The notes beneath the pieces are model-generated. The model was not told the origin of the DNA and did not search any database. It saw only the letters and a list, made by a program, of their open reading frames with translations. Both the position numbers and the translations under genes were made by a program. 64,000 bases of DNA from Polytrichum commune (Eukaryota > Streptophyta > Polytrichopsida > Polytrichales > Polytrichaceae), in NCBI GenBank assembly GCA_950295325.1, contig OX485809.1, forward strand, positions 36,831,081 to 36,895,080, in the 5' to 3' direction. Of the stretch, positions 1 through 64,000 are shown one piece after another. Each line of letters starts with the position of its first letter. Position 1 is the stretch's first letter.

Positions 1-570
1 AATGATAGTGCTTGAAGTGTAATCATGGTCACAAGCTCTCAATCTCATGTGTGTAGTGGCCCTTAGGGCCACTTCACACACGAGCCAAGAGCCGTGACCA
101 TGAAATTGTGAGAGCCCAAAAGAAAGTGTCCCAAGGCCATCCCAAGCCACCTCCAAAGTCATGTAGTGTGGTCACGGACCCTCAAGTGTAATGTGAAGTC
201 ATATGTGACCAAGCCCTCAATCAAATGCTATTTCAATGAAGGTCCTCACACATGATCAAATAGAATAAATCAACGGTTGTGAGCGTTTGGAGTGTCATGG
301 TCTCCCGGTTTTGTGTTAGGCCTACCTCCAAGAGGTGGTTTTTGAGAATAATCCAAGTGACCATGAAACATGATCCATTCGATGCCATGTAGGAATCCAT
401 GTAGACTTTACATCCATCTTGCATTCACATACTCCGTTGGTCCCTCAAGTGTAGTGTGAAGCGAACTTGGACCGGCTCCGTCTTTTCCACCAATGGGAGT
501 GCTTGAAGTGCAATGGTCACGGGCTCTCAATCTCGTGTGTGAAGTGGCCCTTAGTATGCAAGATGGCGTT
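1..570. repeat. Dispersed and inverted repeat block
   Basis: No gene is visible. A phrase around 10-70 (gene-like words 'gcttgaagtg', 'ctctcaatct', 'gtgtagtggc') recurs at about 489-555. Bases about 27-66 also pair with 67-106 as an imperfect inverted repeat centred on 'cccttaggg'. Further shorter echoes ('ccctcaagtgtaatgtgaag') lie at 180-200 and 450-470. I read this as a decayed repeat or satellite-like block of unknown family. Confidence 0.5.
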
Positions 571-618
571 CCCACATTTACTCATAAAAATTTCAAAGTT
601 TTGGTACTAACTATATAA

Positions 619-823
619 TGTATTTAGTGTCACTTCCTATTTGGAATTACGCAATGCTATTACTATTTATTGTTTTTGTCATTTTTTTTTTCTAACAAAG
701 GTCAAATTAGTTGTTTCGAGATTGTACAACATAAATATTTATATTTGGTGAAGAACTACATTGATAGTTTAAAAAAATAAAATAGCATTGTGTCATTCCA
801 TTAGTAAGTGACACTAGATACAC
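619..823. mobile_element. Short MITE with about 40-bp imperfect TIRs
   Basis: The left end (about 619-660) contains 'tagtgtcacttcc' and 'gcaatgctatt'. The right end (about 781-823) contains the reverse complement of the same words. The interior is AT-rich and non-coding. The arrangement is that of a 205-bp miniature inverted-repeat element. The exact borders and target duplication are not certain. Confidence 0.5.
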
Positions 824-1800
824 TATTTAGTGTAGTGTTGTGCTAGTGTTGTAATGATGTTGTACCAGTTGGTAGTGGTTGTATCAATGTGACGTGTTGG
901 ATCACTTAAAGAAAACATGTCCATTACAACCGTCCTTTGCAACTTGACCATTGCAACTCTACATCGTGGCAATATGATGTAGAGATAAATCATTCGGTTA
1001 TTGACCAACGGGTTGTAGTTGCGAATTGTCCAAAAATCTTCGGTTAACAACCAAAAATGATTTATCTTTGCATTAGATTGCCATGAGTAACATTGTAGAT
1101 GCAACTGCAACTTTGACAAATAGGTTCATTGATTTAATGTTTTAATTTCAAATATTCAATTTAAACCATTTAAACCATTCAAATCATTGGCCAGCTATTA
1201 GTGCTTATGAATTTGCAATGAATAGCACTCAAATGAGAGGAAAACCTAGAATGAAAGGGGCATAACTCATCATAGGGGATTCCCGATCCCTTTGAAACAT
1301 TGATACACAACTTGGCAATGTTATGGGAGGTTGTACACATTCAACAACGGCGGTTTCAAAATCATGGAGTTCTGTAGGCCAAAATCAAAAAAGTTTAACC
1401 CTTAACGAGTGCCTACTGACCTTGAGGAGGTTGAATTCAAGGTGAGTCCCTCTTTTGTTGGATAAAATCCTCCATTCTCAACTCAGGTTCAAGACCACCA
1501 TTTTGTAAGGCTTAAAATCTCCGTTTCCGGTCAGAGTTGGAAAACAAATATTTTTGCACCAATTAAAAGCGGGGTCAACCTTGGGGCTGCGGGCAGAGGG
1601 GCAGCCCCACAAATATGCATATGCAGTGAAGGAAGGTCACGTGGTTGGAGAGCTTCATTGACTAGAGTCAAGCCCATCGTGGACTCATGCGTGTGGTTGA
1701 ATATGATAGTCCTCTTCGACACCATTGACTCGATGGAGCAAAGCCTAGATCTGACATGTCGTTGAATTATTGACACTTGTGAATCTTCACAGTCTCTCGA
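824..1800. other. Unannotated intergenic stretch
   Basis: About 1 kb of ordinary AT-rich sequence. A minus-strand reading frame at 1531-1821 has no recognisable domain and overlaps the likely promoter region of the CVNH gene, so it is not called. Nothing else is supported. Confidence 0.5.
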
Positions 1801-1825
1801 GCACGGCTTTTGAATGAACATATTC

Positions 1826-1833
1826 CTATAAAT
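1826..1833 (+). promoter_or_regulatory. Probable TATA box of the CVNH gene
   Basis: CTATAAAT lies 121 bp upstream of the chosen ATG at 1954. Initiation about 30 bp downstream would give a 5' untranslated leader of roughly 95 nt, normal for a plant gene. This is a motif match only; no transcript evidence is available. Confidence 0.45.
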
Positions 1834-1953
1834 TGTGAAGCTCGGTGCTTCACACCAGTCACAGCATTGAGCTTAGTAACATCCGAGTCTCCGATATCAC
1901 CCCAGCCTGCAAGCCTCCTGATCTAACTTTGCGAAATCGGACTTTCCATCACC

Positions 1954-3171
1954 ATGGCGCGTTGCAGCTCACCGTTCAGTCATCATGTCTACATTGCAGC
2001 AGCACTCATGTGCACAATTGCATTGCTCTCGGATTATGCTCAAGCAGACGTAAAATTTCTTCTGGCTTGGAATCCTTTAAAGTGCTGGTTTGATGATCTG
2101 TTGTAGATGGCTAACTTTTATGCACAACTGTAGCTGCTGACAGCCAGACATAAAAATTCTGTTGTCGTGACATTCACAATTACTCAATGGGTGTCAGTAT
2201 GCTAGTCAGTGATGATACTTGGTTGGACATGATCCATAACACTCCGAAACCACTAGTAGAGCATGATGCACTGACGTCCTGGAGAGTATAAACATCAGGA
2301 GAGATTCTATTTGGCAAGGTCTTCAAGTTAAATCTTGGTAGATGGGAGAGAACGGCTTTCTGTCTGGAGATCGGCACAATGAGCTTTTGGCTAATGATAG
2401 CTTACCTCTTAATTATTCATGTGTCATCCCGGACATTGATTCTTGCAAGTTGCCATTTGGAACTTCTTTCCTGAGGCTAGAATATCGTTTGGGTGCTGAC
2501 TTGTTCAACACAAACTTGAAACACAAAATTTGCGACGAGTCATATTTGCATTGATCAAGACCGTGCTCAATCCAATGTAGAAATTAACTTTCGGCATTCA
2601 AAGTGTTGAACCAGACAGAACCCCGTAGTAGATATGTAGAAACAGAACATCCGTAGACATGCTTAAGAATGTGATTTTATACTGCTGAGCTTTTATGGTG
2701 GTGAGCACAGTCTCTTTAAGTTTTGACACTCACGGAATTCATTAATTTCCTGCTTTGCAGTGTGGTGGGTTTGCGGTTTCTTGTGGAAGCATTCAAGTGA
2801 GCTCCACTGGAGGTCTGAGTGCTACATGTAGCGACGGTTCAGGAGGCTATTCCCGTGCCAGCTTGGACCTGAATGCACACATAAGCAACAGCAACGGGAA
2901 CCTGGTCGACGGCGGTGACTTTGCAGCCTCCTGCCAAAACATTCGCTGGTACGAACTGGGAACTGACAACCAAGGCGTGGCAGCTGAATGCTACAAGGAG
3001 GACGGAACCCTCGGAAGCACCACCTTGTACAACGTGGAGAGACGGGTTGCAAACTACGGAGGAAACTTGACATGGAACAACTGCAGGCGAAGATCTCTCC
3101 TCGAACACACAGCGGCCCATGGTTCCGAAACCCTTCGTGAGCTCAGCCTCCGCAAAATGCTACGGAAGTAG
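1954..3171 (+). CDS. Secreted cyanovirin-N-homology (CVNH) lectin-like protein, two exons
   Basis: Exon 1 is 1954-2049 (32 codons) and exon 2 is 2761-3171. The intron 2050-2760 has a GT donor (gtaaaa) and a TTTGCAG acceptor, phase 0, giving 168 aa. Residues 1-31 form a signal peptide: a short polar start, a hydrophobic core (IAAALMCTIALL), then a small-residue cleavage site ending AQA. Exon 2 encodes one CVNH domain (about residues 34-142) with the typical SC..I....L.A.C spacing, the DL..HI.N.NG repeat and C.NI in the second half, ending WNNC. A basic Arg/Leu-rich tail of about 30 residues follows. CVNH proteins bind oligomannose glycans; the ligand here is unknown. The ATG was chosen because it is the only start giving a signal peptide in phase with the domain. 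The splice model is inferred. Confidence 0.8.
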
Positions 3172-3525
3172 TTTCGAGATTAGTATCTTTCATATAAAAA
3201 GTGTTCAAGACTCATGTGGAGATGACATGGAACAACTGCAGACGAAGATCTCTACTCGAACACACAGTGGCCCGTGGTTCCGAAACCCTTCGTGAGCTCA
3301 GCCTCCGCAAAATGCTACGGAAGTAGATTCTAGATTACTATCCTTCATATAAAAAGTAATAATGTTTCATGTGGAGATGACATGGAACAACTGCAGATGA
3401 AGATCTCTACTCGAACACACAGCGCGCGGCCCATGGTTCCGAAAGCCTCCGCCAAAATGCTACGGAAGTAGTTTCTAGATTATTATCTTTCATATAGAAA
3501 GTGTTAATGACTTGTGTGTGTGGAG
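3070..3525 (+). repeat. Three tandem copies of the CVNH 3' end (period about 150 bp)
   Basis: The last about 100 coding bases of the CVNH gene plus about 50 bp of 3' flank (from 'atggaacaactgcag' through 'gctacggaagtag' to 'agtgtt') are repeated at about 3073, 3226 and 3377. The second and third copies are non-coding for this gene and diverged, with substitutions and a deletion in copy 3. This is local tandem duplication of a gene end, leaving possible alternative 3' ends or stop codons downstream. Confidence 0.75.
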
Positions 3526-4026
3526 ATGATCCAGGGGACAGGACCCCTGAGGCAGCTACTTCTAGCAAAAAGTTATGGTGTTTTTGGCTACGAAGTACAG
3601 TCTTCTCATCACTATATTAACGCCTTCTATTACGGAATAGATAGAATCTGTGCAATCTTGTACAGATCTATAATACTGTAGCATCTCTGTTTCATGTCTC
3701 TCAATCTGAATATTATATTTATTATCAAAAAAACAATAATATTTGTTGTATACTGTGTAGAAGTTCTATGGATTGCAATCCAATTGTGATGAGATGTACT
3801 CATGACGTATATAAAATAATGTAACACTAGTTGACATACACTATCATTCTCATCTCTTTGTCAATAGACAAATTTGGTACAGAAAGTTGAGTGCATTTTC
3901 TAAGTCAGCAATCATTATCTACAATGACATAAAATTCCAATAGATAAAGTAACTCCAATAATACCACCTACAGGTAAATAACACAATACATTCTCGTACA
4001 ATATATATGCTAAGTTGTTGGAAATT
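3526..4026. other. AT-rich spacer
   Basis: Downstream flank of the CVNH gene. I see no coding potential, RNA gene or repeat that can be supported. Confidence 0.4.
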
Positions 4027-4193
4027 CATAACATTATTTAGATCCATAATAGTGTTTTGTGGGACTGGCGGTATTTCATGGAATATCCCTGGATATTTCC
4101 CACATTCAGTCTGAATGTGGGAAATATGAAGGAATATTCTGTGGAATACTGCCAGTCTCACATAACATTGTTTTGGATCTAAACAATGTTATG
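4027..4193. mobile_element. Foldback (long hairpin) element, arms about 83 bp
   Basis: The sequence from 'cataacattatttagatcc' at 4027 reads inward to 'tcccacattcag'. It is followed by its imperfect reverse complement ending 'caatgttatg' at 4193. The two arms nearly meet, so a single strand would form a long hairpin. This is typical of foldback MITEs or of a microRNA-like precursor. No ORF is present. Confidence 0.65.
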
Positions 4194-4876
4194 TTCGTGA
4201 CTAATTTTAGAGATAGTGATACATTATAGTACATTCTATTGTATTGGCAGTCAAGATGCTCAATACATATTTAAGCTTAATATAAATATAGTTTAATGGA
4301 TGCCTTGATGTGAAAAGCTCAATGTAAATATTTGAATCCATTTTCCAGTCTATCGTTAGTACATAAACGTTTATAAAAATGTTGCATGTCATGCCTAACT
4401 TTTAAAAATAGGCCCTTCCATTCTTGAAGGCCACCTTGTACATAAAGCCCATATTGAGTGCACCTCAACTTCAAGACCCAAAATCCATTATATGTGTTCA
4501 CTTCCATTTAGTAAATATGCAATTGATTGGAACTTCATTACCGATGTGAAATCATCAATAAAGCATGTAATAGACTTGGAAATTCAAAATACAAAAAGGA
4601 TCCTTATAAGCAATGAGGTGATAATTGTTGTGACTTACATTTGAAAGGGCCTGTGACGTTATAAAATTTAACTTAAAATAATGTGCTGCTTTTAGCTCAC
4701 TCATTTCAAAATACATAAATTAACGCCATCTCCAATCACCAATATTCATACACATTCATAATAATAAAACATAAATAAGATTAATTAAGATTAATTAAGC
4801 ACAATTAAGCGCAGTTCACTAAGCAGAATTAAGCTTAATTGAGCAACATGAAGAACCCATTGCTACACTCATTTTT

Positions 4877-5445
4877 CCTATTAGTGTGGGTTGCTATTCG
4901 GAGTTACGTATTGTTATAACTTTTTACCGATATAATCTTTTTTTACCAACTAGATTATATCATATTCTTTGGTGTGCATACTAAGTATTCTAAATATAAT
5001 ATTTAGCGTCACCAATTCTAATTGTCTTGCTCAATTCTAATTATAAACCACATTGTAGTGTCACCAACACTAAATGTTAACCAGCATAATTTGTCATTCC
5101 TTGTAAAGAATTTAGGGGATTAGAGATTTATAGTGTTGCAATTACTGTCACTTACCAAGTGTTTTTTTCATCCAAATTTCAATCATCCATGACAATATTT
5201 CATCACAAGTCGCTGACAAGAGAAGGTAGGGTTTTGGCCAATGGATGAACTTATCCATCATCCATGACAATATCTACTCACTTATTAATAAGAAGTGTCA
5301 TCCAAAAAGCTACCCTAGTGACACAAAAGGCCATCTAACATTGGATATCATATTTAGATTAGTTACATTCTTTGGGTAAAGAGTGATACTTTTTGTAAAT
5401 TGTTACAACAATGTGTAACTCCAAATGGTAACCCAGACTAATAGG
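4877..5445. mobile_element. Non-autonomous TIR element, 569 bp
   Basis: The left end starts CCTATTAGTGTGGGTTGC and continues through 'ggagttacgta'. The right end is its imperfect reverse complement finishing 'cagactaatagg'. TIR similarity extends about 40 bp. The interior is AT-rich and non-coding. A solo relative of the left end lies at about 28892-28935 inside element A, showing that it is a dispersed family. Confidence 0.6.
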
Positions 5446-5871
5446 ACAATTTAGTGTAATCACAGTTGAACTAGTTGAAGCTCAAAACTTCAGGAAACTA
5501 CACCAAATATACCATTCAATGAGGGTGGTGCTAATTGAAGTTGCATGCACTTCATCTAACCAATTCTCAAAATTACCAAGGCTTGAAATTCTTACTATGT
5601 GACTCTAAATTCACGAATACATGCTCATTTACCATAGATCTCAAGGAAATTGGTGCATGCCACATACTTGTCATTGTATAGCGGCCAAGTGCCAGGATGA
5701 ACACTGCTTCCTAGATCTTTTGGTGGCACTAATTTCCCACACTCACTAATTGATATATTTGTTGTATCAACCATTTTAATGAGAAAGACTAGGACCATTT
5801 TAGAGTATGCCCCCATTTTACCAAGAAGAACCGAAAGATGTCAACATGTTTAAACCAGTTGGACTTGGAAA

Positions 5872-7309
5872 CAATGTATATGTTTGACAAAGTTTTTGCA
5901 AGTTTTTCTCTTTTGACACGCAAAAACTTGCACAAAAAAAAAATACACGTCAATTGACACGCACAATCTAGAAATTGACACGTACTGTGACTTGTGAAGA
6001 AAAAAACCACACGTCAATTGACACACTAGAAATTGAAATGACACATATTACTTGAGTACTATAAAGTGCAGCTCAAGTATCCAGAAAACATAACCCATAA
6101 CAGTAGGAGAACTTCCTACACTCACTCACATACTTAAGTTCAACTTTGCTCTTGCAATTTACTTTGTAACCAGGAGCTAAGACGGTGATCGCAGAGCGAG
6201 ACTAACTAGGAACATGGCGAGGCAAATGTTTGTATCACCGTGGTGCTTGCACATCCTCCACTTCATATGAGTTTTTTCTTGCTTCCAACCAATGTGAGTT
6301 ATTTTTGCTTTCAACCAAAGTTGTTTTGAGCAATTCCCTTTGAATCGCAAAGCTTCCTTGTTGAAAGCATTTGAATCCCTTTGAGCTTTCTTGGAGCTAG
6401 AGAGGCTTCTTATTGCAAAAATGACGCAGAAGTGGCACGAAGATCAGCACCTGCTTTCGGTTAGGATTGATTGTAGTGCACTTTGTTCCAGAGTGAATTA
6501 TCCTGTTGGGATAATTAACCTGTAATTATGAAGTTGTGATTGTGTGGTTGCTTTCCACTTCCCCTGCCTCTCTAGAAACACCTGGAACCAATTAATTCCC
6601 AACGATAATCAATATTCCTTCTTGTAACAACCTTTTGTTGGCCAACGCACTAGAAGTGTTTCTATATTTCACAATTCCAGTTCAGAGACCTAGATCAGAC
6701 CTCACCAATTGAACAACTTTTTATTCTTTTTCTTTACCACTAAAGGATATAATATGCTTCAAGAGGATATCGGTTGATATTGATTGTTCAGTAGATATGT
6801 AGATAGATAAATAGATACATTCAACTAGAATCAAGCAAAGGGAGGAGCATACGTAATTGTGAGCCTCAGAGCCTCCGTACTGAAGTGCAAGAGAGTCACC
6901 ATATTGATCACCTTTGAGAGTTTTTGTCCGTTGCTTTTGGCGGAGAGATAGCAGAGTCTGGCTGCAGATTCAGAAGCAAAAAGTGGAGAAAGACGCCTAA
7001 ATTCAAGGCTCTTGACTTCTTTTTTGTATGTTGTGCATTTCTCTCTAATCGCATTGCATAAGTGGAGAAACATGCGAGACCGAAAAAACTATCCTTCGAT
7101 TGATAGTTTTTTTATTTTACAAATCAAGTTTGTTTTTTATTATTCAAAATATTAGTTTTCTAAAATATTGTGTAAGCCAAAAATTGAGGTGACATTTTGG
7201 AATAAAATGTAGATGTCAATTGACATTCATTTTTGTTTTTGAAAAACGTCACGTGACACTTTGGATTTGAGGTTGAACGTCACATGAAATTTGTCAAACA
7301 TACACACTG
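5872..7309. mobile_element. Non-autonomous hAT-like element with 8-bp target duplication
   Basis: The ends are CAATGTATATGTTTGACAAA and the reverse complement of CAGTGTGTATGTTTGACAAA. They are flanked by identical 8-bp duplications CTTGGAAA at 5864-5871 and 7310-7317. A related sequence without the insertion, around 41876-41905 ('ttggacttggaaacacc...gatctccacc'), matches both flanks with a single copy of the target, supporting the borders. An 8-bp duplication is characteristic of hAT. No transposase is encoded; the 1.4-kb interior has only short spurious frames. Confidence 0.75.
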
Positions 7310-7802
7310 CTTGGAAACACTATGATCTCGACCAAATCTGCCCGGGAATAATCCCAAACACTGAGTACGGATATTCCCATAGCTGTAGAGAAGGGGCAAC
7401 AACTTTTAAGACTTTTGAACGTGTATGTGCACGTCCACACCCATGAAGACAAACTCAATATTAATTCTATGTTCATCGAGTCAACTCCAAATCCAACTTC
7501 CAAGTCGCTTGCCTGATAAAAAAGTGAACTAACTTACACAACTGTACTAATAAAACTTGTTCAAATCACCAGGTCCATCTCTGCCACTTCAGCTTCAAGA
7601 CACTTTCAAGTCTTGACTCTAATCCACGCCAGGGCTCGAAATCTAAACCCTAAACCTACACGTGTCAACATTGTGCGGATGTGACAAATCCGCCTCAGTA
7701 GCAATCCAACATGTGTTTATACTATTCCTCTGAGGGGCCAGATTCCGATGAGTCTTTTCTCTACCGAAAGGGTCTACACAAAATATGATATTTAGTGTTT
7801 GA

Positions 7803-8975
7803 AACACTATATTCGTTAATCGGAGACTTTGGAAAGTCTCAAAATCAAATTCACCCATAGTTTGGGATGCCAATATTGTGAGCATACATTATAATGGGAA
7901 CATTGGGAACATTGGGAAAATGATAGTTCATAAGTTTGTACGCAAAGAATATTCACATTACTAAATATAGTAATTTAAAATATCGTGATCAAAACATGAA
8001 CTTCACATGGAAAATAACAATCAAATCTCCCAAAAAATGGTTTTATGTCATTATAGAGTCTAGGATGCGCATCCCATATGGAAAGGTCTTATGGAATTAG
8101 ATGGCATATCCCAAACTTATTTAAAATAAGTTTGAATGTAGCCGCAATACAACCAAGTCTATACAATGCCCCTATTTTCACACTAATTCCAACCTATGTT
8201 ATGTCCACCGAAAGATGTATCCACAAACACACCCACCACGATTGTCCCGTCAATATTGTCAGCTGATCGGGAAGAGAGTTCACATTCATTATCTAAAGAC
8301 GATGCATATGTCGACAACACAAAGGCACTATCTACTACATCCACTACCATCACACCTAAAAAACAACCATGGAATGGACAACCGCATAACCGATGCTATG
8401 CAAATAAGAGTGGACACACTATATGTGAGTATATATGACCTGAAATACATACATTTTCCAACTAAAGAGACAATAATGACTAGCAAACCAAAGACACGCT
8501 CGCATTGTGGACATTAAAAAGTAGGTGTTGGGATACCATTGGAGAACCTCATAAATAAACACGAACATGTGTTCCAAAACAATCCATGGTCAGGTGCAAA
8601 TAATCCTTATTTTTCCATTCCAATAAACATGGACATCACATGGTGTTATTTATTATCTTTAGAAGGCGTTGAAATGATTTGTTAAGTAACCATGGACATG
8701 GTTCTACATCAATACAAGACATGATTTTCACATATGTTCACGAACGCGCAGTCGTAAAGCACATCCCATTTCATGATCAAATTGTGCATGGGACAAACAA
8801 CACATGATGTTAAAGATCACACGATACATATATTCACATTGGTGTCAAAGAACATTATACATGCATATGAAAAAAACTGAATGATATGGATTTAAAAAAT
8901 ATTAGTCGCATACACAGTCGATACGATGTATGTCGTCGATTATAGGCCCAAAATACAAAAAAATACAACTTGGAA
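7803..8975. other. Left terminal arm of element C, non-coding
   Basis: The TIR is followed by a small terminal hairpin (GAGACTTT-GG-AAAGTCTC). A subterminal block then matches element B right end, including 'tagtttgggatgccaatattg' near 7860 (shorter than a gene), 'ttatgtcattatagagt' and 'ggatgcgcatccca'. Frames at 8078-8517 are short and unsupported. Confidence 0.6.
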
Positions 8976-9769
8976 TATACGAATGGGCGTTCGTATACCT
9001 CCCTATACATATTTCAGGAGGGTATCTTTATGAACGGCCGCGCGTATGTCACATGTTGTATTTTTTATGGCAAATAAAATTTAGACTGTAATAATTGTGG
9101 TATTTTACGGATGTACTTTCGCAAAACGTATGCCATCATACGGGTATTTGGGGCAATTGGATTGGTATACTCCATACGAATGGCCGTTCGTAAAGCTTTG
9201 GTAGGTATCTTTATGAATGCCCATTCGTATATCATCATGACAGACTTGTATCACATATCATCATCATATTTGGATCGATGCATAGATGTGTCTATGTATG
9301 GATGTTGTTTGGATACATAGACCATATTCACAGGTGGTATTTACAAACGACCGTTCATAAGGCTTTGGGTCATATCTTTACAAACGTACGTTCGTATATC
9401 ACCATGACATATTGTTTGGGTCTAGGCATAGATGTATGTCCATCTATGGATGTTCCTAGACACATAGACCATACTCATAGGTGGTATTTACGAACACACG
9501 TTCGTATATCACTATGATATATTGTTTGGGTCTATGCATAGATGTATGTCTATCTATGGATATTGCTAGATACATAGACCATACTCACAGGTGATATTTA
9601 CGAACGCACGTTCGTAAACTCTTAGCCATCACATGTGATTGAATCATTAATACAAATGCGTTCATTTGTGATTTATGAACGCGCGTTTGTAAACTCTTAA
9701 TCACCATATATGTTTCAACCAATACTACAAATGCGTTGATTTGTGATTTACGAACGTGCGTTTGTAAAC
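8976..9769. repeat. Dyad cluster C1 (TTACGAACG-NN-CGTTCGTAA type, partly decayed)
   Basis: About ten sites: for example 8976-8997, about 9172-9194, 9336, 9376, 9485, 9597-9618 (perfect), 9673 and 9747. Several differ from the consensus only by CG to TG or CA changes (for example 'acaaacg', 'cgtttgta'), the pattern left by deamination of methylated CpG. They lie between the left arm and the leader block, equivalent in map position to the clusters upstream of the DUF7869 genes in A and B. Confidence 0.8.
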
Positions 9770-10089
9770 TCTCAACCATCATCTATGTTTGAACCAATAC
9801 TACAAATGCATTGATTTGTGATTTGTGATTTATATTTGTACCATAGGTTGGTTGAAGGCTTGAAGCTTAGAAACATTGGATTCAAATCAATATGATAAAC
9901 ACCTATACTACATATACATAATACAAGACATGAATTAAGCATGCCTTCATTACTTACAAATTCTACTTTTATTTTCATGCAAGAGAGTCATCGAACGTTT
10001 TTCCATCCTAACAAGTATGGACAAGGTAGTCATATGACTGTCTCCATAATATGACAACAATTCATGTATCGTAACTTGGATGAAACTAA

Positions 10090-10530
10090 TACATTTCAAT
10101 GGTAACAAATTCCCTCCCCACCCCTATCCCATCCCATCCCATCCCATCCCCTCTCCACACCCCATTCCACCACATCCCAACCCTTCTCACGTGGAGGAGG
10201 CCACGTAGCAACGATAGGGAAACCCTAGCGGCGTTGGCTACCTCCCCACACCCCTTCTTCTCCTTTCATTGTCATTTGGAGCATAGAAAGGAGAAGCGGA
10301 ACGTTGAGCACATGCGGAGCGGAGCTCTTGTCATTTCTTTACTCATATCTTTTCTTTGTTTTGTTGGCGTGCGTGTTTGAGAGTTGCAGATTTCTTTTGA
10401 GAGTTGCAAGTTTGCTAGTAGAGAGCTTGAGAGCTACAAACTTGAAAGTTGCATACACATAAGAGTTGTTGCAAGGGTTTGTATGTAACGTGCGAGGGCT
10501 TAAGAGTGTGAGGGAAGAATGACTAATGTG
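10090..10530 (+). promoter_or_regulatory. Promoter/leader block of the (lost) large gene in element C
   Basis: A CATCC-rich tract, then 'ccctagcggcg', 'tacctcccc', 'ttgtcatttggagca', followed by a GAGAG/TTGAGAG-rich leader (10378-10480). The same order of motifs occurs on the minus strand of element B at about 52090 down to 51380, directly upstream of the DGQH gene. I infer that this is the promoter and 5' untranslated exon of the same gene, now followed by an intron full of dyads and a deletion. Confidence 0.55.
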
Positions 10531-11020
10531 AGGGTGCAGTAGATTGAATTTATAATTCTGAGGTTTTCGAAGTTTTTCACTAAATGAGGAAGCACAAGTT
10601 TTGGATGTATACCAATTCAACGTGCATAGTGTAATCCTCCTGAACTCACTTCCTTCACATTTTGAAATTTTTTTTATTGTTGAATTCCATGTGTTTTTTT
10701 CCATGTATGTTGAGCTTTGGCATGTTTTGTTTGCAAGCTTCCCCATGTTTTTTGATTTAGTGTTCTCTCACAACCTGAAATTCAATTATGTTTTCATTCG
10801 GTTGTTTCAATTTTTATCGTTCTCAAGTTTTATCTTCACTTGCAGTATGTAAAGGCACCAATTCAAGGTTGATAGGTATCAATCACAAACCAAAAGTGGC
10901 AAGATGGAATGGACAAATCACTGATACATATCAACCACTCCATTATAGACCAATGCATATTTGTATTTATTTATATATGAATATATAAAACATATGTACA
11001 TGCGTAAATACCGGAGCATG

Positions 11021-11710
11021 TTTACGAACGGGCGTTCGTAAACTTCAGCGCAACAACCAAGTGCTGCACAGTTACGAACGTGCGTTCGTAAACGTCGGCT
11101 CACGTTTACGAACAGGCGTTCGTAAACCTCGGCCCACATTTTCGTAAAATTCTGCGCAGCAACCAAGTGCTGCATAGTTAGTAAATGTGCGCCGACTTTT
11201 ACGAACGGGCGTTCGTAAACCTCGGCCCACATTTTCGTAAAATTTTGCGCAGCAACCAAAGTGTTGCATAGTTAGTAAATATGCGCCGACTTTTACGAAC
11301 AGGCGTTCGTAAACCTCGGCCCACATTTACGAACGGGCGTTCGTAAATCTCCGCCACATTTACGAACGGGCGTTCGTAAACCTCGGCCCACATTTTCGTA
11401 AACTTCTGCGCAGCACCAAGTGCTGCATAGTTAGTAAATGTGCGCCGACTTTTACGAACGGGTGTTCGTAAACCTCGGCCCACATTTACGAACGGGCGTT
11501 CGTAAACCTCGGCCCACATTTTCGTAAACTTCTGCTCATCAACCAAGTGTTGCATTGTTACGAACGTGCGTTCGTAAACCTCGACGAGTATTTACAAATG
11601 CGCGTTTGTAAACCTTGGCCAACAACAAAGGTTGCATATTTACGAACGTGCAATTGTGAACTTCGGCGTAATAACCAAGGGCTGCATGTTTACGAATGCA
11701 CGCTCATAAA
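11021..11710. repeat. Dyad cluster C2 in the presumed first intron (at least 13 sites)
   Basis: Near-perfect TTTACGAACG-NN-CGTTCGTAAA sites at 11021, 11071, 11105, 11198, 11292, 11326, 11359, 11451, 11485 and 11557, plus decayed ones at 11591, about 11640 and about 11690. The intervening sequence ('ctcggcccacattttcgtaaa...gcgcagcaaccaagtgctgcatagttagtaaa', described in parts) is itself duplicated with a period near 93 bp. The cluster therefore grew by tandem duplication of units that each contain a dyad. Confidence 0.88.
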
Positions 11711-11749
11711 CCTTGGCTACATACAATGAAAATGTGCACCACCCCCCTG

Positions 11750-13040
11750 CTACAATAATCAATAGCGAATAGGAGTACGTATATATGAAAGCCCATTTTT
11801 AATGGGTGTTTGCAGTCCTTCCTTGCTACATTAACTCTTTTGTTGCTAGTCATTTCCAAGCCTTGCAAAAACACCTCCCAACCTAGTGCATCTCTAGAAA
11901 ACTCCTTTGACGTATGATCGCCTTAAACTTATGTTTAAGGCTAAAAAATATGTTTTGGACGCTACCTACGAGCTCACGTTTTTGGTCTGAATGGCCAACT
12001 TTTAGATGTTGTTTCCATAATATAAGCTTAGAGCTAGCATTTGTAACCTTCTACAACCTATAGTGGAGTTTTCGGGTCCTTATGACTAGCTGATGTTTTT
12101 GGTCAAAGGTGGTTTTCGCAAACCGAATCCAGATCCAACGTTTCTAAGCTTCAACCAACCTATGGTACATTTTTCAAGTCATTCTAACTACTTGCTCTAG
12201 ACGTCTCCTATGAGTGTCACGTTCGCGCATACCCACCCTTTCTACTTTCTAATGCATTCTTTGTTCCTACATGACAAGTTGTCCAATGCACATTTTCAAT
12301 AACACCTTCAACACCTTTGTCTTGCCAACACTAAGGACTATGTTATCTTAGAAGGAGAGCAATAATAGGAGAATGCCAACAATGAATCTACTCTTCAAAT
12401 CCCTCTTTCAATACTTTGTTGCTTGTTTTCCAAGACTGTTGTCCGTATGGACTGCCTCACATTTCTAGGTCTAAACTTACAAGCATACACACCTTCTCTA
12501 AGAGTCTAAGCTATCTTCACATATGTGTACTAAGAGAGCCAAAAGGTTCTAGGACAATCTTTATATACCTCAAAACAACTACCTACTAGGTGGGTCAACT
12601 TGGTAGGTTACCACCCTGTCAAAACACTGCAACTAGATGTCCTCACGCGTTTTTGCCCTTTGTCCAATACATGACCAACTGGCATACTGAGGTCATAAAA
12701 AATGATCAACTAGTCACAGAAATGCAATGCTATTTAATAACTTTGGACCAACAAGTCATTATCTGACCAACTAAATTATTAACACCAAATAATTACTACT
12801 ATTGAATAAATTGCTCAGTAGTAAAACAGTAAAAAACCAATTAGTGGACGTTTTAACAACTAATTGCATTAGGGACAAATTTGACGTCAACTAGTAAACT
12901 AGCATTCTTTTGCCCTTTCGACAATTCGCAACCAACTAGTTAGTTTTTGATGGGTTGGTTTACTATGAACATTTTATGTTCTTAAAACACGGTGCTAACT
13001 TCTACCTTAACTTCTATCTTATCTATGTTTGTGCAAATAA
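11750..13040. other. Non-coding interior of element C
   Basis: About 1.3 kb with no open frame of interest. It contains scattered 'accaactagt' words but nothing that can be assigned. It probably marks intron sequence beside the large deletion. Confidence 0.4.
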
Positions 13041-13119
13041 ACGAAACCACTATACATATTTGCAAACACACATTCGTAAAAATACGTAATGTTGATTTAC
13101 ACATTACACATTACACTGA

Positions 13120-13141
13120 TTTACGAACGGTTGTTCGTAAA
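13120..13141. repeat. Single dyad of the TTACGAACG type
   Basis: TTTACGAACG-GT-TGTTCGTAAA, one mismatch (CG to TG), 60 bp upstream of the HAD fragment. A further decayed site is at about 13050 ('tttgcaaacacacattcgtaaa' class). Confidence 0.75.
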
Positions 13142-13202
13142 TATGCTACCAAAATCTACTTTAACAATTGAATGTGGATATACTTTATATTGTGCATAAA
13201 GT

Positions 13203-13490
13203 ATGGTCTTGGAGAACACGGTGCCCATTTTCAAGTTCCTCATCTGTGATCTCCCAAGCCCTTGCCTCGTTCTCGGCCAAGAAGTATGCGATGAGCTAAT
13301 TGACGAGAATGGTGTGCCAATGCCCAAGTTTGGTGGTCGAGGTGGAGGGCAACATTTCCTCAAGGTCTTGATGTCCAGGTTGTGGCTAGAAGCCCCCCTA
13401 TTGGAGGGAGTCCCCCACGGGAGCTGGCCAACTCTGGAGAACACCCTCCTCATCGACGACAACACCGCCAAGAGCCTTCTTTGTCCCCTC
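13203..13490 (+). pseudogene. Truncated FCP1-like HAD domain exon in element C
   Basis: The frame from 13203 encodes the middle of the HAD domain found whole in element B (44696-45463). It starts at the segment equivalent to B's NTEPIVHFLF, includes DLPSPCLVLGQE, PKFGGRGGGQ and the motif-IV region NTLLIDDNTAKS, and ends abruptly near 13485. By eye it is about 75% identical to B and far less to A. The nucleophile motif DLNGVL and the C-terminal third are missing, so the fragment is bounded by deletions on both sides and is not functional. Confidence 0.8.
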
Positions 13491-13612
13491 CTATTCTTTC
13501 ACGGTTGCTCTCATTTTCTTGCATCTGCATGTTATGCACTTTACGAGCGCCCATCCCAAACCGCCCCTCCTTAATTTATCCACTCCACTTTGTCTATGAT
13601 ATTGTTTCACAG

Positions 13613-14002
13613 GTCGCTCCACGCTCGTTTGGTGGCCGACCCTCCTTGACTTCTTCATTGGAGATACACACAACTCAAGGTTGCATCTTCCGAGTCCGAT
13701 CGTTGTTTGGCCCTCCGGAGAAGTGCAAGACATTCTCTCTTGCAGATGCCTTTGTATTCCACTACAATACCACTTCGTACAATTCGGGAGCGCGTTTGGA
13801 CATATTGAAGAACGACACATATTCGAGGCCAGTCAACAAACTTGGCTATAGTTGCGGGCCGGAGATTTTCAAAGCTATAGAGGCCATTGGAGCATTACAG
13901 AGAGAAGCCACTGTAAAAGATAAGGACATGGCCACGAGAAAAAATATAGTGGGATGTACTAGTGGGACTATAAACGCCTACGGACTCCCTAAATGTGTGT
14001 AG
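13613..14002 (+). pseudogene. Distal Ser-rich exon of element C (homologue of 43620-43940)
   Basis: Starts after a TTGTTTCACAG acceptor and runs to a TAG stop. It shares with element B the words NTTSYNSGAR, KNDTYS and GPEIFKA.EA. The preceding 130 bp also resemble B's intron upstream of the same exon. No known domain was recognised. In C it is brought close to the HAD fragment by an internal deletion. Function unknown. Confidence 0.6.
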
Positions 14003-14558
14003 GGGTAGAGCATAGTGCTTGGTTATCCATTCTATTTGAAGGTCTTCAAGACATTAATGGTATTTCCATTATGTTTGTATTTCAAACCCGTTGAATAGAT
14101 TCAATTTCCAATCATTCTCCACATCTTCCTGTCCATTAGCAACAATTTGTCATTTTATACACATATGTTTTCATGTATGATTCATTTTTTTGTTCACTTT
14201 GATGCATCTATGTTGATGATTATATCCAATGTTATACATATGGTATTTTAATGTTGTTAACATTGGCTCAAATTTGAAAACCACGTCCTTGAATAGTCTC
14301 AAAATCATCAAAAAGTCTCCGATTACCGAATATAGTGTTTTGATTAGATTTAGTATTTTACCACCCTACTCTACTCAACACTAATTTTCAATTCTTTGAT
14401 AATTAGTGTTAGACATAAATGCGTCGCCGCCGCCTTCCTTGTTGCCACCTCTTTCCTACTAAACACTAAATTCGTGCATGTAACTTTCACATATTACCAT
14501 AGATGATATTTAGTGTTTGAGTTTACATTTAGTGTTACTTACTTTCATACGGTTAGTG

Positions 14559-15492
14559 CAGGGTTGTCTATTGTGTCGTGACGGAGGCTAATCCCGACAT
14601 AATGTCGTGGCGTCACGACGCGTATTTGTCATGACATTATGCCGGATGCCGTCTTTATCCTGACGAACTTGAATTTTACCGTATTTTTTTGTGTAATTAC
14701 ATTACCCCAATCAGGACACGTAGGATTTACGATGTCCACGTATGGTGCCATGTCAACAAAGTAGAGGTAAAGTGGGAAAAAAATTACTAGCGCCCGTCCC
14801 CCCCCCCCCCCCCCGTTCCCCTCCCCCATCCGGCCCCCCATCCAGCCCTCATCTGGCCTCCATCCGCCCCCCCCCCCCCAATCCAAACCCCCTACCCCCC
14901 CATCCGAACCCCTGAACCCCCCTACCGACCCCCCCCCCCCATCCGATAATCCGACCCGCCCCCCCCCCCCCATCCGAACCTGGCCCCCCCTAATCCGAAC
15001 CCGGTCCCCCCTAATCCGAACCCGGTCCCCCCTAATCCGAACCCCCTCCCCCCCTCCCCCCCCCCCCAATCCGAACCCCAATCTGGCCCCCATCCGTACC
15101 CCATCCGGCCTCCATTCGGTACCCCATCCGGCCCCCATCCGGCCCTCCATCGGGCGTTCCCCCTGTCCGCATCCGTTCCCGCCCCCGCCCCCGTTCCCGT
15201 TCCCCTCCCCCCCACACCCTCATTTGTCATATTTTACTACTTTGATTTTAACAGAATGATAAACACAAAGGCAAAATGATTTACCTGGCAAGGGAAATAT
15301 GCACATCCACGTCGGATTTTTCTGCCACATTGGATGCCACCTTGGCAAGAAGGTAAGTATTTTACCCACCCTACTAGCTTCCCCCTAGTATGACCCTACG
15401 TGGACCCTATTATGTCGTGACGGAGGGGTCCGCCCCGACACGACACGTCATGACGTCATGACGGTGGCAGGACGTCGCGATAGACAACCCTG
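14559..15492. mobile_element. Non-autonomous hAT-like element with poly-C core
   Basis: The ends are CAGGGTTGTCTAT and ATAGACAACCCTG, flanked by perfect 8-bp duplications GGTTAGTG at 14551-14558 and 15493-15500. The second MITE-F copy at about 52400 has the uninterrupted target. The interior has a CG-dyad-rich subterminal zone ('cgtcatgacgtcatgacg') and about 450 bp of C-runs separated by 'atccgaacc' and 'atccggcc' words (14800-15215). The long Gly-rich frames on the minus strand are a by-product of that composition. Confidence 0.85.
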
Positions 15493-15739
15493 GGTTAGTG
15501 ATATTTAGTGTAGTGTTCGTATTTAGTGTATCTAACACTAAATATCATATTTAGTGTAGTTTATAAAATCAACTCAACCTCGGTGGGGATCAGAGGCTGA
15601 GGAATCCTTACTGATAGTAGTAAATTTTGGAAAGAGATGACCTTTCTTTATCAAGAGGGGCTCCTCATGTTGCCAAGGAGTAGCAGCTAGCCCTAGTGTA
15701 GGCATGCTATAAAAAAATACATGTCAAAACTTGACTGAT

Positions 15740-16080
15740 TTGAAATGTATACGTAGGGTGAGTTTCCATGTAGACTACTTTACCCACCAGACTTTGGTGG
15801 GAATAAGGACAAATGTAAATGAAATTTGATGGAGTAGTGTTCGTATGTGCCAACCAACTATTTTTATTTTAAGAGTTTAGTGAGTGCATGGAAGTCTAGT
15901 GGCCCATGATCATGGCCTTCCACATTCTAGTAGGCAATTGGATTTTGGGTCGTTGGTTTATGTTGTTATCTTCATGAGGACTAGGGAATAAATTTGAAGG
16001 GTTACTTGTATTTCATAGGGAAGGGTTACTTAAAATTTTCCCTTTCAAAATGAAGGGTTACCTCAAAAATTGCCCTTCAT
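15740..16080. repeat. Left inverted flank of the hAT relic that hosts element A
   Basis: Sequence from 'gggtgagtttccatgtag' through 'actagggaataaatttgaagggttac' is repeated in inverse orientation at about 35990-36230, on the other side of element A. I read the two as the long terminal inverted repeats or subterminal regions of one hAT-type element. No convincing 8-bp duplication was found at its outer edges. Confidence 0.5.
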
Positions 16081-16326
16081 GTATGTATTGAAGTTTTTGT
16101 TGAAAGTGCACATTATCATGTTTATCATTTAAGCGATGTTGAAAAATATAATATAAGTGAGACCAAAGAATACACATGGTGAAAAGATAGAACTATTTCA
16201 TTAATGAAACATTGATGTTTGAGTATATTGAAACGGTAATGACATCCCAACATATTGGTATCAATGATAATCTCGAGGACAACAAGAAAGTAGTAGTAGA
16301 AAGATGTAAGAAACTCACAATCTAAA

Positions 16327-16649
16327 TCACTCTTGAAATCTTCTATCCTTCACACTCATCCACCTCTCCCAAATATCTTCAAAATCAAGAGACTCCATAA
16401 GAATCTTCGCAATCGCAATCCTCATCAAAGCGTCCAAGGTGGTGATATTTACAGCACATCTCCCAGAAGATTTTATAAGATTTTGAGTTGAGAATCCCCT
16501 CTCACAACTAGCTGTGCTTGCAGGAAGAGTCAAGATCACTTACCACAATTGTGTCATGTGTGGAAATCTGCTCAAGTAGTCTTCGGTAGATGCAAAAATT
16601 GCCCATGCATGGTGCATTTTTAATCCTGCACAAACTACTTGAAGAGTAT
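16327..16649 (-). pseudogene. hAT transposase, C-terminal part (3' side of element A)
   Basis: The minus-strand frame ends with the hAT dimerisation region: LPASTASCERGFS, the ASxxxCERxFS signature, then LDALMRIAI and a Trp/Glu-rich tail. Upstream of it an in-frame TAA (about 16540-16542) replaces the Gln expected in LWQVILTLP, most simply CAA to TAA. The frame continues to 16649, where element A interrupts it. Joining across A with one copy of GTAT restores the frame into 35666-35880. Only the last about 150 residues of a hAT transposase are present, so the copy was already truncated. Confidence 0.8.
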
Positions 16650-16810
16650 AACACTATATTCGTTAAATTGAGACTTTTTGGGCATTTTGAGACATTCATA
16701 GAAATAAGAACAAGGATAAATGGAACACATATTGGTGAAAGTTGTAAGATGCGAACACTTTGAAGCGGGTGTTTAGACCAAGAACCCCATTAATAACTCA
16801 TGTTTGTGAT

Positions 16811-17210
16811 GGTTTAGGGTGGGCAATCGAAACCTTAGACCAAATTGAAGGGGACATCTTAAAACATTCATATTAATGCACACAAAATATGAGAGCTTGT
16901 ATGAATATGGTTTAGGTAGGGCAATCCAAACCATAGATCTTATTGAAGGGAAAATCTTAAAACATTCATATTAATGCACACAAAATATGAGAGCTTGTAT
17001 GAATATGGTTTAGGTAGGGCACTCCAAACCATAGATCTTATTGAAGGGAAAATCTTAAAACATTCATATTAATGCACACAAAATATGAGAGCTTGTATGA
17101 ATATGGTTTAGGTAGGGCACTCCAAACCATAGATCTTATTGAAGGGGAAATCTTAAACATTCATATTAATGCACACAATAAGGCACTCCAAACCTTAGAC
17201 CATATGGAAG
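16811..17210. repeat. 98-bp tandem repeat, about four units, each with a decayed dyad
   Basis: Units start at 16811, 16909, 17007 and 17105 (exact 98-bp steps), with a partial fifth near 17180. Each begins GGTTTAGG...CCAAACC, a degraded form of the element A dyad (GTTTGGGTCG-NN-CGACCCAAAC). It lies about 160 bp inside the left terminus. Confidence 0.8.
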
Positions 17211-17359
17211 GGGAAATCATGTCTAACTTATATTATTGCAAAAAAAAACATACAAAGTGTGGCATGTAAAATGCATATCATGCTAACACCACACATCCAT
17301 TGGATAGTGCAATCCAAAATGTTCTTGCCTATGGCCCAAAACCCTACGCCTACTATGGC

Positions 17360-17662
17360 CTATCTAGCCTCGGATACTACCTCTTTTTCTTTTGCTTTTT
17401 TTTCTTTTGCCTCTTTTTCTTTTGCTGCAGCTTCTTTTGCTCGCATTGCTTCAACATTCCTGAAAATCTCCGCCCCGCGACTATAGCCATTCTTGGGGTG
17501 ACCGCCATCCATAACACATTTTGGAGTCCGTCGGCCGCCCGAAATATACGTCGAAGACTTCGAATACGATGAAGTGGATTGTCTCGCATTTCTGGTCATG
17601 GCGTACATACGCTCGAACTCGATGGACGCACTAGACCGCATAGGTTTACGGGTGGGAGCAAC
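17360..17662 (-). CDS. Distal exon 2 of element A, Lys/Glu/Ala-rich tail
   Basis: Begins after a GCGTTGCAG acceptor and ends at TAG 17360-17362. Shared with element B (43620-43940): GYSRG.EIFR..EA. The C-terminus is a run of alternating Lys, Glu and Ala (about 17366-17430 in the sequence), probably a short charged helix. No known domain. The likely partner exon is 17796-18149. Confidence 0.55.
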   Translation of the reverse strand, partial: VAPTRKPMRSSASIEFERMYAMTRNARQSTSSYSKSSTYISGGRRTPKCVMDGGHPKNGYSRGAEIFRNVEAMRAKEAAAKEKEAKEKKAKEKEVVSEAR

Positions 17663-17795
17663 CTGCAACGCGTCAATGCAAGACCACATGTGTTAGTTTA
17701 GGGAGGAAGACCCAAACGTGTCACAAGTTCATTTTTTAAGTGCAAAATGATTGTAATGCGCAGTTAACCAGGTTTTGGGGGGGGGGGGGGTTCAC

Positions 17796-18149
17796 CTTGT
17801 CACCGGGGGCGTTCCCGTCGGAGTCGGCGAGGAGGGGCAATGCGTCCCGCAAAGGAATAGGAAGGGTTCCACTCTTCGTTGGCCGAGCGTCCATCCGCAG
17901 CCGCCGTTGAGGTGTACTACTGCCGCCGGGCGGAGAGGGGGATGTCCGGACGCATTTGCGATTTATGCCCTTGAGCGGCGACGGGGACGGAGAATGCCGG
18001 AAGATTTGCTTGGGTGGGGGGCTATCGACGACGCCGGCGTCAAGAGGCTCCTTGGAGTAGTCAATGGTCGACGCGGCATCGTAGACGGTCTCGTAGAAGA
18101 AGCTCCCCAAGTCTGACTCGCTGACGATGTCAATCGAGGGCTCCAAACG
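17796..18149 (-). CDS. Distal exon 1 of element A, Ser/Pro-rich
   Basis: Bounded by a TTGCGCCAG acceptor (exon starts 18149) and a GACAAG|GTGAAC donor (ends 17796), in phase with 17360-17662. Homologous to element B 44092-44583: Y.FS..DAAS..DYS, then a V[IV][DN]SPPP motif, a basic SPSPL patch and RRLRM. This exon pair follows the HAD stop codon, so it is either a separate small gene without a visible first exon or an alternatively spliced end of the large gene. Function unknown. Confidence 0.5.
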
Positions 18150-18264
18150 CTGGCGCAAAAAAGGAAACGAAACAAAACCCAAGGGAGGAGGGTTTGATAG
18201 AGCGCGTGAAAATCAAGATACATATGAAACATATACTACACAAAATGAAAGGGCGCGCGCACGC

Positions 18265-18300
18265 GCCCACACACACACACACACACACATACATACACAT
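18265..18300. repeat. (CA)n microsatellite
   Basis: A dinucleotide CA run with a preceding GCGC-rich stretch, immediately left of the Tigger insertion. Confidence 0.9.
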
Positions 18301-18539
18301 ACAGTCTAACCTTGATAATATCACACCATCCGTTTCACCATAAAGTGTGATATAAACAAGGTGTGACATATTTGATAATGTCACATTTTGAAGATTTGTG
18401 CATAATGTGATATTATCAAAAAAAAAAAAGGTAGAAAATCAAAATGAAATTACAATGTAAAAAAAAAAAACAAACACAAGACTTCAATGTTTTTTAATGT
18501 AAAATATAATTCAAAATTGTGAATAACAACATGAGCACA

Positions 18540-19616
18540 TCACAATGTGTCATTGAGATCAGGTAAAGACCTCTCACTAGAGACAAAGAAGCTTCTAATG
18601 TCACATTGTTTTAGTGATGTTAAATGTCCAACACCAATTCTAATGAGTTTGTCATGGATGTTTTCCATTCCTAACAACTCATGAGTGTTGAAAATCTGAG
18701 AACCTTGGCTAGCCATAAAATTCAAAACATCTTTAGCATATTTTTGTGCATCGCTTAGCTTCACTACTTTAGACTCGTCATCATTGCTATCAACAATCAA
18801 TGGGTCTTCTTCCATGGAATCAAGTACATGTTCGCCATCTTGCACTAATTGCACAAGCTCCTCAGTAGAATATTCCACCTCAAAATCATCTTTACCTTCC
18901 ATGTTTATGTACTCTAAAGGACTAAGCTTTTCTATAGGCTTGCCTTCAACATCCAAACCCAAATTCAATGCGGCGATGAGATTGCCCAATTCCAAAGTTG
19001 CTTCCTCCATTTTGGACTTCATACGTTCATCAGAATTGTTGATATCTGCATTCCACGCTGCAGGCAATATGGCAGACTTTCTCCAACAATTTCTAATGGT
19101 TTGATCATCTAATTCATGCCATGCCGCCACACACCATAGCATTGCTTGAAATAGATCAACATTCAGTTTCCCCAAATCTTCATTTGAGTTATCAATTTGT
19201 TGCAAAGTCCAGGCAACAAGCTTGCGTTTATAGCACATTTTGAATGCTGCAATCACTCCTTGATCCAAAGGCTGAACAACTGAAGTCACATTTGGTGGAA
19301 GAAACAAGATAGTGATATGGGAGAGTACAAAAGCATTAAATCCATCTATAACTTTTTTGACCTCACCATGAATATCATGGCTTCCTACATTATCCATAAT
19401 AATGCAAATTTTTCTATCTTGCAATGCCATTCTTCGGTTCTCACTCTTCACCCAATGTGTAAAAACATCACCATTCATCCAGGCTGAATTGTTAGAATAA
19501 TAGTGTACTATACTATTTGGATCAAACTTCCGAGGAAAGCATCTGGGACGTGTTGATTTGTGAATGAAAACAAGCTTCAATCGCTCCTTCCCTGAGATAT
19601 TAGTGCAAAGCCCCAA
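18540..19616 (-). pseudogene. Tigger/jerky-type DDE transposase, N-terminally truncated
   Basis: 358 codons open. DDE_1-type core: ICIIMDNVGSHD (second catalytic Asp), then LFLPPNVTSVVQPLDQGVI with the third Asp in PLDQG, and the downstream KRKLVAW. The N-terminal CENP-B-like helix-turn-helix region and the block with the first catalytic Asp are absent. The frame begins at GLCTNISGKERLKLVFIHKS, which is normally mid-protein. The upstream space (19620-20420) holds a 39-bp tandem repeat instead of the missing exon. The copy is therefore catalytically dead. Confidence 0.85.
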
Positions 19617-19629
19617 TGGTTCATTATAT

Positions 19630-19765
19630 ACCTAGGAGACTGTTTCTACTTATGAGCTTGACTAACCTACCTAGAAGACTGTTTCTACTTATGAGCTTGA
19701 CTAACCTACCTAGAAGATTGTTTCTACTTATGAGCTTGACTAACTAATCTAGAAGATTGTTCCTA
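19630..19765. repeat. 39-bp tandem repeat, about 3.5 copies
   Basis: Repeated unit 'ctagaagactgtttctact' followed by 'tatgagcttgactaaccta', inside the Tigger element, replacing the 5' part of its gene. Confidence 0.8.
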
Positions 19766-20441
19766 ATTGAATGCCCACTTAGGATGAGTGGCTAACACTT
19801 ATGATCTTACTAGATTCTCCTATGCGACTATTGACTATAGAAACAGTGAAGACCGTGCCACATATCTTGAGATTTCTACATTGCAAACCAATTGAACTAA
19901 TTTAGCTTAAGTCGACACTACTCTGTACCAGCTCAGCTAAACCGTAGAACTTAACATCCTAAATTACTTCACACAAGCTGAAACCCTCAAAGACACATAG
20001 GTGAACACATGTGATGGAAGGTGGGGTGCATAGAGGCCAAGAAGTCTTGGCAGCGCCGTCAAAGACAACACCTTTGAGTGCCGTGTATAGACAGCACCGT
20101 TCAGGGTTGGTGCACAGAGGCGGCTCATGACCCTTTGAATAACATTGCATTTATCACAGGGGTGGCTCATGACCCTTTTGGCTACTACAATATGTCCATC
20201 CAACCATCACATACAATCCATACATCCAACCATCACATACAATCCATCCATATTTGATATTATCACATTTACACTACGGATTTTGGAAAAAAATAGTGAC
20301 ATTAACAAGGGTGATAGGGATAATAACGAGGGAGTTTTACACTAAGAAAATCGGTTTCAAACTTTTAGGTGACAGTATCAAGGTGTCCCATTAACAAGGG
20401 TGACATTATCAAGGTTAGACTGTACAAACACACGTAGTGTC

Positions 20442-21254
20442 TCAAATGAACTTGTTAAATTTCGCGTGAGATAACAACTCTCTATACAAATGGTCTCGTG
20501 GATCCAAGTATCTCTCGCCTATCGGATTGTTCCTAACAAAATTGTTTACGGGCAGTCCGCTTCCGCAGAGCGCCTGGAGGTATTTACCAAGGTCTAACAA
20601 AAATCGGTCCTGGACCTTCTCGACCGTCCACGTAGGGCAAACTATGAGGTTGGCCGTCGGGTTCAACATGTTCTTTGCGGCGTTGTCGTCCACCATGAGC
20701 GTGTTCTCGCGGGTGGGGCGGACGTCGTAGGGGACGCCTATCAAGGACGGTCGCTTGTCCCAAAAAATGGGCTTCAAGACCTTGAGGTATTGGGGGGAAG
20801 CGGGGTTGTTTGGTTTTTTGACGACTTTGCCGTCCGGTGTGTACAATATTCTACAGGCTTCCTGTGCTAGGACCATGCACGGGGGCTCGATACCCTTGAA
20901 GATGAACTCCACGACGGCATTGGTGTTCTCGGCCGTCATGGAGCTCCAAACGACCACCCACCATCGTTGTTGGGCCAGCTGGAGGAAGGTCCGAAGCCAC
21001 GGGCGGAGGTGAACTAGCTTGCTCTTTATGAACGTGGGCGGGCCGTCGTAATTCGCGTCCTCGGGCTTGCAAAAGGGCACCGTGGGGGTCCTTGGGCAAT
21101 GAACGCATTGGACGAGGACCCCGTTCAGGTCTAACACCAGGAATCGTTTCTTCGGCCGCGGGGGCGGGACGGGTAAAATCGGGGGCGCCGCCGCGCTGCC
21201 CTCTCTGCTCCTTGGAGAAGAGCGTCGGGGAGCCGCTACGCTATGCTCCGAGCC
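20442..21254 (-). CDS. Large gene of element A, last exon: FCP1/SCP-like HAD domain
   Basis: The exon starts after a TATCCGCAG acceptor (21254), in phase with the donor at 21769, and ends at a stop at 20442. A Pro/Arg-rich start leads into KKRFLVLDLNGVL, the HAD motif I of FCP1/TIM50-type phosphatases. It continues with WVVVWSSM (motif II, Ser), then ENTLMVDDNAAK (motif IV acidic pair). In active FCP1-type enzymes motif I is DxDx[TV]; here the second Asp is Asn, so phosphatase activity is doubtful. About 40% identical by eye to element B's exon. It forms the C-terminus of the multidomain protein. No frameshift is seen in this exon. Confidence 0.75.
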   Translation of the reverse strand, partial: GSEHSVAAPRRSSPRSREGSAAAPPILPVPPPRPKKRFLVLDLNGVLVQCVHCPRTPTVPFCKPEDANYDGPPTFIKSKLVHLRPWLRTFLQLAQQRWWVVVWSSMTAENTNAVVEFIFKGIEPPCMVLAQEACRILYTPDGKVVKKPNNPASPQYLKVLKPIFWDKRPSLIGVPYDVRPTRENTLMVDDNAAKNMLNPTANLIVCPTWTVEKVQDRFLLDLGKYLQALCGSGLPVNNFVRNNPIGERYLDPRDHLYRELLSHAKFNKFI

Positions 21255-21726
21255 CTGCGGATACGATCGAGAGAAAATGGTGGGCGACTTATGTCATGCT
21301 ATGTCCAAACGAAGCATTAAAGAAACGAGTGTTCTCGGTGCAAACACAAAACCATTTGATTCATTTTGGAGGGGGTGCAACAAGGGACACAAGATAGGCA
21401 AGAGCATACAACATACATTCAAACACAGGATACGAGTATATAGGAGTAAAAAATGGTGATTATATTGTATACAATGCTCTATGTACATCTTGATTGGGGG
21501 GGAGCCGCGTTGAACGATGCGTTCAAACTAGCCTAGTTCTACATCTAGCAAAAATTGAAGAGACGGGCCGCCGTGATGAAGACTTCGTCGCAAGCCGGGG
21601 GGTATGTGGACGAACGAATGGTCGGGGGGAAGTGGCGAAGGGCGCGAGTGCCGGGGGGGCAACGTGTCCGTGAGTTTAGGGTAGTTAGGGGACACGACCA
21701 AGGCAAGAAGACAAAGACCCATGGAA

Positions 21727-21746
21727 TTTGGGTCGACCGACCCAAA
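21727..21746. repeat. Element A dyad in intron 4
   Basis: TTTGGGTCG-AC-CGACCCAAA, perfect, 22 bp downstream of the exon 4 donor. Confidence 0.95.
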
Positions 21747-21768
21747 CTGAGTGGGGTCAGTGCATTAC

Positions 21769-23220
21769 CTCGCCTTGGTCGTGCCTTGACGACGTGGATG
21801 CCGTCACCGCGTGCGCTGCCCCACCTCTGTCACTGCCGCCTCCGACGACGACGTCAGCCGCAACCTGCTCCTGCAAAGGCTGACTGTCAGGCCTTTGTCC
21901 CAACCCAACCTCCGCATGCGCATCATGCATTGGTTCATTGACTGGGTTAGGAGTAGAGGTATCACCAGGCCCTTGCGGGCCTTCAACATCTAGCATGGGC
22001 TTGTCCACCGGGGTCTGATCGGGGACGGGGTTTGGGTCGGCCGACCCAAACCCTGCTGCTTGGCGAGCGTCGCTCTGGGACGCTGCAACGTCGGCACTGT
22101 TTGGGTCGTCCCGCTGGTGGTGTGGGGGCAAGAGGATGGGAGGCCGGAGCGGCGGGGGTGCCAACGGGCTGGAAGCTCCGGGGACGCGCCAAAGGTTGGG
22201 GTCGTCCACCTGCTGGACGGGCGCGTAAGGGCGGGCGTGCGGCTGCAGCAAATGCGCGAAGCTGAAGGACTGTTGCGGCGCCGGGTGCGGGCGGATATCC
22301 TGTGGAGGGAAGCCTGCGGGAAAGTGAGGGAATGAACTCGGGGGAGCCATCACCAATCCCTGCGCCAGCATGCCCTGGATCACTTGCGTGATCAGGTCCG
22401 CTTGGGACGGAGGTGGGGCCATTGCCCTTTGCCGCTCCTGCTCCAACAGGAGAGCCCTCAACTCCGCGACTTCGTTGCGGACTGAGGGCTCCTCGGCGGC
22501 GGCCTTTTGTAATCGGACGCGTTGCTCCTCGTCCCGGAGCATCTTCGCGTTGGCCTCCTCCACGGTGAGGACCTCGGGTTTCACCCTCACCATCCCGGCG
22601 AACGCTGTGGGAGAGGCAGGATCCGACCTCAGCCTCTTCGCGAGCTCCATGTCGTCCTCGTCCTCGGAGCTTATGGCGATCGTCTCCTCCACCGCATAAT
22701 CGCTGTATAATTTTTTCCCCTTCAGCATTCGCCGCTCCCTGAAGGTGGCCGTCGCGTCCCTCGAATACATGTCCTTCGCGTCGGCCACCGTGAGGACGGG
22801 CACTAGCTTGCTCTGCGGTGTGGCAGGCCGCATGGCCTTCTTCCGCTGAGGGGCCTCGGATTCTTGAGTGAATCATGTTGCCCCTTCCTCCACCTCCCCC
22901 TCCACTTTCTCTGCTTCCTCCTCCTCCTCCTCCTCTTCCTCCCCCTCCTCCGCAACCTCGCCACCTGCTCCCATAGAGGGATTGCCCGGATGCAACCCGA
23001 TGAGCGGCTCTGGCAATTGAATGGGGGCTCGCATGGCGAATTCACCCGGGTTGATTCGCTTCGCCATATCCAAAGGATTCTCACCCCCCTCGACGATCTC
23101 TTCGACGTAGGATCCGGGTATCCAGTCGAGGATGTCCATTCTCTTGGCCAGCGCCTTCTGGGTCCTGTAGAATTGAACATCGACATCCTCCACATAGGAG
23201 TAGATGTTCAACCCAGACAT
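21769..23220 (-). pseudogene. Large gene of element A, exon 4: acidic, coiled-coil and Pro-rich region
   Basis: The acceptor TTGTGCAG precedes ATG TCT (23220) and the donor is GGCGAG|GTAATG (21769). Order: a folded start of about 80 residues (SGLNIYSYVEDVDVQF...), a Glu run, one in-frame TGA at 22873-22875, then EETIAISSEDEDDMELAKRL, a Glu/Arg/Leu coiled coil (VRNEVAELRALLLEQERQR), and a long Pro/Gln-rich tail. The acidic motif and coiled coil have counterparts in element B (46088-47491: IEVSDEDEGDMD and LTVAELNAKLEAKM). The TGA fits CGA to TGA. It probably acts as an oligomerisation and linker part of the multidomain protein; the role is inferred. Confidence 0.7.
22031..22050. repeat. Element A dyad inside coding exon 4
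   Basis: TTTGGGTCG-GC-CGACCCAAA, perfect, read in frame as GFGSADPN in the Pro-rich tail. Element B has its own dyad type in the corresponding tail (46484-46505). Confidence 0.95.
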
Positions 23221-23305
23221 CTGCACAATCAAAATCAATACTATTAGTATCACCAAATGAACAAATAATGGAAAGTGACATCCAAAACAAAATAAGAATA
23301 GTTAG

Positions 23306-23361
23306 TTTGGGTCGAGCGACCCAAACTGTGCATGCCCATAGTTTGGGTCGCTCGACCCAAA
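23306..23361. repeat. Two element A dyads in intron 3
   Basis: 23306-23325 (spacer AG) and 23342-23361 (spacer CT). They occupy a short intron (23221-23395) between the methylase-like exon and the coiled-coil exon. Confidence 0.95.
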
Positions 23362-23395
23362 CCGTCCATATAGTTCCTTCAGGTTATTTGCTTAC

Positions 23396-24727
23396 CATGG
23401 CTGCGAAAACCGGTTTGGAGCCCCCGAAGACGTTGAAGATGCAATCCCCTCTCTTCGTGAGGGTCCTCATCATCCGCAGGTAGAACTCCATGCGCAGCTC
23501 ATCCGCGGGGTAGTTGGTGTACTTCGCCTCATCGTACAAGCTCCTGCTGGTGCCCAACCCTTCTTGGACTTGGAAGAGCTTCTCCATCCTGGCTATGGGA
23601 TGGTTTGGCACCTTAAGCAGCTCAGCTTTATACACAAAGTACAAGCACAGCACGTTGACGATCTTCGTCTTCTTGTCTTTCAGCGTGTTGTACGCCCCCT
23701 CCGCCGGTGCAACAACGTAGTGAGATTTTGAGACGGCGTACTCTGGCTGCAATTTCCGCACGATCTCGTACACCTGCTCTGCCCTCCTGTCCTCAACAAT
23801 CCACAGCCAGACGTCGACCTCCCTGAATTTGGGGTTGCCGTAATCCACAAACTTCATGAAGAACGGCTCGTAGAATGGGGTGCTCATTGTCCCCTCGAAT
23901 GAGGCTCCAGGGATGTTCCTGAAGTCTATCATTCCGAAGGGGAAGCGGTCCCCGGCTTTTGTCCTGATAGCCTTCCTGGCATCAGAGCCCGGCCATCCTT
24001 GGATCTTGAGGGGCTCGAGGGTGACCAAGTTGAAGTAGGCGTCACCCTCGAAGCTGACGATCTTCTTCTCCTTTATAAAGTTGGAGAAGGCACGCGCGGA
24101 GTGTTCGGGAAGCGCCCGGTTCCTCCCCCCCTTCACAAGCTTGGACTTCAAGAAGTCGTCTCCCGCCTCCCTGATGAGTGCCGCCATTGACGCACTGGTG
24201 AACTTGTAGTCGGCTTTGAATGCCCTCCAGTGCGCCTCGTCGACCTCTCCATCCACTATGAGCTTCCTTTCCGGCACCAGCTTGTGCAGCTCCTGGACAA
24301 TGGTCGTCTTCTTTTTCCTATTCTCCGTCCATTCCTTCATGGTGTAGCATGAAGGGACGAAGATTTTGGGCTTGATGAAGACGATCTTCGGGTGGACCCA
24401 ACATCTCTTCGCCGTCGGCTGCACGTGAAGGATGTGGGACGCCGCCTTTCCCATCTCTGTCTCCGAGAGACCTTGAAGAGCTCTGAAGAACTCCCTCACC
24501 AGAGGCTTCATTTGCTTGAAGCGCGCAGTCTGGTTGAAGAGCATGCCGGTGTCGGGATCCATGAGGTCCCCCGTCTCGTGTTTCTCGAAAACACGCTTCC
24601 ATCTCCCCCACACGGAGTCAGACGCTGTGATCAAATAAATTTATCCTCTTAGCTCGTTGTACTTCTTCTGCTTGTGGGAAGCGTTGTCAATCGAGGAGAA
24701 TTTGTTGATCATCTGGTATTTGAAGTC
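23396..24727 (-). pseudogene. Large gene of element A, exon 3: DNA-methyltransferase-like domain
   Basis: The acceptor CATGTGCAG precedes GAC TTC (24727); the donor is GCCATG|GTAAGC (23396). It is open except for one TAA at 24641-24643, where element B has GAA. The C-terminus reads YPADELRMEFY....TKRGDCIFNVFGGSKPVFAAM. This resembles the end of beta-class N4/N6 DNA methylases, where 'P.eLl..li...s..gd.vlDpF.GSGtt..Aa' carries motif I. The position expected for the catalytic DPPY motif reads MIDFRNIPGAS, followed by VDVWLWIVE. If the homology is right, the SAM site is altered (FGGSK) and the catalytic motif is lost, so a DNA-binding pseudo-methylase is likelier than an enzyme. Not verified by profile search. 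Confidence 0.55.
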
Positions 24728-24775
24728 CTGCACATGAAGTAAATAACACACGTTAGAAAACTGCGAATGCAAGAG

Positions 24776-25080
24776 TTTGGGTCGATCGACCCAAACTATA
24801 AACATGACGAGAAAAAGTAAACAATGTTATAGTTTGGGTCGATCGACCCAAACTATAAACACGACGAGAAAAAGTAAACAATGTTATAGTTTGGGTCGAT
24901 CGACCCAAACTATAAACCTCACGAGAAAAAGTAAACAATGTTACAGTTTGGGTCGATCGACCCAAACTATAAACACGACGAGAAAAAGTAAACAATGTTA
25001 TAGTTTGGGTCGATCGACCCAAACTATAAACCTGAATCAAAAAGGTAAATAATTCAAGAGTTTGGGTCGATCGACCCAAA
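24776..25080. repeat. Exact 57-bp array of six perfect dyads in intron 2 of element A
   Basis: Sites start at 24776, 24833, 24890, 24947, 25004 and 25061, all exactly 57 bp apart. All have the fully symmetric spacer AT (TTTGGGTCGATCGACCCAAA). Linkers are near-identical ('ctataaac.cgacgagaaaaagtaaacaatgtta', quoted in short). The array fills the intron between the DGQH exon (ends 25090) and the methylase-like exon (starts 24727). The last site begins 10 bp from the 5' splice site. Confidence 0.97.
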
Positions 25081-25089
25081 CATACTAAC

Positions 25090-26486
25090 CTCCCATTTTG
25101 GGTTTTTGTCTTTAGCATTCTCCCTTTCCTTGGGAGGCCTGCCGTAAAACTCCCACACCTCCCTCGAGGCCATGATGTTCCGAATCCAGGATGTCTGGTA
25201 CGCCCTCTTCTTGTTTCCCATGTTGAAGAAGCGTGAGATGTCGGTTAGTACGGTCTCGTTGTCAGACCAAACCACCAATGCCTTCCACACCTTTAGCTTC
25301 TCCTTTTGGTTGTTGGGGTCGTCCCACTCGGTCATCAGCTGAATTTTTTTAGAGGCCTTCACACTGTGCTGGCCGTCAACCAGCCAGAAGTCGCCTTTGC
25401 ATATTGTCGGCCACATTTCAGGCGTCGGCATTCTCTTCAGCCCTTGCGGCATGACAACAATTGTCTGCATGTCGTCTTTGAATTGCCCTCCCAAGATCTG
25501 AGCGACCATCCAGTCGACGTAGGCGTCCTCCTTGGCTCGGACACACTTCTCAGGTGGCGCAAGGTGGCACTGTGCAATGTTCACCTCGAACTTGAAGTCC
25601 CTGCCCATGAAGAAGCAATGCAGGCACTTCGTCTCGAAGTTATCATTGATTTTCTGTATCTCGCCTGCATCCACCTCTTGGCCAGGTTTCGGCATCCGCA
25701 GCTCCGGGGAAACTGGCTCGGTGGTCATGACGGAGGACTCTCTCGCCCTCTTCGACGAGGTCATCTGTCGGCTTCCTGACGGGGTCGTCTACCGGCTTCC
25801 TGACGGGGTCGTCTGCCGGCTTCCGGAAGGGGTCGTCTGCCGGCTTCCTGACGGTGTGGGCGTCTCGCTGTCAGCCGGCGTTCCTGTAGTGCTAGTCTGT
25901 CTGGAGTCTGCAGGGACCGGACACGGCATCCTCACAGTTTGGGGTCGGACGACCCTGCGCCTTCTTCCGCCGTTGCCTTACGCCTCACAGGCTGCTGCGT
26001 TTTGGCTTTACTTTGCAGCGCCTTGTTGAGGACGGTGATAGCCTGTTTCAATTTTGTAAACCTACTTGCAACCTTCGTGTTGGTTACATTGCCATCTATG
26101 AAAATTGTCTCCGGTTTAATTGTTTCAGGCTCCACGCATGACTCCTTGGCGTATATAGTGTCGAATGACTCGGAGAACTGGTGCATGAACATGTGGGCGT
26201 TCTGCACGGCGGAGTTCTCGAGAATTACGTCCACGTAATCCCCGAGGGCTTGGACGGACGCAACCTCCCATCCTGTCAATGTTGTCCAAGTGTGGTTCTT
26301 GTGGGTCCCTACTTTTACCACGAACAGGAGCTTGAACTGGGAGCCCTTTACAACCTGAACTGACCACGCAAGGACAAGCCCATCTTTGGGCACGTATGAG
26401 TCGTCCTGGGGGGTTTCATACTCCTGCCATATTACGTCTGGCGCGAGCATAAAGAACCTTTCTCCAGGTCTCTTCTTGGGGGCCAT
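25090..26486 (-). pseudogene. Large gene of element A, first coding exon: N-terminal domain, linker and DGQH domain
   Basis: The ATG at 26486 directly follows a GGACTTACAG acceptor. Residues 1-150 form a compact domain shared with B (GWEVASVQALGDYVDVIL). A Ser/Thr/Pro linker then contains a 24-27-bp tandem repeat (about 25768-25855, SGSRQTTP units) and a nuclear-localisation-like SSKRARES. The last 200 residues hold MGRDFKFEV, VVMPQGLKRMP and FWLVDGQHSVKAS. The DGQH signature is known from ParB/DndB/sulfiredoxin-fold proteins. The exon ends PPKERENAKDKNPKWE at a GAG|GTTAGT donor (25090). Lesions: a frameshift near 25935, where a dyad with one extra G sits in the exon, and TAG at 25789-25791 (CAG to TAG). 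Confidence 0.7.
25768..25855 (-). repeat. Short tandem repeat in the linker (about 24-27 bp, four units)
   Basis: Repeated 'cggcttcctgacggggtcg' units encode SGSRQTTP-like repeats on the minus strand. One unit carries the TAG nonsense change. Confidence 0.8.
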
Positions 26487-26514
26487 CTGTAAGTCCAGAA
26501 ATTAAAACTATTAG

Positions 26515-27045
26515 TTTCGGTCGATCGACCCAAAGTAGTCGACAATGCATTTAACATTTGGTGGAAATGGAACAAATGTATTTTATTGACCAGCCCGAAT
26601 TCAAGGTTTGGGTCGATCGACCGAAACCTTGAACACTTGGTGGCTCGTGCTCCTTGTGTGCTGAAATAGACCTATGATGGTTCCTCGTTAGAGAGTTTGT
26701 GTGTATTTAGTATAATATATGTGTATGTACATGATTTCATCAATTTCAATTACGGACATCTGAAGGATTTTTTGATACTTTACTTGTTCAGACGTCGTGT
26801 TTGGGTCGGTCGACCCAAACATGAGGCTTTGTTTTGGGTTTAGGTTCCCAATCATGAGGCCATGTTTGGGTCGAACGACCCCAACATGAGGCTTTCTTTT
26901 GTGTTTAGGTTCACAGACATGTGGCTTTCTTTAGGGGTCAAGGTCCCAAAATGAGGACATGTTTAGGTCGGACGACCCAAACAATAACCTGTGTTTGGGT
27001 CGACCGACCCAAACAAGAGGCTGTGTTTGGGTCGTCTCCCCAAAC
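26515..27045. repeat. Element A dyad cluster in the first intron and leader (seven sites)
   Basis: Sites at 26515 (one mismatch), 26607 (one mismatch), 26800 (perfect), 26865 (one mismatch), 26962 (one mismatch) and 26994 (perfect), plus a decayed site at about 27026. Spacers differ (AT, AT, GT, AA, GA, AC), so the two central bases are not conserved. They lie just upstream of the first coding exon. Confidence 0.93.
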
Positions 27046-27129
27046 AGTATTATTTTATTATATATTTTAAACTTGGCATGAAGCATATACAATGCTTATG
27101 CGTTGTGTATGCTACAAACCATGAATTAA

Positions 27130-27960
27130 ACATCTCACATTGTGGATATAAGAAAACACAATACCTTTGAAAGATGTGTTGCAGACACTTTGGAGTAGAT
27201 CTGGTTCTGTGGCTTCCAAACAATTATAAATTCTCTCAAACAACTCTTGAATCTCTCAACAAACTCTTGAATCTCTGAACGAACTCCTAAACCTCTGAAC
27301 CAACTACTGAATCTCACACACAACTACTATACCTCTGAAACGAATTCGAAATCTCTCAAGCACTCCTTAAACAACACAAGCTCCCAAAACTTCAAAGATA
27401 TAACCACTCCTGAATCTCACAAAAAACTGCTGAATCTATCAAACAAACCTAAAACAACACAAACTCACAAAACGCGCACCTCACAAACACTCCTGAATCT
27501 CACAAGAACTCCTGGACACTCTTCCAACTCTCTTCCAACACTCTTCCAACACTTTCCAACACTCTTCCAACAACTCTTCCAACTCTTTCCTTCACCCTCA
27601 CGCCCTAAAACCTTCCTCCGTGTGTTTCTGGTTTTTCCTAAACTCTTCCTAACTTCCAAGGTTGCACAAGTGCTATTATGTTGTAGAGCAAGAGAAAGGA
27701 GGGATATAGAAGAATGAAATACAAGCAAAACGCGGGAGAAAGCAAACTAAAAGCTACACATGCGCCTGAATCGCCACGCCGCTTCGCGAAAGCGGCGCTT
27801 CCAAGCGAGGCACGGAGCGTATGCTTGGCGCGGAGAGTAAGAGAGAAAGAATGAAATTTTGTGACGGTTGGGGTTTTGTTTGCCTCGGGAATTGGCCCCC
27901 AACTGCGCGAATAGGGTGCCCACAAGATTAGGGCACCCACGGGAATAGGGATATAGGGAA
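27130..27960 (-). promoter_or_regulatory. Leader and promoter region of the large gene in element A
   Basis: On the minus strand the block reads as GAGAG/TTGAG/GGAGT-rich leader repeats (27230-27600, seen as 'ctctcaaacaactcttgaat' on the plus strand). It is preceded by a GC-rich patch (27770-27835). Elements B (51350-52090) and C (10090-10530) have equivalent GA-rich leaders next to a GC-rich block in the same relative place. Assigned as 5' untranslated exon and promoter by position and similarity only. Confidence 0.45.
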
Positions 27961-30900
27961 CCCTAAATTCGAAAGCCCGACTCTAAACCCTTAGCGGGCC
28001 TACCTCTTTAAAAAGGCATAGGCAATTTCCCTCATGGCATAGGTTGCATACTACAATATCAAATTTTTGTAAGTTGAAAACCTTTTGAGCCTTTAAGTTA
28101 CCCGCCAATTGCCTTCAAAACTAATTTTTAGTAGGTTAAAATCCTTCATATCTTTTAATGTTGTAGGTTTTAAATTCAATTACCCGCCAATTGCATTCAA
28201 AATTTGAGTACTAAGTCGTATCCTTGGCAGGAATTGAACCTGGCTAAGCCTTTCACCACGTTTGAAGGCCAAGGATTAACCATCTGTTTTTTAAAGCGTT
28301 GATTATAAGTTATGAAAGGTTGCTAAAATTCAAATGAGTTCAAGGGTGAAAGTCCTCACCATCTTCTGATTCAACCTCTACTCTTCCTAAGATATAGCCT
28401 AAAGATATGTACTTAGGCCAACTAATTTCCTAATTTGAAGAAGGATGAATGGCCAAAATCCTCTCTTTTAAACAAATTGTATGTAAAATTTCCTACATGT
28501 TTTTTATCACATAGGTTGATATCCTATGTTCTTAAATTGTGCATAGGCTCTTTGTCCTACACTTTCAAAATTTTATAGGCTAAGTCACTTATTTTTTAGG
28601 CTACATTTGTATTAATCACTTTATTCGTTAATTTGTGATGGTTTAGGTAGGACGACCCAAACATTAGACTATGTTGTTGTGGTCTTACAATAAATATGGT
28701 TCTAAGCCCTTGAAATAATTGGATGACTTTATGGTTCTATTCTCAAACCTAAGTTTGATCCTCGACTTCATGTATAACTCTACTATGATGTATAAAATGG
28801 CCCCCACCCCCACCAAAGCTTTTGTACAAGTTTCTCAAGATTTCAATCCCTTGTGCTTGTGATCATTTCCTAATCCACTAGACTGTTTTCTCTAATTAGT
28901 GTGGGTTACCATTCAGAGCTACACATTTCTGTAACATTTAATAGAAAGTATTTTTTTCATCCAAATAACATAAGTAGGTAGTATGCACACGAAAGATTAT
29001 GATCTGACTTAGTTGGTTAAAAACGATAATGTCGGTAAAAAGTTATAGCAAGACATAATTATGAAGTGCACAAGTGCACCTCTCGTTCATCCAACATAAA
29101 GCCCTTAAATAGTATGTAACTTGATCTCTGGAGTACACTAAGGGTCTACATAAAATGTGTTATTCTACAAAACTAACCATTTATATAGCCAATGCATTCT
29201 TACAACAAAACTTTATGCTAAACTATTACTTAACCCCTACATACATGACACCATACCCTCCCTTTTCCAAACACATTGAAGGCATTGGTTTCTCTTTTGT
29301 TTGACCATTTTAGGAAAACCATACAATTGCGTGATATTTGACGATGGAATCATTGACATCTAGACTTTACCAATGATGCCAACAACTCACACGATATTGA
29401 ATGAATAAAAAAGGGGTCCCACACCCCCCAACATGTGGAACAATTTAGAATACGTGAGTGTGGAGCCTATTAAATGAATACCTTCCCCAACTGCATTTTG
29501 TAAGGGTTTTGAAATGCATGATCCTTATTTGAAAATACTAACATGCGCAAGTTTTAAGTACATCCCTGAGATCGTGACTTTGATGACTTCGCCAATAAAC
29601 CATGGTTCACGATATATTTAATATATAGATTATGATATAAGAGTAAATCGGATAAGCACAACATGAAATGAAACCATTCAAGCAATCATGTTGTTATTCA
29701 TTGTTCCCTCCATGTATATTAGATGATGGCGCAAGATAAATTAGATGTTGTTTGTATATGGGGGCATCAGTGAACCACAACTACATTTGGTGTTTAGGGT
29801 TTAGGGTTTAGGGTTTAGGAGATATGGTTATAACATATTAATCTATCCAATGTCAATGTATAACATTGTCTTACTCGTGAGAAGAGTCTTATAGGAAGGT
29901 TATAGTGAAGACGATATTGATTATGTTAATTTGTTATTTGAGACGTTTAAACATGATATATTGATTGGTCGTGTGTTTATTCAAATAACATGAAATATTG
30001 TGGATGTTAATAGGGGCTAGGGGTCCAACTTTGGATGTTTCGCTCACTTTAGGGAATCACATATTAGTCGCTAATAAACCATCGTTCATGATGTATTTCA
30101 TATATGGAATGTGATGTAAAAGTAAATCGGAGAAGCACAACATCATGTTGTTATTCATTGTTCTCTCCACGTGTATTAGATAATGGAGGAAGATATAACA
30201 GATATTGTTTGCATAATATGAAGAAGAGTCCAATCGGAAGGTCATAGTAAATACAATCTTCATCATGTTAATATGATATATGGGACGTTTAAACATGATA
30301 TCCTAATTGGTTTTGTATGTAGTCAATGCGTATTTCATGTTGTGGATGTTATAAGGGTTTAGGGTCCAATCTTCGATGTTTTGCTCTCACACATTAGTAA
30401 ACTTGAAGTGAACTTGAGGATGGATTCAAGTAACATTAAAAGATTGAACTAAAAAGGGACATTGGTAGTTAGTATCCCCTTAATAACGTCCACATACGTT
30501 CGTCATTGCCACTCTTGCATGTGAGATAATAGAGCAAGGTTCTAGGGTTTAGGGTTTAGGGGAGACAAATAAATAATTCTATTCATAATGACAATGGCCT
30601 CAAGCCTTGGAAACTCTCTCATAATTGCAGCCTCCAAATGGCCCAAACCCCACCTAAATAGGTTTACACTTGAAAGCATTGAATGGAGTTGTGTTTGGGT
30701 CTACATATTGGTTAAAATATACCTTGATGATACTTGAAAAAATTAATGTGGCCGCCACCCTTCCTCCAAACGGCGTATGTCATATCCACACAAGACAAAA
30801 AAAAAAAAATTAAATATCATAGACTAAGTCATATGACGGTTGGGGTATCAGAGGGGCATTGATAGATGCGCATTTTCTACTATAAACAGAAAACGGGGAA

Positions 30901-31220
30901 TTATGTCAGGAGGTTTGAAAAAACCTATGCAGGAGAACAAGGCGGGAAAGGCATCCAATGAGGAAGTCGGAGAAACGGAGGTGGATAGTATAAAGGGACG
31001 CACCCCCCAAAAGTCTGTCATTTTTTGCTCTTCTCCCACTCTTGAATTCGTAGAGAGAACTCTTAGTCGGAGCTATACTTCAAGGTTCGTGCATGCTGCC
31101 GTTCATTAGCACTTATCCACAGCATGCAAGTTCATGAGCACCTATCCACAGCATGGAAGCCCACCGGGAACTTTGCAATGAGCTCAAAATCATATGGAAT
31201 TTCGGATTATCCGCCGCATT
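27961..31220. other. 3.3-kb spacer between the two divergent genes of element A
   Basis: AT-rich, no supported gene. It contains a decayed dyad at about 28641-28662 ('gtttaggtaggacgacccaa'), a solo MITE end at about 28892, short TTTAGGG runs at about 29791-29818 and 30541-30558, and two related segments (about 29590-30030 and 30055-30380: 'taataaaccatcgttcatga', 'acatcatgttgttattcattg') that look like a diverged tandem duplication. Reading frames here are short and unconvincing. Confidence 0.5.
28205..28280 (-). other. Possible tRNA-like (SINE head) fragment
   Basis: On the minus strand a T-arm-like stretch containing GGTTCAATTCC, close to the RNA polymerase III B box, sits about 45 bp after TGGTTAATCCTTGG. 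A complete cloverleaf was not demonstrated. It may be a tRNA relic or a SINE head. Confidence 0.2.
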
Positions 31221-31260
31221 ATCCGCCGGATTTTGAGGGTTTCAGTGTGACTCTTATCAG

Positions 31261-31867
31261 GTTTGGGTCGGTCGACCGAAACCCCTCCACTAGTGTGGGC
31301 GGGTTTCAGCCTGACCCTTACACAGGTTTGGGTCGGTCGACCGAAACCCCTCCACTAGTGTGGGAGGGTTTCAGCCTGACCTTTACCAGGTTTGGGTCGG
31401 TCGACCGAAACCCCTCCAGTAGTGTGGGCGGGTTTCAGCCTGACCCTTACCAGGTTTGGGTTGGTCGACCCAAACCCCTCCACTAGTGTGGGCGGGTTCA
31501 GCCTGACCTTTGCCAGGTTTAGGTCGGTCGACCCAAACCCCTCCACTAGTGTGGGAGGGTTTAGCCTGACCCTGATCAAGTTTGGGTCGGTCGACCCAAA
31601 CCCCTCCACTAGTGTGGGCGGGTTCAGCCTGACCTTTGCCAGGTTTGGGTCGGTCGACCCAAACCCCTCCACTAGTGTGGGAGGGTTCAGCCTGACCCTG
31701 ATCAGGTTTGGGTCGGTCGACCCAAACCCCTCGACCAGTGTGGGCGGGCTTGACCAAAACCCCTCGACCCCTTGACATACAATGTTTGGGTCGACCGACC
31801 CAAACCCCAACCCCAGCTTGGGCGGCTGGAGGTTGACCATGAGAAGGTTTGGGTCGGTCGACCCAAA
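31261..31867. repeat. Tandem array of dyads upstream of the DUF7869 gene in element A (ten sites)
   Basis: Eight units at 31261, 31326, 31390, 31454, 31517, 31580, 31643 and 31706 (63-65 bp apart) are followed by single sites at 31785 and 31848. Most read TTTGGGTCG-GT-CGACCCAAA; the first three have CGACCGAAA. The linker 'cctccactagtgtggg' is also dyad-like. The array ends 190 bp before the start codon of the transposase-like gene. Confidence 0.96.
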
Positions 31868-32057
31868 CCCCCTCCCAAATTTTTTTTTGGAACTTGCGCA
31901 AAGTATTGGGAGTTTACATTGTAGTTGTGTTGCAAATGTCTTTATCCTCGGTGTCCCCATTTATCATGATGTCTTGCATTTTTCGATATTTGATTCTTTT
32001 GAACCCTTACATGGTGTGCATGTTTGTTGAGGTTTCATGTGCATATGTGTAGGCGAA

Positions 32058-35000
32058 ATGGAGGGAGTTGGTGGAAGAGGGGATGCCTTCTCTGATGACA
32101 TGGGCAACTCCCATTTTTCGTCTGGGGATGACCTAGACATTGTTGGGGAGGATAGTTTTGGTGACAGTGCAGATGAAGGTCATTTGGGGAGTCCTTCGCC
32201 ATCTGCCCCTTCTTGCCCCACTGTGGAATGTGTTGGGCTTTCACGAGCTTCATGGGTGAATTTGGATGTGGTACTTGTTAATGACAGTGGAGTTGCTGTG
32301 GCGGAGGGTATTTGTCGTAATACACATCCACAAGATTGCATTGATGAAAACCCCCTTGGCACCGAGGACGTTGGAGTTGTTATATTGGAATCACTCGTAC
32401 ATTCCGAAGTGAATCCAACTCATAGGTTCTCGTTGCGAAGGTGGCCGTTGAGGAATGTGACAATTGATGGGGTTAATTTGCATGAGCATGAGCGACGACA
32501 CATCCAAATCCAAGAAGAGCTCCAAGCAAACATTCGGCCACGCAAAGGCCTACGGAAGTATGATACATTGGCACGTCCTACTCCGTCTGCAAATGAGTGT
32601 AAACGTCAAAGGTTGCTCTGTGAGGAGTCTATTAGAGAAGTTGCCACAAAGGATTGTTGTGTACATCGTTGTTGCCAATTGTTCCCAAGGGATAAATTGA
32701 AGGCCATCCGCGAGGAAATGTGGCTTGGAGATTTCCGTCTAAGATCCACAAAAAAACTTGATGTCCATAGGGTGATACATGTGAACGGAGCGGGTCGCAA
32801 GGTCATCACCCTTGAGAGCATAGACATGTGTTGTACGGCATGGTACACCATTCACGGTGTGTCGAAAGCGGAATTTTATAGACAAGCCGCGTATGCCAAG
32901 GAAGGACGCCGGTCCCGTCACCATGGGAATACGGGCTTAAAGAAACCAAGGGAAGCAACGAGACAAGCAACCGCCACTCTGGCAACCATCATTGTCCCCC
33001 TTGCCGATGCAATGCCGCACAAAACACGCACACTCTCAACCGGTGAAAAGGTTGTGGAGAAGGTTCTTCCTACAGGCACGAAATGGAAAGACATATTGTT
33101 GGACGTAAACGCAGTTGGCGAGAAGGCCGGGCTGGACCTTATTCGTTGTCGAAACTGAGTGCAATAAAAAAATCTCACTTTAGCGAATACATCACAAAAA
33201 GACGAGGCGACAAATTTGCCCGTTGTTCCAAATGCGAGAAGTTGAAACGCCTTCGAGATGCACACACGATGGGGACAGAGTCCTATGCCGCACATCAAAT
33301 GAACTATTTCAAGCATGTGAACATGCAAGAGGCACACCGTAATGATTACTACACAAATAGAGCTTTGTCCATCTCTAGGCCTTTGGATGTCCTTACAATC
33401 ATCCATGACAAAATGGACCATGCCAAAACAGCCTCACCATGTTTTGCAAATCGAATCAAAGCCACGGACGGCCTTTTTAAGCTTCATGTTTCGGTTACAG
33501 GTGATTTTGATAACAATTGCATTGCATTGCATTACCTAAACACAAATTTGTGCGTTTAGGTTTGTACTTGGGGCCAAACATGTACATCATGTGAATTTTT
33601 TGGTGTTATAGTTGAATATTAAACCATTGGATTGCGTTTGCAGGAATGATTGCACATGGGCATGGTGATGTCAAGTATGCTCATTATGCTCTTGATTTGT
33701 ATCCGGCGGATTCAAACCACACGATAGGGTCATTTGCAAAGCTTTTACGTGATTTGGAGAAACCGCCGTCCTATTCATCAAGATTGTTATTTGAAAACTC
33801 GGGATCAACACCTCTATATGAAGCGGTCTTGGATGGAAGAGATGTATGCGTGCACTCCTTGCCGGAGCCACGAAGTGAAGATGTGATTGCCAAGAATTTG
33901 CCCCCAACTCTGCGTGTCCAATTGGACAATTGTGCGAAGGACAATAAAAGTAGATATGTTTTTGCATATTGGTCGTTGTTGGTTGCGAAAGGCATTTTCA
34001 AGGAGGTTTTTGTGTCCTTTCTATTGGTAGGCCACACGCACGATGATATTGATGCGTCTTTTGGGCGGTGGAGCATGAAGTTGCGCGAGGAGGATTTTCC
34101 AACAATTCCATTGTTGATGAAGTCGTACATGGATTTGGAGAACATTCCCGTCATCCCCCATATGATCGAGGAGGTTCCAGACTTCAAGGCATTTATAGAA
34201 CCGTATATTCGAAGCGGAGCTCACCGATTGATCGGACATACGAAGGCACAACAATTTCGGTTCTACGTGCGTGACGATGGTGTCCCCACCATGCAATACA
34301 AGTTGTTGTGCACGTCACAAGATTGGAGCCCGCCGGAGGGTCTCCTTGTATGGCGTGTTGATGGGGAGGGAAGGACGATGTTGCCTGACGAAGAGCCTAA
34401 GCCTTGCAAACCAATACCCATGAAGAATTTGGAGGACATTTGTAAAGGCATATCAGACTTCATACAATATTGGGAGAGTTTGAAGATAGCGGATGTTGGC
34501 GGATCATGTTGGCATCGTTATGGGAGTTGGATACATTATTGGACACGTGTTCGTGCGGCCTTGGCAGACCTCCACCAAGATAGCCCTCATACTTTGAGGC
34601 ACGGATTTTGGCCACAAACTCGTATCGATGTACAAGCTTCGGAGGCTAGTCTTTTGAATAATGGAAAGATTCGTGAGGAGTTTGATATGGACGACCATTA
34701 CGTTGGGCCTGCTAGTCAACGTCCCCCACCATCTTTCCGCATTGCAGTGGATTGTCATGAAGGTTATATGCTCATTTTGCGTCCTGGAGATGAGACATAT
34801 GCAAAGCCAGTGTGGGTGGCAAGAGCTTTGTCCAAACCAAATTTTGTAACTTCCAGCCCTCATTTTCGACAAATACAAGTAGAGTACTACCGACCGACAT
34901 CACGGAATGAAGATGTTGTTCAGCATTATACAGGCTGGGATACAAACCCTAATTTTCGGTGGAAGGTGGATTCTGAACACGGTCCATCTTGGGTAGATAC

Positions 35001-35130
35001 AGATTCCATATTCATAGCATGGAAACCACGGAAAAATCATAGTGGATCAGTGTCCATCCCTCAAAAGTACATAACTTTTGCAAAAGACAACCTTGCTCGG
35101 ATCGCAGAAGAAGCAACCCACGTTGAATGA
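32058..35130 (+). pseudogene. DUF7869-type transposase-like protein of element A, two exons, one frameshift
   Basis: Exon 1 is 32058-33500; the intron 33501-33643 is GT...TTTGCAG; exon 2 is 33644-35130. Order: an acidic start, a basic region (HEHERRHIQIQEEL, RPRKGLRKYD), CC..RCCQLFP with conserved Cys, LADAMPHKTRTLSTGE, a Cys/His zinc-like stretch (FARCSKCEKLKRLRDAH), then the C-terminal core with VQLDNCAKDNK and VSFLLVGHTHDDIDASFGRW. The last two are hallmarks of DUF7869 proteins, which look like RNase-H-fold transposases. About 70% identical by eye to element B's copy. A one-base loss near 33137 shifts the frame just before SLSKLSAIKKS. It is the likely mobilising enzyme of the family; catalysis is inferred. 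Confidence 0.8.
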
Positions 35131-35661
35131 GAAGTTGGTAGGATTGTGTTAGCATGATTATAGTGTAATATGTAATTCGACGAATATATATTACTCATAT
35201 GTGTGCTCCTCAAACTTGGGGCAAAGTTTGGGTAGAACTTGCGAATGCTATATTGTTTGGGGTTGGATGAATATCCATTTACTATATTTCAATACAATTG
35301 TGAAGTTCATTTTTTTATTAAGTTTGGGACTAAATTTTCCATTGAAGAAATATGCATTTATTGCATGCACTTTGTATGTTGCAATGTCTATATTTTATTG
35401 ACCATGCTAATAATAGAAATCATTTTATATGTTTTTTGGGTGAAACTAGTTTGGAGTGCTCTACCCAAAGTGTTTTTGTTGATGAAGTTGGTGTTGAGTG
35501 CTCTACCATATGTGCTTATGTCCACACCCCATAGATTTGGGATATTAGAACATATAATATATTTGAGATTGTTCGCAATATAGTTTCGGAACACGGAATG
35601 TTGTTTGATCCATATATTAATTTGAGACTAGAGAAAGTCTCAATTTAACGAATATAGTGTT
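35131..35661. other. Right terminal arm of element A, non-coding
   Basis: AT-rich; contains decayed dyads at about 35449-35470 (GTTTGGAGTGCTCTACCCAA) and about 35490. It ends with a terminal hairpin (GAGACT.../AGTCTC) and the TIR. Confidence 0.6.
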
Positions 35662-35665
35662 GTAT

Positions 35666-35880
35666 CTACAAAACTCTTCAGCTCATAAATACATCCATCA
35701 TGATTTACAAGTCTGCATCCTCCTAAACAAAAGTGATTAAGTAAGACTTGTAACCATAAGTGTGCATTCCAATATAGAAGTGGCAAGTCCATAGGATAAA
35801 AAATAGGGCTGAAAATTTTGGTGGCATTGAATACCCGCATATCAGGGAACCTGGCATGTAAGGAATCGATAACAGCTTGT
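35666..35880 (-). pseudogene. hAT transposase fragment (5' side of element A)
   Basis: The minus-strand frame includes RFPDMRVFNATKIFSPI and GGCRLVNHDGCIYELKSF and runs into element A at GTAT. It continues in frame in 16327-16649 once A and one target copy are removed, leading to the hAT dimerisation motif. The upstream part of the transposase is not present. Confidence 0.65.
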
Positions 35881-35989
35881 ACGTATTATTCTGCCAACAT
35901 CTTTCAAGCAGATTTCAAAGAAGTACGTTCTAAGCTTAAGCCACCAATCTTTTCGAGAGTGATGTGGGTTTAGGGTTAGGGTTAGGGTT

Positions 35990-36240
35990 TAGGGACCGGT
36001 TACTTTTTTTTTGCCGTTCATTTTGAAGGGTTTACAGAAAATTACCCCTTCCTTTTTGAAGGGTTGCAAAATATTTTGAAGGGAATGCGAAGGGCTGGAC
36101 CCCAAAATAAGGGTAATAGCCCTTCAATTTTATTCCCTGATGAGGACATCTCCAATCCACTATGTTATGTCTAGAATCTAGTGGGTGAGCAGCCTACATG
36201 GAAACCCACCCTTAGCAATCCACATGTGTATATTCCTATT
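35990..36240. repeat. Right inverted flank of the hAT relic
   Basis: Inverse of 15740-16080: 'gggaataaaattgaagggc' and 'gggtgggtttccatgtagg' on the minus strand. It marks the other end of the small hAT-derived element that received element A. Confidence 0.5.
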
Positions 36241-36911
36241 AGGGTCTTCATAAGCCTCTTTTTTTCTAATACACTCTAAACTCCATAATGTCACACTTGT
36301 GGCAACCAAAGTGCATGCGGTACAAAGGAGTTATATAGTGTTAACATGGATGCATGATGAAAGAGCAGTGTAACATGTGACATTATGGAATAGCACAAAG
36401 TCAACATTGCAATAATGACAATAGTTACAATGATGACAACGTGATGCGTGTGGTTGAATTCTTTGACGGTTTACTTTAATGTGAAAACCTGTGATATATG
36501 GGAGAGGAAACATGACAATAAGGAGTGAGATTTAAACTGAGAACATTTGTTCCCTAGGGTTTTAGGATATAAGAAAAAGAGTGACATTAAGGAGGTTGAT
36601 ATCAGGGAGTTTAGAGTTGTATCTGTGAGTGTGGAAAGTGAACTCAACCTCCTTTGCAGCCGACTCTACGTGAGTGCAGGTGAGGTGATCTCAGTCACCG
36701 TGGATGTGCAAATTTCATGCAGGAAGGGGACGCTCTAGTCAATGCCTTCCTTCAGTAAAAGTAAAGGATCTGGACGCATCTTTCACTATAGAATGTGGCA
36801 GGGTTTGAATTCACTCTCACTCTTCACGCACCAGTTGAAGCTTGACATTCAGATCAGCATTGAGCTCACTCGGTGGCAATGAACAGGGAGAACCGGCTAC
36901 TAGTTACAGAT
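36241..36911. other. Unassigned flank
   Basis: No gene supported. The last 45 bp ('ggcaatgaacagggagaacc...actagttacagatg') recur at about 41707-41745, suggesting a dispersed repeat at the CACTA insertion site. Confidence 0.4.
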
Positions 36912-37289
36912 GAACACTACTACAACTAAAGCCAATTAGAGCCACTTTGGGACACCTCTGTAACGCTTTTGCAACGAAAATGAGGTTTTTATGGGCTTCT
37001 CAAAGTGTTCATTTTTTAACAAATCCGTTGCAAAAATGAACTAACAACATGGGAATCTCTGTTACAGACCCGACGCAAAAAAAAGCGCTTGTCCCATTCC
37101 AAATCCGTTGTTATTTGTCTGTTTCCAACGTTATTGGAACATTGTTGGCATCCTTTTGTGACAAGATAACAACAATTTCAACAAGAATGAAATTGTAACG
37201 TTTCTGTTGCATCCCAAGACCACTTCATGCACTGAGTAGGGCAAGTTTTCACACAATTGTCCAACAAGCTTCCCTCACAACACACACGT

Positions 37290-40200
37290 TTGTTATGTTG
37301 GTTTTCCGCACTCTCACTATAATATTCTTATGTCATTCACGCTATATTCCAATGTGCTTTAGTTACTTTTCAGATGTTCTGGATACAACAACAAACCGAA
37401 CTTGGATCTCCATGTACCACCCATTCTCAACGGATTTGCATCATGTCCTTCACAACAACAAACAACAATTCTCACATTTATTGCATGGTTCCGGGGTTGT
37501 TTCACGACACCTCCTCTCCAATTTTTATTCATTTCATATACACCCTCTCTTTGTCTATTTCCTTGATTCTAAACACTTCTTACACACGAACAGAGCAAAG
37601 GAAAAGCAGAATTTGGACCTTTTGCCATTGCAGCTCCCCTATCTTAGGCTCAACCCTCAAATCATTTTCTCACAAACTACATTTATTTGTTCAATCGTTT
37701 TCCAACCTTGTTCTCGCTATATTTACATATTCCAAGAGTACTATTGTCAACCTAGTTCTACTACTTTTCAACCAGTTTTCATGCACTCCTAGTTCGAATT
37801 TGCAATGCAATATGAGGCCCATGCATAACACAATTGTGTTAGTTTGAAGACATGCTATTCGCAACCTCCCAATGCTCTGCATCCACTTTTTCCCGTGTTT
37901 AGGGACCTCTTTCCCACAACATTCATACATTTTTGCTACATTGCTTTCTTTTTCTTGTGCTAATTTGCAAACATTTCAGACACATTCATGGTTCAAATTT
38001 TATACATTGTTGGGCGATCTTTTGCTATGCTTTTGTTTTGCTTTTGGATCTAAATTTGTACAACTTCCCCACATGTCAAATCTTTTTCCTTCATGTTTTC
38101 TTTACTTCATACCCACATTCCCCCTTCACTGTGTGGATCCCATTACAATAGTACTAGGTTATTTTTAGTGCATTCTTTATGGGATCCCATTTCCAAATCA
38201 TGCATACAATTCCATCCTCATTTGTGACATTCTGTATCATCTTGCCTACATCACAGTCCAGTTGCAACAAATCCGCCACTATGTCCGCACAATCATTTTC
38301 ATTCATACAATTCATTCCACTCTTCATTTGGCCAATGATATGGACATCCATGCCATGCGTACAAGCTTCAATTTCCCACATCAATGCGTGCACATGAGAC
38401 TTCATGTCCACACAATGAATCCATTCCTTGATGAGTCTTTACACTTGTACATCAACCTCTCATGTTGGATGAGCCTAGAAGACAAAAATCGACTTCTAAG
38501 TGACATGTCATCACGAAAATTTTGAAGTTTGCTTCTCTTGTCGGCATATTGATGCAGGGTATTGCCAAGTGCACTCCTCAAAGATTGACCACCAAAGTCA
38601 CACCCTTGTTCTTGATAAGCACTTCCCGCTTTGATTTCCAATCCACCTCAGCTACACCCTCAACATTTGGAACATGGGCAAGCATCGCCATTGCTCGTAT
38701 AAAATAAAACCATCGTTGTGTGGCCGGGTGACATTACATTTAATCTAAATTGACATGTCTGTATTATCAATGCGACTGAAATCCTACCCTCAAATGCCCG
38801 TTTTCATGTAGTGTACGTAGAGAGCCACCACAGTGGCCCACATAAAGCAGGGCTCCTCGATCACAAACTTGCTTGGCACTAGAACCAAACATTGCTGCCA
38901 TGGCCAAGTTCACGCATCGCAAAACATCCTCACTACATAGTCTTCAGTCAGCCGCAAGCATTTGTCATGGTGTCTTCTTCTCCCCAAAAACTAAATGTAG
39001 CCTCCGCTGTGGCACAACCACCCCCAACCCCCGGTATTACTCTCATGGAACTTCAACTCTTCCACTCGCATTTCATTTTCAGCAGATGTGAAGAGGATTG
39101 TGCATTGTGCACGATCAATAAAACCCAAAATACACTTTCGGAAATCTGCATTAAGGAAAACTTTGTTTTCAGAGATGATTGCTCGCCACAAGGTGGCATG
39201 TACTCCAAGCTTGATAGCAAGAGAATGATGAAAACTGGCCTGCGTCTCCAAAACTGCGGCTCGCCACAGAGAATCCTCAGACAATTGCTTCTTTTCCATC
39301 TCTGCAAAATGTTGCTCCTTGCCACAATTAATCCGTCTCTTTTTATCATACTCCAATTCAAGCTTCTGCACCCTAGCATGTTTGCTCTGCTATTTCTTTC
39401 CTCCGGCCTTCGAGTGTTATCACCTTCTACACAATAACACTGGCCATACCCATTCTCCTCAGCCTTCTCCACAGCTTCTTACAACTTTTGGCAACTTTCG
39501 TTACGGCAATCTTCTTCGAATTGATAAAAAAAATGAACAGAAGTTCTTGGAACACTAAACTCATAACAGACTCCCAACAACATGGTTTCCCTTCCTTCTG
39601 TGGCAGCTTTTGCTCAGGGTGAAGTAATGATATCCATGCAGCTTAAGAATTGCATGCAAAATAATTGCCATAGCAGGTGTTCAATAAAATAGTCCTAAAC
39701 AAAATTCCAACATCGAGATTCTGGATCAGGGATGACTGTTAGACTCCAAAACTCAGCAGCAGCACAGAGTTATCAATTGCGTGGTTATACCTTCTTCCTT
39801 GCCGTTCATAACATCCCTTGCTTCACCCTTCATTTCTCTTGCAAGGAGTTCTGTGCCATTTTCTAGCTGTCAGTTAGATTTTCCTCATGTAGTCATCGTC
39901 TTTTCGCAAACATATGATCACAAACATTGCACATTTCATAATTAGAGCCAAACTTTTTGTCACCTGGTGAAGGTTGTCCTTCTGAATTGCACCTTGTAGA
40001 GCTCCCAACCATCAATGGGGTCTGTTCAGGGCGCACCACTGTTGCCACATTTTCAGCAGTGAAAGGAAACCCAGACCTCAGAAGAACTTTAAGTCAGGAG
40101 GCTTAATGCTCAATAATACAGTTTGGTCACCTTAAAAATAAGAGCACACATGCAAGAATCGAAGGGCCTTCTTTGATTTTCAGGAAAGTTCATAGAAGGT

Positions 40201-42700
40201 AAGTACCTGGTAAGGCGTTTCCAGACCATTTTGTACTTCTCGGACATTGAGAAGATCTCTCATTCATGGTTGCACCGCTCTTCATTTTCCACCTCCATGA
40301 CAAAGGAGGTTGCAAAATCTGTAAGGCATGTTCAATAAGTTAGGCTGAAGGTTGAAGCACTTGCAAGTACCAAATATATTAGTGCCTGGGATAATGAAGC
40401 ACTATATGAAATACATTCACAAAGACTTGCCACTTGCACTCTTCCATAAGAGCATATCTTCTTTGGTATCAGTGGAAGTTAGCAATGGAATCTATTTAAA
40501 CCAGAGAGGAACTAAAGAGGTGAAAACTGAACCCAAGATGTTGACACCTGTGTCAGGGAGCAGCCAAACGGCTGAAAGGGCCAAGAAGGTGATCACATTA
40601 AAATGGTGAAGGCACCAGGCCCTCAATGTACAGAGACTCGGACAAACACAAGGAATATCCAAAAACCAGGTCTGAACAAATTGGTGTCATAACTACATAA
40701 GAACAGAGGATTCCCTCAATGAATAAATAAATAAGTGTGGCAAGAATTTCATCATGTACTGTGGAGCTCACCATCTTCAGCGCTACAAATGTCAGCACTA
40801 CTACGTCCATTCTTCCTCTTGTCAAATTTAAAACCCACCACTGCTTTTGTGTCCTCAGTCTGAAGAACAGGGGCACATTGTCAAATTACAGATGCAGAAT
40901 AAAAATACACAGCTTACACTTGCACAGAGAATTCCATGTGAACTATACTCAATTCATTCAACTGTGCAAGTAGCATGAAACCATGCTTCTGATCGTGCAA
41001 CTGGATAACAAAACTAGGCAAAATAATAATTAGCCATTCATGTCGTTCCTGTTGGAGATTTTCTTACACTACCAGAATGAAAGTTGTAGTAGCTTTCGAA
41101 TGAACACAGCTCCTCCAGAGGCCATTCACTTATCGGACACCCTTCATTGCCCTTCATCATCTTTATCTCTATCCATTTTGGGGTGAAACTCACCTCTGGA
41201 AACCTACAGTTATGCTGCCCGATCCTCACACGAGAGGCTTTGATAGCTACTGGCCTCTGGTTGCTTTTATTGTCACTGTTATGCTGTCGTGGTATCCCTG
41301 GCTTTGAACTACAGCTCCACATACTCACCTATGGAACAAAACCAGAATAACATGTTGAGATACTCAGAGCGTCGTATTACAGGAACCATGGCCTCCCCTC
41401 GCTAAGTAGTGACTCGTAATGTAACAAATGGTAAATCCCAACTCCCTTCACTGACTTCACAAGACACATGGCGGCAACCAAACTCCTCTTCTTTATTCTC
41501 TTCATGTAAATTAGATTTTTCTAGCTACCTTGGCGAGGGATCTTCGGAAGAGCAAATTCATATCATGGATGCAGAGTTGTCCTGTTCGGTAGACCACGAA
41601 GACTGACAATGGAATATCGCAGGACTTTCAAGACCAACATAGCTGCTACAGGACCATTGTGGGCAATGCTGGATTCGACCATTGTATTTGACATTTGCGC
41701 ACACATAGCAATGAACGGTGAGAACCGACAACTAGTTACAGATGGACTGGTTGAGTTTGAGAAATAACCGGTTGAAGTTATAGACTTCAGGAAAATCACC
41801 GATAATTTTTGGAGGAATTCAGAGAATATAACTCAAATTGGTAAAGAAAAACCGAAAGATGTCAACATGTAACAGGTTGGACTTGGAAACACCAGGATCT
41901 CCACCGACTGTGTCCAAAAATCTCCCCGGCCATTGACATATACTTTGTACATCCAAAGTCCATTACATATTTAATTGTCCATACAGACTTGCAATTCTGA
42001 AGATAGAGACTATCTCAACAAAGTATAGAGGCACTAAAACGATAACTACCTGGTCATGGGGCCTCCCCATTGCGGACTGCTAACCTTCTCACCCCGAGCT
42101 TCCACTTGTCACAGGTAATTCTCGCTATCTGGCCTTCTCGCTATCTGCCAGTATTCGGTGCAATCAGGTCAATGCCAGGTGGGATGTGTTATGGACGGAA
42201 AGGAAATTGTAAATGCTCATCAAACTTACAGGAAGATCTGAAGTGCTTGTTCGATCCCTGCTTGAATGTGTTCGTAAGCCTCTCCACTTCTACTTCTACT
42301 TCTACTGGGAAATTGTATACGGATTCCTTCTGGTTGTCTGCCACGCCAGCAACCCTCGCCTTCCTTCTTCTGTAAAACTCTGCCAACATCGTCCCCGTAC
42401 TCTGATGCGGTGTGCAATGTTCAAAACACAGATCACACACATATGGTCAGCGACAACTTCTCCCTCGGGGAAGTGCGCGGGAATTTTCACGACTCCTGTC
42501 AGCGACATCTTCTCCCTCCGGGAATTGCACCCTGTGAATCGGCAAAAAAAATGGAAGTGCACTCTGTCATCGTCAACGGGGGCCCTTGCAGTCTGCCCTA
42601 ACCTCCCATCGGATTCTTGAGTACCGTATTCTTCAGCATCGGATTCTTCAGCATCGGATGCTCCATCCCTCTCCCGAGCTTCACTGGAGCCTCACGCATC
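37290..42700 (-). other. Second gene region of the CACTA element (unresolved, mainly minus strand)
   Basis: Several short open blocks on the minus strand look like exons but were not joined. Examples are about 42302-42690 (an acidic DAEESDAEE start, then HFHFFCRFTGCNS and VVADHMCVICV), 41047-41328 (EVSFTPKWIEIKMM..GNEGCPISEWPLEEL), about 40770-40860 with flanking AG and GT, and 38154-38640. Their orientation would be divergent from the transposase gene that starts at 42942. The 41047-41328 block faintly recalls the N-terminal region of plant ULP2/SENP proteases, but no catalytic His-Asp-Cys motif was found. Function not assigned. Confidence 0.3.
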
Positions 42701-42941
42701 CTCCTCCTGCATGCTCACTCGACACCCCCCTCCCGTCATGCACCAGTCCTCATCCCACTCCAAGGGATGTCTCTTCGCATCCGCTCACCCCAAGCCCCCT
42801 CCCGATATCCTCCGCTCCCTGCCATGTGCGGCACTGCGCCGCAACCGCAATAGTCCCAGGGAGGAGATTTTGTTGTGCACAAAACTGTACATAGGGCTAC
42901 TTGTTCTGCTATTATCTGTTTCTTCTTGCTGGTTTGGAGTT

Positions 42942-43136
42942 ATGGAGAGGTTTGAGGAAGAGCGGGCAGAGCAACAACGGCGTAGAAATCTTAGGGTGTT
43001 GTGTACATGTGCTTCATGTAAAGGGGAGCATATCAGGAGGGCTGTCACTGTACAGAGGCATATCGCAACTTATGGTTTCATGGATGCTCTGGATGTTTCT
43101 TCCGAAACAGATGAAGATGAGGACAACCATTCAGAG
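42942..43136 (+). CDS. CACTA transposase (TNP2/Transposase_21 type), exon 1
   Basis: ATG at 42942 starts a charged helix (ERFEEERAEQQRRR) followed by a CTCASCKG Cys cluster and TVQRHIATYG. This C-x-C-x2-C-x-G...RH...YG pattern is typical for the N-terminus of CACTA-type transposases in seed-free plants. Exon 1 ends at GAG|GTGTAT (43136). It joins in phase to exon 2 at 60323, giving DNHSE followed by EAQPRWDD, across an intron of about 17.2 kb that contains element B. Confidence 0.7.
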
Positions 43137-43619
43137 GTGTATTATTTGTACTTATTTTCTACATTTTTGTTGTTGGTCATTTCCAAACCAATTTGAAAAA
43201 ACACATTGGTGCACAACAAAACGAGTGTATAACACTATATTCGGTAATTGGAGACTTTTTGTTGATTATGAGACTATATAAGGATGCACATTTCAAAATT
43301 GGACCAGTAATGACGACTAAAAATCCCATATGTATAATGGTATGCTACTATTATTATACATAAAGGCATGAAAGTGAACAAAAATGTGAGGCATACATGA
43401 AAATAGTTGCGTATGAAATGACAACTCGTTATGAATGGAAGGGAAGATGCAAAGAATGAATGGAAGTTGAATGAATTAATTGGGATTGAAATACAATTAT
43501 AATGGAAATACCATCAATGTCTTGAGTAACTTGGAATAGCATAGAAAGTAAGCACTTAAATATGTTCTACACCTAAGCCCATTTAGGGAGTCCGTCCCAC
43601 TAGTACGCTTCTAGTCACA

Positions 43620-43940
43620 CTAGTCCGACCCACTATTTTTTTTTGCAGCTAAGTCCTTTTTTTTGGCTGCCTCCATGGCTCTAAAAATCTCAGGCCCACG
43701 ACTGTATCCTTGTGTGTTGCCTGGACAGGAATATGTGTCGTTCTTGCATGTTTCAGGACGCGCTCCCGAATTGTACGAGGTGGTATTATAAGTAGAATAT
43801 GAGGGCGTTTGCGAAAGGGAACGTCTTGCACTTCTCCGGAGGGCCAGACAACGATCGGACTCGGAAGATGCGGCCTTGAGGGCGTGCCTATCCAAGGAGG
43901 ACGTGGAGGAGGGCCGGGCACCAAGCGAGCGGGTAGCCAC
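43620..43940 (-). CDS. Distal exon 2 of element B, Ser-rich
   Basis: The acceptor TTTCGCAG precedes GTG GCT (43940); a stop lies at 43620-43622. It contains SDRCLALRRSARRS, YNTTSYNSGARP and GYSRGPEIFRAMEAA, all shared with element C and partly with A. No known domain. In phase with 44092-44583. Confidence 0.6.
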   Translation of the reverse strand: MATRSLGARPSSTSSLDRHALKAASSESDRCLALRRSARRSLSQTPSYSTYNTTSYNSGARPETCKNDTYSCPGNTQGYSRGPEIFRAMEAAKKKDLAAKKNSGSD

Positions 43941-44091
43941 CTGCGAAACAACGTCATAGGAAGATAAGAATAGGAATGGAGTGGGGAAAATAATGAGGGC
44001 GGTTTGGGATGGGAGCTCGTAAAGAGAACGGCACGCACACGGAAGACAAGCAAAACAAAAGCGGCAAAGGGGTTTAGGGTTGAGGAGGCAC

Positions 44092-44583
44092 CTTGGCTGT
44101 GGGGACGTCCATGCGGGGAACGGTAGGAACGAGGGGGGCGTCGACGGGAGCATCCGGAGCCGATGGAACTATTGCACTGTTGGATGGCGGGGGGGAGTCG
44201 AGGCGTGGAGGAACGGAGTCGGCGGGGGAGGTGTGGCAACGGGGGCCTTCCATGCGGAGACGCCGGCTCGGCCCACGACGAGCGACGGCGTCGTCCCTCG
44301 AGGGTGAGAGGTGTCCCAAACGAACGAGCGTCCGTTTCTCCTTGGAGAGGGGGGAGGGCGACGGGGCGTACGCGCGGGGGACAAGTGCTGGGGGCGGGCT
44401 GTTGATGACGCCGTCGTCGATGCCGACGTCGCGGGAGTAATCCACGGCCGAGGCCGCGTCCACCGCCGAGAACTGGTAGAGGGATGGCATTTGGAAGTCC
44501 GTGACGTCGCGAGAAGGGGATGCCGGGGGCGAGAGGGGACGGGAAGGGCCATCGACTACAGGGGTGTCGCATATGGGGGCAGA
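44092..44583 (-). CDS. Distal exon 1 of element B, Pro/Ser-rich
   Basis: The acceptor TTGCCCATAG gives a start at 44583; the donor GCCAAG|GTGCCT ends it at 44092. It encodes a Pro/Ser-rich start, SAVDAASAVDYS, INSPPP and a long low-complexity tail. Only about 110 bp separate it from the HAD stop codon, which leaves no room for an independent promoter and first exon. Alternative splicing from the large gene is plausible. Function unknown. Confidence 0.5.
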
Positions 44584-44695
44584 CTATGGGCAAGAACAAG
44601 AACAAGAACAACAAAAAACAAAAACAAACATCCAAAAACAGAGCAAGCATTAGATATGTGAACCACATGATAACAAGCAAACACATGGAGGCATT

Positions 44696-45463
44696 TCAAA
44701 TCAATTTATTCAGTTTGGCGAGCCTCATGATGCTCTTATATACATTATCGCGGGGGCTTAGCGCCGCATTGCCGAAGGGGTTGGACCTAACAAAAAATGG
44801 GATGCTACCGGCGTGGAGCACGAGCCTTCTAAGGTAGGGGGCTAGCCTATCGACCAAAAATGTGTCTTGCCTATCGCCGGTCCAAGTGTCCGGGAAGATG
44901 ACGTTGCCCGGGGGGTTCAAGACGCTCTTGGTGGGGCTGTCGTCGATGTGGAGGGTGTTCTCTGGAGTCGGCCACCACCCGTGCGGCGTCCCTTGCAGAC
45001 GGGGGACGCCTTGCCAGAGTCTTGAACGGAGGACCTTGAGGAACTGTTGTCCTCCGCCTCGACCGCCAAACTTGGGCACCGGTCGGCCTTTCTCGTCGAG
45101 CAGCTCGTCGCAGTCCTCTTGGCCGAGGACGAGGCAAGGGCTCGGGAGATCACGGAATAAGAAGTGGACGATGGGCTCCGTGTTGTCCATGACCATGGAG
45201 CTCCACACAACGACGTGGGCGAACTCGACCACCTCGCGAAGGAAGTCCTGCAAGCCGGGACGGGCGCGGACAGCCTTGCGGTTAATGAGGGTGTCGAGCT
45301 CGCCGTCGTAGTCCCTTTCGTCCGGGTGACGGAAGGGACGCGTGGGGACCCTTGGGATGTGTTTGGTGTGACACAACACCCCGTTGAGGTCAAAAACGAG
45401 GAACGGTTTGTTCCGGGTTCGAGGTCCACTGGTCGAGGGGTTGCGACCTATCTCCGGGGGGTC
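44696..45463 (-). CDS. Large gene of element B, last exon: FCP1/SCP-like HAD domain
   Basis: The acceptor TCATCACAG precedes GAC CCC (45463), in phase with exon 4 (AAAGAG|GTAACT, 46088); a stop lies at 44696. Motif I is KPFLVFDLNGVL, motif II VVVWSSM, and the motif-IV region NTLHIDDSPTKS. As in element A the second acidic residue of motif I is Asn, so the domain may bind phosphorylated partners rather than dephosphorylate them. About 240 residues, open throughout. About 75% identical by eye to the element C fragment and about 40% to element A. Confidence 0.78.
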   Translation of the reverse strand, partial: DPPEIGRNPSTSGPRTRNKPFLVFDLNGVLCHTKHIPRVPTRPFRHPDERDYDGELDTLINRKAVRARPGLQDFLREVVEFAHVVVWSSMVMDNTEPIVHFLFRDLPSPCLVLGQEDCDELLDEKGRPVPKFGGRGGGQQFLKVLRSRLWQGVPRLQGTPHGWWPTPENTLHIDDSPTKSVLNPPGNVIFPDTWTGDRQDTFLVDRLAPYLRRLVLHAGSIPFFVRSNPFGNAALSPRDNVYKSIMRLAKLNKLI

Positions 45464-45598
45464 CTGTGATGAACAACGCGACTAGTTTAATTCTATGATC
45501 CAATAAAGAAATTGTTGCGTTGAAAATAAAGACGATGCATTATGGGAAAAGGGGAGGAAGTGAGGAGGGTGCAAGGAGAATGTTCAGAGGGGCACAAT

Positions 45599-45749
45599 TG
45601 CGAACGACCGTTCGTGAATGAAGGCTGCGGGGCGGTGCGCATCATTTACGAACGCGCGTTCGTGAGCGCGGATGCATGCATATACGAACGCTCGTTCGCG
45701 AAGGATGTCAAGACGGGGTCGCACAGTTTTACGAATGAGCGTTCGTGAG
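45599..45749. repeat. Four element B dyads in intron 4
   Basis: Sites at about 45599, 45645-45666, 45681-45702 and 45728-45749, of the form TTTACGAACG-NN-CGTTCGTGAG with one or two changes each. Confidence 0.9.
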
Positions 45750-46037
45750 TGAGGTGTGCATGCAAAGAATGCAAGGACGCGCAAGAGCACAGACAACACA
45801 AGACGCGAGAATATGCAATAAGTTGAGGGGATGCGAGCAGAGATCGTCTGCTCATATATTAATTCGGTGAATATGTACATTTGTCTCGCGTGATAATCTA
45901 TCACAATTTCCTAAGGAAAAAATGCAGTGTCCTATAAAATTGATCGGCCCAAGCGATCACGTAGAAAAATGCTCGCGCGGGCAACGTGATGTCGATGGAG
46001 TTGAAGCGCCAAGAACACAACGCGGGGGGTTAGTGAT

Positions 46038-46116
46038 ATTACGAACGCGCGTTCGTAAAACATTTGGCATTCTCAGAGATGAGTTACCTCTTTGATTAAC
46101 GAACGCGCGTTCGTAA
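46038..46116. repeat. Two element B dyads flanking the exon 4 donor
   Basis: 46038-46059 (ATTACGAACGCGCGTTCGTA core, intronic, 28 bp from the donor) and about 46095-46116 (inside exon 4, read as ITNARS, 7 bp from the donor). Confidence 0.92.
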
Positions 46117-47491
46117 TATCCATTGGGGAAGCAGCCTCTGGATCCATGACCTCCGCTGGACGCTCCTCCTGAGACGACTGGGTCTGTTGGATGAGATCCA
46201 CGTCGTCGTCCCCGCCCAGGTCGAGTCTCTCCATGCGGACATCCTCCATGTGCGCGGACGGATGCCCTTCCTGGTCAGGGCTCTCCACGACCATCCCACG
46301 CGGACCTGTCGAGTCATTGGGGCTCCCCTGCGTTTCCTCCACAATGACCATGTCAGTGTGTTGCGCAGTGTCATCGCCCCGCCTATCTAGAACCCTTGGG
46401 ACGACGGTGAAAGAGGCCGTGTCGGTGTCTGTGGGCAGTCCTACCCTTGAAGGGGGAGGGGTGAGGACTGCCGGACCTGAAGATTCACGAACGCGCGTTC
46501 GTAAATCTTCGTCCTCCCTTAGCGCCGCCGTGATTGCATCGTGGGAGGTTGAGGCGGCCGCCGTCACTTCGGGGGGCAATGGACTTCCCGCCGGCGTTGG
46601 GTGTGGCGCTGTTTGGTGGGAAGGCCCTCCTTGGTACATGACTGGAGGTGGGGGTTGTGAGGGGTATCCTCCAGGGGGGAAGGGGTAAGGTTGCTGGACC
46701 GGCGCAGAGAGGCTCTGCATGTTTCTGAGCATCTCGAAGATGGCGTCGGTTTTGGCCGCTGAATCCCTCAGCTGCTCTTGCAGCCTGGCCAGATGCTTGG
46801 CGCTCTCCTCCTGTGCTGCAGCCATCTCCTCCTTCATCTTCGCCTCCAGCTTGGCGTTGAGCTCAGCGACGGTGAGTGCCTCCTCCTTCACCCGTTTGTT
46901 CTTGTCGTAGTCCACGCCAAGCTCGGCCATGATGTCCATGTCCCCCTCGTCCTCGTCCGAGACCTCGATGATTGCTCCCGGCGGCAACTCCACGTATGGA
47001 GTCTTCTTCATCCTCCTCCTCGTGTTGCGGAAGAGGTCCAAAGATGGCCGCGAGCGTTGGTCGAGGATGTCCAGGGTTTCCATCTTCGGAACCACGGCGG
47101 GCCTTGGAGAGTGTGACGTCGAGCATCCGCCTGGCGTTCCGAAAGGCTCCGCAAGAGATGTTCTCGCCGGGAGGACGTCCAGGGTTGTCCCCGCGGACGA
47201 CCCGGTGTAACCACCCGGCGTCCCTTGAGGGTCGGGAAGATCTGTCGTTGGCGGCACGATCCAAAGTGGGGGTACGTCGAAGGACTGCAGAATGGCGTCC
47301 ACGTTGGCGGAGGGGGTGGGCTCGTCGTCCTCAGAATCGTGGAATGGTATGCCCTTGTCGGCGGGCATATTGAAGTACATCCTGGGGACAGAGATGTCCT
47401 TGAGGTCCATTGTCGACGCCTTCGCACGGTGGATCTTGAAGTCTTCTTCGTCGATAGCGTCAACAAATGTGTTGACTACGAGACCCATCAT
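46088..47491 (-). CDS. Large gene of element B, exon 4: acidic, coiled-coil and Pro-rich region
   Basis: The acceptor TTCTCACAG precedes ATG ATG (47491); the donor is AAAGAG|GTAACT (46088). The exon is fully open. The order matches element A: a folded start (GLVVNTFVDAIDEEDFKIH), Pro/Thr-rich linkers with repeated GTPGGY/GTPGGC, a basic RNTRRRMKK patch, IEVSDEDEGDMD, a Lys/Glu/Ala coiled coil (about residues 225-290 of the exon) and a Pro-rich tail. Two dyads are embedded in the coding sequence. A linker and oligomerisation role in the multidomain protein is likely. Confidence 0.72.
46484..46505. repeat. Element B dyad inside coding exon 4
   Basis: TTCACGAACG-CG-CGTTCGTAAA, read in frame as LRTRVRES in the Pro-rich tail; counterpart of 22031-22050 in element A. 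Confidence 0.93.
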
Positions 47492-47519
47492 CTGTGAGAA
47501 GAGAGCAATAAGGTCAGAA

Positions 47520-47694
47520 AATACGAACGCACGTTCGTAAACATCAAAGCGTAGCGTGCAACGAGTTTCAAGCATTACATTACGAAGGGGTTATGTTTAT
47601 GAACGAGCGTTCGTAAACATGAATGCGTCACGTGCAGAGACTGTGAAACAATACATTGAGAAGTTGGTTAACTTTACGAACGAGCGTTCGTAAA
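47520..47694. repeat. Three element B dyads in intron 3
   Basis: 47520-47541, 47596-47617 and 47673-47694 (perfect). Intron 47492-47713. Element A has two dyads of its own type in the same intron. Confidence 0.95.
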
Positions 47695-47713
47695 TGGAGT
47701 CTAGACAACTTAC

Positions 47714-49043
47714 CATGGCCGCATACATGAATTTGGAGCCTCCACATACGTTGTATACCGTCTCTCCACTTATAACCAGACTCTGCAATACAGAGACGTA
47801 GAACTCCATCCTGAGTTCCATGGCGGGGAAGACGGTGTAGAGGGTCTCTTGCAGCAGATCCTTGGGAGGGGGATGCGGGATGCTGTAGATTTTCTTGAAC
47901 GTGTTGTTTGCCTTGATAGGCGGTCGCCCATCCCTTAGCTCATTGTACGTCAAGAAAATCAGGCTGACCGCTCCCACCTGCTTGTTGCCTCTGGCCTCGT
48001 TGATGGCCACAATCCCCTCCGTCTTCGCTGGCACGTACGTGCTGTGGAAGATGCTGTACTCGAATTTGATCTTCTGCTCATACAGCTCTGTGACCACAGA
48101 CAGCTTCTCTTGTTCGACTATCCACAGCCAAACGTGTGGCTCCCTCATGGCCGGCGATTTGAACTCCATGAACTTGGCCATGAAAGGGTTGTAGAAGGGA
48201 ATGTCCTTCCCCCCCTGCCTTGACGCACCCGGGATCCCCCTGAAATCGATGAGGGCAAAAGGGCAACCCCGTCGATCCTCCCTCACCTCGGCCCTGCTGA
48301 TGGTGCCGTCCCACTTGGAAAATGTGACCCTCTCCACGCCGGAGGTGATCACGCAAAACCTTGCCACTCCTTCGAATGTGGCGTTCCTCTTCCTCTCCAA
48401 AAATTTTAAGTACAGCATAACCTCATGGGGATCCATGTCGGTTTTCTTAGTCCTTAATTTTGTTCCCCTTCAACTTCAAAACCGAGGCGTGCTCCTTGAC
48501 CAGACTGCGCATGGAGGCTCCGTTGATGTTGTAGTCAACCTTTAACATTTGCCATTGCGGCCAGATGATGTCGCCGTCGACTTCAAAGATTCTGTACTCT
48601 GGTACGAGTACGCTCAACTCTCTCATGGCTGCAGTCTTCAGCTTCCGGTGGTCACACCACTCTTTGATAGAGTACGTGCCGGGCTTGTGCTTTGGCCTCT
48701 TCAAAAAGATCTTGGGATAGGGAAGGGTTCTTCCCACGGTGTTCCCAAGAACATGAATCGCACACCTCTTCAGCTCTGACTCCGTCAATCCCTGGAGGTG
48801 TCTAAAGAACTCCCTCAGTAGTGGGGGCGCTTCACCGGTTTTTTCCGTGCTGTACTTCTCCTCCGTGTCGGGGTTGACCAAATCGCCCGAGCTGTGTGCA
48901 TCAAAAAACTGGGTCCACAAATCCCATGTGTCCCTGTTGCAGCAGATCAGTCTGAGCTCACCCTTCAGCTCAAGCACAGACTTTGTGATGGTGGACTTCA
49001 TATCGATGGAAGAGAACTTGTCTACCATCGCGTCGCAAAATGC
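47714..49043 (-). pseudogene. Large gene of element B, exon 3: DNA-methyltransferase-like domain
   Basis: Homologous to 23396-24727. The C-terminus is PAMELRMEFY...SGETVYNVCGGSKFMYAAM at a GCCATG|GTAAGT donor (47714). Upstream lie PFALIDFRGIPGAS and PHVWLWIVEQEK, where a beta-class methylase would carry DPPY. Two lesions: a one-base frameshift near 48462-48468, and a destroyed 3' splice site. Where element A has GTGCAG before the exon, B reads GTGCAA (49044-49045), so the only nearby AG is one base late and out of frame. The catalytic motif is absent in both elements, suggesting an ancestral pseudo-enzyme. Confidence 0.58.
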
Positions 49044-49074
49044 TTGCACAAAACAAGATGTCAGTATTGCACAT

Positions 49075-49153
49075 AATACGAACGCACGTTGTAAAGCACG
49101 TCAGTAATTGATGTTTTCGTGAGTCCAACACTTTACGAACGTTCGTTCGTAAA
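49075..49153. repeat. Two element B dyads in intron 2
   Basis: About 49075-49095 (one base lost from the right half) and 49132-49153 (TTTACGAACG-TT-CGTTCGTAAA, perfect). The second begins 5 bp from the 5' splice site of the DGQH exon. Confidence 0.93.
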
Positions 49154-49158
49154 CTCAC

Positions 49159-50451
49159 CTTCCATTGAGGAGACTGGTTCTTGGCGTTCTCCCTCTCCTT
49201 TGGTGGGCATCCGTGTGCCACCCAGACGTCTCTCGCAGCCACTATGTTAGCCGCCCACGAAGCCTCGAACGCCTTGATTTTGTTCCCCGAGTTCAGGAAG
49301 GTTGAAATCTTGCGCAGCTTGTCCCAATCGTCCGACCAGACCAAGAACGCCTTCCAGTACCGCAGGTCAGCCTTCAGCTCGTGCTGGAAGTTGTCGTCCT
49401 TGAGGATCTGTTGCGACGCCTCCAAGCTATGTTGACCATCTATAATCCAGAATTCTCCATTCTGGATTCGCGGCCAATCCATCTCTGTCGGTCGGGATGT
49501 CAGCCCCTTGGGCATGACGCAGACGGTCTGCCTATCCCACTTTACGTTGTTCATGAGGTTGTTGATCTGCCACTTCACCCCACCGCTCTCGCGAGACCTT
49601 ACCACCCACTTGTTGGGGGACTTTTCGCACTTGAAGCAGTCCACGTTGAACGTGAAGTGGCGCCCCATGGGCCAGCAATCCTTTGAGTAATTATTGAAAT
49701 CTCGTAGGATCTTTGTTGCCTTCACTGCATCTGGATTCTCACCCTTCTTTAAAGGGGTTGGCATCAGGGGAGGAGAGCTCACCTCAGCGCCCTCTGTTAC
49801 CCCAGACCTCTCCATTTCGTCCCGGGACCTCTTCGATGGCGTGGAATGTCGGCTGGGACCCTCCGTCACCCTGCTCGCGGAAGGCACCGGCCTGGGTGCA
49901 CTTCTCGATCCTCCTGCCCCGGATGCTGATGGTTTTCGTGGGCTCTTCTTCTTCTTGTTGGCTTCGGCGACCGCGCTATTGTACTTGGAGATATTCAAGG
50001 AAAGCGCGGCCAACTTCCTTGCTGTCCAGTACGAGCTCAGGGCGTACTTCGTGAACAGGTCCTTGAGGAAGTGTTTGGCATCAGCCACTACGTTATTTTC
50101 TGCGTATGTGTAGGAGAAACTATGTCTCCTGTACTCTAACAGGAGGTTAATGTGATCCTTCTTATTTTTCATGTCTAAAATCACATAATCTCCTTGTGCC
50201 TCAATTGATTCTACTTCCCAAGTCTTCATCTGCACCCATTGCTCTGGCTGGTCCGGCGTTGTTTCTAGCTCGTAGGTGAAGCGAAGATAGAAAAGACCGT
50301 CTGATGTCTTCTCTGGCAGTGCCATCCATTCCCCAATGAAGTCCTCCTTCGGGACATAATTATCGTTTCCGTTGGGGTCAGACACTGACTCTGGTAGCTG
50401 ATCTATCTGCACTGCGAACATCTCAATGGCGCTCCTGCTCGGTCTAGCCAT
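49159..50451 (-). CDS. Large gene of element B, first coding exon: N-terminal domain and DGQH domain
   Basis: The ATG at 50451 directly follows a CTCTGCAG acceptor; the exon ends CAATGGAAG|GTGAGT (49159). 431 codons, fully open. Residues 1-175 form an N-terminal domain (WEVESIEAQGDYVILDM). A basic, Ser/Pro linker follows with KKKKSPRKPS and TPSKRSRDE, probable nuclear localisation signals. Residues 250-431 form the DGQH domain: MGRHFTFNV, a CFKCEKSPNKW Cys pair, VCVMPKGLTSRP, FWIIDGQHSLEAS, FLNSGNKIKAFEASW, PPKERENAKNQSPQWK. DGQH recalls DndB/ParB-like proteins that act on DNA. Arg, usual after DGQH in DndB, is Ser here. The best candidate for dyad recognition is this domain or the methylase-like one; this is inference. 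Confidence 0.72.
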
Positions 50452-50481
50452 CTGCAGAGCACATAAACATTTAGTATTGTG

Positions 50482-51005
50482 TTTACGAACGAGCGTTCGT
50501 AATTGACAAGCAAATCATATATACTAATCAATGAACGCTGGCTATGGGTACCCGTGAGGAGTTTTAATTATGTCTTCGCTGATTTCATTTACGAACGATC
50601 GTTCGTAAAGAATGTGGTTGCTAAGGTGTATTTGACACAAGTTTACGAACGTGCGTTCGTATTGTTTGTAAACAAGTCCACGAGTTGTCCAGTGTTATCT
50701 AATTTCCACGAGGGTTGTTCGAATTTCCATGAGCATCTTCTAAATAGGTGAATTAATACTTTAGTTCTTAATTACGAACAATTACCATTAAGGGTTTGGG
50801 ATATTATTATAGTTTGTGATTACGAACGTTCGTTCGTATTTTTGTATGTTTCATTTGGATTTGAGGATGTACAGGGTATAGACGAATATACGAACGTGCG
50901 TTCGTAAAAATGGAGGGCGAGGTGCGTATTTACGAACGCACGTTCGTATATGTTTGTGGGGTAAGGCATGTTTTCACGCCACATTTACGAACGAACGTTC
51001 GTAAA
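50482..51005. repeat. Element B dyad cluster in the first intron (eight sites)
   Basis: 50482, 50588, 50642, 50819, 50887, 50929 and 50984 (22 bp each, all with at most two changes), plus a half-site at about 50771. Spacers differ between sites (AG, AT, TG, TT, TG, CA, AA). Confidence 0.95.
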
Positions 51006-51029
51006 TGTGGTCATCTGGGATTAGGAAAT

Positions 51030-51100
51030 GGTATATTTATTTATATACGTACGTATACGTACATATACGTATATGTATATGCACATATACGTATATATGT
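51030..51100. repeat. TACGTA/TATA simple-sequence tract
   Basis: Alternating 'tatacgtacgtatacgta' and 'catatacgtatat' words, low complexity. Confidence 0.7.
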
Positions 51101-51349
51101 TGTTATGAATGTTGCGATCTGGTATTGTTCATGATCCTGCAACTCGTAATCAGATTGATGAAACACAAGTGAAAAATGGAATCAGAACAAAATTGCGAGT
51201 CAGTGATTGATAGTTCAGAATGAAGAGGAAAGTGTTATTTCATACAAAACATGCCATGCCTCATAATGCAGAAAACAAATCACAAGGAATTCATCAAACA
51301 ACAATTTCAGATTGTGAAGGACTGATTTGTAAAGGAAACCTGTACTCAC

Positions 51350-52100
51350 ATTGAATTGTTGCACAGAAAACCTCCTGCCTCCTACTGAGAAATCCAGAAA
51401 TCCTCACAAATGCACACCAAATTGTCTTTCAAAAGCGCTGAATTCGCTTTCAATTGCAATTTCACTTTGTCACACTCTCAAGCCTTCACAACTTTTATGC
51501 AAATCCTACACAAACCCTGATGTACACAACTCACAACCTTCAGAAATCTCAAGCTTTCTGAAACTCTCAAGCTCTCAAGCTTTCCTACTCTCAAGCTCTC
51601 AACCTTTCTGAAACTCTCAAGCTCTCAACCTTTCTAAAACTCTCCACTTCTCAATCTTTCTAAAACTCAAGCTCTCAAGCTTTCTAAAACTCTAAACCTC
51701 TCAACCTTTCTATAACTCTCAACCTCTCAACCTTTCCTACTCTCAAGCTTTCCTATTCTCAAGGTTCTGACAACACAACAAAACAACATACACAATGACG
51801 CTCTAAAATTGGCAAGGGCTTCGCCGCACCTAAGAGCTCCTCTCCCCCTCTGCTCCAAATGACAAATGAGGAGGAGAGAGAGGGGCGCGGGGAGGTAGTC
51901 GGCGCCGCTAGGGTTTCCAAGCGGCAGCCACGTGGCTAGTGGCCACTAGCTAGGGCTGGGATGGGGGAGGGGGATGGGGATGGGGATGGAGGGAATGGGG
52001 AGGGGATGGGATGGGGGGGATGGGGGGGGAGGGGATGGGATGAGGATGGGATGGGAGAGGGGGAGGGGGAGGGGATGGGGATGAGGGGATACCATGGGGA
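51350..52100 (-). promoter_or_regulatory. Leader and promoter block of the large gene in element B
   Basis: On the minus strand: a CCATCCC-rich tract, 'ccctagcggcgccgac', 'tacctcccc', 'ttgtcatttggagca', then a leader of GAGAGCTTGAGAG-type repeats (51500-51780). The same order is found in element C (10090-10530). It places the transcription start of the large gene about 1.4 kb upstream of the ATG, with an intron carrying the dyad cluster in between. Confidence 0.5.
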
Positions 52101-53740
52101 CATGGAGGGATGAGGGTTCAGAAAAAATGAAATAGGAGATGGGAGGAGCTTAGTTTAGGGACATAAATTTAACTTTCCGTATCCCCTTAGTACCTCGACA
52201 TATGGATTCCTTGTAAACATATATAAATGACTCAATTTGAATTATGGAGAGGGGCTATCTGATTCTCCACAAGAGGTGGATGAAAATTCAATTTTCAATA
52301 CGATGTCATTAATTTAATGAGGTGTTAGCTTGAACCACCTTTAATATGATATTTAGTGTTAGATACTCTAAATACAAACGCATAGTACACTAAATATCAC
52401 TAACCCTATGAAAGTAACTACTATTCATTGTGAACTCAAACACTTAATTTCAACTATAATGGTAATATGTGGATGTCGCATGCACAAATTTTGTGTAAGG
52501 AAATTAATATGAAAAAAACAATTAACAATGATAAAAGCATAAAGGACATGGTAGTAGGAAATGTGGTGGCCCATTTAATATGTCCAACACTAATTATCAA
52601 ATAATTGAAATTTAGTGTTGACCATGATAGTGTAACAACACTATATTATACAATCAAACACTTAATATCATATTTAGTGTAGTGTATTATAGCCATGTGG
52701 TCGCATGTTTTGCTAGTAGTATCAATAATTGATAGTATGAGCTTCCCATAAATTAAGTTAGTGCGATATGGATTATTTAGGAGTCGATATTGTTTGTGTA
52801 TATAATGCATTGAAGTAACGATCTAAACCCTAAGCCCGCAAACCACATAGACAACTTTCACAAACTCTATACCCTAACCCCAAACTCTAAACCCTACATC
52901 TTTTTATCTTACCAACCTTTCTTATATATGGCCATGTTGTGGTCTATGCGCATCATGTCAAAATGGTCTACGAATGTTGGTTCGATTGGAACTTGCCTTA
53001 TTTGGGTCATAGCAACTATAATAATCTAGACTCATGCCAATAATTGTCATTTTGATATAAAACATTGGTTTAGGGGGTGAAGAATGAATTTTGAAATGCT
53101 AGCCCTTTCACCTTAATAGTTTTGAGTGCAATTTGATCACAAAATACACACTTAGTCTTATTATAACATGAATGGTTTAAGACTTCAACTTAAATCAACA
53201 GTTTAAGCTATGGTCATGCACATACTTCTTGTTGCAAATAATACAAATATATAATTGTAAGTGCATACTATTGTATGCACCATTCCAAATTAGTTATCCA
53301 TTTCCACACCATGGTGGACCTAAAGTGAATTTCCAATAGGACGTTAAGTCATTTAATTAGGTGTCAACTTGAACTAACGATCGAATACTAGTGCATTAAA
53401 CTTTAATTTTCACCAATGATGAATTGCAACAATGAGTCATATTAATATGGGGCGATGTTTGGTGAGCCTCCAGTTCCAAATGTCCTCAATCTACCTAGCA
53501 CAAGCCACTATGGATTAAGCGACTTTTTATTGGTATTCATGCACTTGGTGACCATATTACAAGCATTTTTTTTATGTGAATCATATGATACCTACAATTT
53601 TAGGAGATTCCACAATATGTTCTTAGCCACTCTTACCTCATTGTGTGTGTGAATATATATATATCACTTAGACCTTCATCAATTCACTTGGACTTCACAC
53701 CTTAGTCGCAAATAATTTAATACTCAATGTTAACCCATCA
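52101..53740. other. Spacer of element B including MITE F copy 2
   Basis: No gene supported. Bases about 52330-52687 are a reverse-oriented MITE F copy (TTTAGTGT-rich, ending 'aatatcatatttagtgtag'). It preserves the empty target sites of element C and of the 934-bp hAT. 'ccctaaacc' words at 52830-52900 are degenerate telomere-like repeats. Confidence 0.65.
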
Positions 53741-53744
53741 ACCC

Positions 53745-53923
53745 ATATATATATAATATAATAACTCATATATAAAATAGTAAAATATAAATTATACATA
53801 TATATACATATATACACATATATATACACATATATACACATATATATACATACATATACATACATATATATATACATATATACATATATATACATATATA
53901 TATATACATACATATACATATAC

Positions 53924-53968
<45 letters not shown>

Positions 53969-54115
53969 CATATATATACATATACATATATACATATATA
54001 TACATATACATATATACATATATATACATATACATATATACATATATATACATATACATATATACATATATACATATACATATACATATATACATATAGA
54101 CATATAGACATATTT
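53745..54115. repeat. TATACA/TATA microsatellite, about 370 bp
   Basis: Almost uninterrupted 'acatatatacatatac' repeats. The Tyr/Ile/Met-rich reading frames across it are compositional artefacts. Confidence 0.95.
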
Positions 54116-54487
54116 TCGTGCGACCTTGGTAACAACTAAGGTGTGCGACGGATTTATAGATTTACAATATGTTGCGTGCACGCAACACATGTTCCATACA
54201 TAATGCTATTTATATATTGCGCATGGATGAAATGGCATATTGTTAGGTCAAAGTAGGCGGCGGGAATCCGCTTTTTAAATAGCATCCAAGGGATTTTGAA
54301 CCATCGGGGGAAAGGTACTTAAAGCTCTTCCCCCCACAGAAGAGCTCTTTTCTGCGGCACATCCAAGTGTGCGCTCCACAGACCTGACTGGAACGCGCTC
54401 AAACCATTTTCTTGTGCGCCAACCCCACACCTCCCAGATCCACTACAGACTGCACATACCTGTATATACCGCCGCAAATACTGGACG

Positions 54488-55473
54488 TTTACGAACGCAC
54501 GTTCGTAAACGTGAATTGGTAGCACATGCAGAAAAGGTACATAGAGATGATGTGAATTGTTTACGAACGTGCGTTCGTAAGTTGTTCACAACCGTACTCG
54601 ACATTGAGTTACTTATAGACAGAACTAGGCACGAAAATTGTGTCGATTATATACGAACGTGCGTTCGTATATCTGCCTTCAAGACCCAGACGCGCATGAG
54701 TTCCCGTGTAACCGTTTTCTCCAACGGAACATTTGATGATGGGATATTTACGAACGTGCGTTCGTAAATATCACCTGAGATTATTTTTCAAGAATCCATA
54801 AACATTCCTTAATTTATACACTTCCGCGCATTGGCCACGTTAACAATATGGAAGTTAAATACGAACGCTCGTTCATATTTCTCACTACCATTTATGTCCA
54901 CAGAGAATTATGTTTTCCAATTTTACGAACACACGTTCGTAAATACCACCTGTCCACCGTCCATGCATCCACCAACAGAACTGTTAACGCAAGCATGTGT
55001 GGAGGACTACACCATGTTTAGGATAGATACGAACGCTCGTTCGTATTTGGCACTACCATTTATGTCCACGGAGAATTATGTTTTTGAATTTTACGAACGC
55101 ACGTTCGTAAATACCACCTGTCCACCGTCCACGCATCCACCAACAGACATGTTGACGCAAGCATGTGTAGAGGACTACACCGTGTTAATGATAGATACGA
55201 ACGTTCGTTCGTATCTGTTCAATCACGATTTTAGTGATAGATGTCGATTGTCATTTTCCACTGGATATTGAATTTCATGTATCCCTGTAACGTGGCTATA
55301 GATATCTCTATTCGGACGTGTCCAATCATTTTTGCCTAACAATGTCACGGCTGTAACATACATATGATCGGTCGTATGCATCCGCCCCTATGTTTCGGCT
55401 GGAACTTACGAACGATCGTTCGTGTACATAAGCCCTCCATTTCGGCTATAGCTAACGAACGATCGTTCGTAAA
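54488..55473. repeat. Element B dyad cluster upstream of the DUF7869 gene (eleven sites)
   Basis: 54488, 54560, 54650, 54747, 54858, 54922, 55026, 55090, 55194, 55405 and 55452. Sites 54858/54922 recur at 55026/55090 and start again at 55194, exact 168-bp steps, so a 168-bp unit with two dyads is tandemly duplicated. Positionally equivalent to the array at 31261-31867 in element A. Confidence 0.95.
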
Positions 55474-55775
55474 CTCTCCCCCATCAAATACACGCCCCTC
55501 AAATATGATGCTTACTGCATGTGAATAAAGTGGCAAGTATATTTTTGGTGCTCTTATAATATGTCCCATTTAGATTTTATTGTATATTGGGTTGATGTTT
55601 TCGTCCTCGCGTTCGTGAATATATGTGCTTGTGTTATCCCTTGGTGGTGGAAAACCCTTCCAATGTTTTATTTGCGACTCCACCCAAAGCCCTTCATGGG
55701 TAATATATATCGGAATGGGGTTCCGTTGTGCAGGGACGTCTGAGTCTCGTGTAGGATTTGTATGTCATGGGGATG

Positions 55776-55797
55776 TTGTCGAACGCACGTTCGTCTT
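55776..55797. repeat. Element B dyad close to the DUF7869 start
   Basis: TTGTCGAACG-CA-CGTTCGTCTT, central 14 bp conserved, about 140 bp before the start codon at 55938. Confidence 0.8.
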
Positions 55798-55937
55798 CAT
55801 ATGTGAGGTCCCTCAACGGTGTGTCGAGTGTTGGTTGTGATTTTTCAGCCATATATGTAGGCATATCTCGTATCCACTTTTGTATGCATTGCGGTTGTTG
55901 GTGTGTTGGTCATTTATTGGTGGTTTGTTTAGGTTGG

Positions 55938-58900
55938 ATGGCGATGCACGTTGGATATAGTTCATTGGAGTTGTCCACAAAAGCTTCCTCTTCCGATGGT
56001 GATTGTGAACTATCTTCAGCATCGGCGGGTAGTCATGGCATGGCAAATGCCATGAGTGGGTTTGTGGATGCATCCTCCCACGAATCATTTGAAGCGCACG
56101 AACAATCTGTACGTTCCGGGGATGACAATGATGACATTCCGTTATGTGCCGGTTTTGGTAGGGAGCAATGGGTGGGCCTTGATGTTGTTCTTTTCAACGA
56201 AGTTGGTGCCCCGGTGGCAGATGGCATATGTAGAAACTCCGATCCCCGTGATTGTGTGGATGCCAACCCCCTTGGTCCCGATGATGTGGGTGTGTGTATC
56301 TTGAATTCTTTGCTTCCGCTTGACGTCCCGGTGACATGGAGATTTTCCTTGCGTTGATGGCCTCTTTGTCGGGTTCTCCATGACGGAGTAAGCTTGTTGG
56401 ACCATGAGCAGCGCCATAAGCAAACGCAATTAGCTTTGTTGGCCAAAATACGTCCTCGCAAAGGCCTACGCAGATATGATTCTAACCGTGTGCCTCGTGG
56501 AGATAAAGAACGTCGACGGGATCGCATATTGGGAGACGAATCTATCCGTCTTGTGTCCGCCAAGGACTGTTGCGAGAGGAAATGTTGCCAATTTTTCCCG
56601 CGGGAGAAAATTAAGTCCCTACGTCAAGAGATGTGGCTTGCGGATTTCCGTATGAGATCGGCAAAGAAACTCGAGGTCCACAGAAATGTCCACATTGACA
56701 CCCATGGGCATAAGGTGGTCACACTTGAGAATGTGGAAGTGTGTTGTACTGCGTGGTATACTATCCACGCCGTGTCAAAGTCTGACTTTTATAGGTTTCA
56801 AAAGTATTCATCGTTGGGTCGCCGCTCTCGATTTCATGGCAATTCGGGCACAAAGAAACCTAGGGAGGCTACACTCCAAGCCTCCGCGACACTCTCCACC
56901 ATCATAGTCCCATTGGCCGATGCAATGCCCCACAAGACGAGGACATTGTCGTCAGGGGAGAAAGTTGTACAAATGGTGTTGCCCACGGGTACAAAATGGA
57001 AGAACATATTAACGGACATCAATGAAGTGGGTCGCATAGCGGGATGTGGGCCCATTTCTTTGTCCAAGTTGAGTGTGATTTAAAAACCAACAGTTTGCCG
57101 AATACATTTTGAAGAGACCTGGGGACAAGTTCGCTAGGTGTACGACGTGTGAAAAATACAAAGGTCTACGAGACGCCCACCCCATAGGCACCGAATCCCA
57201 CACTAGACACCAAGCAAAATATATTGAACATGTCAACAACCAAGAGGCTCACCGTCAAGATTACTACAAGAACCGTGCTCTATCCATAATGAGGCCTACA
57301 GAGGTTCTAACAATCATCCATGATAAAATGGACCACGCCAAGACCGCATGCCCTTGTTATGCACGCAAAATAAAGGCCACGGATGGTCTCTTCAAGTTGC
57401 CCGTATCTGTCACAGGTTTGTATTGAATCACAAATAATTTGTATTCAAATTCTCTCAAATTTTACTGGGTGTGTTTGCCAAATGTCCAATTTCATACCTC
57501 CGTTTGGAGTTGTCGTTGTTATTGTTGTTGTTCAAGCATCGTTTGTTTTTTTCCGCAGGGATGATTGCCCACGGCCATGGAGACGTAAAGTATGCCCATT
57601 ATGGGTTGGATTTTTACCCTGGCGATGCTAACCACATAGTGGGTTCATTTGCAAAACTCTTGCGCGATCTGGAGAAGCCGCCGTTACATTCATCACGTGC
57701 ACTTTTTGATGGTTGTGGAACGACACCCCTTTACGAAGCAGTGCTTGCGGGGAAGGAGGTTTGTATGTCGTCATTGCCAGAACCACCGGGAGAACCTATT
57801 TGTGCAAAACCATTGTCTCCAACTCTTCACGTTCAACTTGATAATTGCGCGAAAGACAACAAATGTCGATATGTATTTTGTTATTGGTCATTGCTCGTGG
57901 CGAAAGGAATCTTCAAGGAGGTGTTTGTGTCGTTTTTGATGGTGGGACATACACACGACGACATTGATGCATCATTCGGACGGTGGAGCATGAAGTTGCA
58001 TGAAGAAGATTTTCCAACCATACCTCTTCTTATGAAATCGTATATGGATTTGGACCATATGCCAGTAATTCCGCACATGATTGAGGAAGTACCAGATTTC
58101 AAGGCCTTCATCAAGTCATACATGTTGAAGGGAGGGGACCGTTTGGTGGGGCATACCAAAGCACAACAATTCCTATTCTATATAAGGAATGATGGTCTCC
58201 CAGCCATGCAATTCAAGCTTTTGTGTACATCTCCTAATTGGGGCCCGGATGATGGTATACTTGTATGGCGTCAAGACAATGATGGCAAATGTTTGCTCCC
58301 GGATGGGGATCCAAAGCCTTGCAAACCCGACCCCATGAGGAATGGGCCGGAAATCATCAAAGGCATATCCGGATTCATTGAATATTGGAAAGAGTTGTGT
58401 GAGGAGGACATTACTAGACGTGTTAGAGATACTCATGAACCTTTGATTGCGTATTGGGATCGCATTCGTTCCGCCCTAATGACACTTGGTGGTGACACCC
58501 GTACAACTTTAACACAAGGATTTTGGCCACAAAGTCGTTTGACGTTTGTCGAGTCCGACACCATGGTTTTTAGCAATGGAGACGTTCGTGAAGAGTTCGC
58601 AATGGACGAGCATTACGTTGGCCCTGCCCGCAATCAACCGGCACCGTCGTTTCGTGTAGGTGTTGATTGCCATGAAGGTTATTTGGTCCTTGTACGAGCA
58701 GGGGATGAGGAACATCCCAAGCCAATTTGGTTGGTGAAAGCATTGTCTTCACCCAATTTTGTTCGAACTAGCCCCAACTTTCGTCAAATTGAGGTGGAAT
58801 ATTGTCGTCCAAGCACTAAAGACCACAACGTGCTCCGCACTTATTTAGGTTGGGACACCAAAAAGAATTTTAAGTGGACAGTGGACTTAGCGTACACACC

Positions 58901-59078
58901 GGTTTGGATAAACACGGATACTATACTTTGTGCTTGGAAGCCGCGCAAAGGTTCCAACACAAAAGCAATGACCATCCCCCAAAAACATATAGATTTTGCC
59001 AAAGACAACTTGGCACGTATTGCAGCTGCGGAAAATGACGCCGAGAATGGATATGAAGCGGAAGATGGAGATGGATAA
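55938..59078 (+). pseudogene. DUF7869-type transposase-like protein of element B, two exons, one stop and one frameshift
   Basis: Exon 1 is 55938-57415; the intron 57416-57558 (GT...TTCCGCAG) is in the same place and phase as in element A; exon 2 is 57559-59078. Conserved blocks: IRPRKGLRRYDS, CCERKCCQFFP, LADAMPHKTRTLSSGE, FARCTTCEKYKGLRDAH, QLDNCAKDNK and VSFLMVGHTHDDIDASFGRW. Lesions are an in-frame TGA at 56355-56357 (Arg in element A) and one extra base near 57079-57083, shifting the frame before the Cys-rich region. Exon 2 is intact. The C-terminus is longer and more acidic than in A. Probably the mobilising enzyme, now inactive. Confidence 0.8.
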
Positions 59079-59484
59079 ACATAACATAGGTGAAAGTTAA
59101 CGGCGGGAAAAAACATTAGTGCTTAGTAGTCTTGGTTTTTAATAGACTTAGTAGACTTGTCACACTCCATTGTGGTATACGTTTGGGATATGCCATCCAA
59201 ATTCATAAGAGCCTTACTTATGGGATGCGCACCCCAAACTCTATAATGACATAAACCATTTGTTTTTTTTGGAGTGGATTGTTATTTTCCACATGGAGCT
59301 CATTTTTCATTTTAATTGAAATTCTCTATTTTTAGTAATAAGAATATCCTTTACGTACGAATTTTTAAATCGTCATGTTCTTGATATTTCCAATATTCCG
59401 TATGCCCACAATATTGGCATCCCAAACTATGGGCATATTTTATTTTGAGACTTTCAAAAGTCTCCAATTAACGAATATAGTGTT
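59079..59484. other. Right terminal arm of element B
   Basis: Non-coding. The reverse complement aligns with the first 330 bp of element C. It ends with GAGACTTTTGAAAGTCTC hairpin symmetry and the TIR. Confidence 0.75.
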
Positions 59485-59488
59485 GTAT

Positions 59489-60322
59489 ATGTTTCACAAA
59501 TTATATGGAGGTCCAGATTCAAATGCAAAGTGTCACTTGACGTTTTCAAAAACCATTATTGAATGTCACCTTACTTTTGAGGTACACAATATTTCATATA
59601 AAAAAAATTATAAATTTATTATACATGTTTAATTTGCAATGTGGGGAAACTTTAAATGGAAAAAAGCCCATGTCCATTGTTGCAACAACAAAATCCCCCC
59701 CCCCCCGCCCTGAAACAACCTTTCAAGTCTAATACACAAACAAACATTTATGACAAACAAAGCATGAAACATGGGAAGGAGGCCAATGAGGCAAGGACCC
59801 TTCCATTTTTTGTGGTAGTTTCTTATGCTCACTTATACATATATATTTTTTGTTTATTGTATTCATTTACAAACTAATTGACATCACTTCTAGTGTGTAA
59901 AGAGGAACAAGAACTTGTTGAGTACAAGAGCTGGAATAAACAAAGGTAAAAAATATTCCTCATTATTGGGAACTGACAAAAATTTGTGGCTTGACTTTCT
60001 CATCCCAATCGGAAATGAAAATACAAAAACAAAACAATGTTGAAATTAAGTCCATAAGTGAATACACAATAATATCTTATTTTTATAATTTATGTTTCTT
60101 ATAAACGTGATGCGCACATCACAATACTTGTTATGGCTAGTAATGCGTATCATTTCAACTTCTGCGATGTCCCATTGACATGCATTCGTTTCTTTGACAA
60201 ATCACACTTCGCGTTAAATTCCAAATTGTTCATAACAATTGTTTTGCATTGTTTTTGGGTAAGTGTCCACATGTCAAATGTAAAAAAGTTGCCCAAAATT
60301 TGTCTACAATGCATCTTGACAG
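59489..60322. other. CACTA intron 1, part right of element B
   Basis: AT-rich with a short C-run near 59695-59708. No gene. It continues to the CTTGACAG acceptor at 60322. Confidence 0.5.
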
Positions 60323-61287
60323 GAAGCTCAACCAAGATGGGATGACATTGTGGAGTTCGGTCATATTTTGGATGCACAATTGGGTTCGCCTATACAACCA
60401 ACAAACGAGGGTGTTCACGAATGTCAACTCCCTCAAGCACCACGCTTATCCCAAATACCACCATATGAGGGAGCGCCGCATGGGAGTATTTTATCATGCA
60501 TTATATGTCTTCTCAGCTTGCAGGCAATGAATGGATGGAGCAATGAGAGCATGGACGGCCTTCTCAGGCTTGAGATTTTCATTGCTTTCAAAACCTACAG
60601 TATGCAAAAAATATAACAAATTATTAGTTGATTTTTATACAAAGCATATATTGTGGGGACACTTAAGCATGGGGTTGGTTTGACCCACAAATACATTGCA
60701 ATACACGTCATTAATTTGAAAACATACATGTTTTCCAAAAGGAGCAATACGATAATGTTAAAATTATTTTTTCTTCAGATCCTAAATATTAATTCATTGA
60801 ATATTTTGAATTTATTTGATATTGATGTGTCCTTATTTTCGTGACAACCTTGTAGTACCAATCCAGATATATTCAAGTCAACAAAAAAAAAATCCATAAT
60901 ATTCTATACTTGCATTTAAGGTTTTTTCCTACAATCATTATAAGATGCGCATGTATGTATTTGGGTGGCTAGTGTATGGAGTGTAATAACTCACATAAGC
61001 AGTGGTAAGAAATGTCAATGGATTCTTCCGGAAAAAGGCATACAATCAAGATTCTCTAAATGTTACAGGTTGGGAGTAGTAAAAGGATAACATATATATA
61101 ATTATAACAAGTAACACTTATAAACTTCATACCAATGTTCAATAACATTCATAGACATAACACTTAAAATTTTCAAAAATGAAGAACATAACATTTTATA
61201 AAAAGAAATAATGAAAGTACAAATGACAATACATAATTCAATTAAACTAATTGAAAGAAATAATCTACATAATGATTATATATATAT

Positions 61288-61318
<31 letters not shown>

Positions 61319-64000
61319 TGATGAGATTCTTCCAACTAAACCAACCAAAAGAAAGACTCCATAGTAGTATTACGAAAAGCTTTTAAATGGTGAGATGAGA
61401 TTTTCTTATGGAGTTCCTAAATGCTCGTGATGTGTGATAGGACATCATGTGGTCTTTGTTCAAAGTATTTTTTTAAAGTTTCTAGAGAATGCATAGCAAT
61501 ACTAAATCGTACAACTTCTTCTACGACATTAATCATAACCTCATCAACATCAATTTCTTTATGTTATGAGGAATATATATCCAAAAAATCCCCATCGGTA
61601 GGTTCATAGGGGTTGTTTAAATCAAACTTTGTTTCATAATTGAAGTAATCATGGGCATTCATCACGTCACCCATGTTATTGTTAGATGACAACAATGTCA
61701 GTTGATGAATTAGAGTTACAACTTCATCAACCTCCACCAAACGCCTAGCTTCCTTTACCTTCCTCTTTGTTTGGATCGAAAACCCACCGTGTTCCTTGTC
61801 ACAATTCTGAATTGTTTGCAAAGAATATGGGATAAATGTGATTACATGTTTACAATGTATGCTCTCATATATTATTACCTTGATTTTCTTATAAGTAATA
61901 TTTATAGAGGTGCAATTAACAAAGAAAGAAGTAGAGCATGTTGTAACACTCAACACATAACACTCACTAGTCTTAGCAATTGTGTTTTTGTAGGGGAGAA
62001 TCTATTTTTTAATATATATGAAATTATAACGCTTATAGGGGTAACACTTATAGAGTCCTGAATATAGTGGGGTTTCATACAACTAAGTGTTTGAATTGCA
62101 GGTTCCTCAAGGAATATTTATTACCAAAATCTAATGTTCTTATGGGATCTCATAAAGAAGCCAAACAAGTTATAATGGAGGTTGGATTGCCTGTAGACTT
62201 CATACATGCATGTGTTAATGACTGTATGTTATTTAGAGGAGATAATGCCGATTTGCAAAAGTGTTTGAAATGTCAAGCTCCCCGATACCGACAAGATCTG
62301 CAGTCATCGGTTGTACCTCATAAGGTTTGTAATTGTTTTCATCCTTGCATTAAGTGATTTCGAAATGCACGTGATATTTATGTATTAATATAAAAATTAA
62401 ATATATAAAAATTTGAACATAATTTTATTCATGTAATTATCTAATAATTACATGAATATTTACTTCATAAAATGTATTTGTTGTGTTTAATTTTTTTGAT
62501 ATGTTGTTGGATTCCACAAAAAAAAATTTATGTCTATCATTATGAATATTGGTATTATGTGATTGAGTTCAGTATTACACATATTGATTTTTTTTCTGTG
62601 TTTATTTCTTGCAGATTGTGCGTCATTTACCCCTCATTCCTAGGATTCAGAGAATGTTTCAATCTTATGAAAAAGCAAAATTGATGGGCTCTTACATGGA
62701 AAATCGAAATACCAATACAATTAGTGGACTTGCAGATACAGAAGCATTCATGCATTTGGAAGAACAATATCCTGCATTTTTTAATGAATCCCGTAACCTT
62801 GTGCTTGGAATCGCAGCAGACTCGTTCAATCCATGGGGTTTGAAATCTTCGGCATATTCGATCACTCCTGTAATGATCATTATTTATAATTTTCCGATGG
62901 AGTTGGCAACCAAAAATGCATTTATTCTTTTAACACTTATGATTCCCGGAAAACATCAAGTAAAAAATATGGATATTTTTTTACGACCCTTGATAGATGA
63001 GCTTAAAATACTTTGGTCTATCGGATTTGTGGTGCGAGATATATCCAGACCCCAAGAGGATCACGCAAGGCTGTATGGAATTTTGATTTGGACGCTCCAA
63101 GACTATCTAGGTCTTGGACATATTTTAGGTTCGTGCAATTTTTTTTTTAATTTCATCATTTTGTACATGTTTTTCCGTCAAATTTATGTACATGTGTTCA
63201 TGTCTAATTGTTGTTATGCATATATGTATATATGTTATACTCCAAGTTGGCGTTCTTTACGTGATTAAGTTCTGAAACTTGAGAATAAATTTTTTGGATA
63301 AATTTTTATCAAATACATACTATAAACTCTCGCATTAAGATTATTAGTAAATTTTGTTGTTATTTGTTACCAATTTTTTGCGTTCATGGCTTGATTTTTT
63401 TTAACATGCAAAGCATAATAAAAATAATCTTAAATTTGGACATTATATAGGTTTGCAAGTACAAGGAAAAGCAGCATGTCCAATTTGTTGGTTGCAGTTG
63501 AAATGCCGATACTCCTGCCACTTGCACAAAACCGTATATGCAGAATTCCGACAATTTTTGCCGCTTGGCCATCCATTTCGCGAAGAATTAAAACATTTTT
63601 TCAATGGGATTGCGGAATTCGACGAACCACCTTTCCGTTGCGGGGCAGCAGATTGGAAAATTATTTGGGAAAATGAAAATAACACCACAAATGGCATCTT
63701 TGTACCACCTCCTGGTATGAAGCGTTTGTCCATTTTTCACGAGTTGGAATATTGGCATGTATTGAAAATTAACCACCTTCTGGATCCTATGCATATTTTC
63801 AAAAATGTATGCAAATCGTTACTGACACATTTATCTGGAGATTTGGACACTATGAGTTCTAGGCAAGACCTGGAATTGTTGAACACAAAGGAAATTTTGT
63901 GGAGGCCAACTGTCATTTTAGAAAATGGAAAGATGGTGTACCAAACAACACCTTATGTTTTGACACGTGCTGAACAAAAGGATTTTTTTTCATATATAAA
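60323..64000 (+). CDS. CACTA transposase (TNP2/Transposase_21 type), exons 2 to 5, truncated by the window edge
   Basis: Exon 2 is 60323-60567: EAQPRWDDIVEFGH, LPQ...PPYEGA, LQAMNGWSNESMDGLL. Exon 3 is 62102-62324: FLKEYLLPKS, IHACVNDCMLFRG, CLKCQAPRYR. Exon 4 is 62615-63128: IPRIQRMFQS, LGIAADSFNPWG, IYNFPMEL, DIFLRPLIDELKILW. Exon 5 runs from 63451 to beyond 64000: GKAACPICW, ELEYWHVLKINHLLDPMH. These blocks follow the order of plant En/Spm TNP2-like transposases; DSFNPWG corresponds to the DGFNPFG acidic motif. All junctions are in phase. Intron 2 uses a GC donor (CTCAG|GCTTGA, 60567) with the normal AG at 62101. No stop or frameshift is seen, so this copy may still be coding competent. 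Confidence 0.8.
60568..62101. other. CACTA intron 2 (GC-AG)
   Basis: 1.5 kb AT-rich. It contains a (TA)n tract at about 61278-61318. A minus-strand frame at 61564-61956 has no recognised domain and is not called. Confidence 0.5.

Follow-up and report, generated by a model that had tools for sequence, protein, structure and literature searches.

Lineage-specific palindromic words in giant transposons of Polytrichum commune and a candidate element-encoded reader

Three transposons lie within a 64,000-nt stretch of Polytrichum commune OX485809.1 (the window; all window coordinates are relative to its first letter), each carrying dozens of copies of a short palindromic word that differs between element types. 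This locus raises the question of what reads these words and why they differ between element types.

Results

Two dyad words confined to three transposons

The window contains three TIR elements, A, B and C, each with a 4-bp target duplication. Element A (16650..35661; 19,012 bp) has the ends AACACTATATTCG...CGAATATAGTGTT and the target duplication GTAT, and element B (43231..59484; 16,254 bp) shares both this duplication and the terminal 13 bp. Element C (7803..14339; 6,537 bp) is inverted and B-like, with the target duplication TTGA; it lies outside the interval 21727..55797 to which the original prediction had assigned the pattern. A 4-bp target duplication, common to all three elements, is also characteristic of Sola1 transposons, and DUF7869 was the only Pfam match on the transposase side in the window. 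The coding remnant of C recovered by tblastn is a NIF fragment alone, and DNA comparison revealed in addition a stretch that matches the beginning of B's DUF7869 gene (55843-56074) at 67%. With its coding part so reduced and 22 W1 dyads nevertheless kept, C is a non-autonomous derivative.

All dyads follow one design: a 10-bp half-site, a 2-bp spacer and the mirror half. Allowing up to three mismatches in the window, the A word TTTGGGTCGNNCGACCCAAA (W3) occurs at 27 sites, all inside element A, and the B word TTACGAACGNNCGTTCGTAA (W1) at 51 sites, of which B holds 29 and C 22, close to the roughly 26, 30 and 24 originally predicted for A, B and C. The W3 dyads, GTTTGGGTCG-NN-CGACCCAAAC, span 21727..31867, whereas the W1 dyads, TTTACGAACG-NN-CGTTCGTAAA, span 45598..55472 in B and 8738..13140 in C. 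At this threshold none of the 78 dyads lies outside the elements and neither word enters the other element type, as had been noted; at exactly four mismatches, four more A-word and seven more B-word matches appear, all within elements. The 2-bp spacer was correctly anticipated, while the half-site, given earlier as 9-10 bp, is 10 bp long; the spacer is free, yet skewed, being GT or AT in 18 of the 27 A sites.

A blind scan of the window returned 51 perfect 9+2+9 dyads, namely 18 TTACGAACG, 17 TTTGGGTCG, 3 ATACGAACG and 13 composed of A/T only. When the window was resampled 20 times under a first-order Markov model, each run yielded no more than one such dyad. When scanning with 8-bp half-sites, the words ranked top at spacer 2 and dropped out of the leading words at spacers 1 and 3, and their appearance at spacers 0 and 4 represents the same sites in another register.

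Dyads recur at equivalent places in A and B

Both A and B carry a DUF7869 gene, a probable transposase gene without dyads, on the plus strand (32031..35130 in A, 55801..59078 in B) and a large, intron-interrupted gene on the minus strand, whose introns hold about half of the dyads. Intron 1 contains six dyads in A and seven in B (50452..51345, with a putative 5' border). Intron 2 contains six in A, in a 57-bp tandem array (24728..25089), and one in B (49043..49158), which is preceded by 6 nt of intron sequence; in intron 2, one dyad begins 6-19 nt into the intron. Two and three dyads are located in intron 3 (A, 23221..23395; B, 47492..47713), and one and five in intron 4 (B, 45464..46087). Directly upstream of the DUF7869 gene, arrays on the plus strand comprise ten dyads in A (31237..32030, with a 63-bp period) and 11 in B (54300..55800). 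These are the equivalent places originally named, introns 1-4 and the region upstream of the DUF7869 gene, to which exon 4 must be added: it holds one dyad in A (21769..23220; dyad at 22031) and two in B (46088..47491; dyads at 46097 and 46485), so that three of the 56 A and B sites are exonic. One further A dyad, with no counterpart in B, lies in the long divergent intergenic stretch, and exons 2, 3 and 5, the DUF7869 gene and both element ends are free of dyads in A and B. In one pair, the intron stretch between dyads has turned over, while the dyads are unchanged.

Words follow element lineages across the genome

In the 408-Mb genome, which holds roughly 1300 elements, the two window words occur 3737 and 9731 times, and the reversed control words 0 times. 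We scored 97 of 1084 candidate gene copies; many of the scored copies are almost the same as one another or as the query, suggesting that the families were recently active. Among the matches listed, 45 of the first 100 W1 sites (contig C1) have a scored W1-clade copy no more than 8 kb away and none is near scored W2- or W3-clade copies; likewise, 38 of the first 100 W3 sites are near scored W3-clade copies and none near other clades. Of these listed W3 sites, 63 of 100 fall inside elements bounded by exact TIRs, or 81 when one half-bounded element is counted, and none of the corresponding 100 W1 sites falls inside an element with exact paired TIRs; such paired elements were delimited on C1 for 1 of 14 W1, 4 of 13 W2 and 12 of 17 W3 copies. 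No owner was found for 55 of the 100 W1 and 62 of the 100 W3 listed sites, and among rare-spacer W1 sites five of 20 have a scored copy at a distance of about 7 kb or less. The dyads had been predicted to be tied to family members, and a distribution independent of the elements was not seen among the matches listed.

Random mixing of dyad types within a lineage was likewise not observed in the listed part of the genome. All 30 W1 loci carry W1 and none W2 or W3, all 14 A-side loci carry W3 and none W1 or W2, and all 30 W2 loci carry W2 and none W3; a single W1 dyad is also present in 23 of the 30 W2 loci, at the identical place each time. In the paired elements delimited on C1, W1- and W2-clade copies have one TIR type in common, and W3 copies have another. 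As a separate observation, single half-sites of the W6 type are present in four A-side dyads.

The words of different elements had been described as non-homologous; instead, seven words share the skeleton TTnnGnnCG-NN-CGnnCnnAA, and changes are alike in both halves. Mapped on the protein tree, the words require six changes, which is the minimum, compared with 17-27 after label shuffling. W4, W6 and W7 are each represented by a single row in the tree, so their changes are forced and monophyly is testable for W1, W2, W3 and W5 only. Of 13 genomic loci tried for the tree, six entered and seven were missed by the excision pattern. In six own-genome copies (69-72% to P0053), W5 and W6 were not found in the DNA, and W3 was present in all six. 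Because the protein tree places the words with the minimum number of changes, a word switch that follows lineage, as originally proposed, is supported. Word and protein clade could, however, be co-inherited by linkage within the element, without mutual contact.

A ParB/Srx-like protein with degenerate enzyme motifs

Frames are broken in both window copies of the interrupted gene, whose exons all lie on the minus strand. Exon 2 (A, 25090..26486, frame broken from ~25932 to 25788; B, 49159..50451, open frame) encodes a predicted beta-rich N domain and a DGQH domain modelled with a ParB/Srx-like N-terminal fold, the A fold being assigned from the model of B exon 2. Exon 3 (A, 23396..24727, in-frame stop near 24642; B, 47714..49042, frame broken near 48447-48469) is predicted to adopt a class I, amino-methyltransferase-like fold. 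All Foldseek matches of both models have E >0.001; structural matches of the ParB/Srx-like domain include KorB, titled a transcriptional repressor. The original analogy to ParB and its parS sites is thus strengthened by the exon 2 fold.

The motifs of the corresponding enzymes are missing. The CTP-binding motif of ParB CTPases, G.RR..A, occurs in none of the 35 exon-2 rows, whereas GQH is present in 34, the remaining row (P0036) stopping before that position. DNA amino-methyltransferases carry the catalytic motif [DNS]PP[YFW], which is absent from all 54 exon-3 rows, the position being taken by DFRxxPG in every one. Exon 5 (A, 20444..21254; B, 44698..45463) encodes a NIF/HAD phosphatase-like domain with PF03031 (NIF) matches at 8.7e-15 and 7.7e-16; in A and B, the two copies examined, DLNGV replaces DxDx[TV], the motif of SCP/FCP1-type NIF phosphatases.

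Sequence searches added little to these models. Pfam returned nothing at the thresholds used for exons 2-4 of the window, save matches at E 0.1 (exon 2) and E 0.16 (exon 3); a weak match to DUF6551 in 12 of 35 exon-2 members (best E 0.012) was set aside, and PDB sequence searches with both profiles yielded weak matches only (best E 0.78 and 0.87). Helix-turn-helix families were absent among the Pfam matches of the 35 exon-2 members, the model downstream of residue 389 being poor (pLDDT mostly <50). In viral contigs, the extended W1 dyad had no matches, and of 13 pattern matches considered as viral relatives of exon 2 none was confirmed.

Discussion

We consider it probable that the element's own large protein, acting as a symmetric dimer, binds the dyads of its own lineage and thereby marks, derepresses or autoregulates its elements. 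Exons 2-5 would form one protein, composed of the beta-rich N domain, the ParB/Srx-fold domain, a methyltransferase fold without catalytic motif and the phosphatase-like domain, and each lineage's protein would read its own word: contacts to TT..G..CG would be kept, while contacts to the four remaining positions per half-site would change. By occupying sites clustered within its own gene and ahead of the putative transposase gene, the protein could open, or feed back on, precisely these two transcription units, and a single autonomous copy may act on every copy that bears the word, C and other non-autonomous copies among them. Any new word would spread via tandem duplication and conversion of arrays, with the protein diverging meanwhile.

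That the same protein reads the dyads but represses, as a copy-number control shutting its own gene and the transposase gene, is unlikely. Sites within the protein's own gene and before the transposase gene form the classical layout of autoregulation, the structural matches include the ParB relative KorB, which represses transcription in plasmid RK2, and with the enzyme motifs missing a binding protein remains. However, many sites are intronic and distant from the promoter, and selection on a selfish element should first favour derepression, the families having probably been active recently. We give little credence to the DUF7869 protein (the putative transposase) or another element product binding the dyads for excision or strand pairing: its gene has an array directly upstream, and En/Spm provides a precedent of repeated transposase-binding motifs near the ends, but neither end of A or B holds a dyad, the W1 and W2 clades share a TIR type despite different words (the W3 TIR differs), and the DUF7869 products of A and B retain 64% identity over 497 aa across the word switch.

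Marginally less credible again are host-factor targets or structural by-products of tandem repeats, matching lineages through whole-element inheritance. Many dyads do sit in tandem arrays, and linkage alone would produce phylogenetic agreement; a by-product, however, sits poorly with the spread of perfect dyads over four different introns, one exon and the array upstream, with word changes present in both halves and with dyads that stayed identical while the intervening intron stretch turned over (one pair), and a host factor has no need for a different word per co-resident family. Finally, it is hardly conceivable that the dyads work at the RNA level, forming hairpins in introns that influence splicing, as the intronic position of many sites and the intron 2 dyad beginning 6-19 nt in might suggest, because a loop of strictly 2 nt would not allow a stable hairpin and its length is fixed where drift would be expected, and sites also occur in exon 4 and upstream of a gene on the opposite strand.

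Binding by the element's own large protein, with derepression favoured over repression, recalls several known systems. ParB, Noc and KorB bind palindromic sites as dimers, with specificity switches between homologues, and ParB proteins read parS via a helix-turn-helix. The exon 2 model has the ParB/Srx N-domain fold in common with them, but differs by having dozens of 10+2+10 sites per element in a eukaryotic transposon, no helix-turn-helix found and G.RR..A in 0/35 rows. Compared with MTA1, METTL3/METTL14 and bacterial amino-methyltransferases, all 54 rows carry DFRxxPG for [DNS]PP[YFW]. En/Spm TnpA, not known to be related to the present protein, is an element-encoded factor linked to promoter demethylation with many short targets as here; these are 12-bp repeats, subterminal and not spaced palindromes.

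In the Arabidopsis VANDAL elements, which are MULEs, VANC mediates anti-silencing, and its motifs are described as dense in non-coding parts, own-gene introns and upstream of VANA21; the VANC21 motif YAGTATTAY is 9 bp long and arrayed in one orientation (PMC5735166). As far as described there, both systems display a dense, family-unique motif in non-coding DNA including introns, tandem spread and motif-protein co-divergence, and the VANC protein is element-encoded, as the reader here would be. The VANC motif is, however, no spaced palindrome, whereas seven words on one skeleton are spaced palindromes here, and a further difference lies in hypomethylation, which was shown for VANC. Pfam matches provide no sequence link from these proteins to VANC: none of the 35 exon-2 or 54 exon-3 members matched a VANC-related family at E up to 10.

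Closer in domain content is the accessory protein of the giant DNA transposon Sola1-1_Ec32 of Ectocarpus, a ParB-like plus DNA amino-methyltransferase protein, predicted to be an N4/N6 methylase, which has been proposed to bind, and to modify, the transposon that carries it; the passages describing it name no target site (PMC12477816). By that description, ParB-like and methyltransferase domains, a gene on the strand opposite the transposase and a giant transposon are shared. The present gene differs in lacking the catalytic motif (54/54 rows) and in continuing into a phosphatase-like exon, and for its product candidate targets are identified. No dyad targets for ParB-methylase accessory proteins were found in the literature searched.

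A fuller picture is possible, although we lean slightly against it: in eukaryotic giant transposons, a bacterial-type ParB/methylase fusion may have been turned into a parS-like address system, with a symmetric 10+2+10 code on an invariant skeleton, four variable positions per half-site and at least seven words, each read by its own lineage only. Co-resident autonomous families would then coexist without cross-activation, and the methylase and phosphatase folds would be dead reading or recruiting modules.

Binding of ParB-methylase transposon proteins to their own element was thus proposed earlier without a target in the description available, and likely targets are now visible: a single genome holds thousands of candidate sites, spelled in several parallel words, and the changes between words can be placed in order along a tree. 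A code by which a fast-evolving DNA-binding protein would recognise sites dispersed through the genome thereby becomes directly testable. Beside VANC, these elements would offer another, independent example of selfish elements addressing copies of themselves and separating into lineages that do not interact.

Element-specific dyads in the window

Self-comparison and end alignment revealed that elements A (16650-35661), B (43231-59484) and C (7803-14339) share a terminal 13 bp, AACACTATATTCG, and are flanked by perfect 4-bp target duplications (GTAT, GTAT and TTGA, respectively). Allowing up to two mismatches, the 28-bp element end occurred 1306 times forward and 1289 times in reverse in the 408-Mb genome, versus none for the reversed control; provided both ends are kept, the genome holds of the order of 1300 copies.

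With up to three mismatches, we recovered 27 A-type dyads, all inside element A, and 51 B-type dyads, split between element B (29) and element C (22). Neither type appeared elsewhere in the 64 kb, confirming that the words are private to their element type and absent from flanking DNA; the counts originally noted (about 26, 30 and 24) were close. The half-site, first put at 9-10 bp, measures 10 bp, its tenth position being G in 96% of A-type and T in 77% of B-type dyads, and the 2-bp spacer is free as noted, yet skewed in composition. A blind window scan for perfect 9+2+9 dyads returned both words, a variant, ATACGAACG (3), and otherwise only A/T-only dyads (13); each of 20 Markov resamples of the window contained zero or one. 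The dyads are real.

Dyad distribution in A and B agreed compartment by compartment, bearing out the placement noted in introns 1-4 and upstream of the DUF7869 gene: intron 1 holds 6 (A) and 7 (B), intron 2 holds 6 and 1, intron 3 holds 2 and 3, intron 4 holds 1 and 5, exon 4 holds 1 and 2, and the array preceding the DUF7869 gene holds 10 and 11, with one more in the long divergent intergenic region of A. Exons 2, 3 and 5, the DUF7869 gene and the element ends contained none in either element. Across the intron-2 starts of 57 loci, the dyad, where intact, begins 6 nt into the intron in loci carrying W1, the word of B and C, and 19 nt in those carrying a further word, W2. In element C, tblastn detected one NIF fragment as the only coding remains, while comparison at the DNA level added a 67% match with the beginning of the DUF7869 gene. 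As the coding part is nearly gone while 22 dyads stay, C is a non-autonomous derivative with its sites retained.

Several other features were annotated. A NIF phosphatase-like domain (20444-21254 in A, 44698-45463 in B, both on the minus strand), in which DLNGV replaces DxDx[TV], seems to form the final exon of the ParB/methylase-like gene. The left arm of A contains a DDE_1 transposase ORF (18540-19631, minus strand), probably a nested or captured element, and the divergent intergenic region of B a long TA-rich microsatellite (53785-54113). A Transposase_21 (tnp2) ORF (62588-63268, plus strand) lies beyond all three elements.

Genome-wide counts and co-location with element copies

W1, TTACGAACGNNCGTTCGTAA, has 3737 exact sites in the genome and W3, TTTGGGTCGNNCGACCCAAA, the word of A, 9731; both patterns read backwards had no genomic match. 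Protein searches, each with more than 1000 first-look candidates, scored 97 copies resembling B at 86-100% identity and, with query P0020, 97 from a second clade (74-90%). Query P0045 gave 92 A-clade copies (87-95%) and query P0053 gave 87 (68-72%), with overlap between these two lists. Among the first 100 sites listed for each word, 45 W1 sites (contig C1) had a scored W1-clade copy no more than 8 kb away and 38 W3 sites were near W3-clade copies, with none of either near scored copies of other clades. The other 55 W1 and 62 W3 sites, which had no scored copy nearby, do not help this association. In the same samples, 63 W3 sites and no W1 site fell inside elements with exact paired TIRs. Neighbouring sites were separated by a median of 78 bp for W3 and 85 bp for W1, whereas their mean spacing over the genome is 42 kb and 109 kb. 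Nor did the full set of 20 W1 sites having TA as spacer help: by eye, only 5 had a scored copy at a distance of about 7 kb or less.

Seven words on one skeleton

W2, TTACGGACG, was present in 30 of 30 second-clade loci and differs from the B word by one letter, altered in both halves. W1 occurred in 30 of 30 W1 loci, without W2 or W3, and W3 in all 14 A-side loci (8 A-clade, 6 P0053-like), without W1 or W2. Random mixing of dyad types, which we looked for, was not seen, but 23 of the 30 W2 loci (L039-L068) retain one W1 dyad, always at one place, 57-60 bp before exon 2; it is either a leftover or a site that serves a separate role. The loci also held three other perfect dyads with a CG core, TTATGAACG, TTATGGACG and TTTGGATCG, one each. 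Four additional loci carried W1 (L083), W2 (L084, L085) or, at L086 (G000:C1:38978290-38978710), TTATGGACG with both halves changed, which may be an emerging word or paired decay of CpG.

Some database proteins run on past the splice donor, so that their translation exposes the start of the intron. A decoder that required nothing but a perfect 9+2+9 dyad whose half-sites end in CG matched 61 of 4899 windows in 105 such tails versus 4 of 5578 windows taken from coding bodies (five proteins), and those 4 match none of the seven words. Word-specific patterns, written after seeing the tails, placed a dyad in 65 of the 105 and none in 40, and had no match among 36,966 coding residues; no tail held two different words, with 20 readings ambiguous between W1 and W2. 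The tails added W4, TTTGGGCCG (2 tails), W5, TTTCGGGCG (3), W6, TTTCGGTCG (1), and W7, TTACGnCCG (1). The words had been described as non-homologous; instead, all seven fit one skeleton, TTnnGnnCG-NN-CGnnCnnAA, and differ in its letters.

In a phylogeny of 61 exon-2 proteins (55 database, 6 from loci; tails removed), the seven words required 6 changes over 41 labelled rows, the minimum possible, versus 17 to 27 in 300 label shuffles; three words are single rows, forcing three of the six changes, and 20 rows had no readable word. A deep split separates TTACG from TTTSG words, and shallower steps alter one position or two, always in both halves. The word follows the protein lineage.

Constraint and decay of sites

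L012 and L083 represent two different W1 subfamilies (99% and 89% to exon 2 of B). The two copies agree with each other in both intron-2 dyads (20 of 20 bases each, spacers included), whereas the 38 and 43 bases separating the dyads align hardly better than shuffled sequence, 61 of 500 shuffles reaching the score. Among 316 W1 dyads in 30 loci, 146 of 210 changed letters represent one position-1 T-to-A difference and 2 more fall at position 1; CpG transitions account for 57 of the other 62, a pattern we would expect from decay mainly by deamination of methylated CpG. The 232 W2 dyads have 104 changed letters, and 74 of these show the W1 letter at position 6.

A candidate reader and its possible action

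The exact spacing, the symmetry, the mirrored changes and the lack of preference for either transcript strand all point to the dyads being sites of a dimeric DNA-binding protein. Since both element ends are free of dyads, the putative transposase is an unlikely reader. The strongest candidate is encoded by the gene holding the sites: it has a ParB-type fold, diverges faster (32-44% identity between A and B, versus 64% for the DUF7869 protein) and falls into clades that match the words. Its binding may derepress and autoregulate the two units carrying dyads, a reading we favour by analogy with VANC; the main rival is that binding represses, for copy control.

According to PMC5735166, VANC motifs occupy introns within the genes of their element and the region upstream of VANA21, a placement like that of the dyads, and they spread as tandem repeats. 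In the literature searched, with subscription papers mostly outside it, we found no report of a dyad code for ParB/methylase-type proteins. We therefore regard this system as a further variant on VANC-like self-addressing, one that uses unrelated components of ParB/methylase type and a palindromic code of several words.
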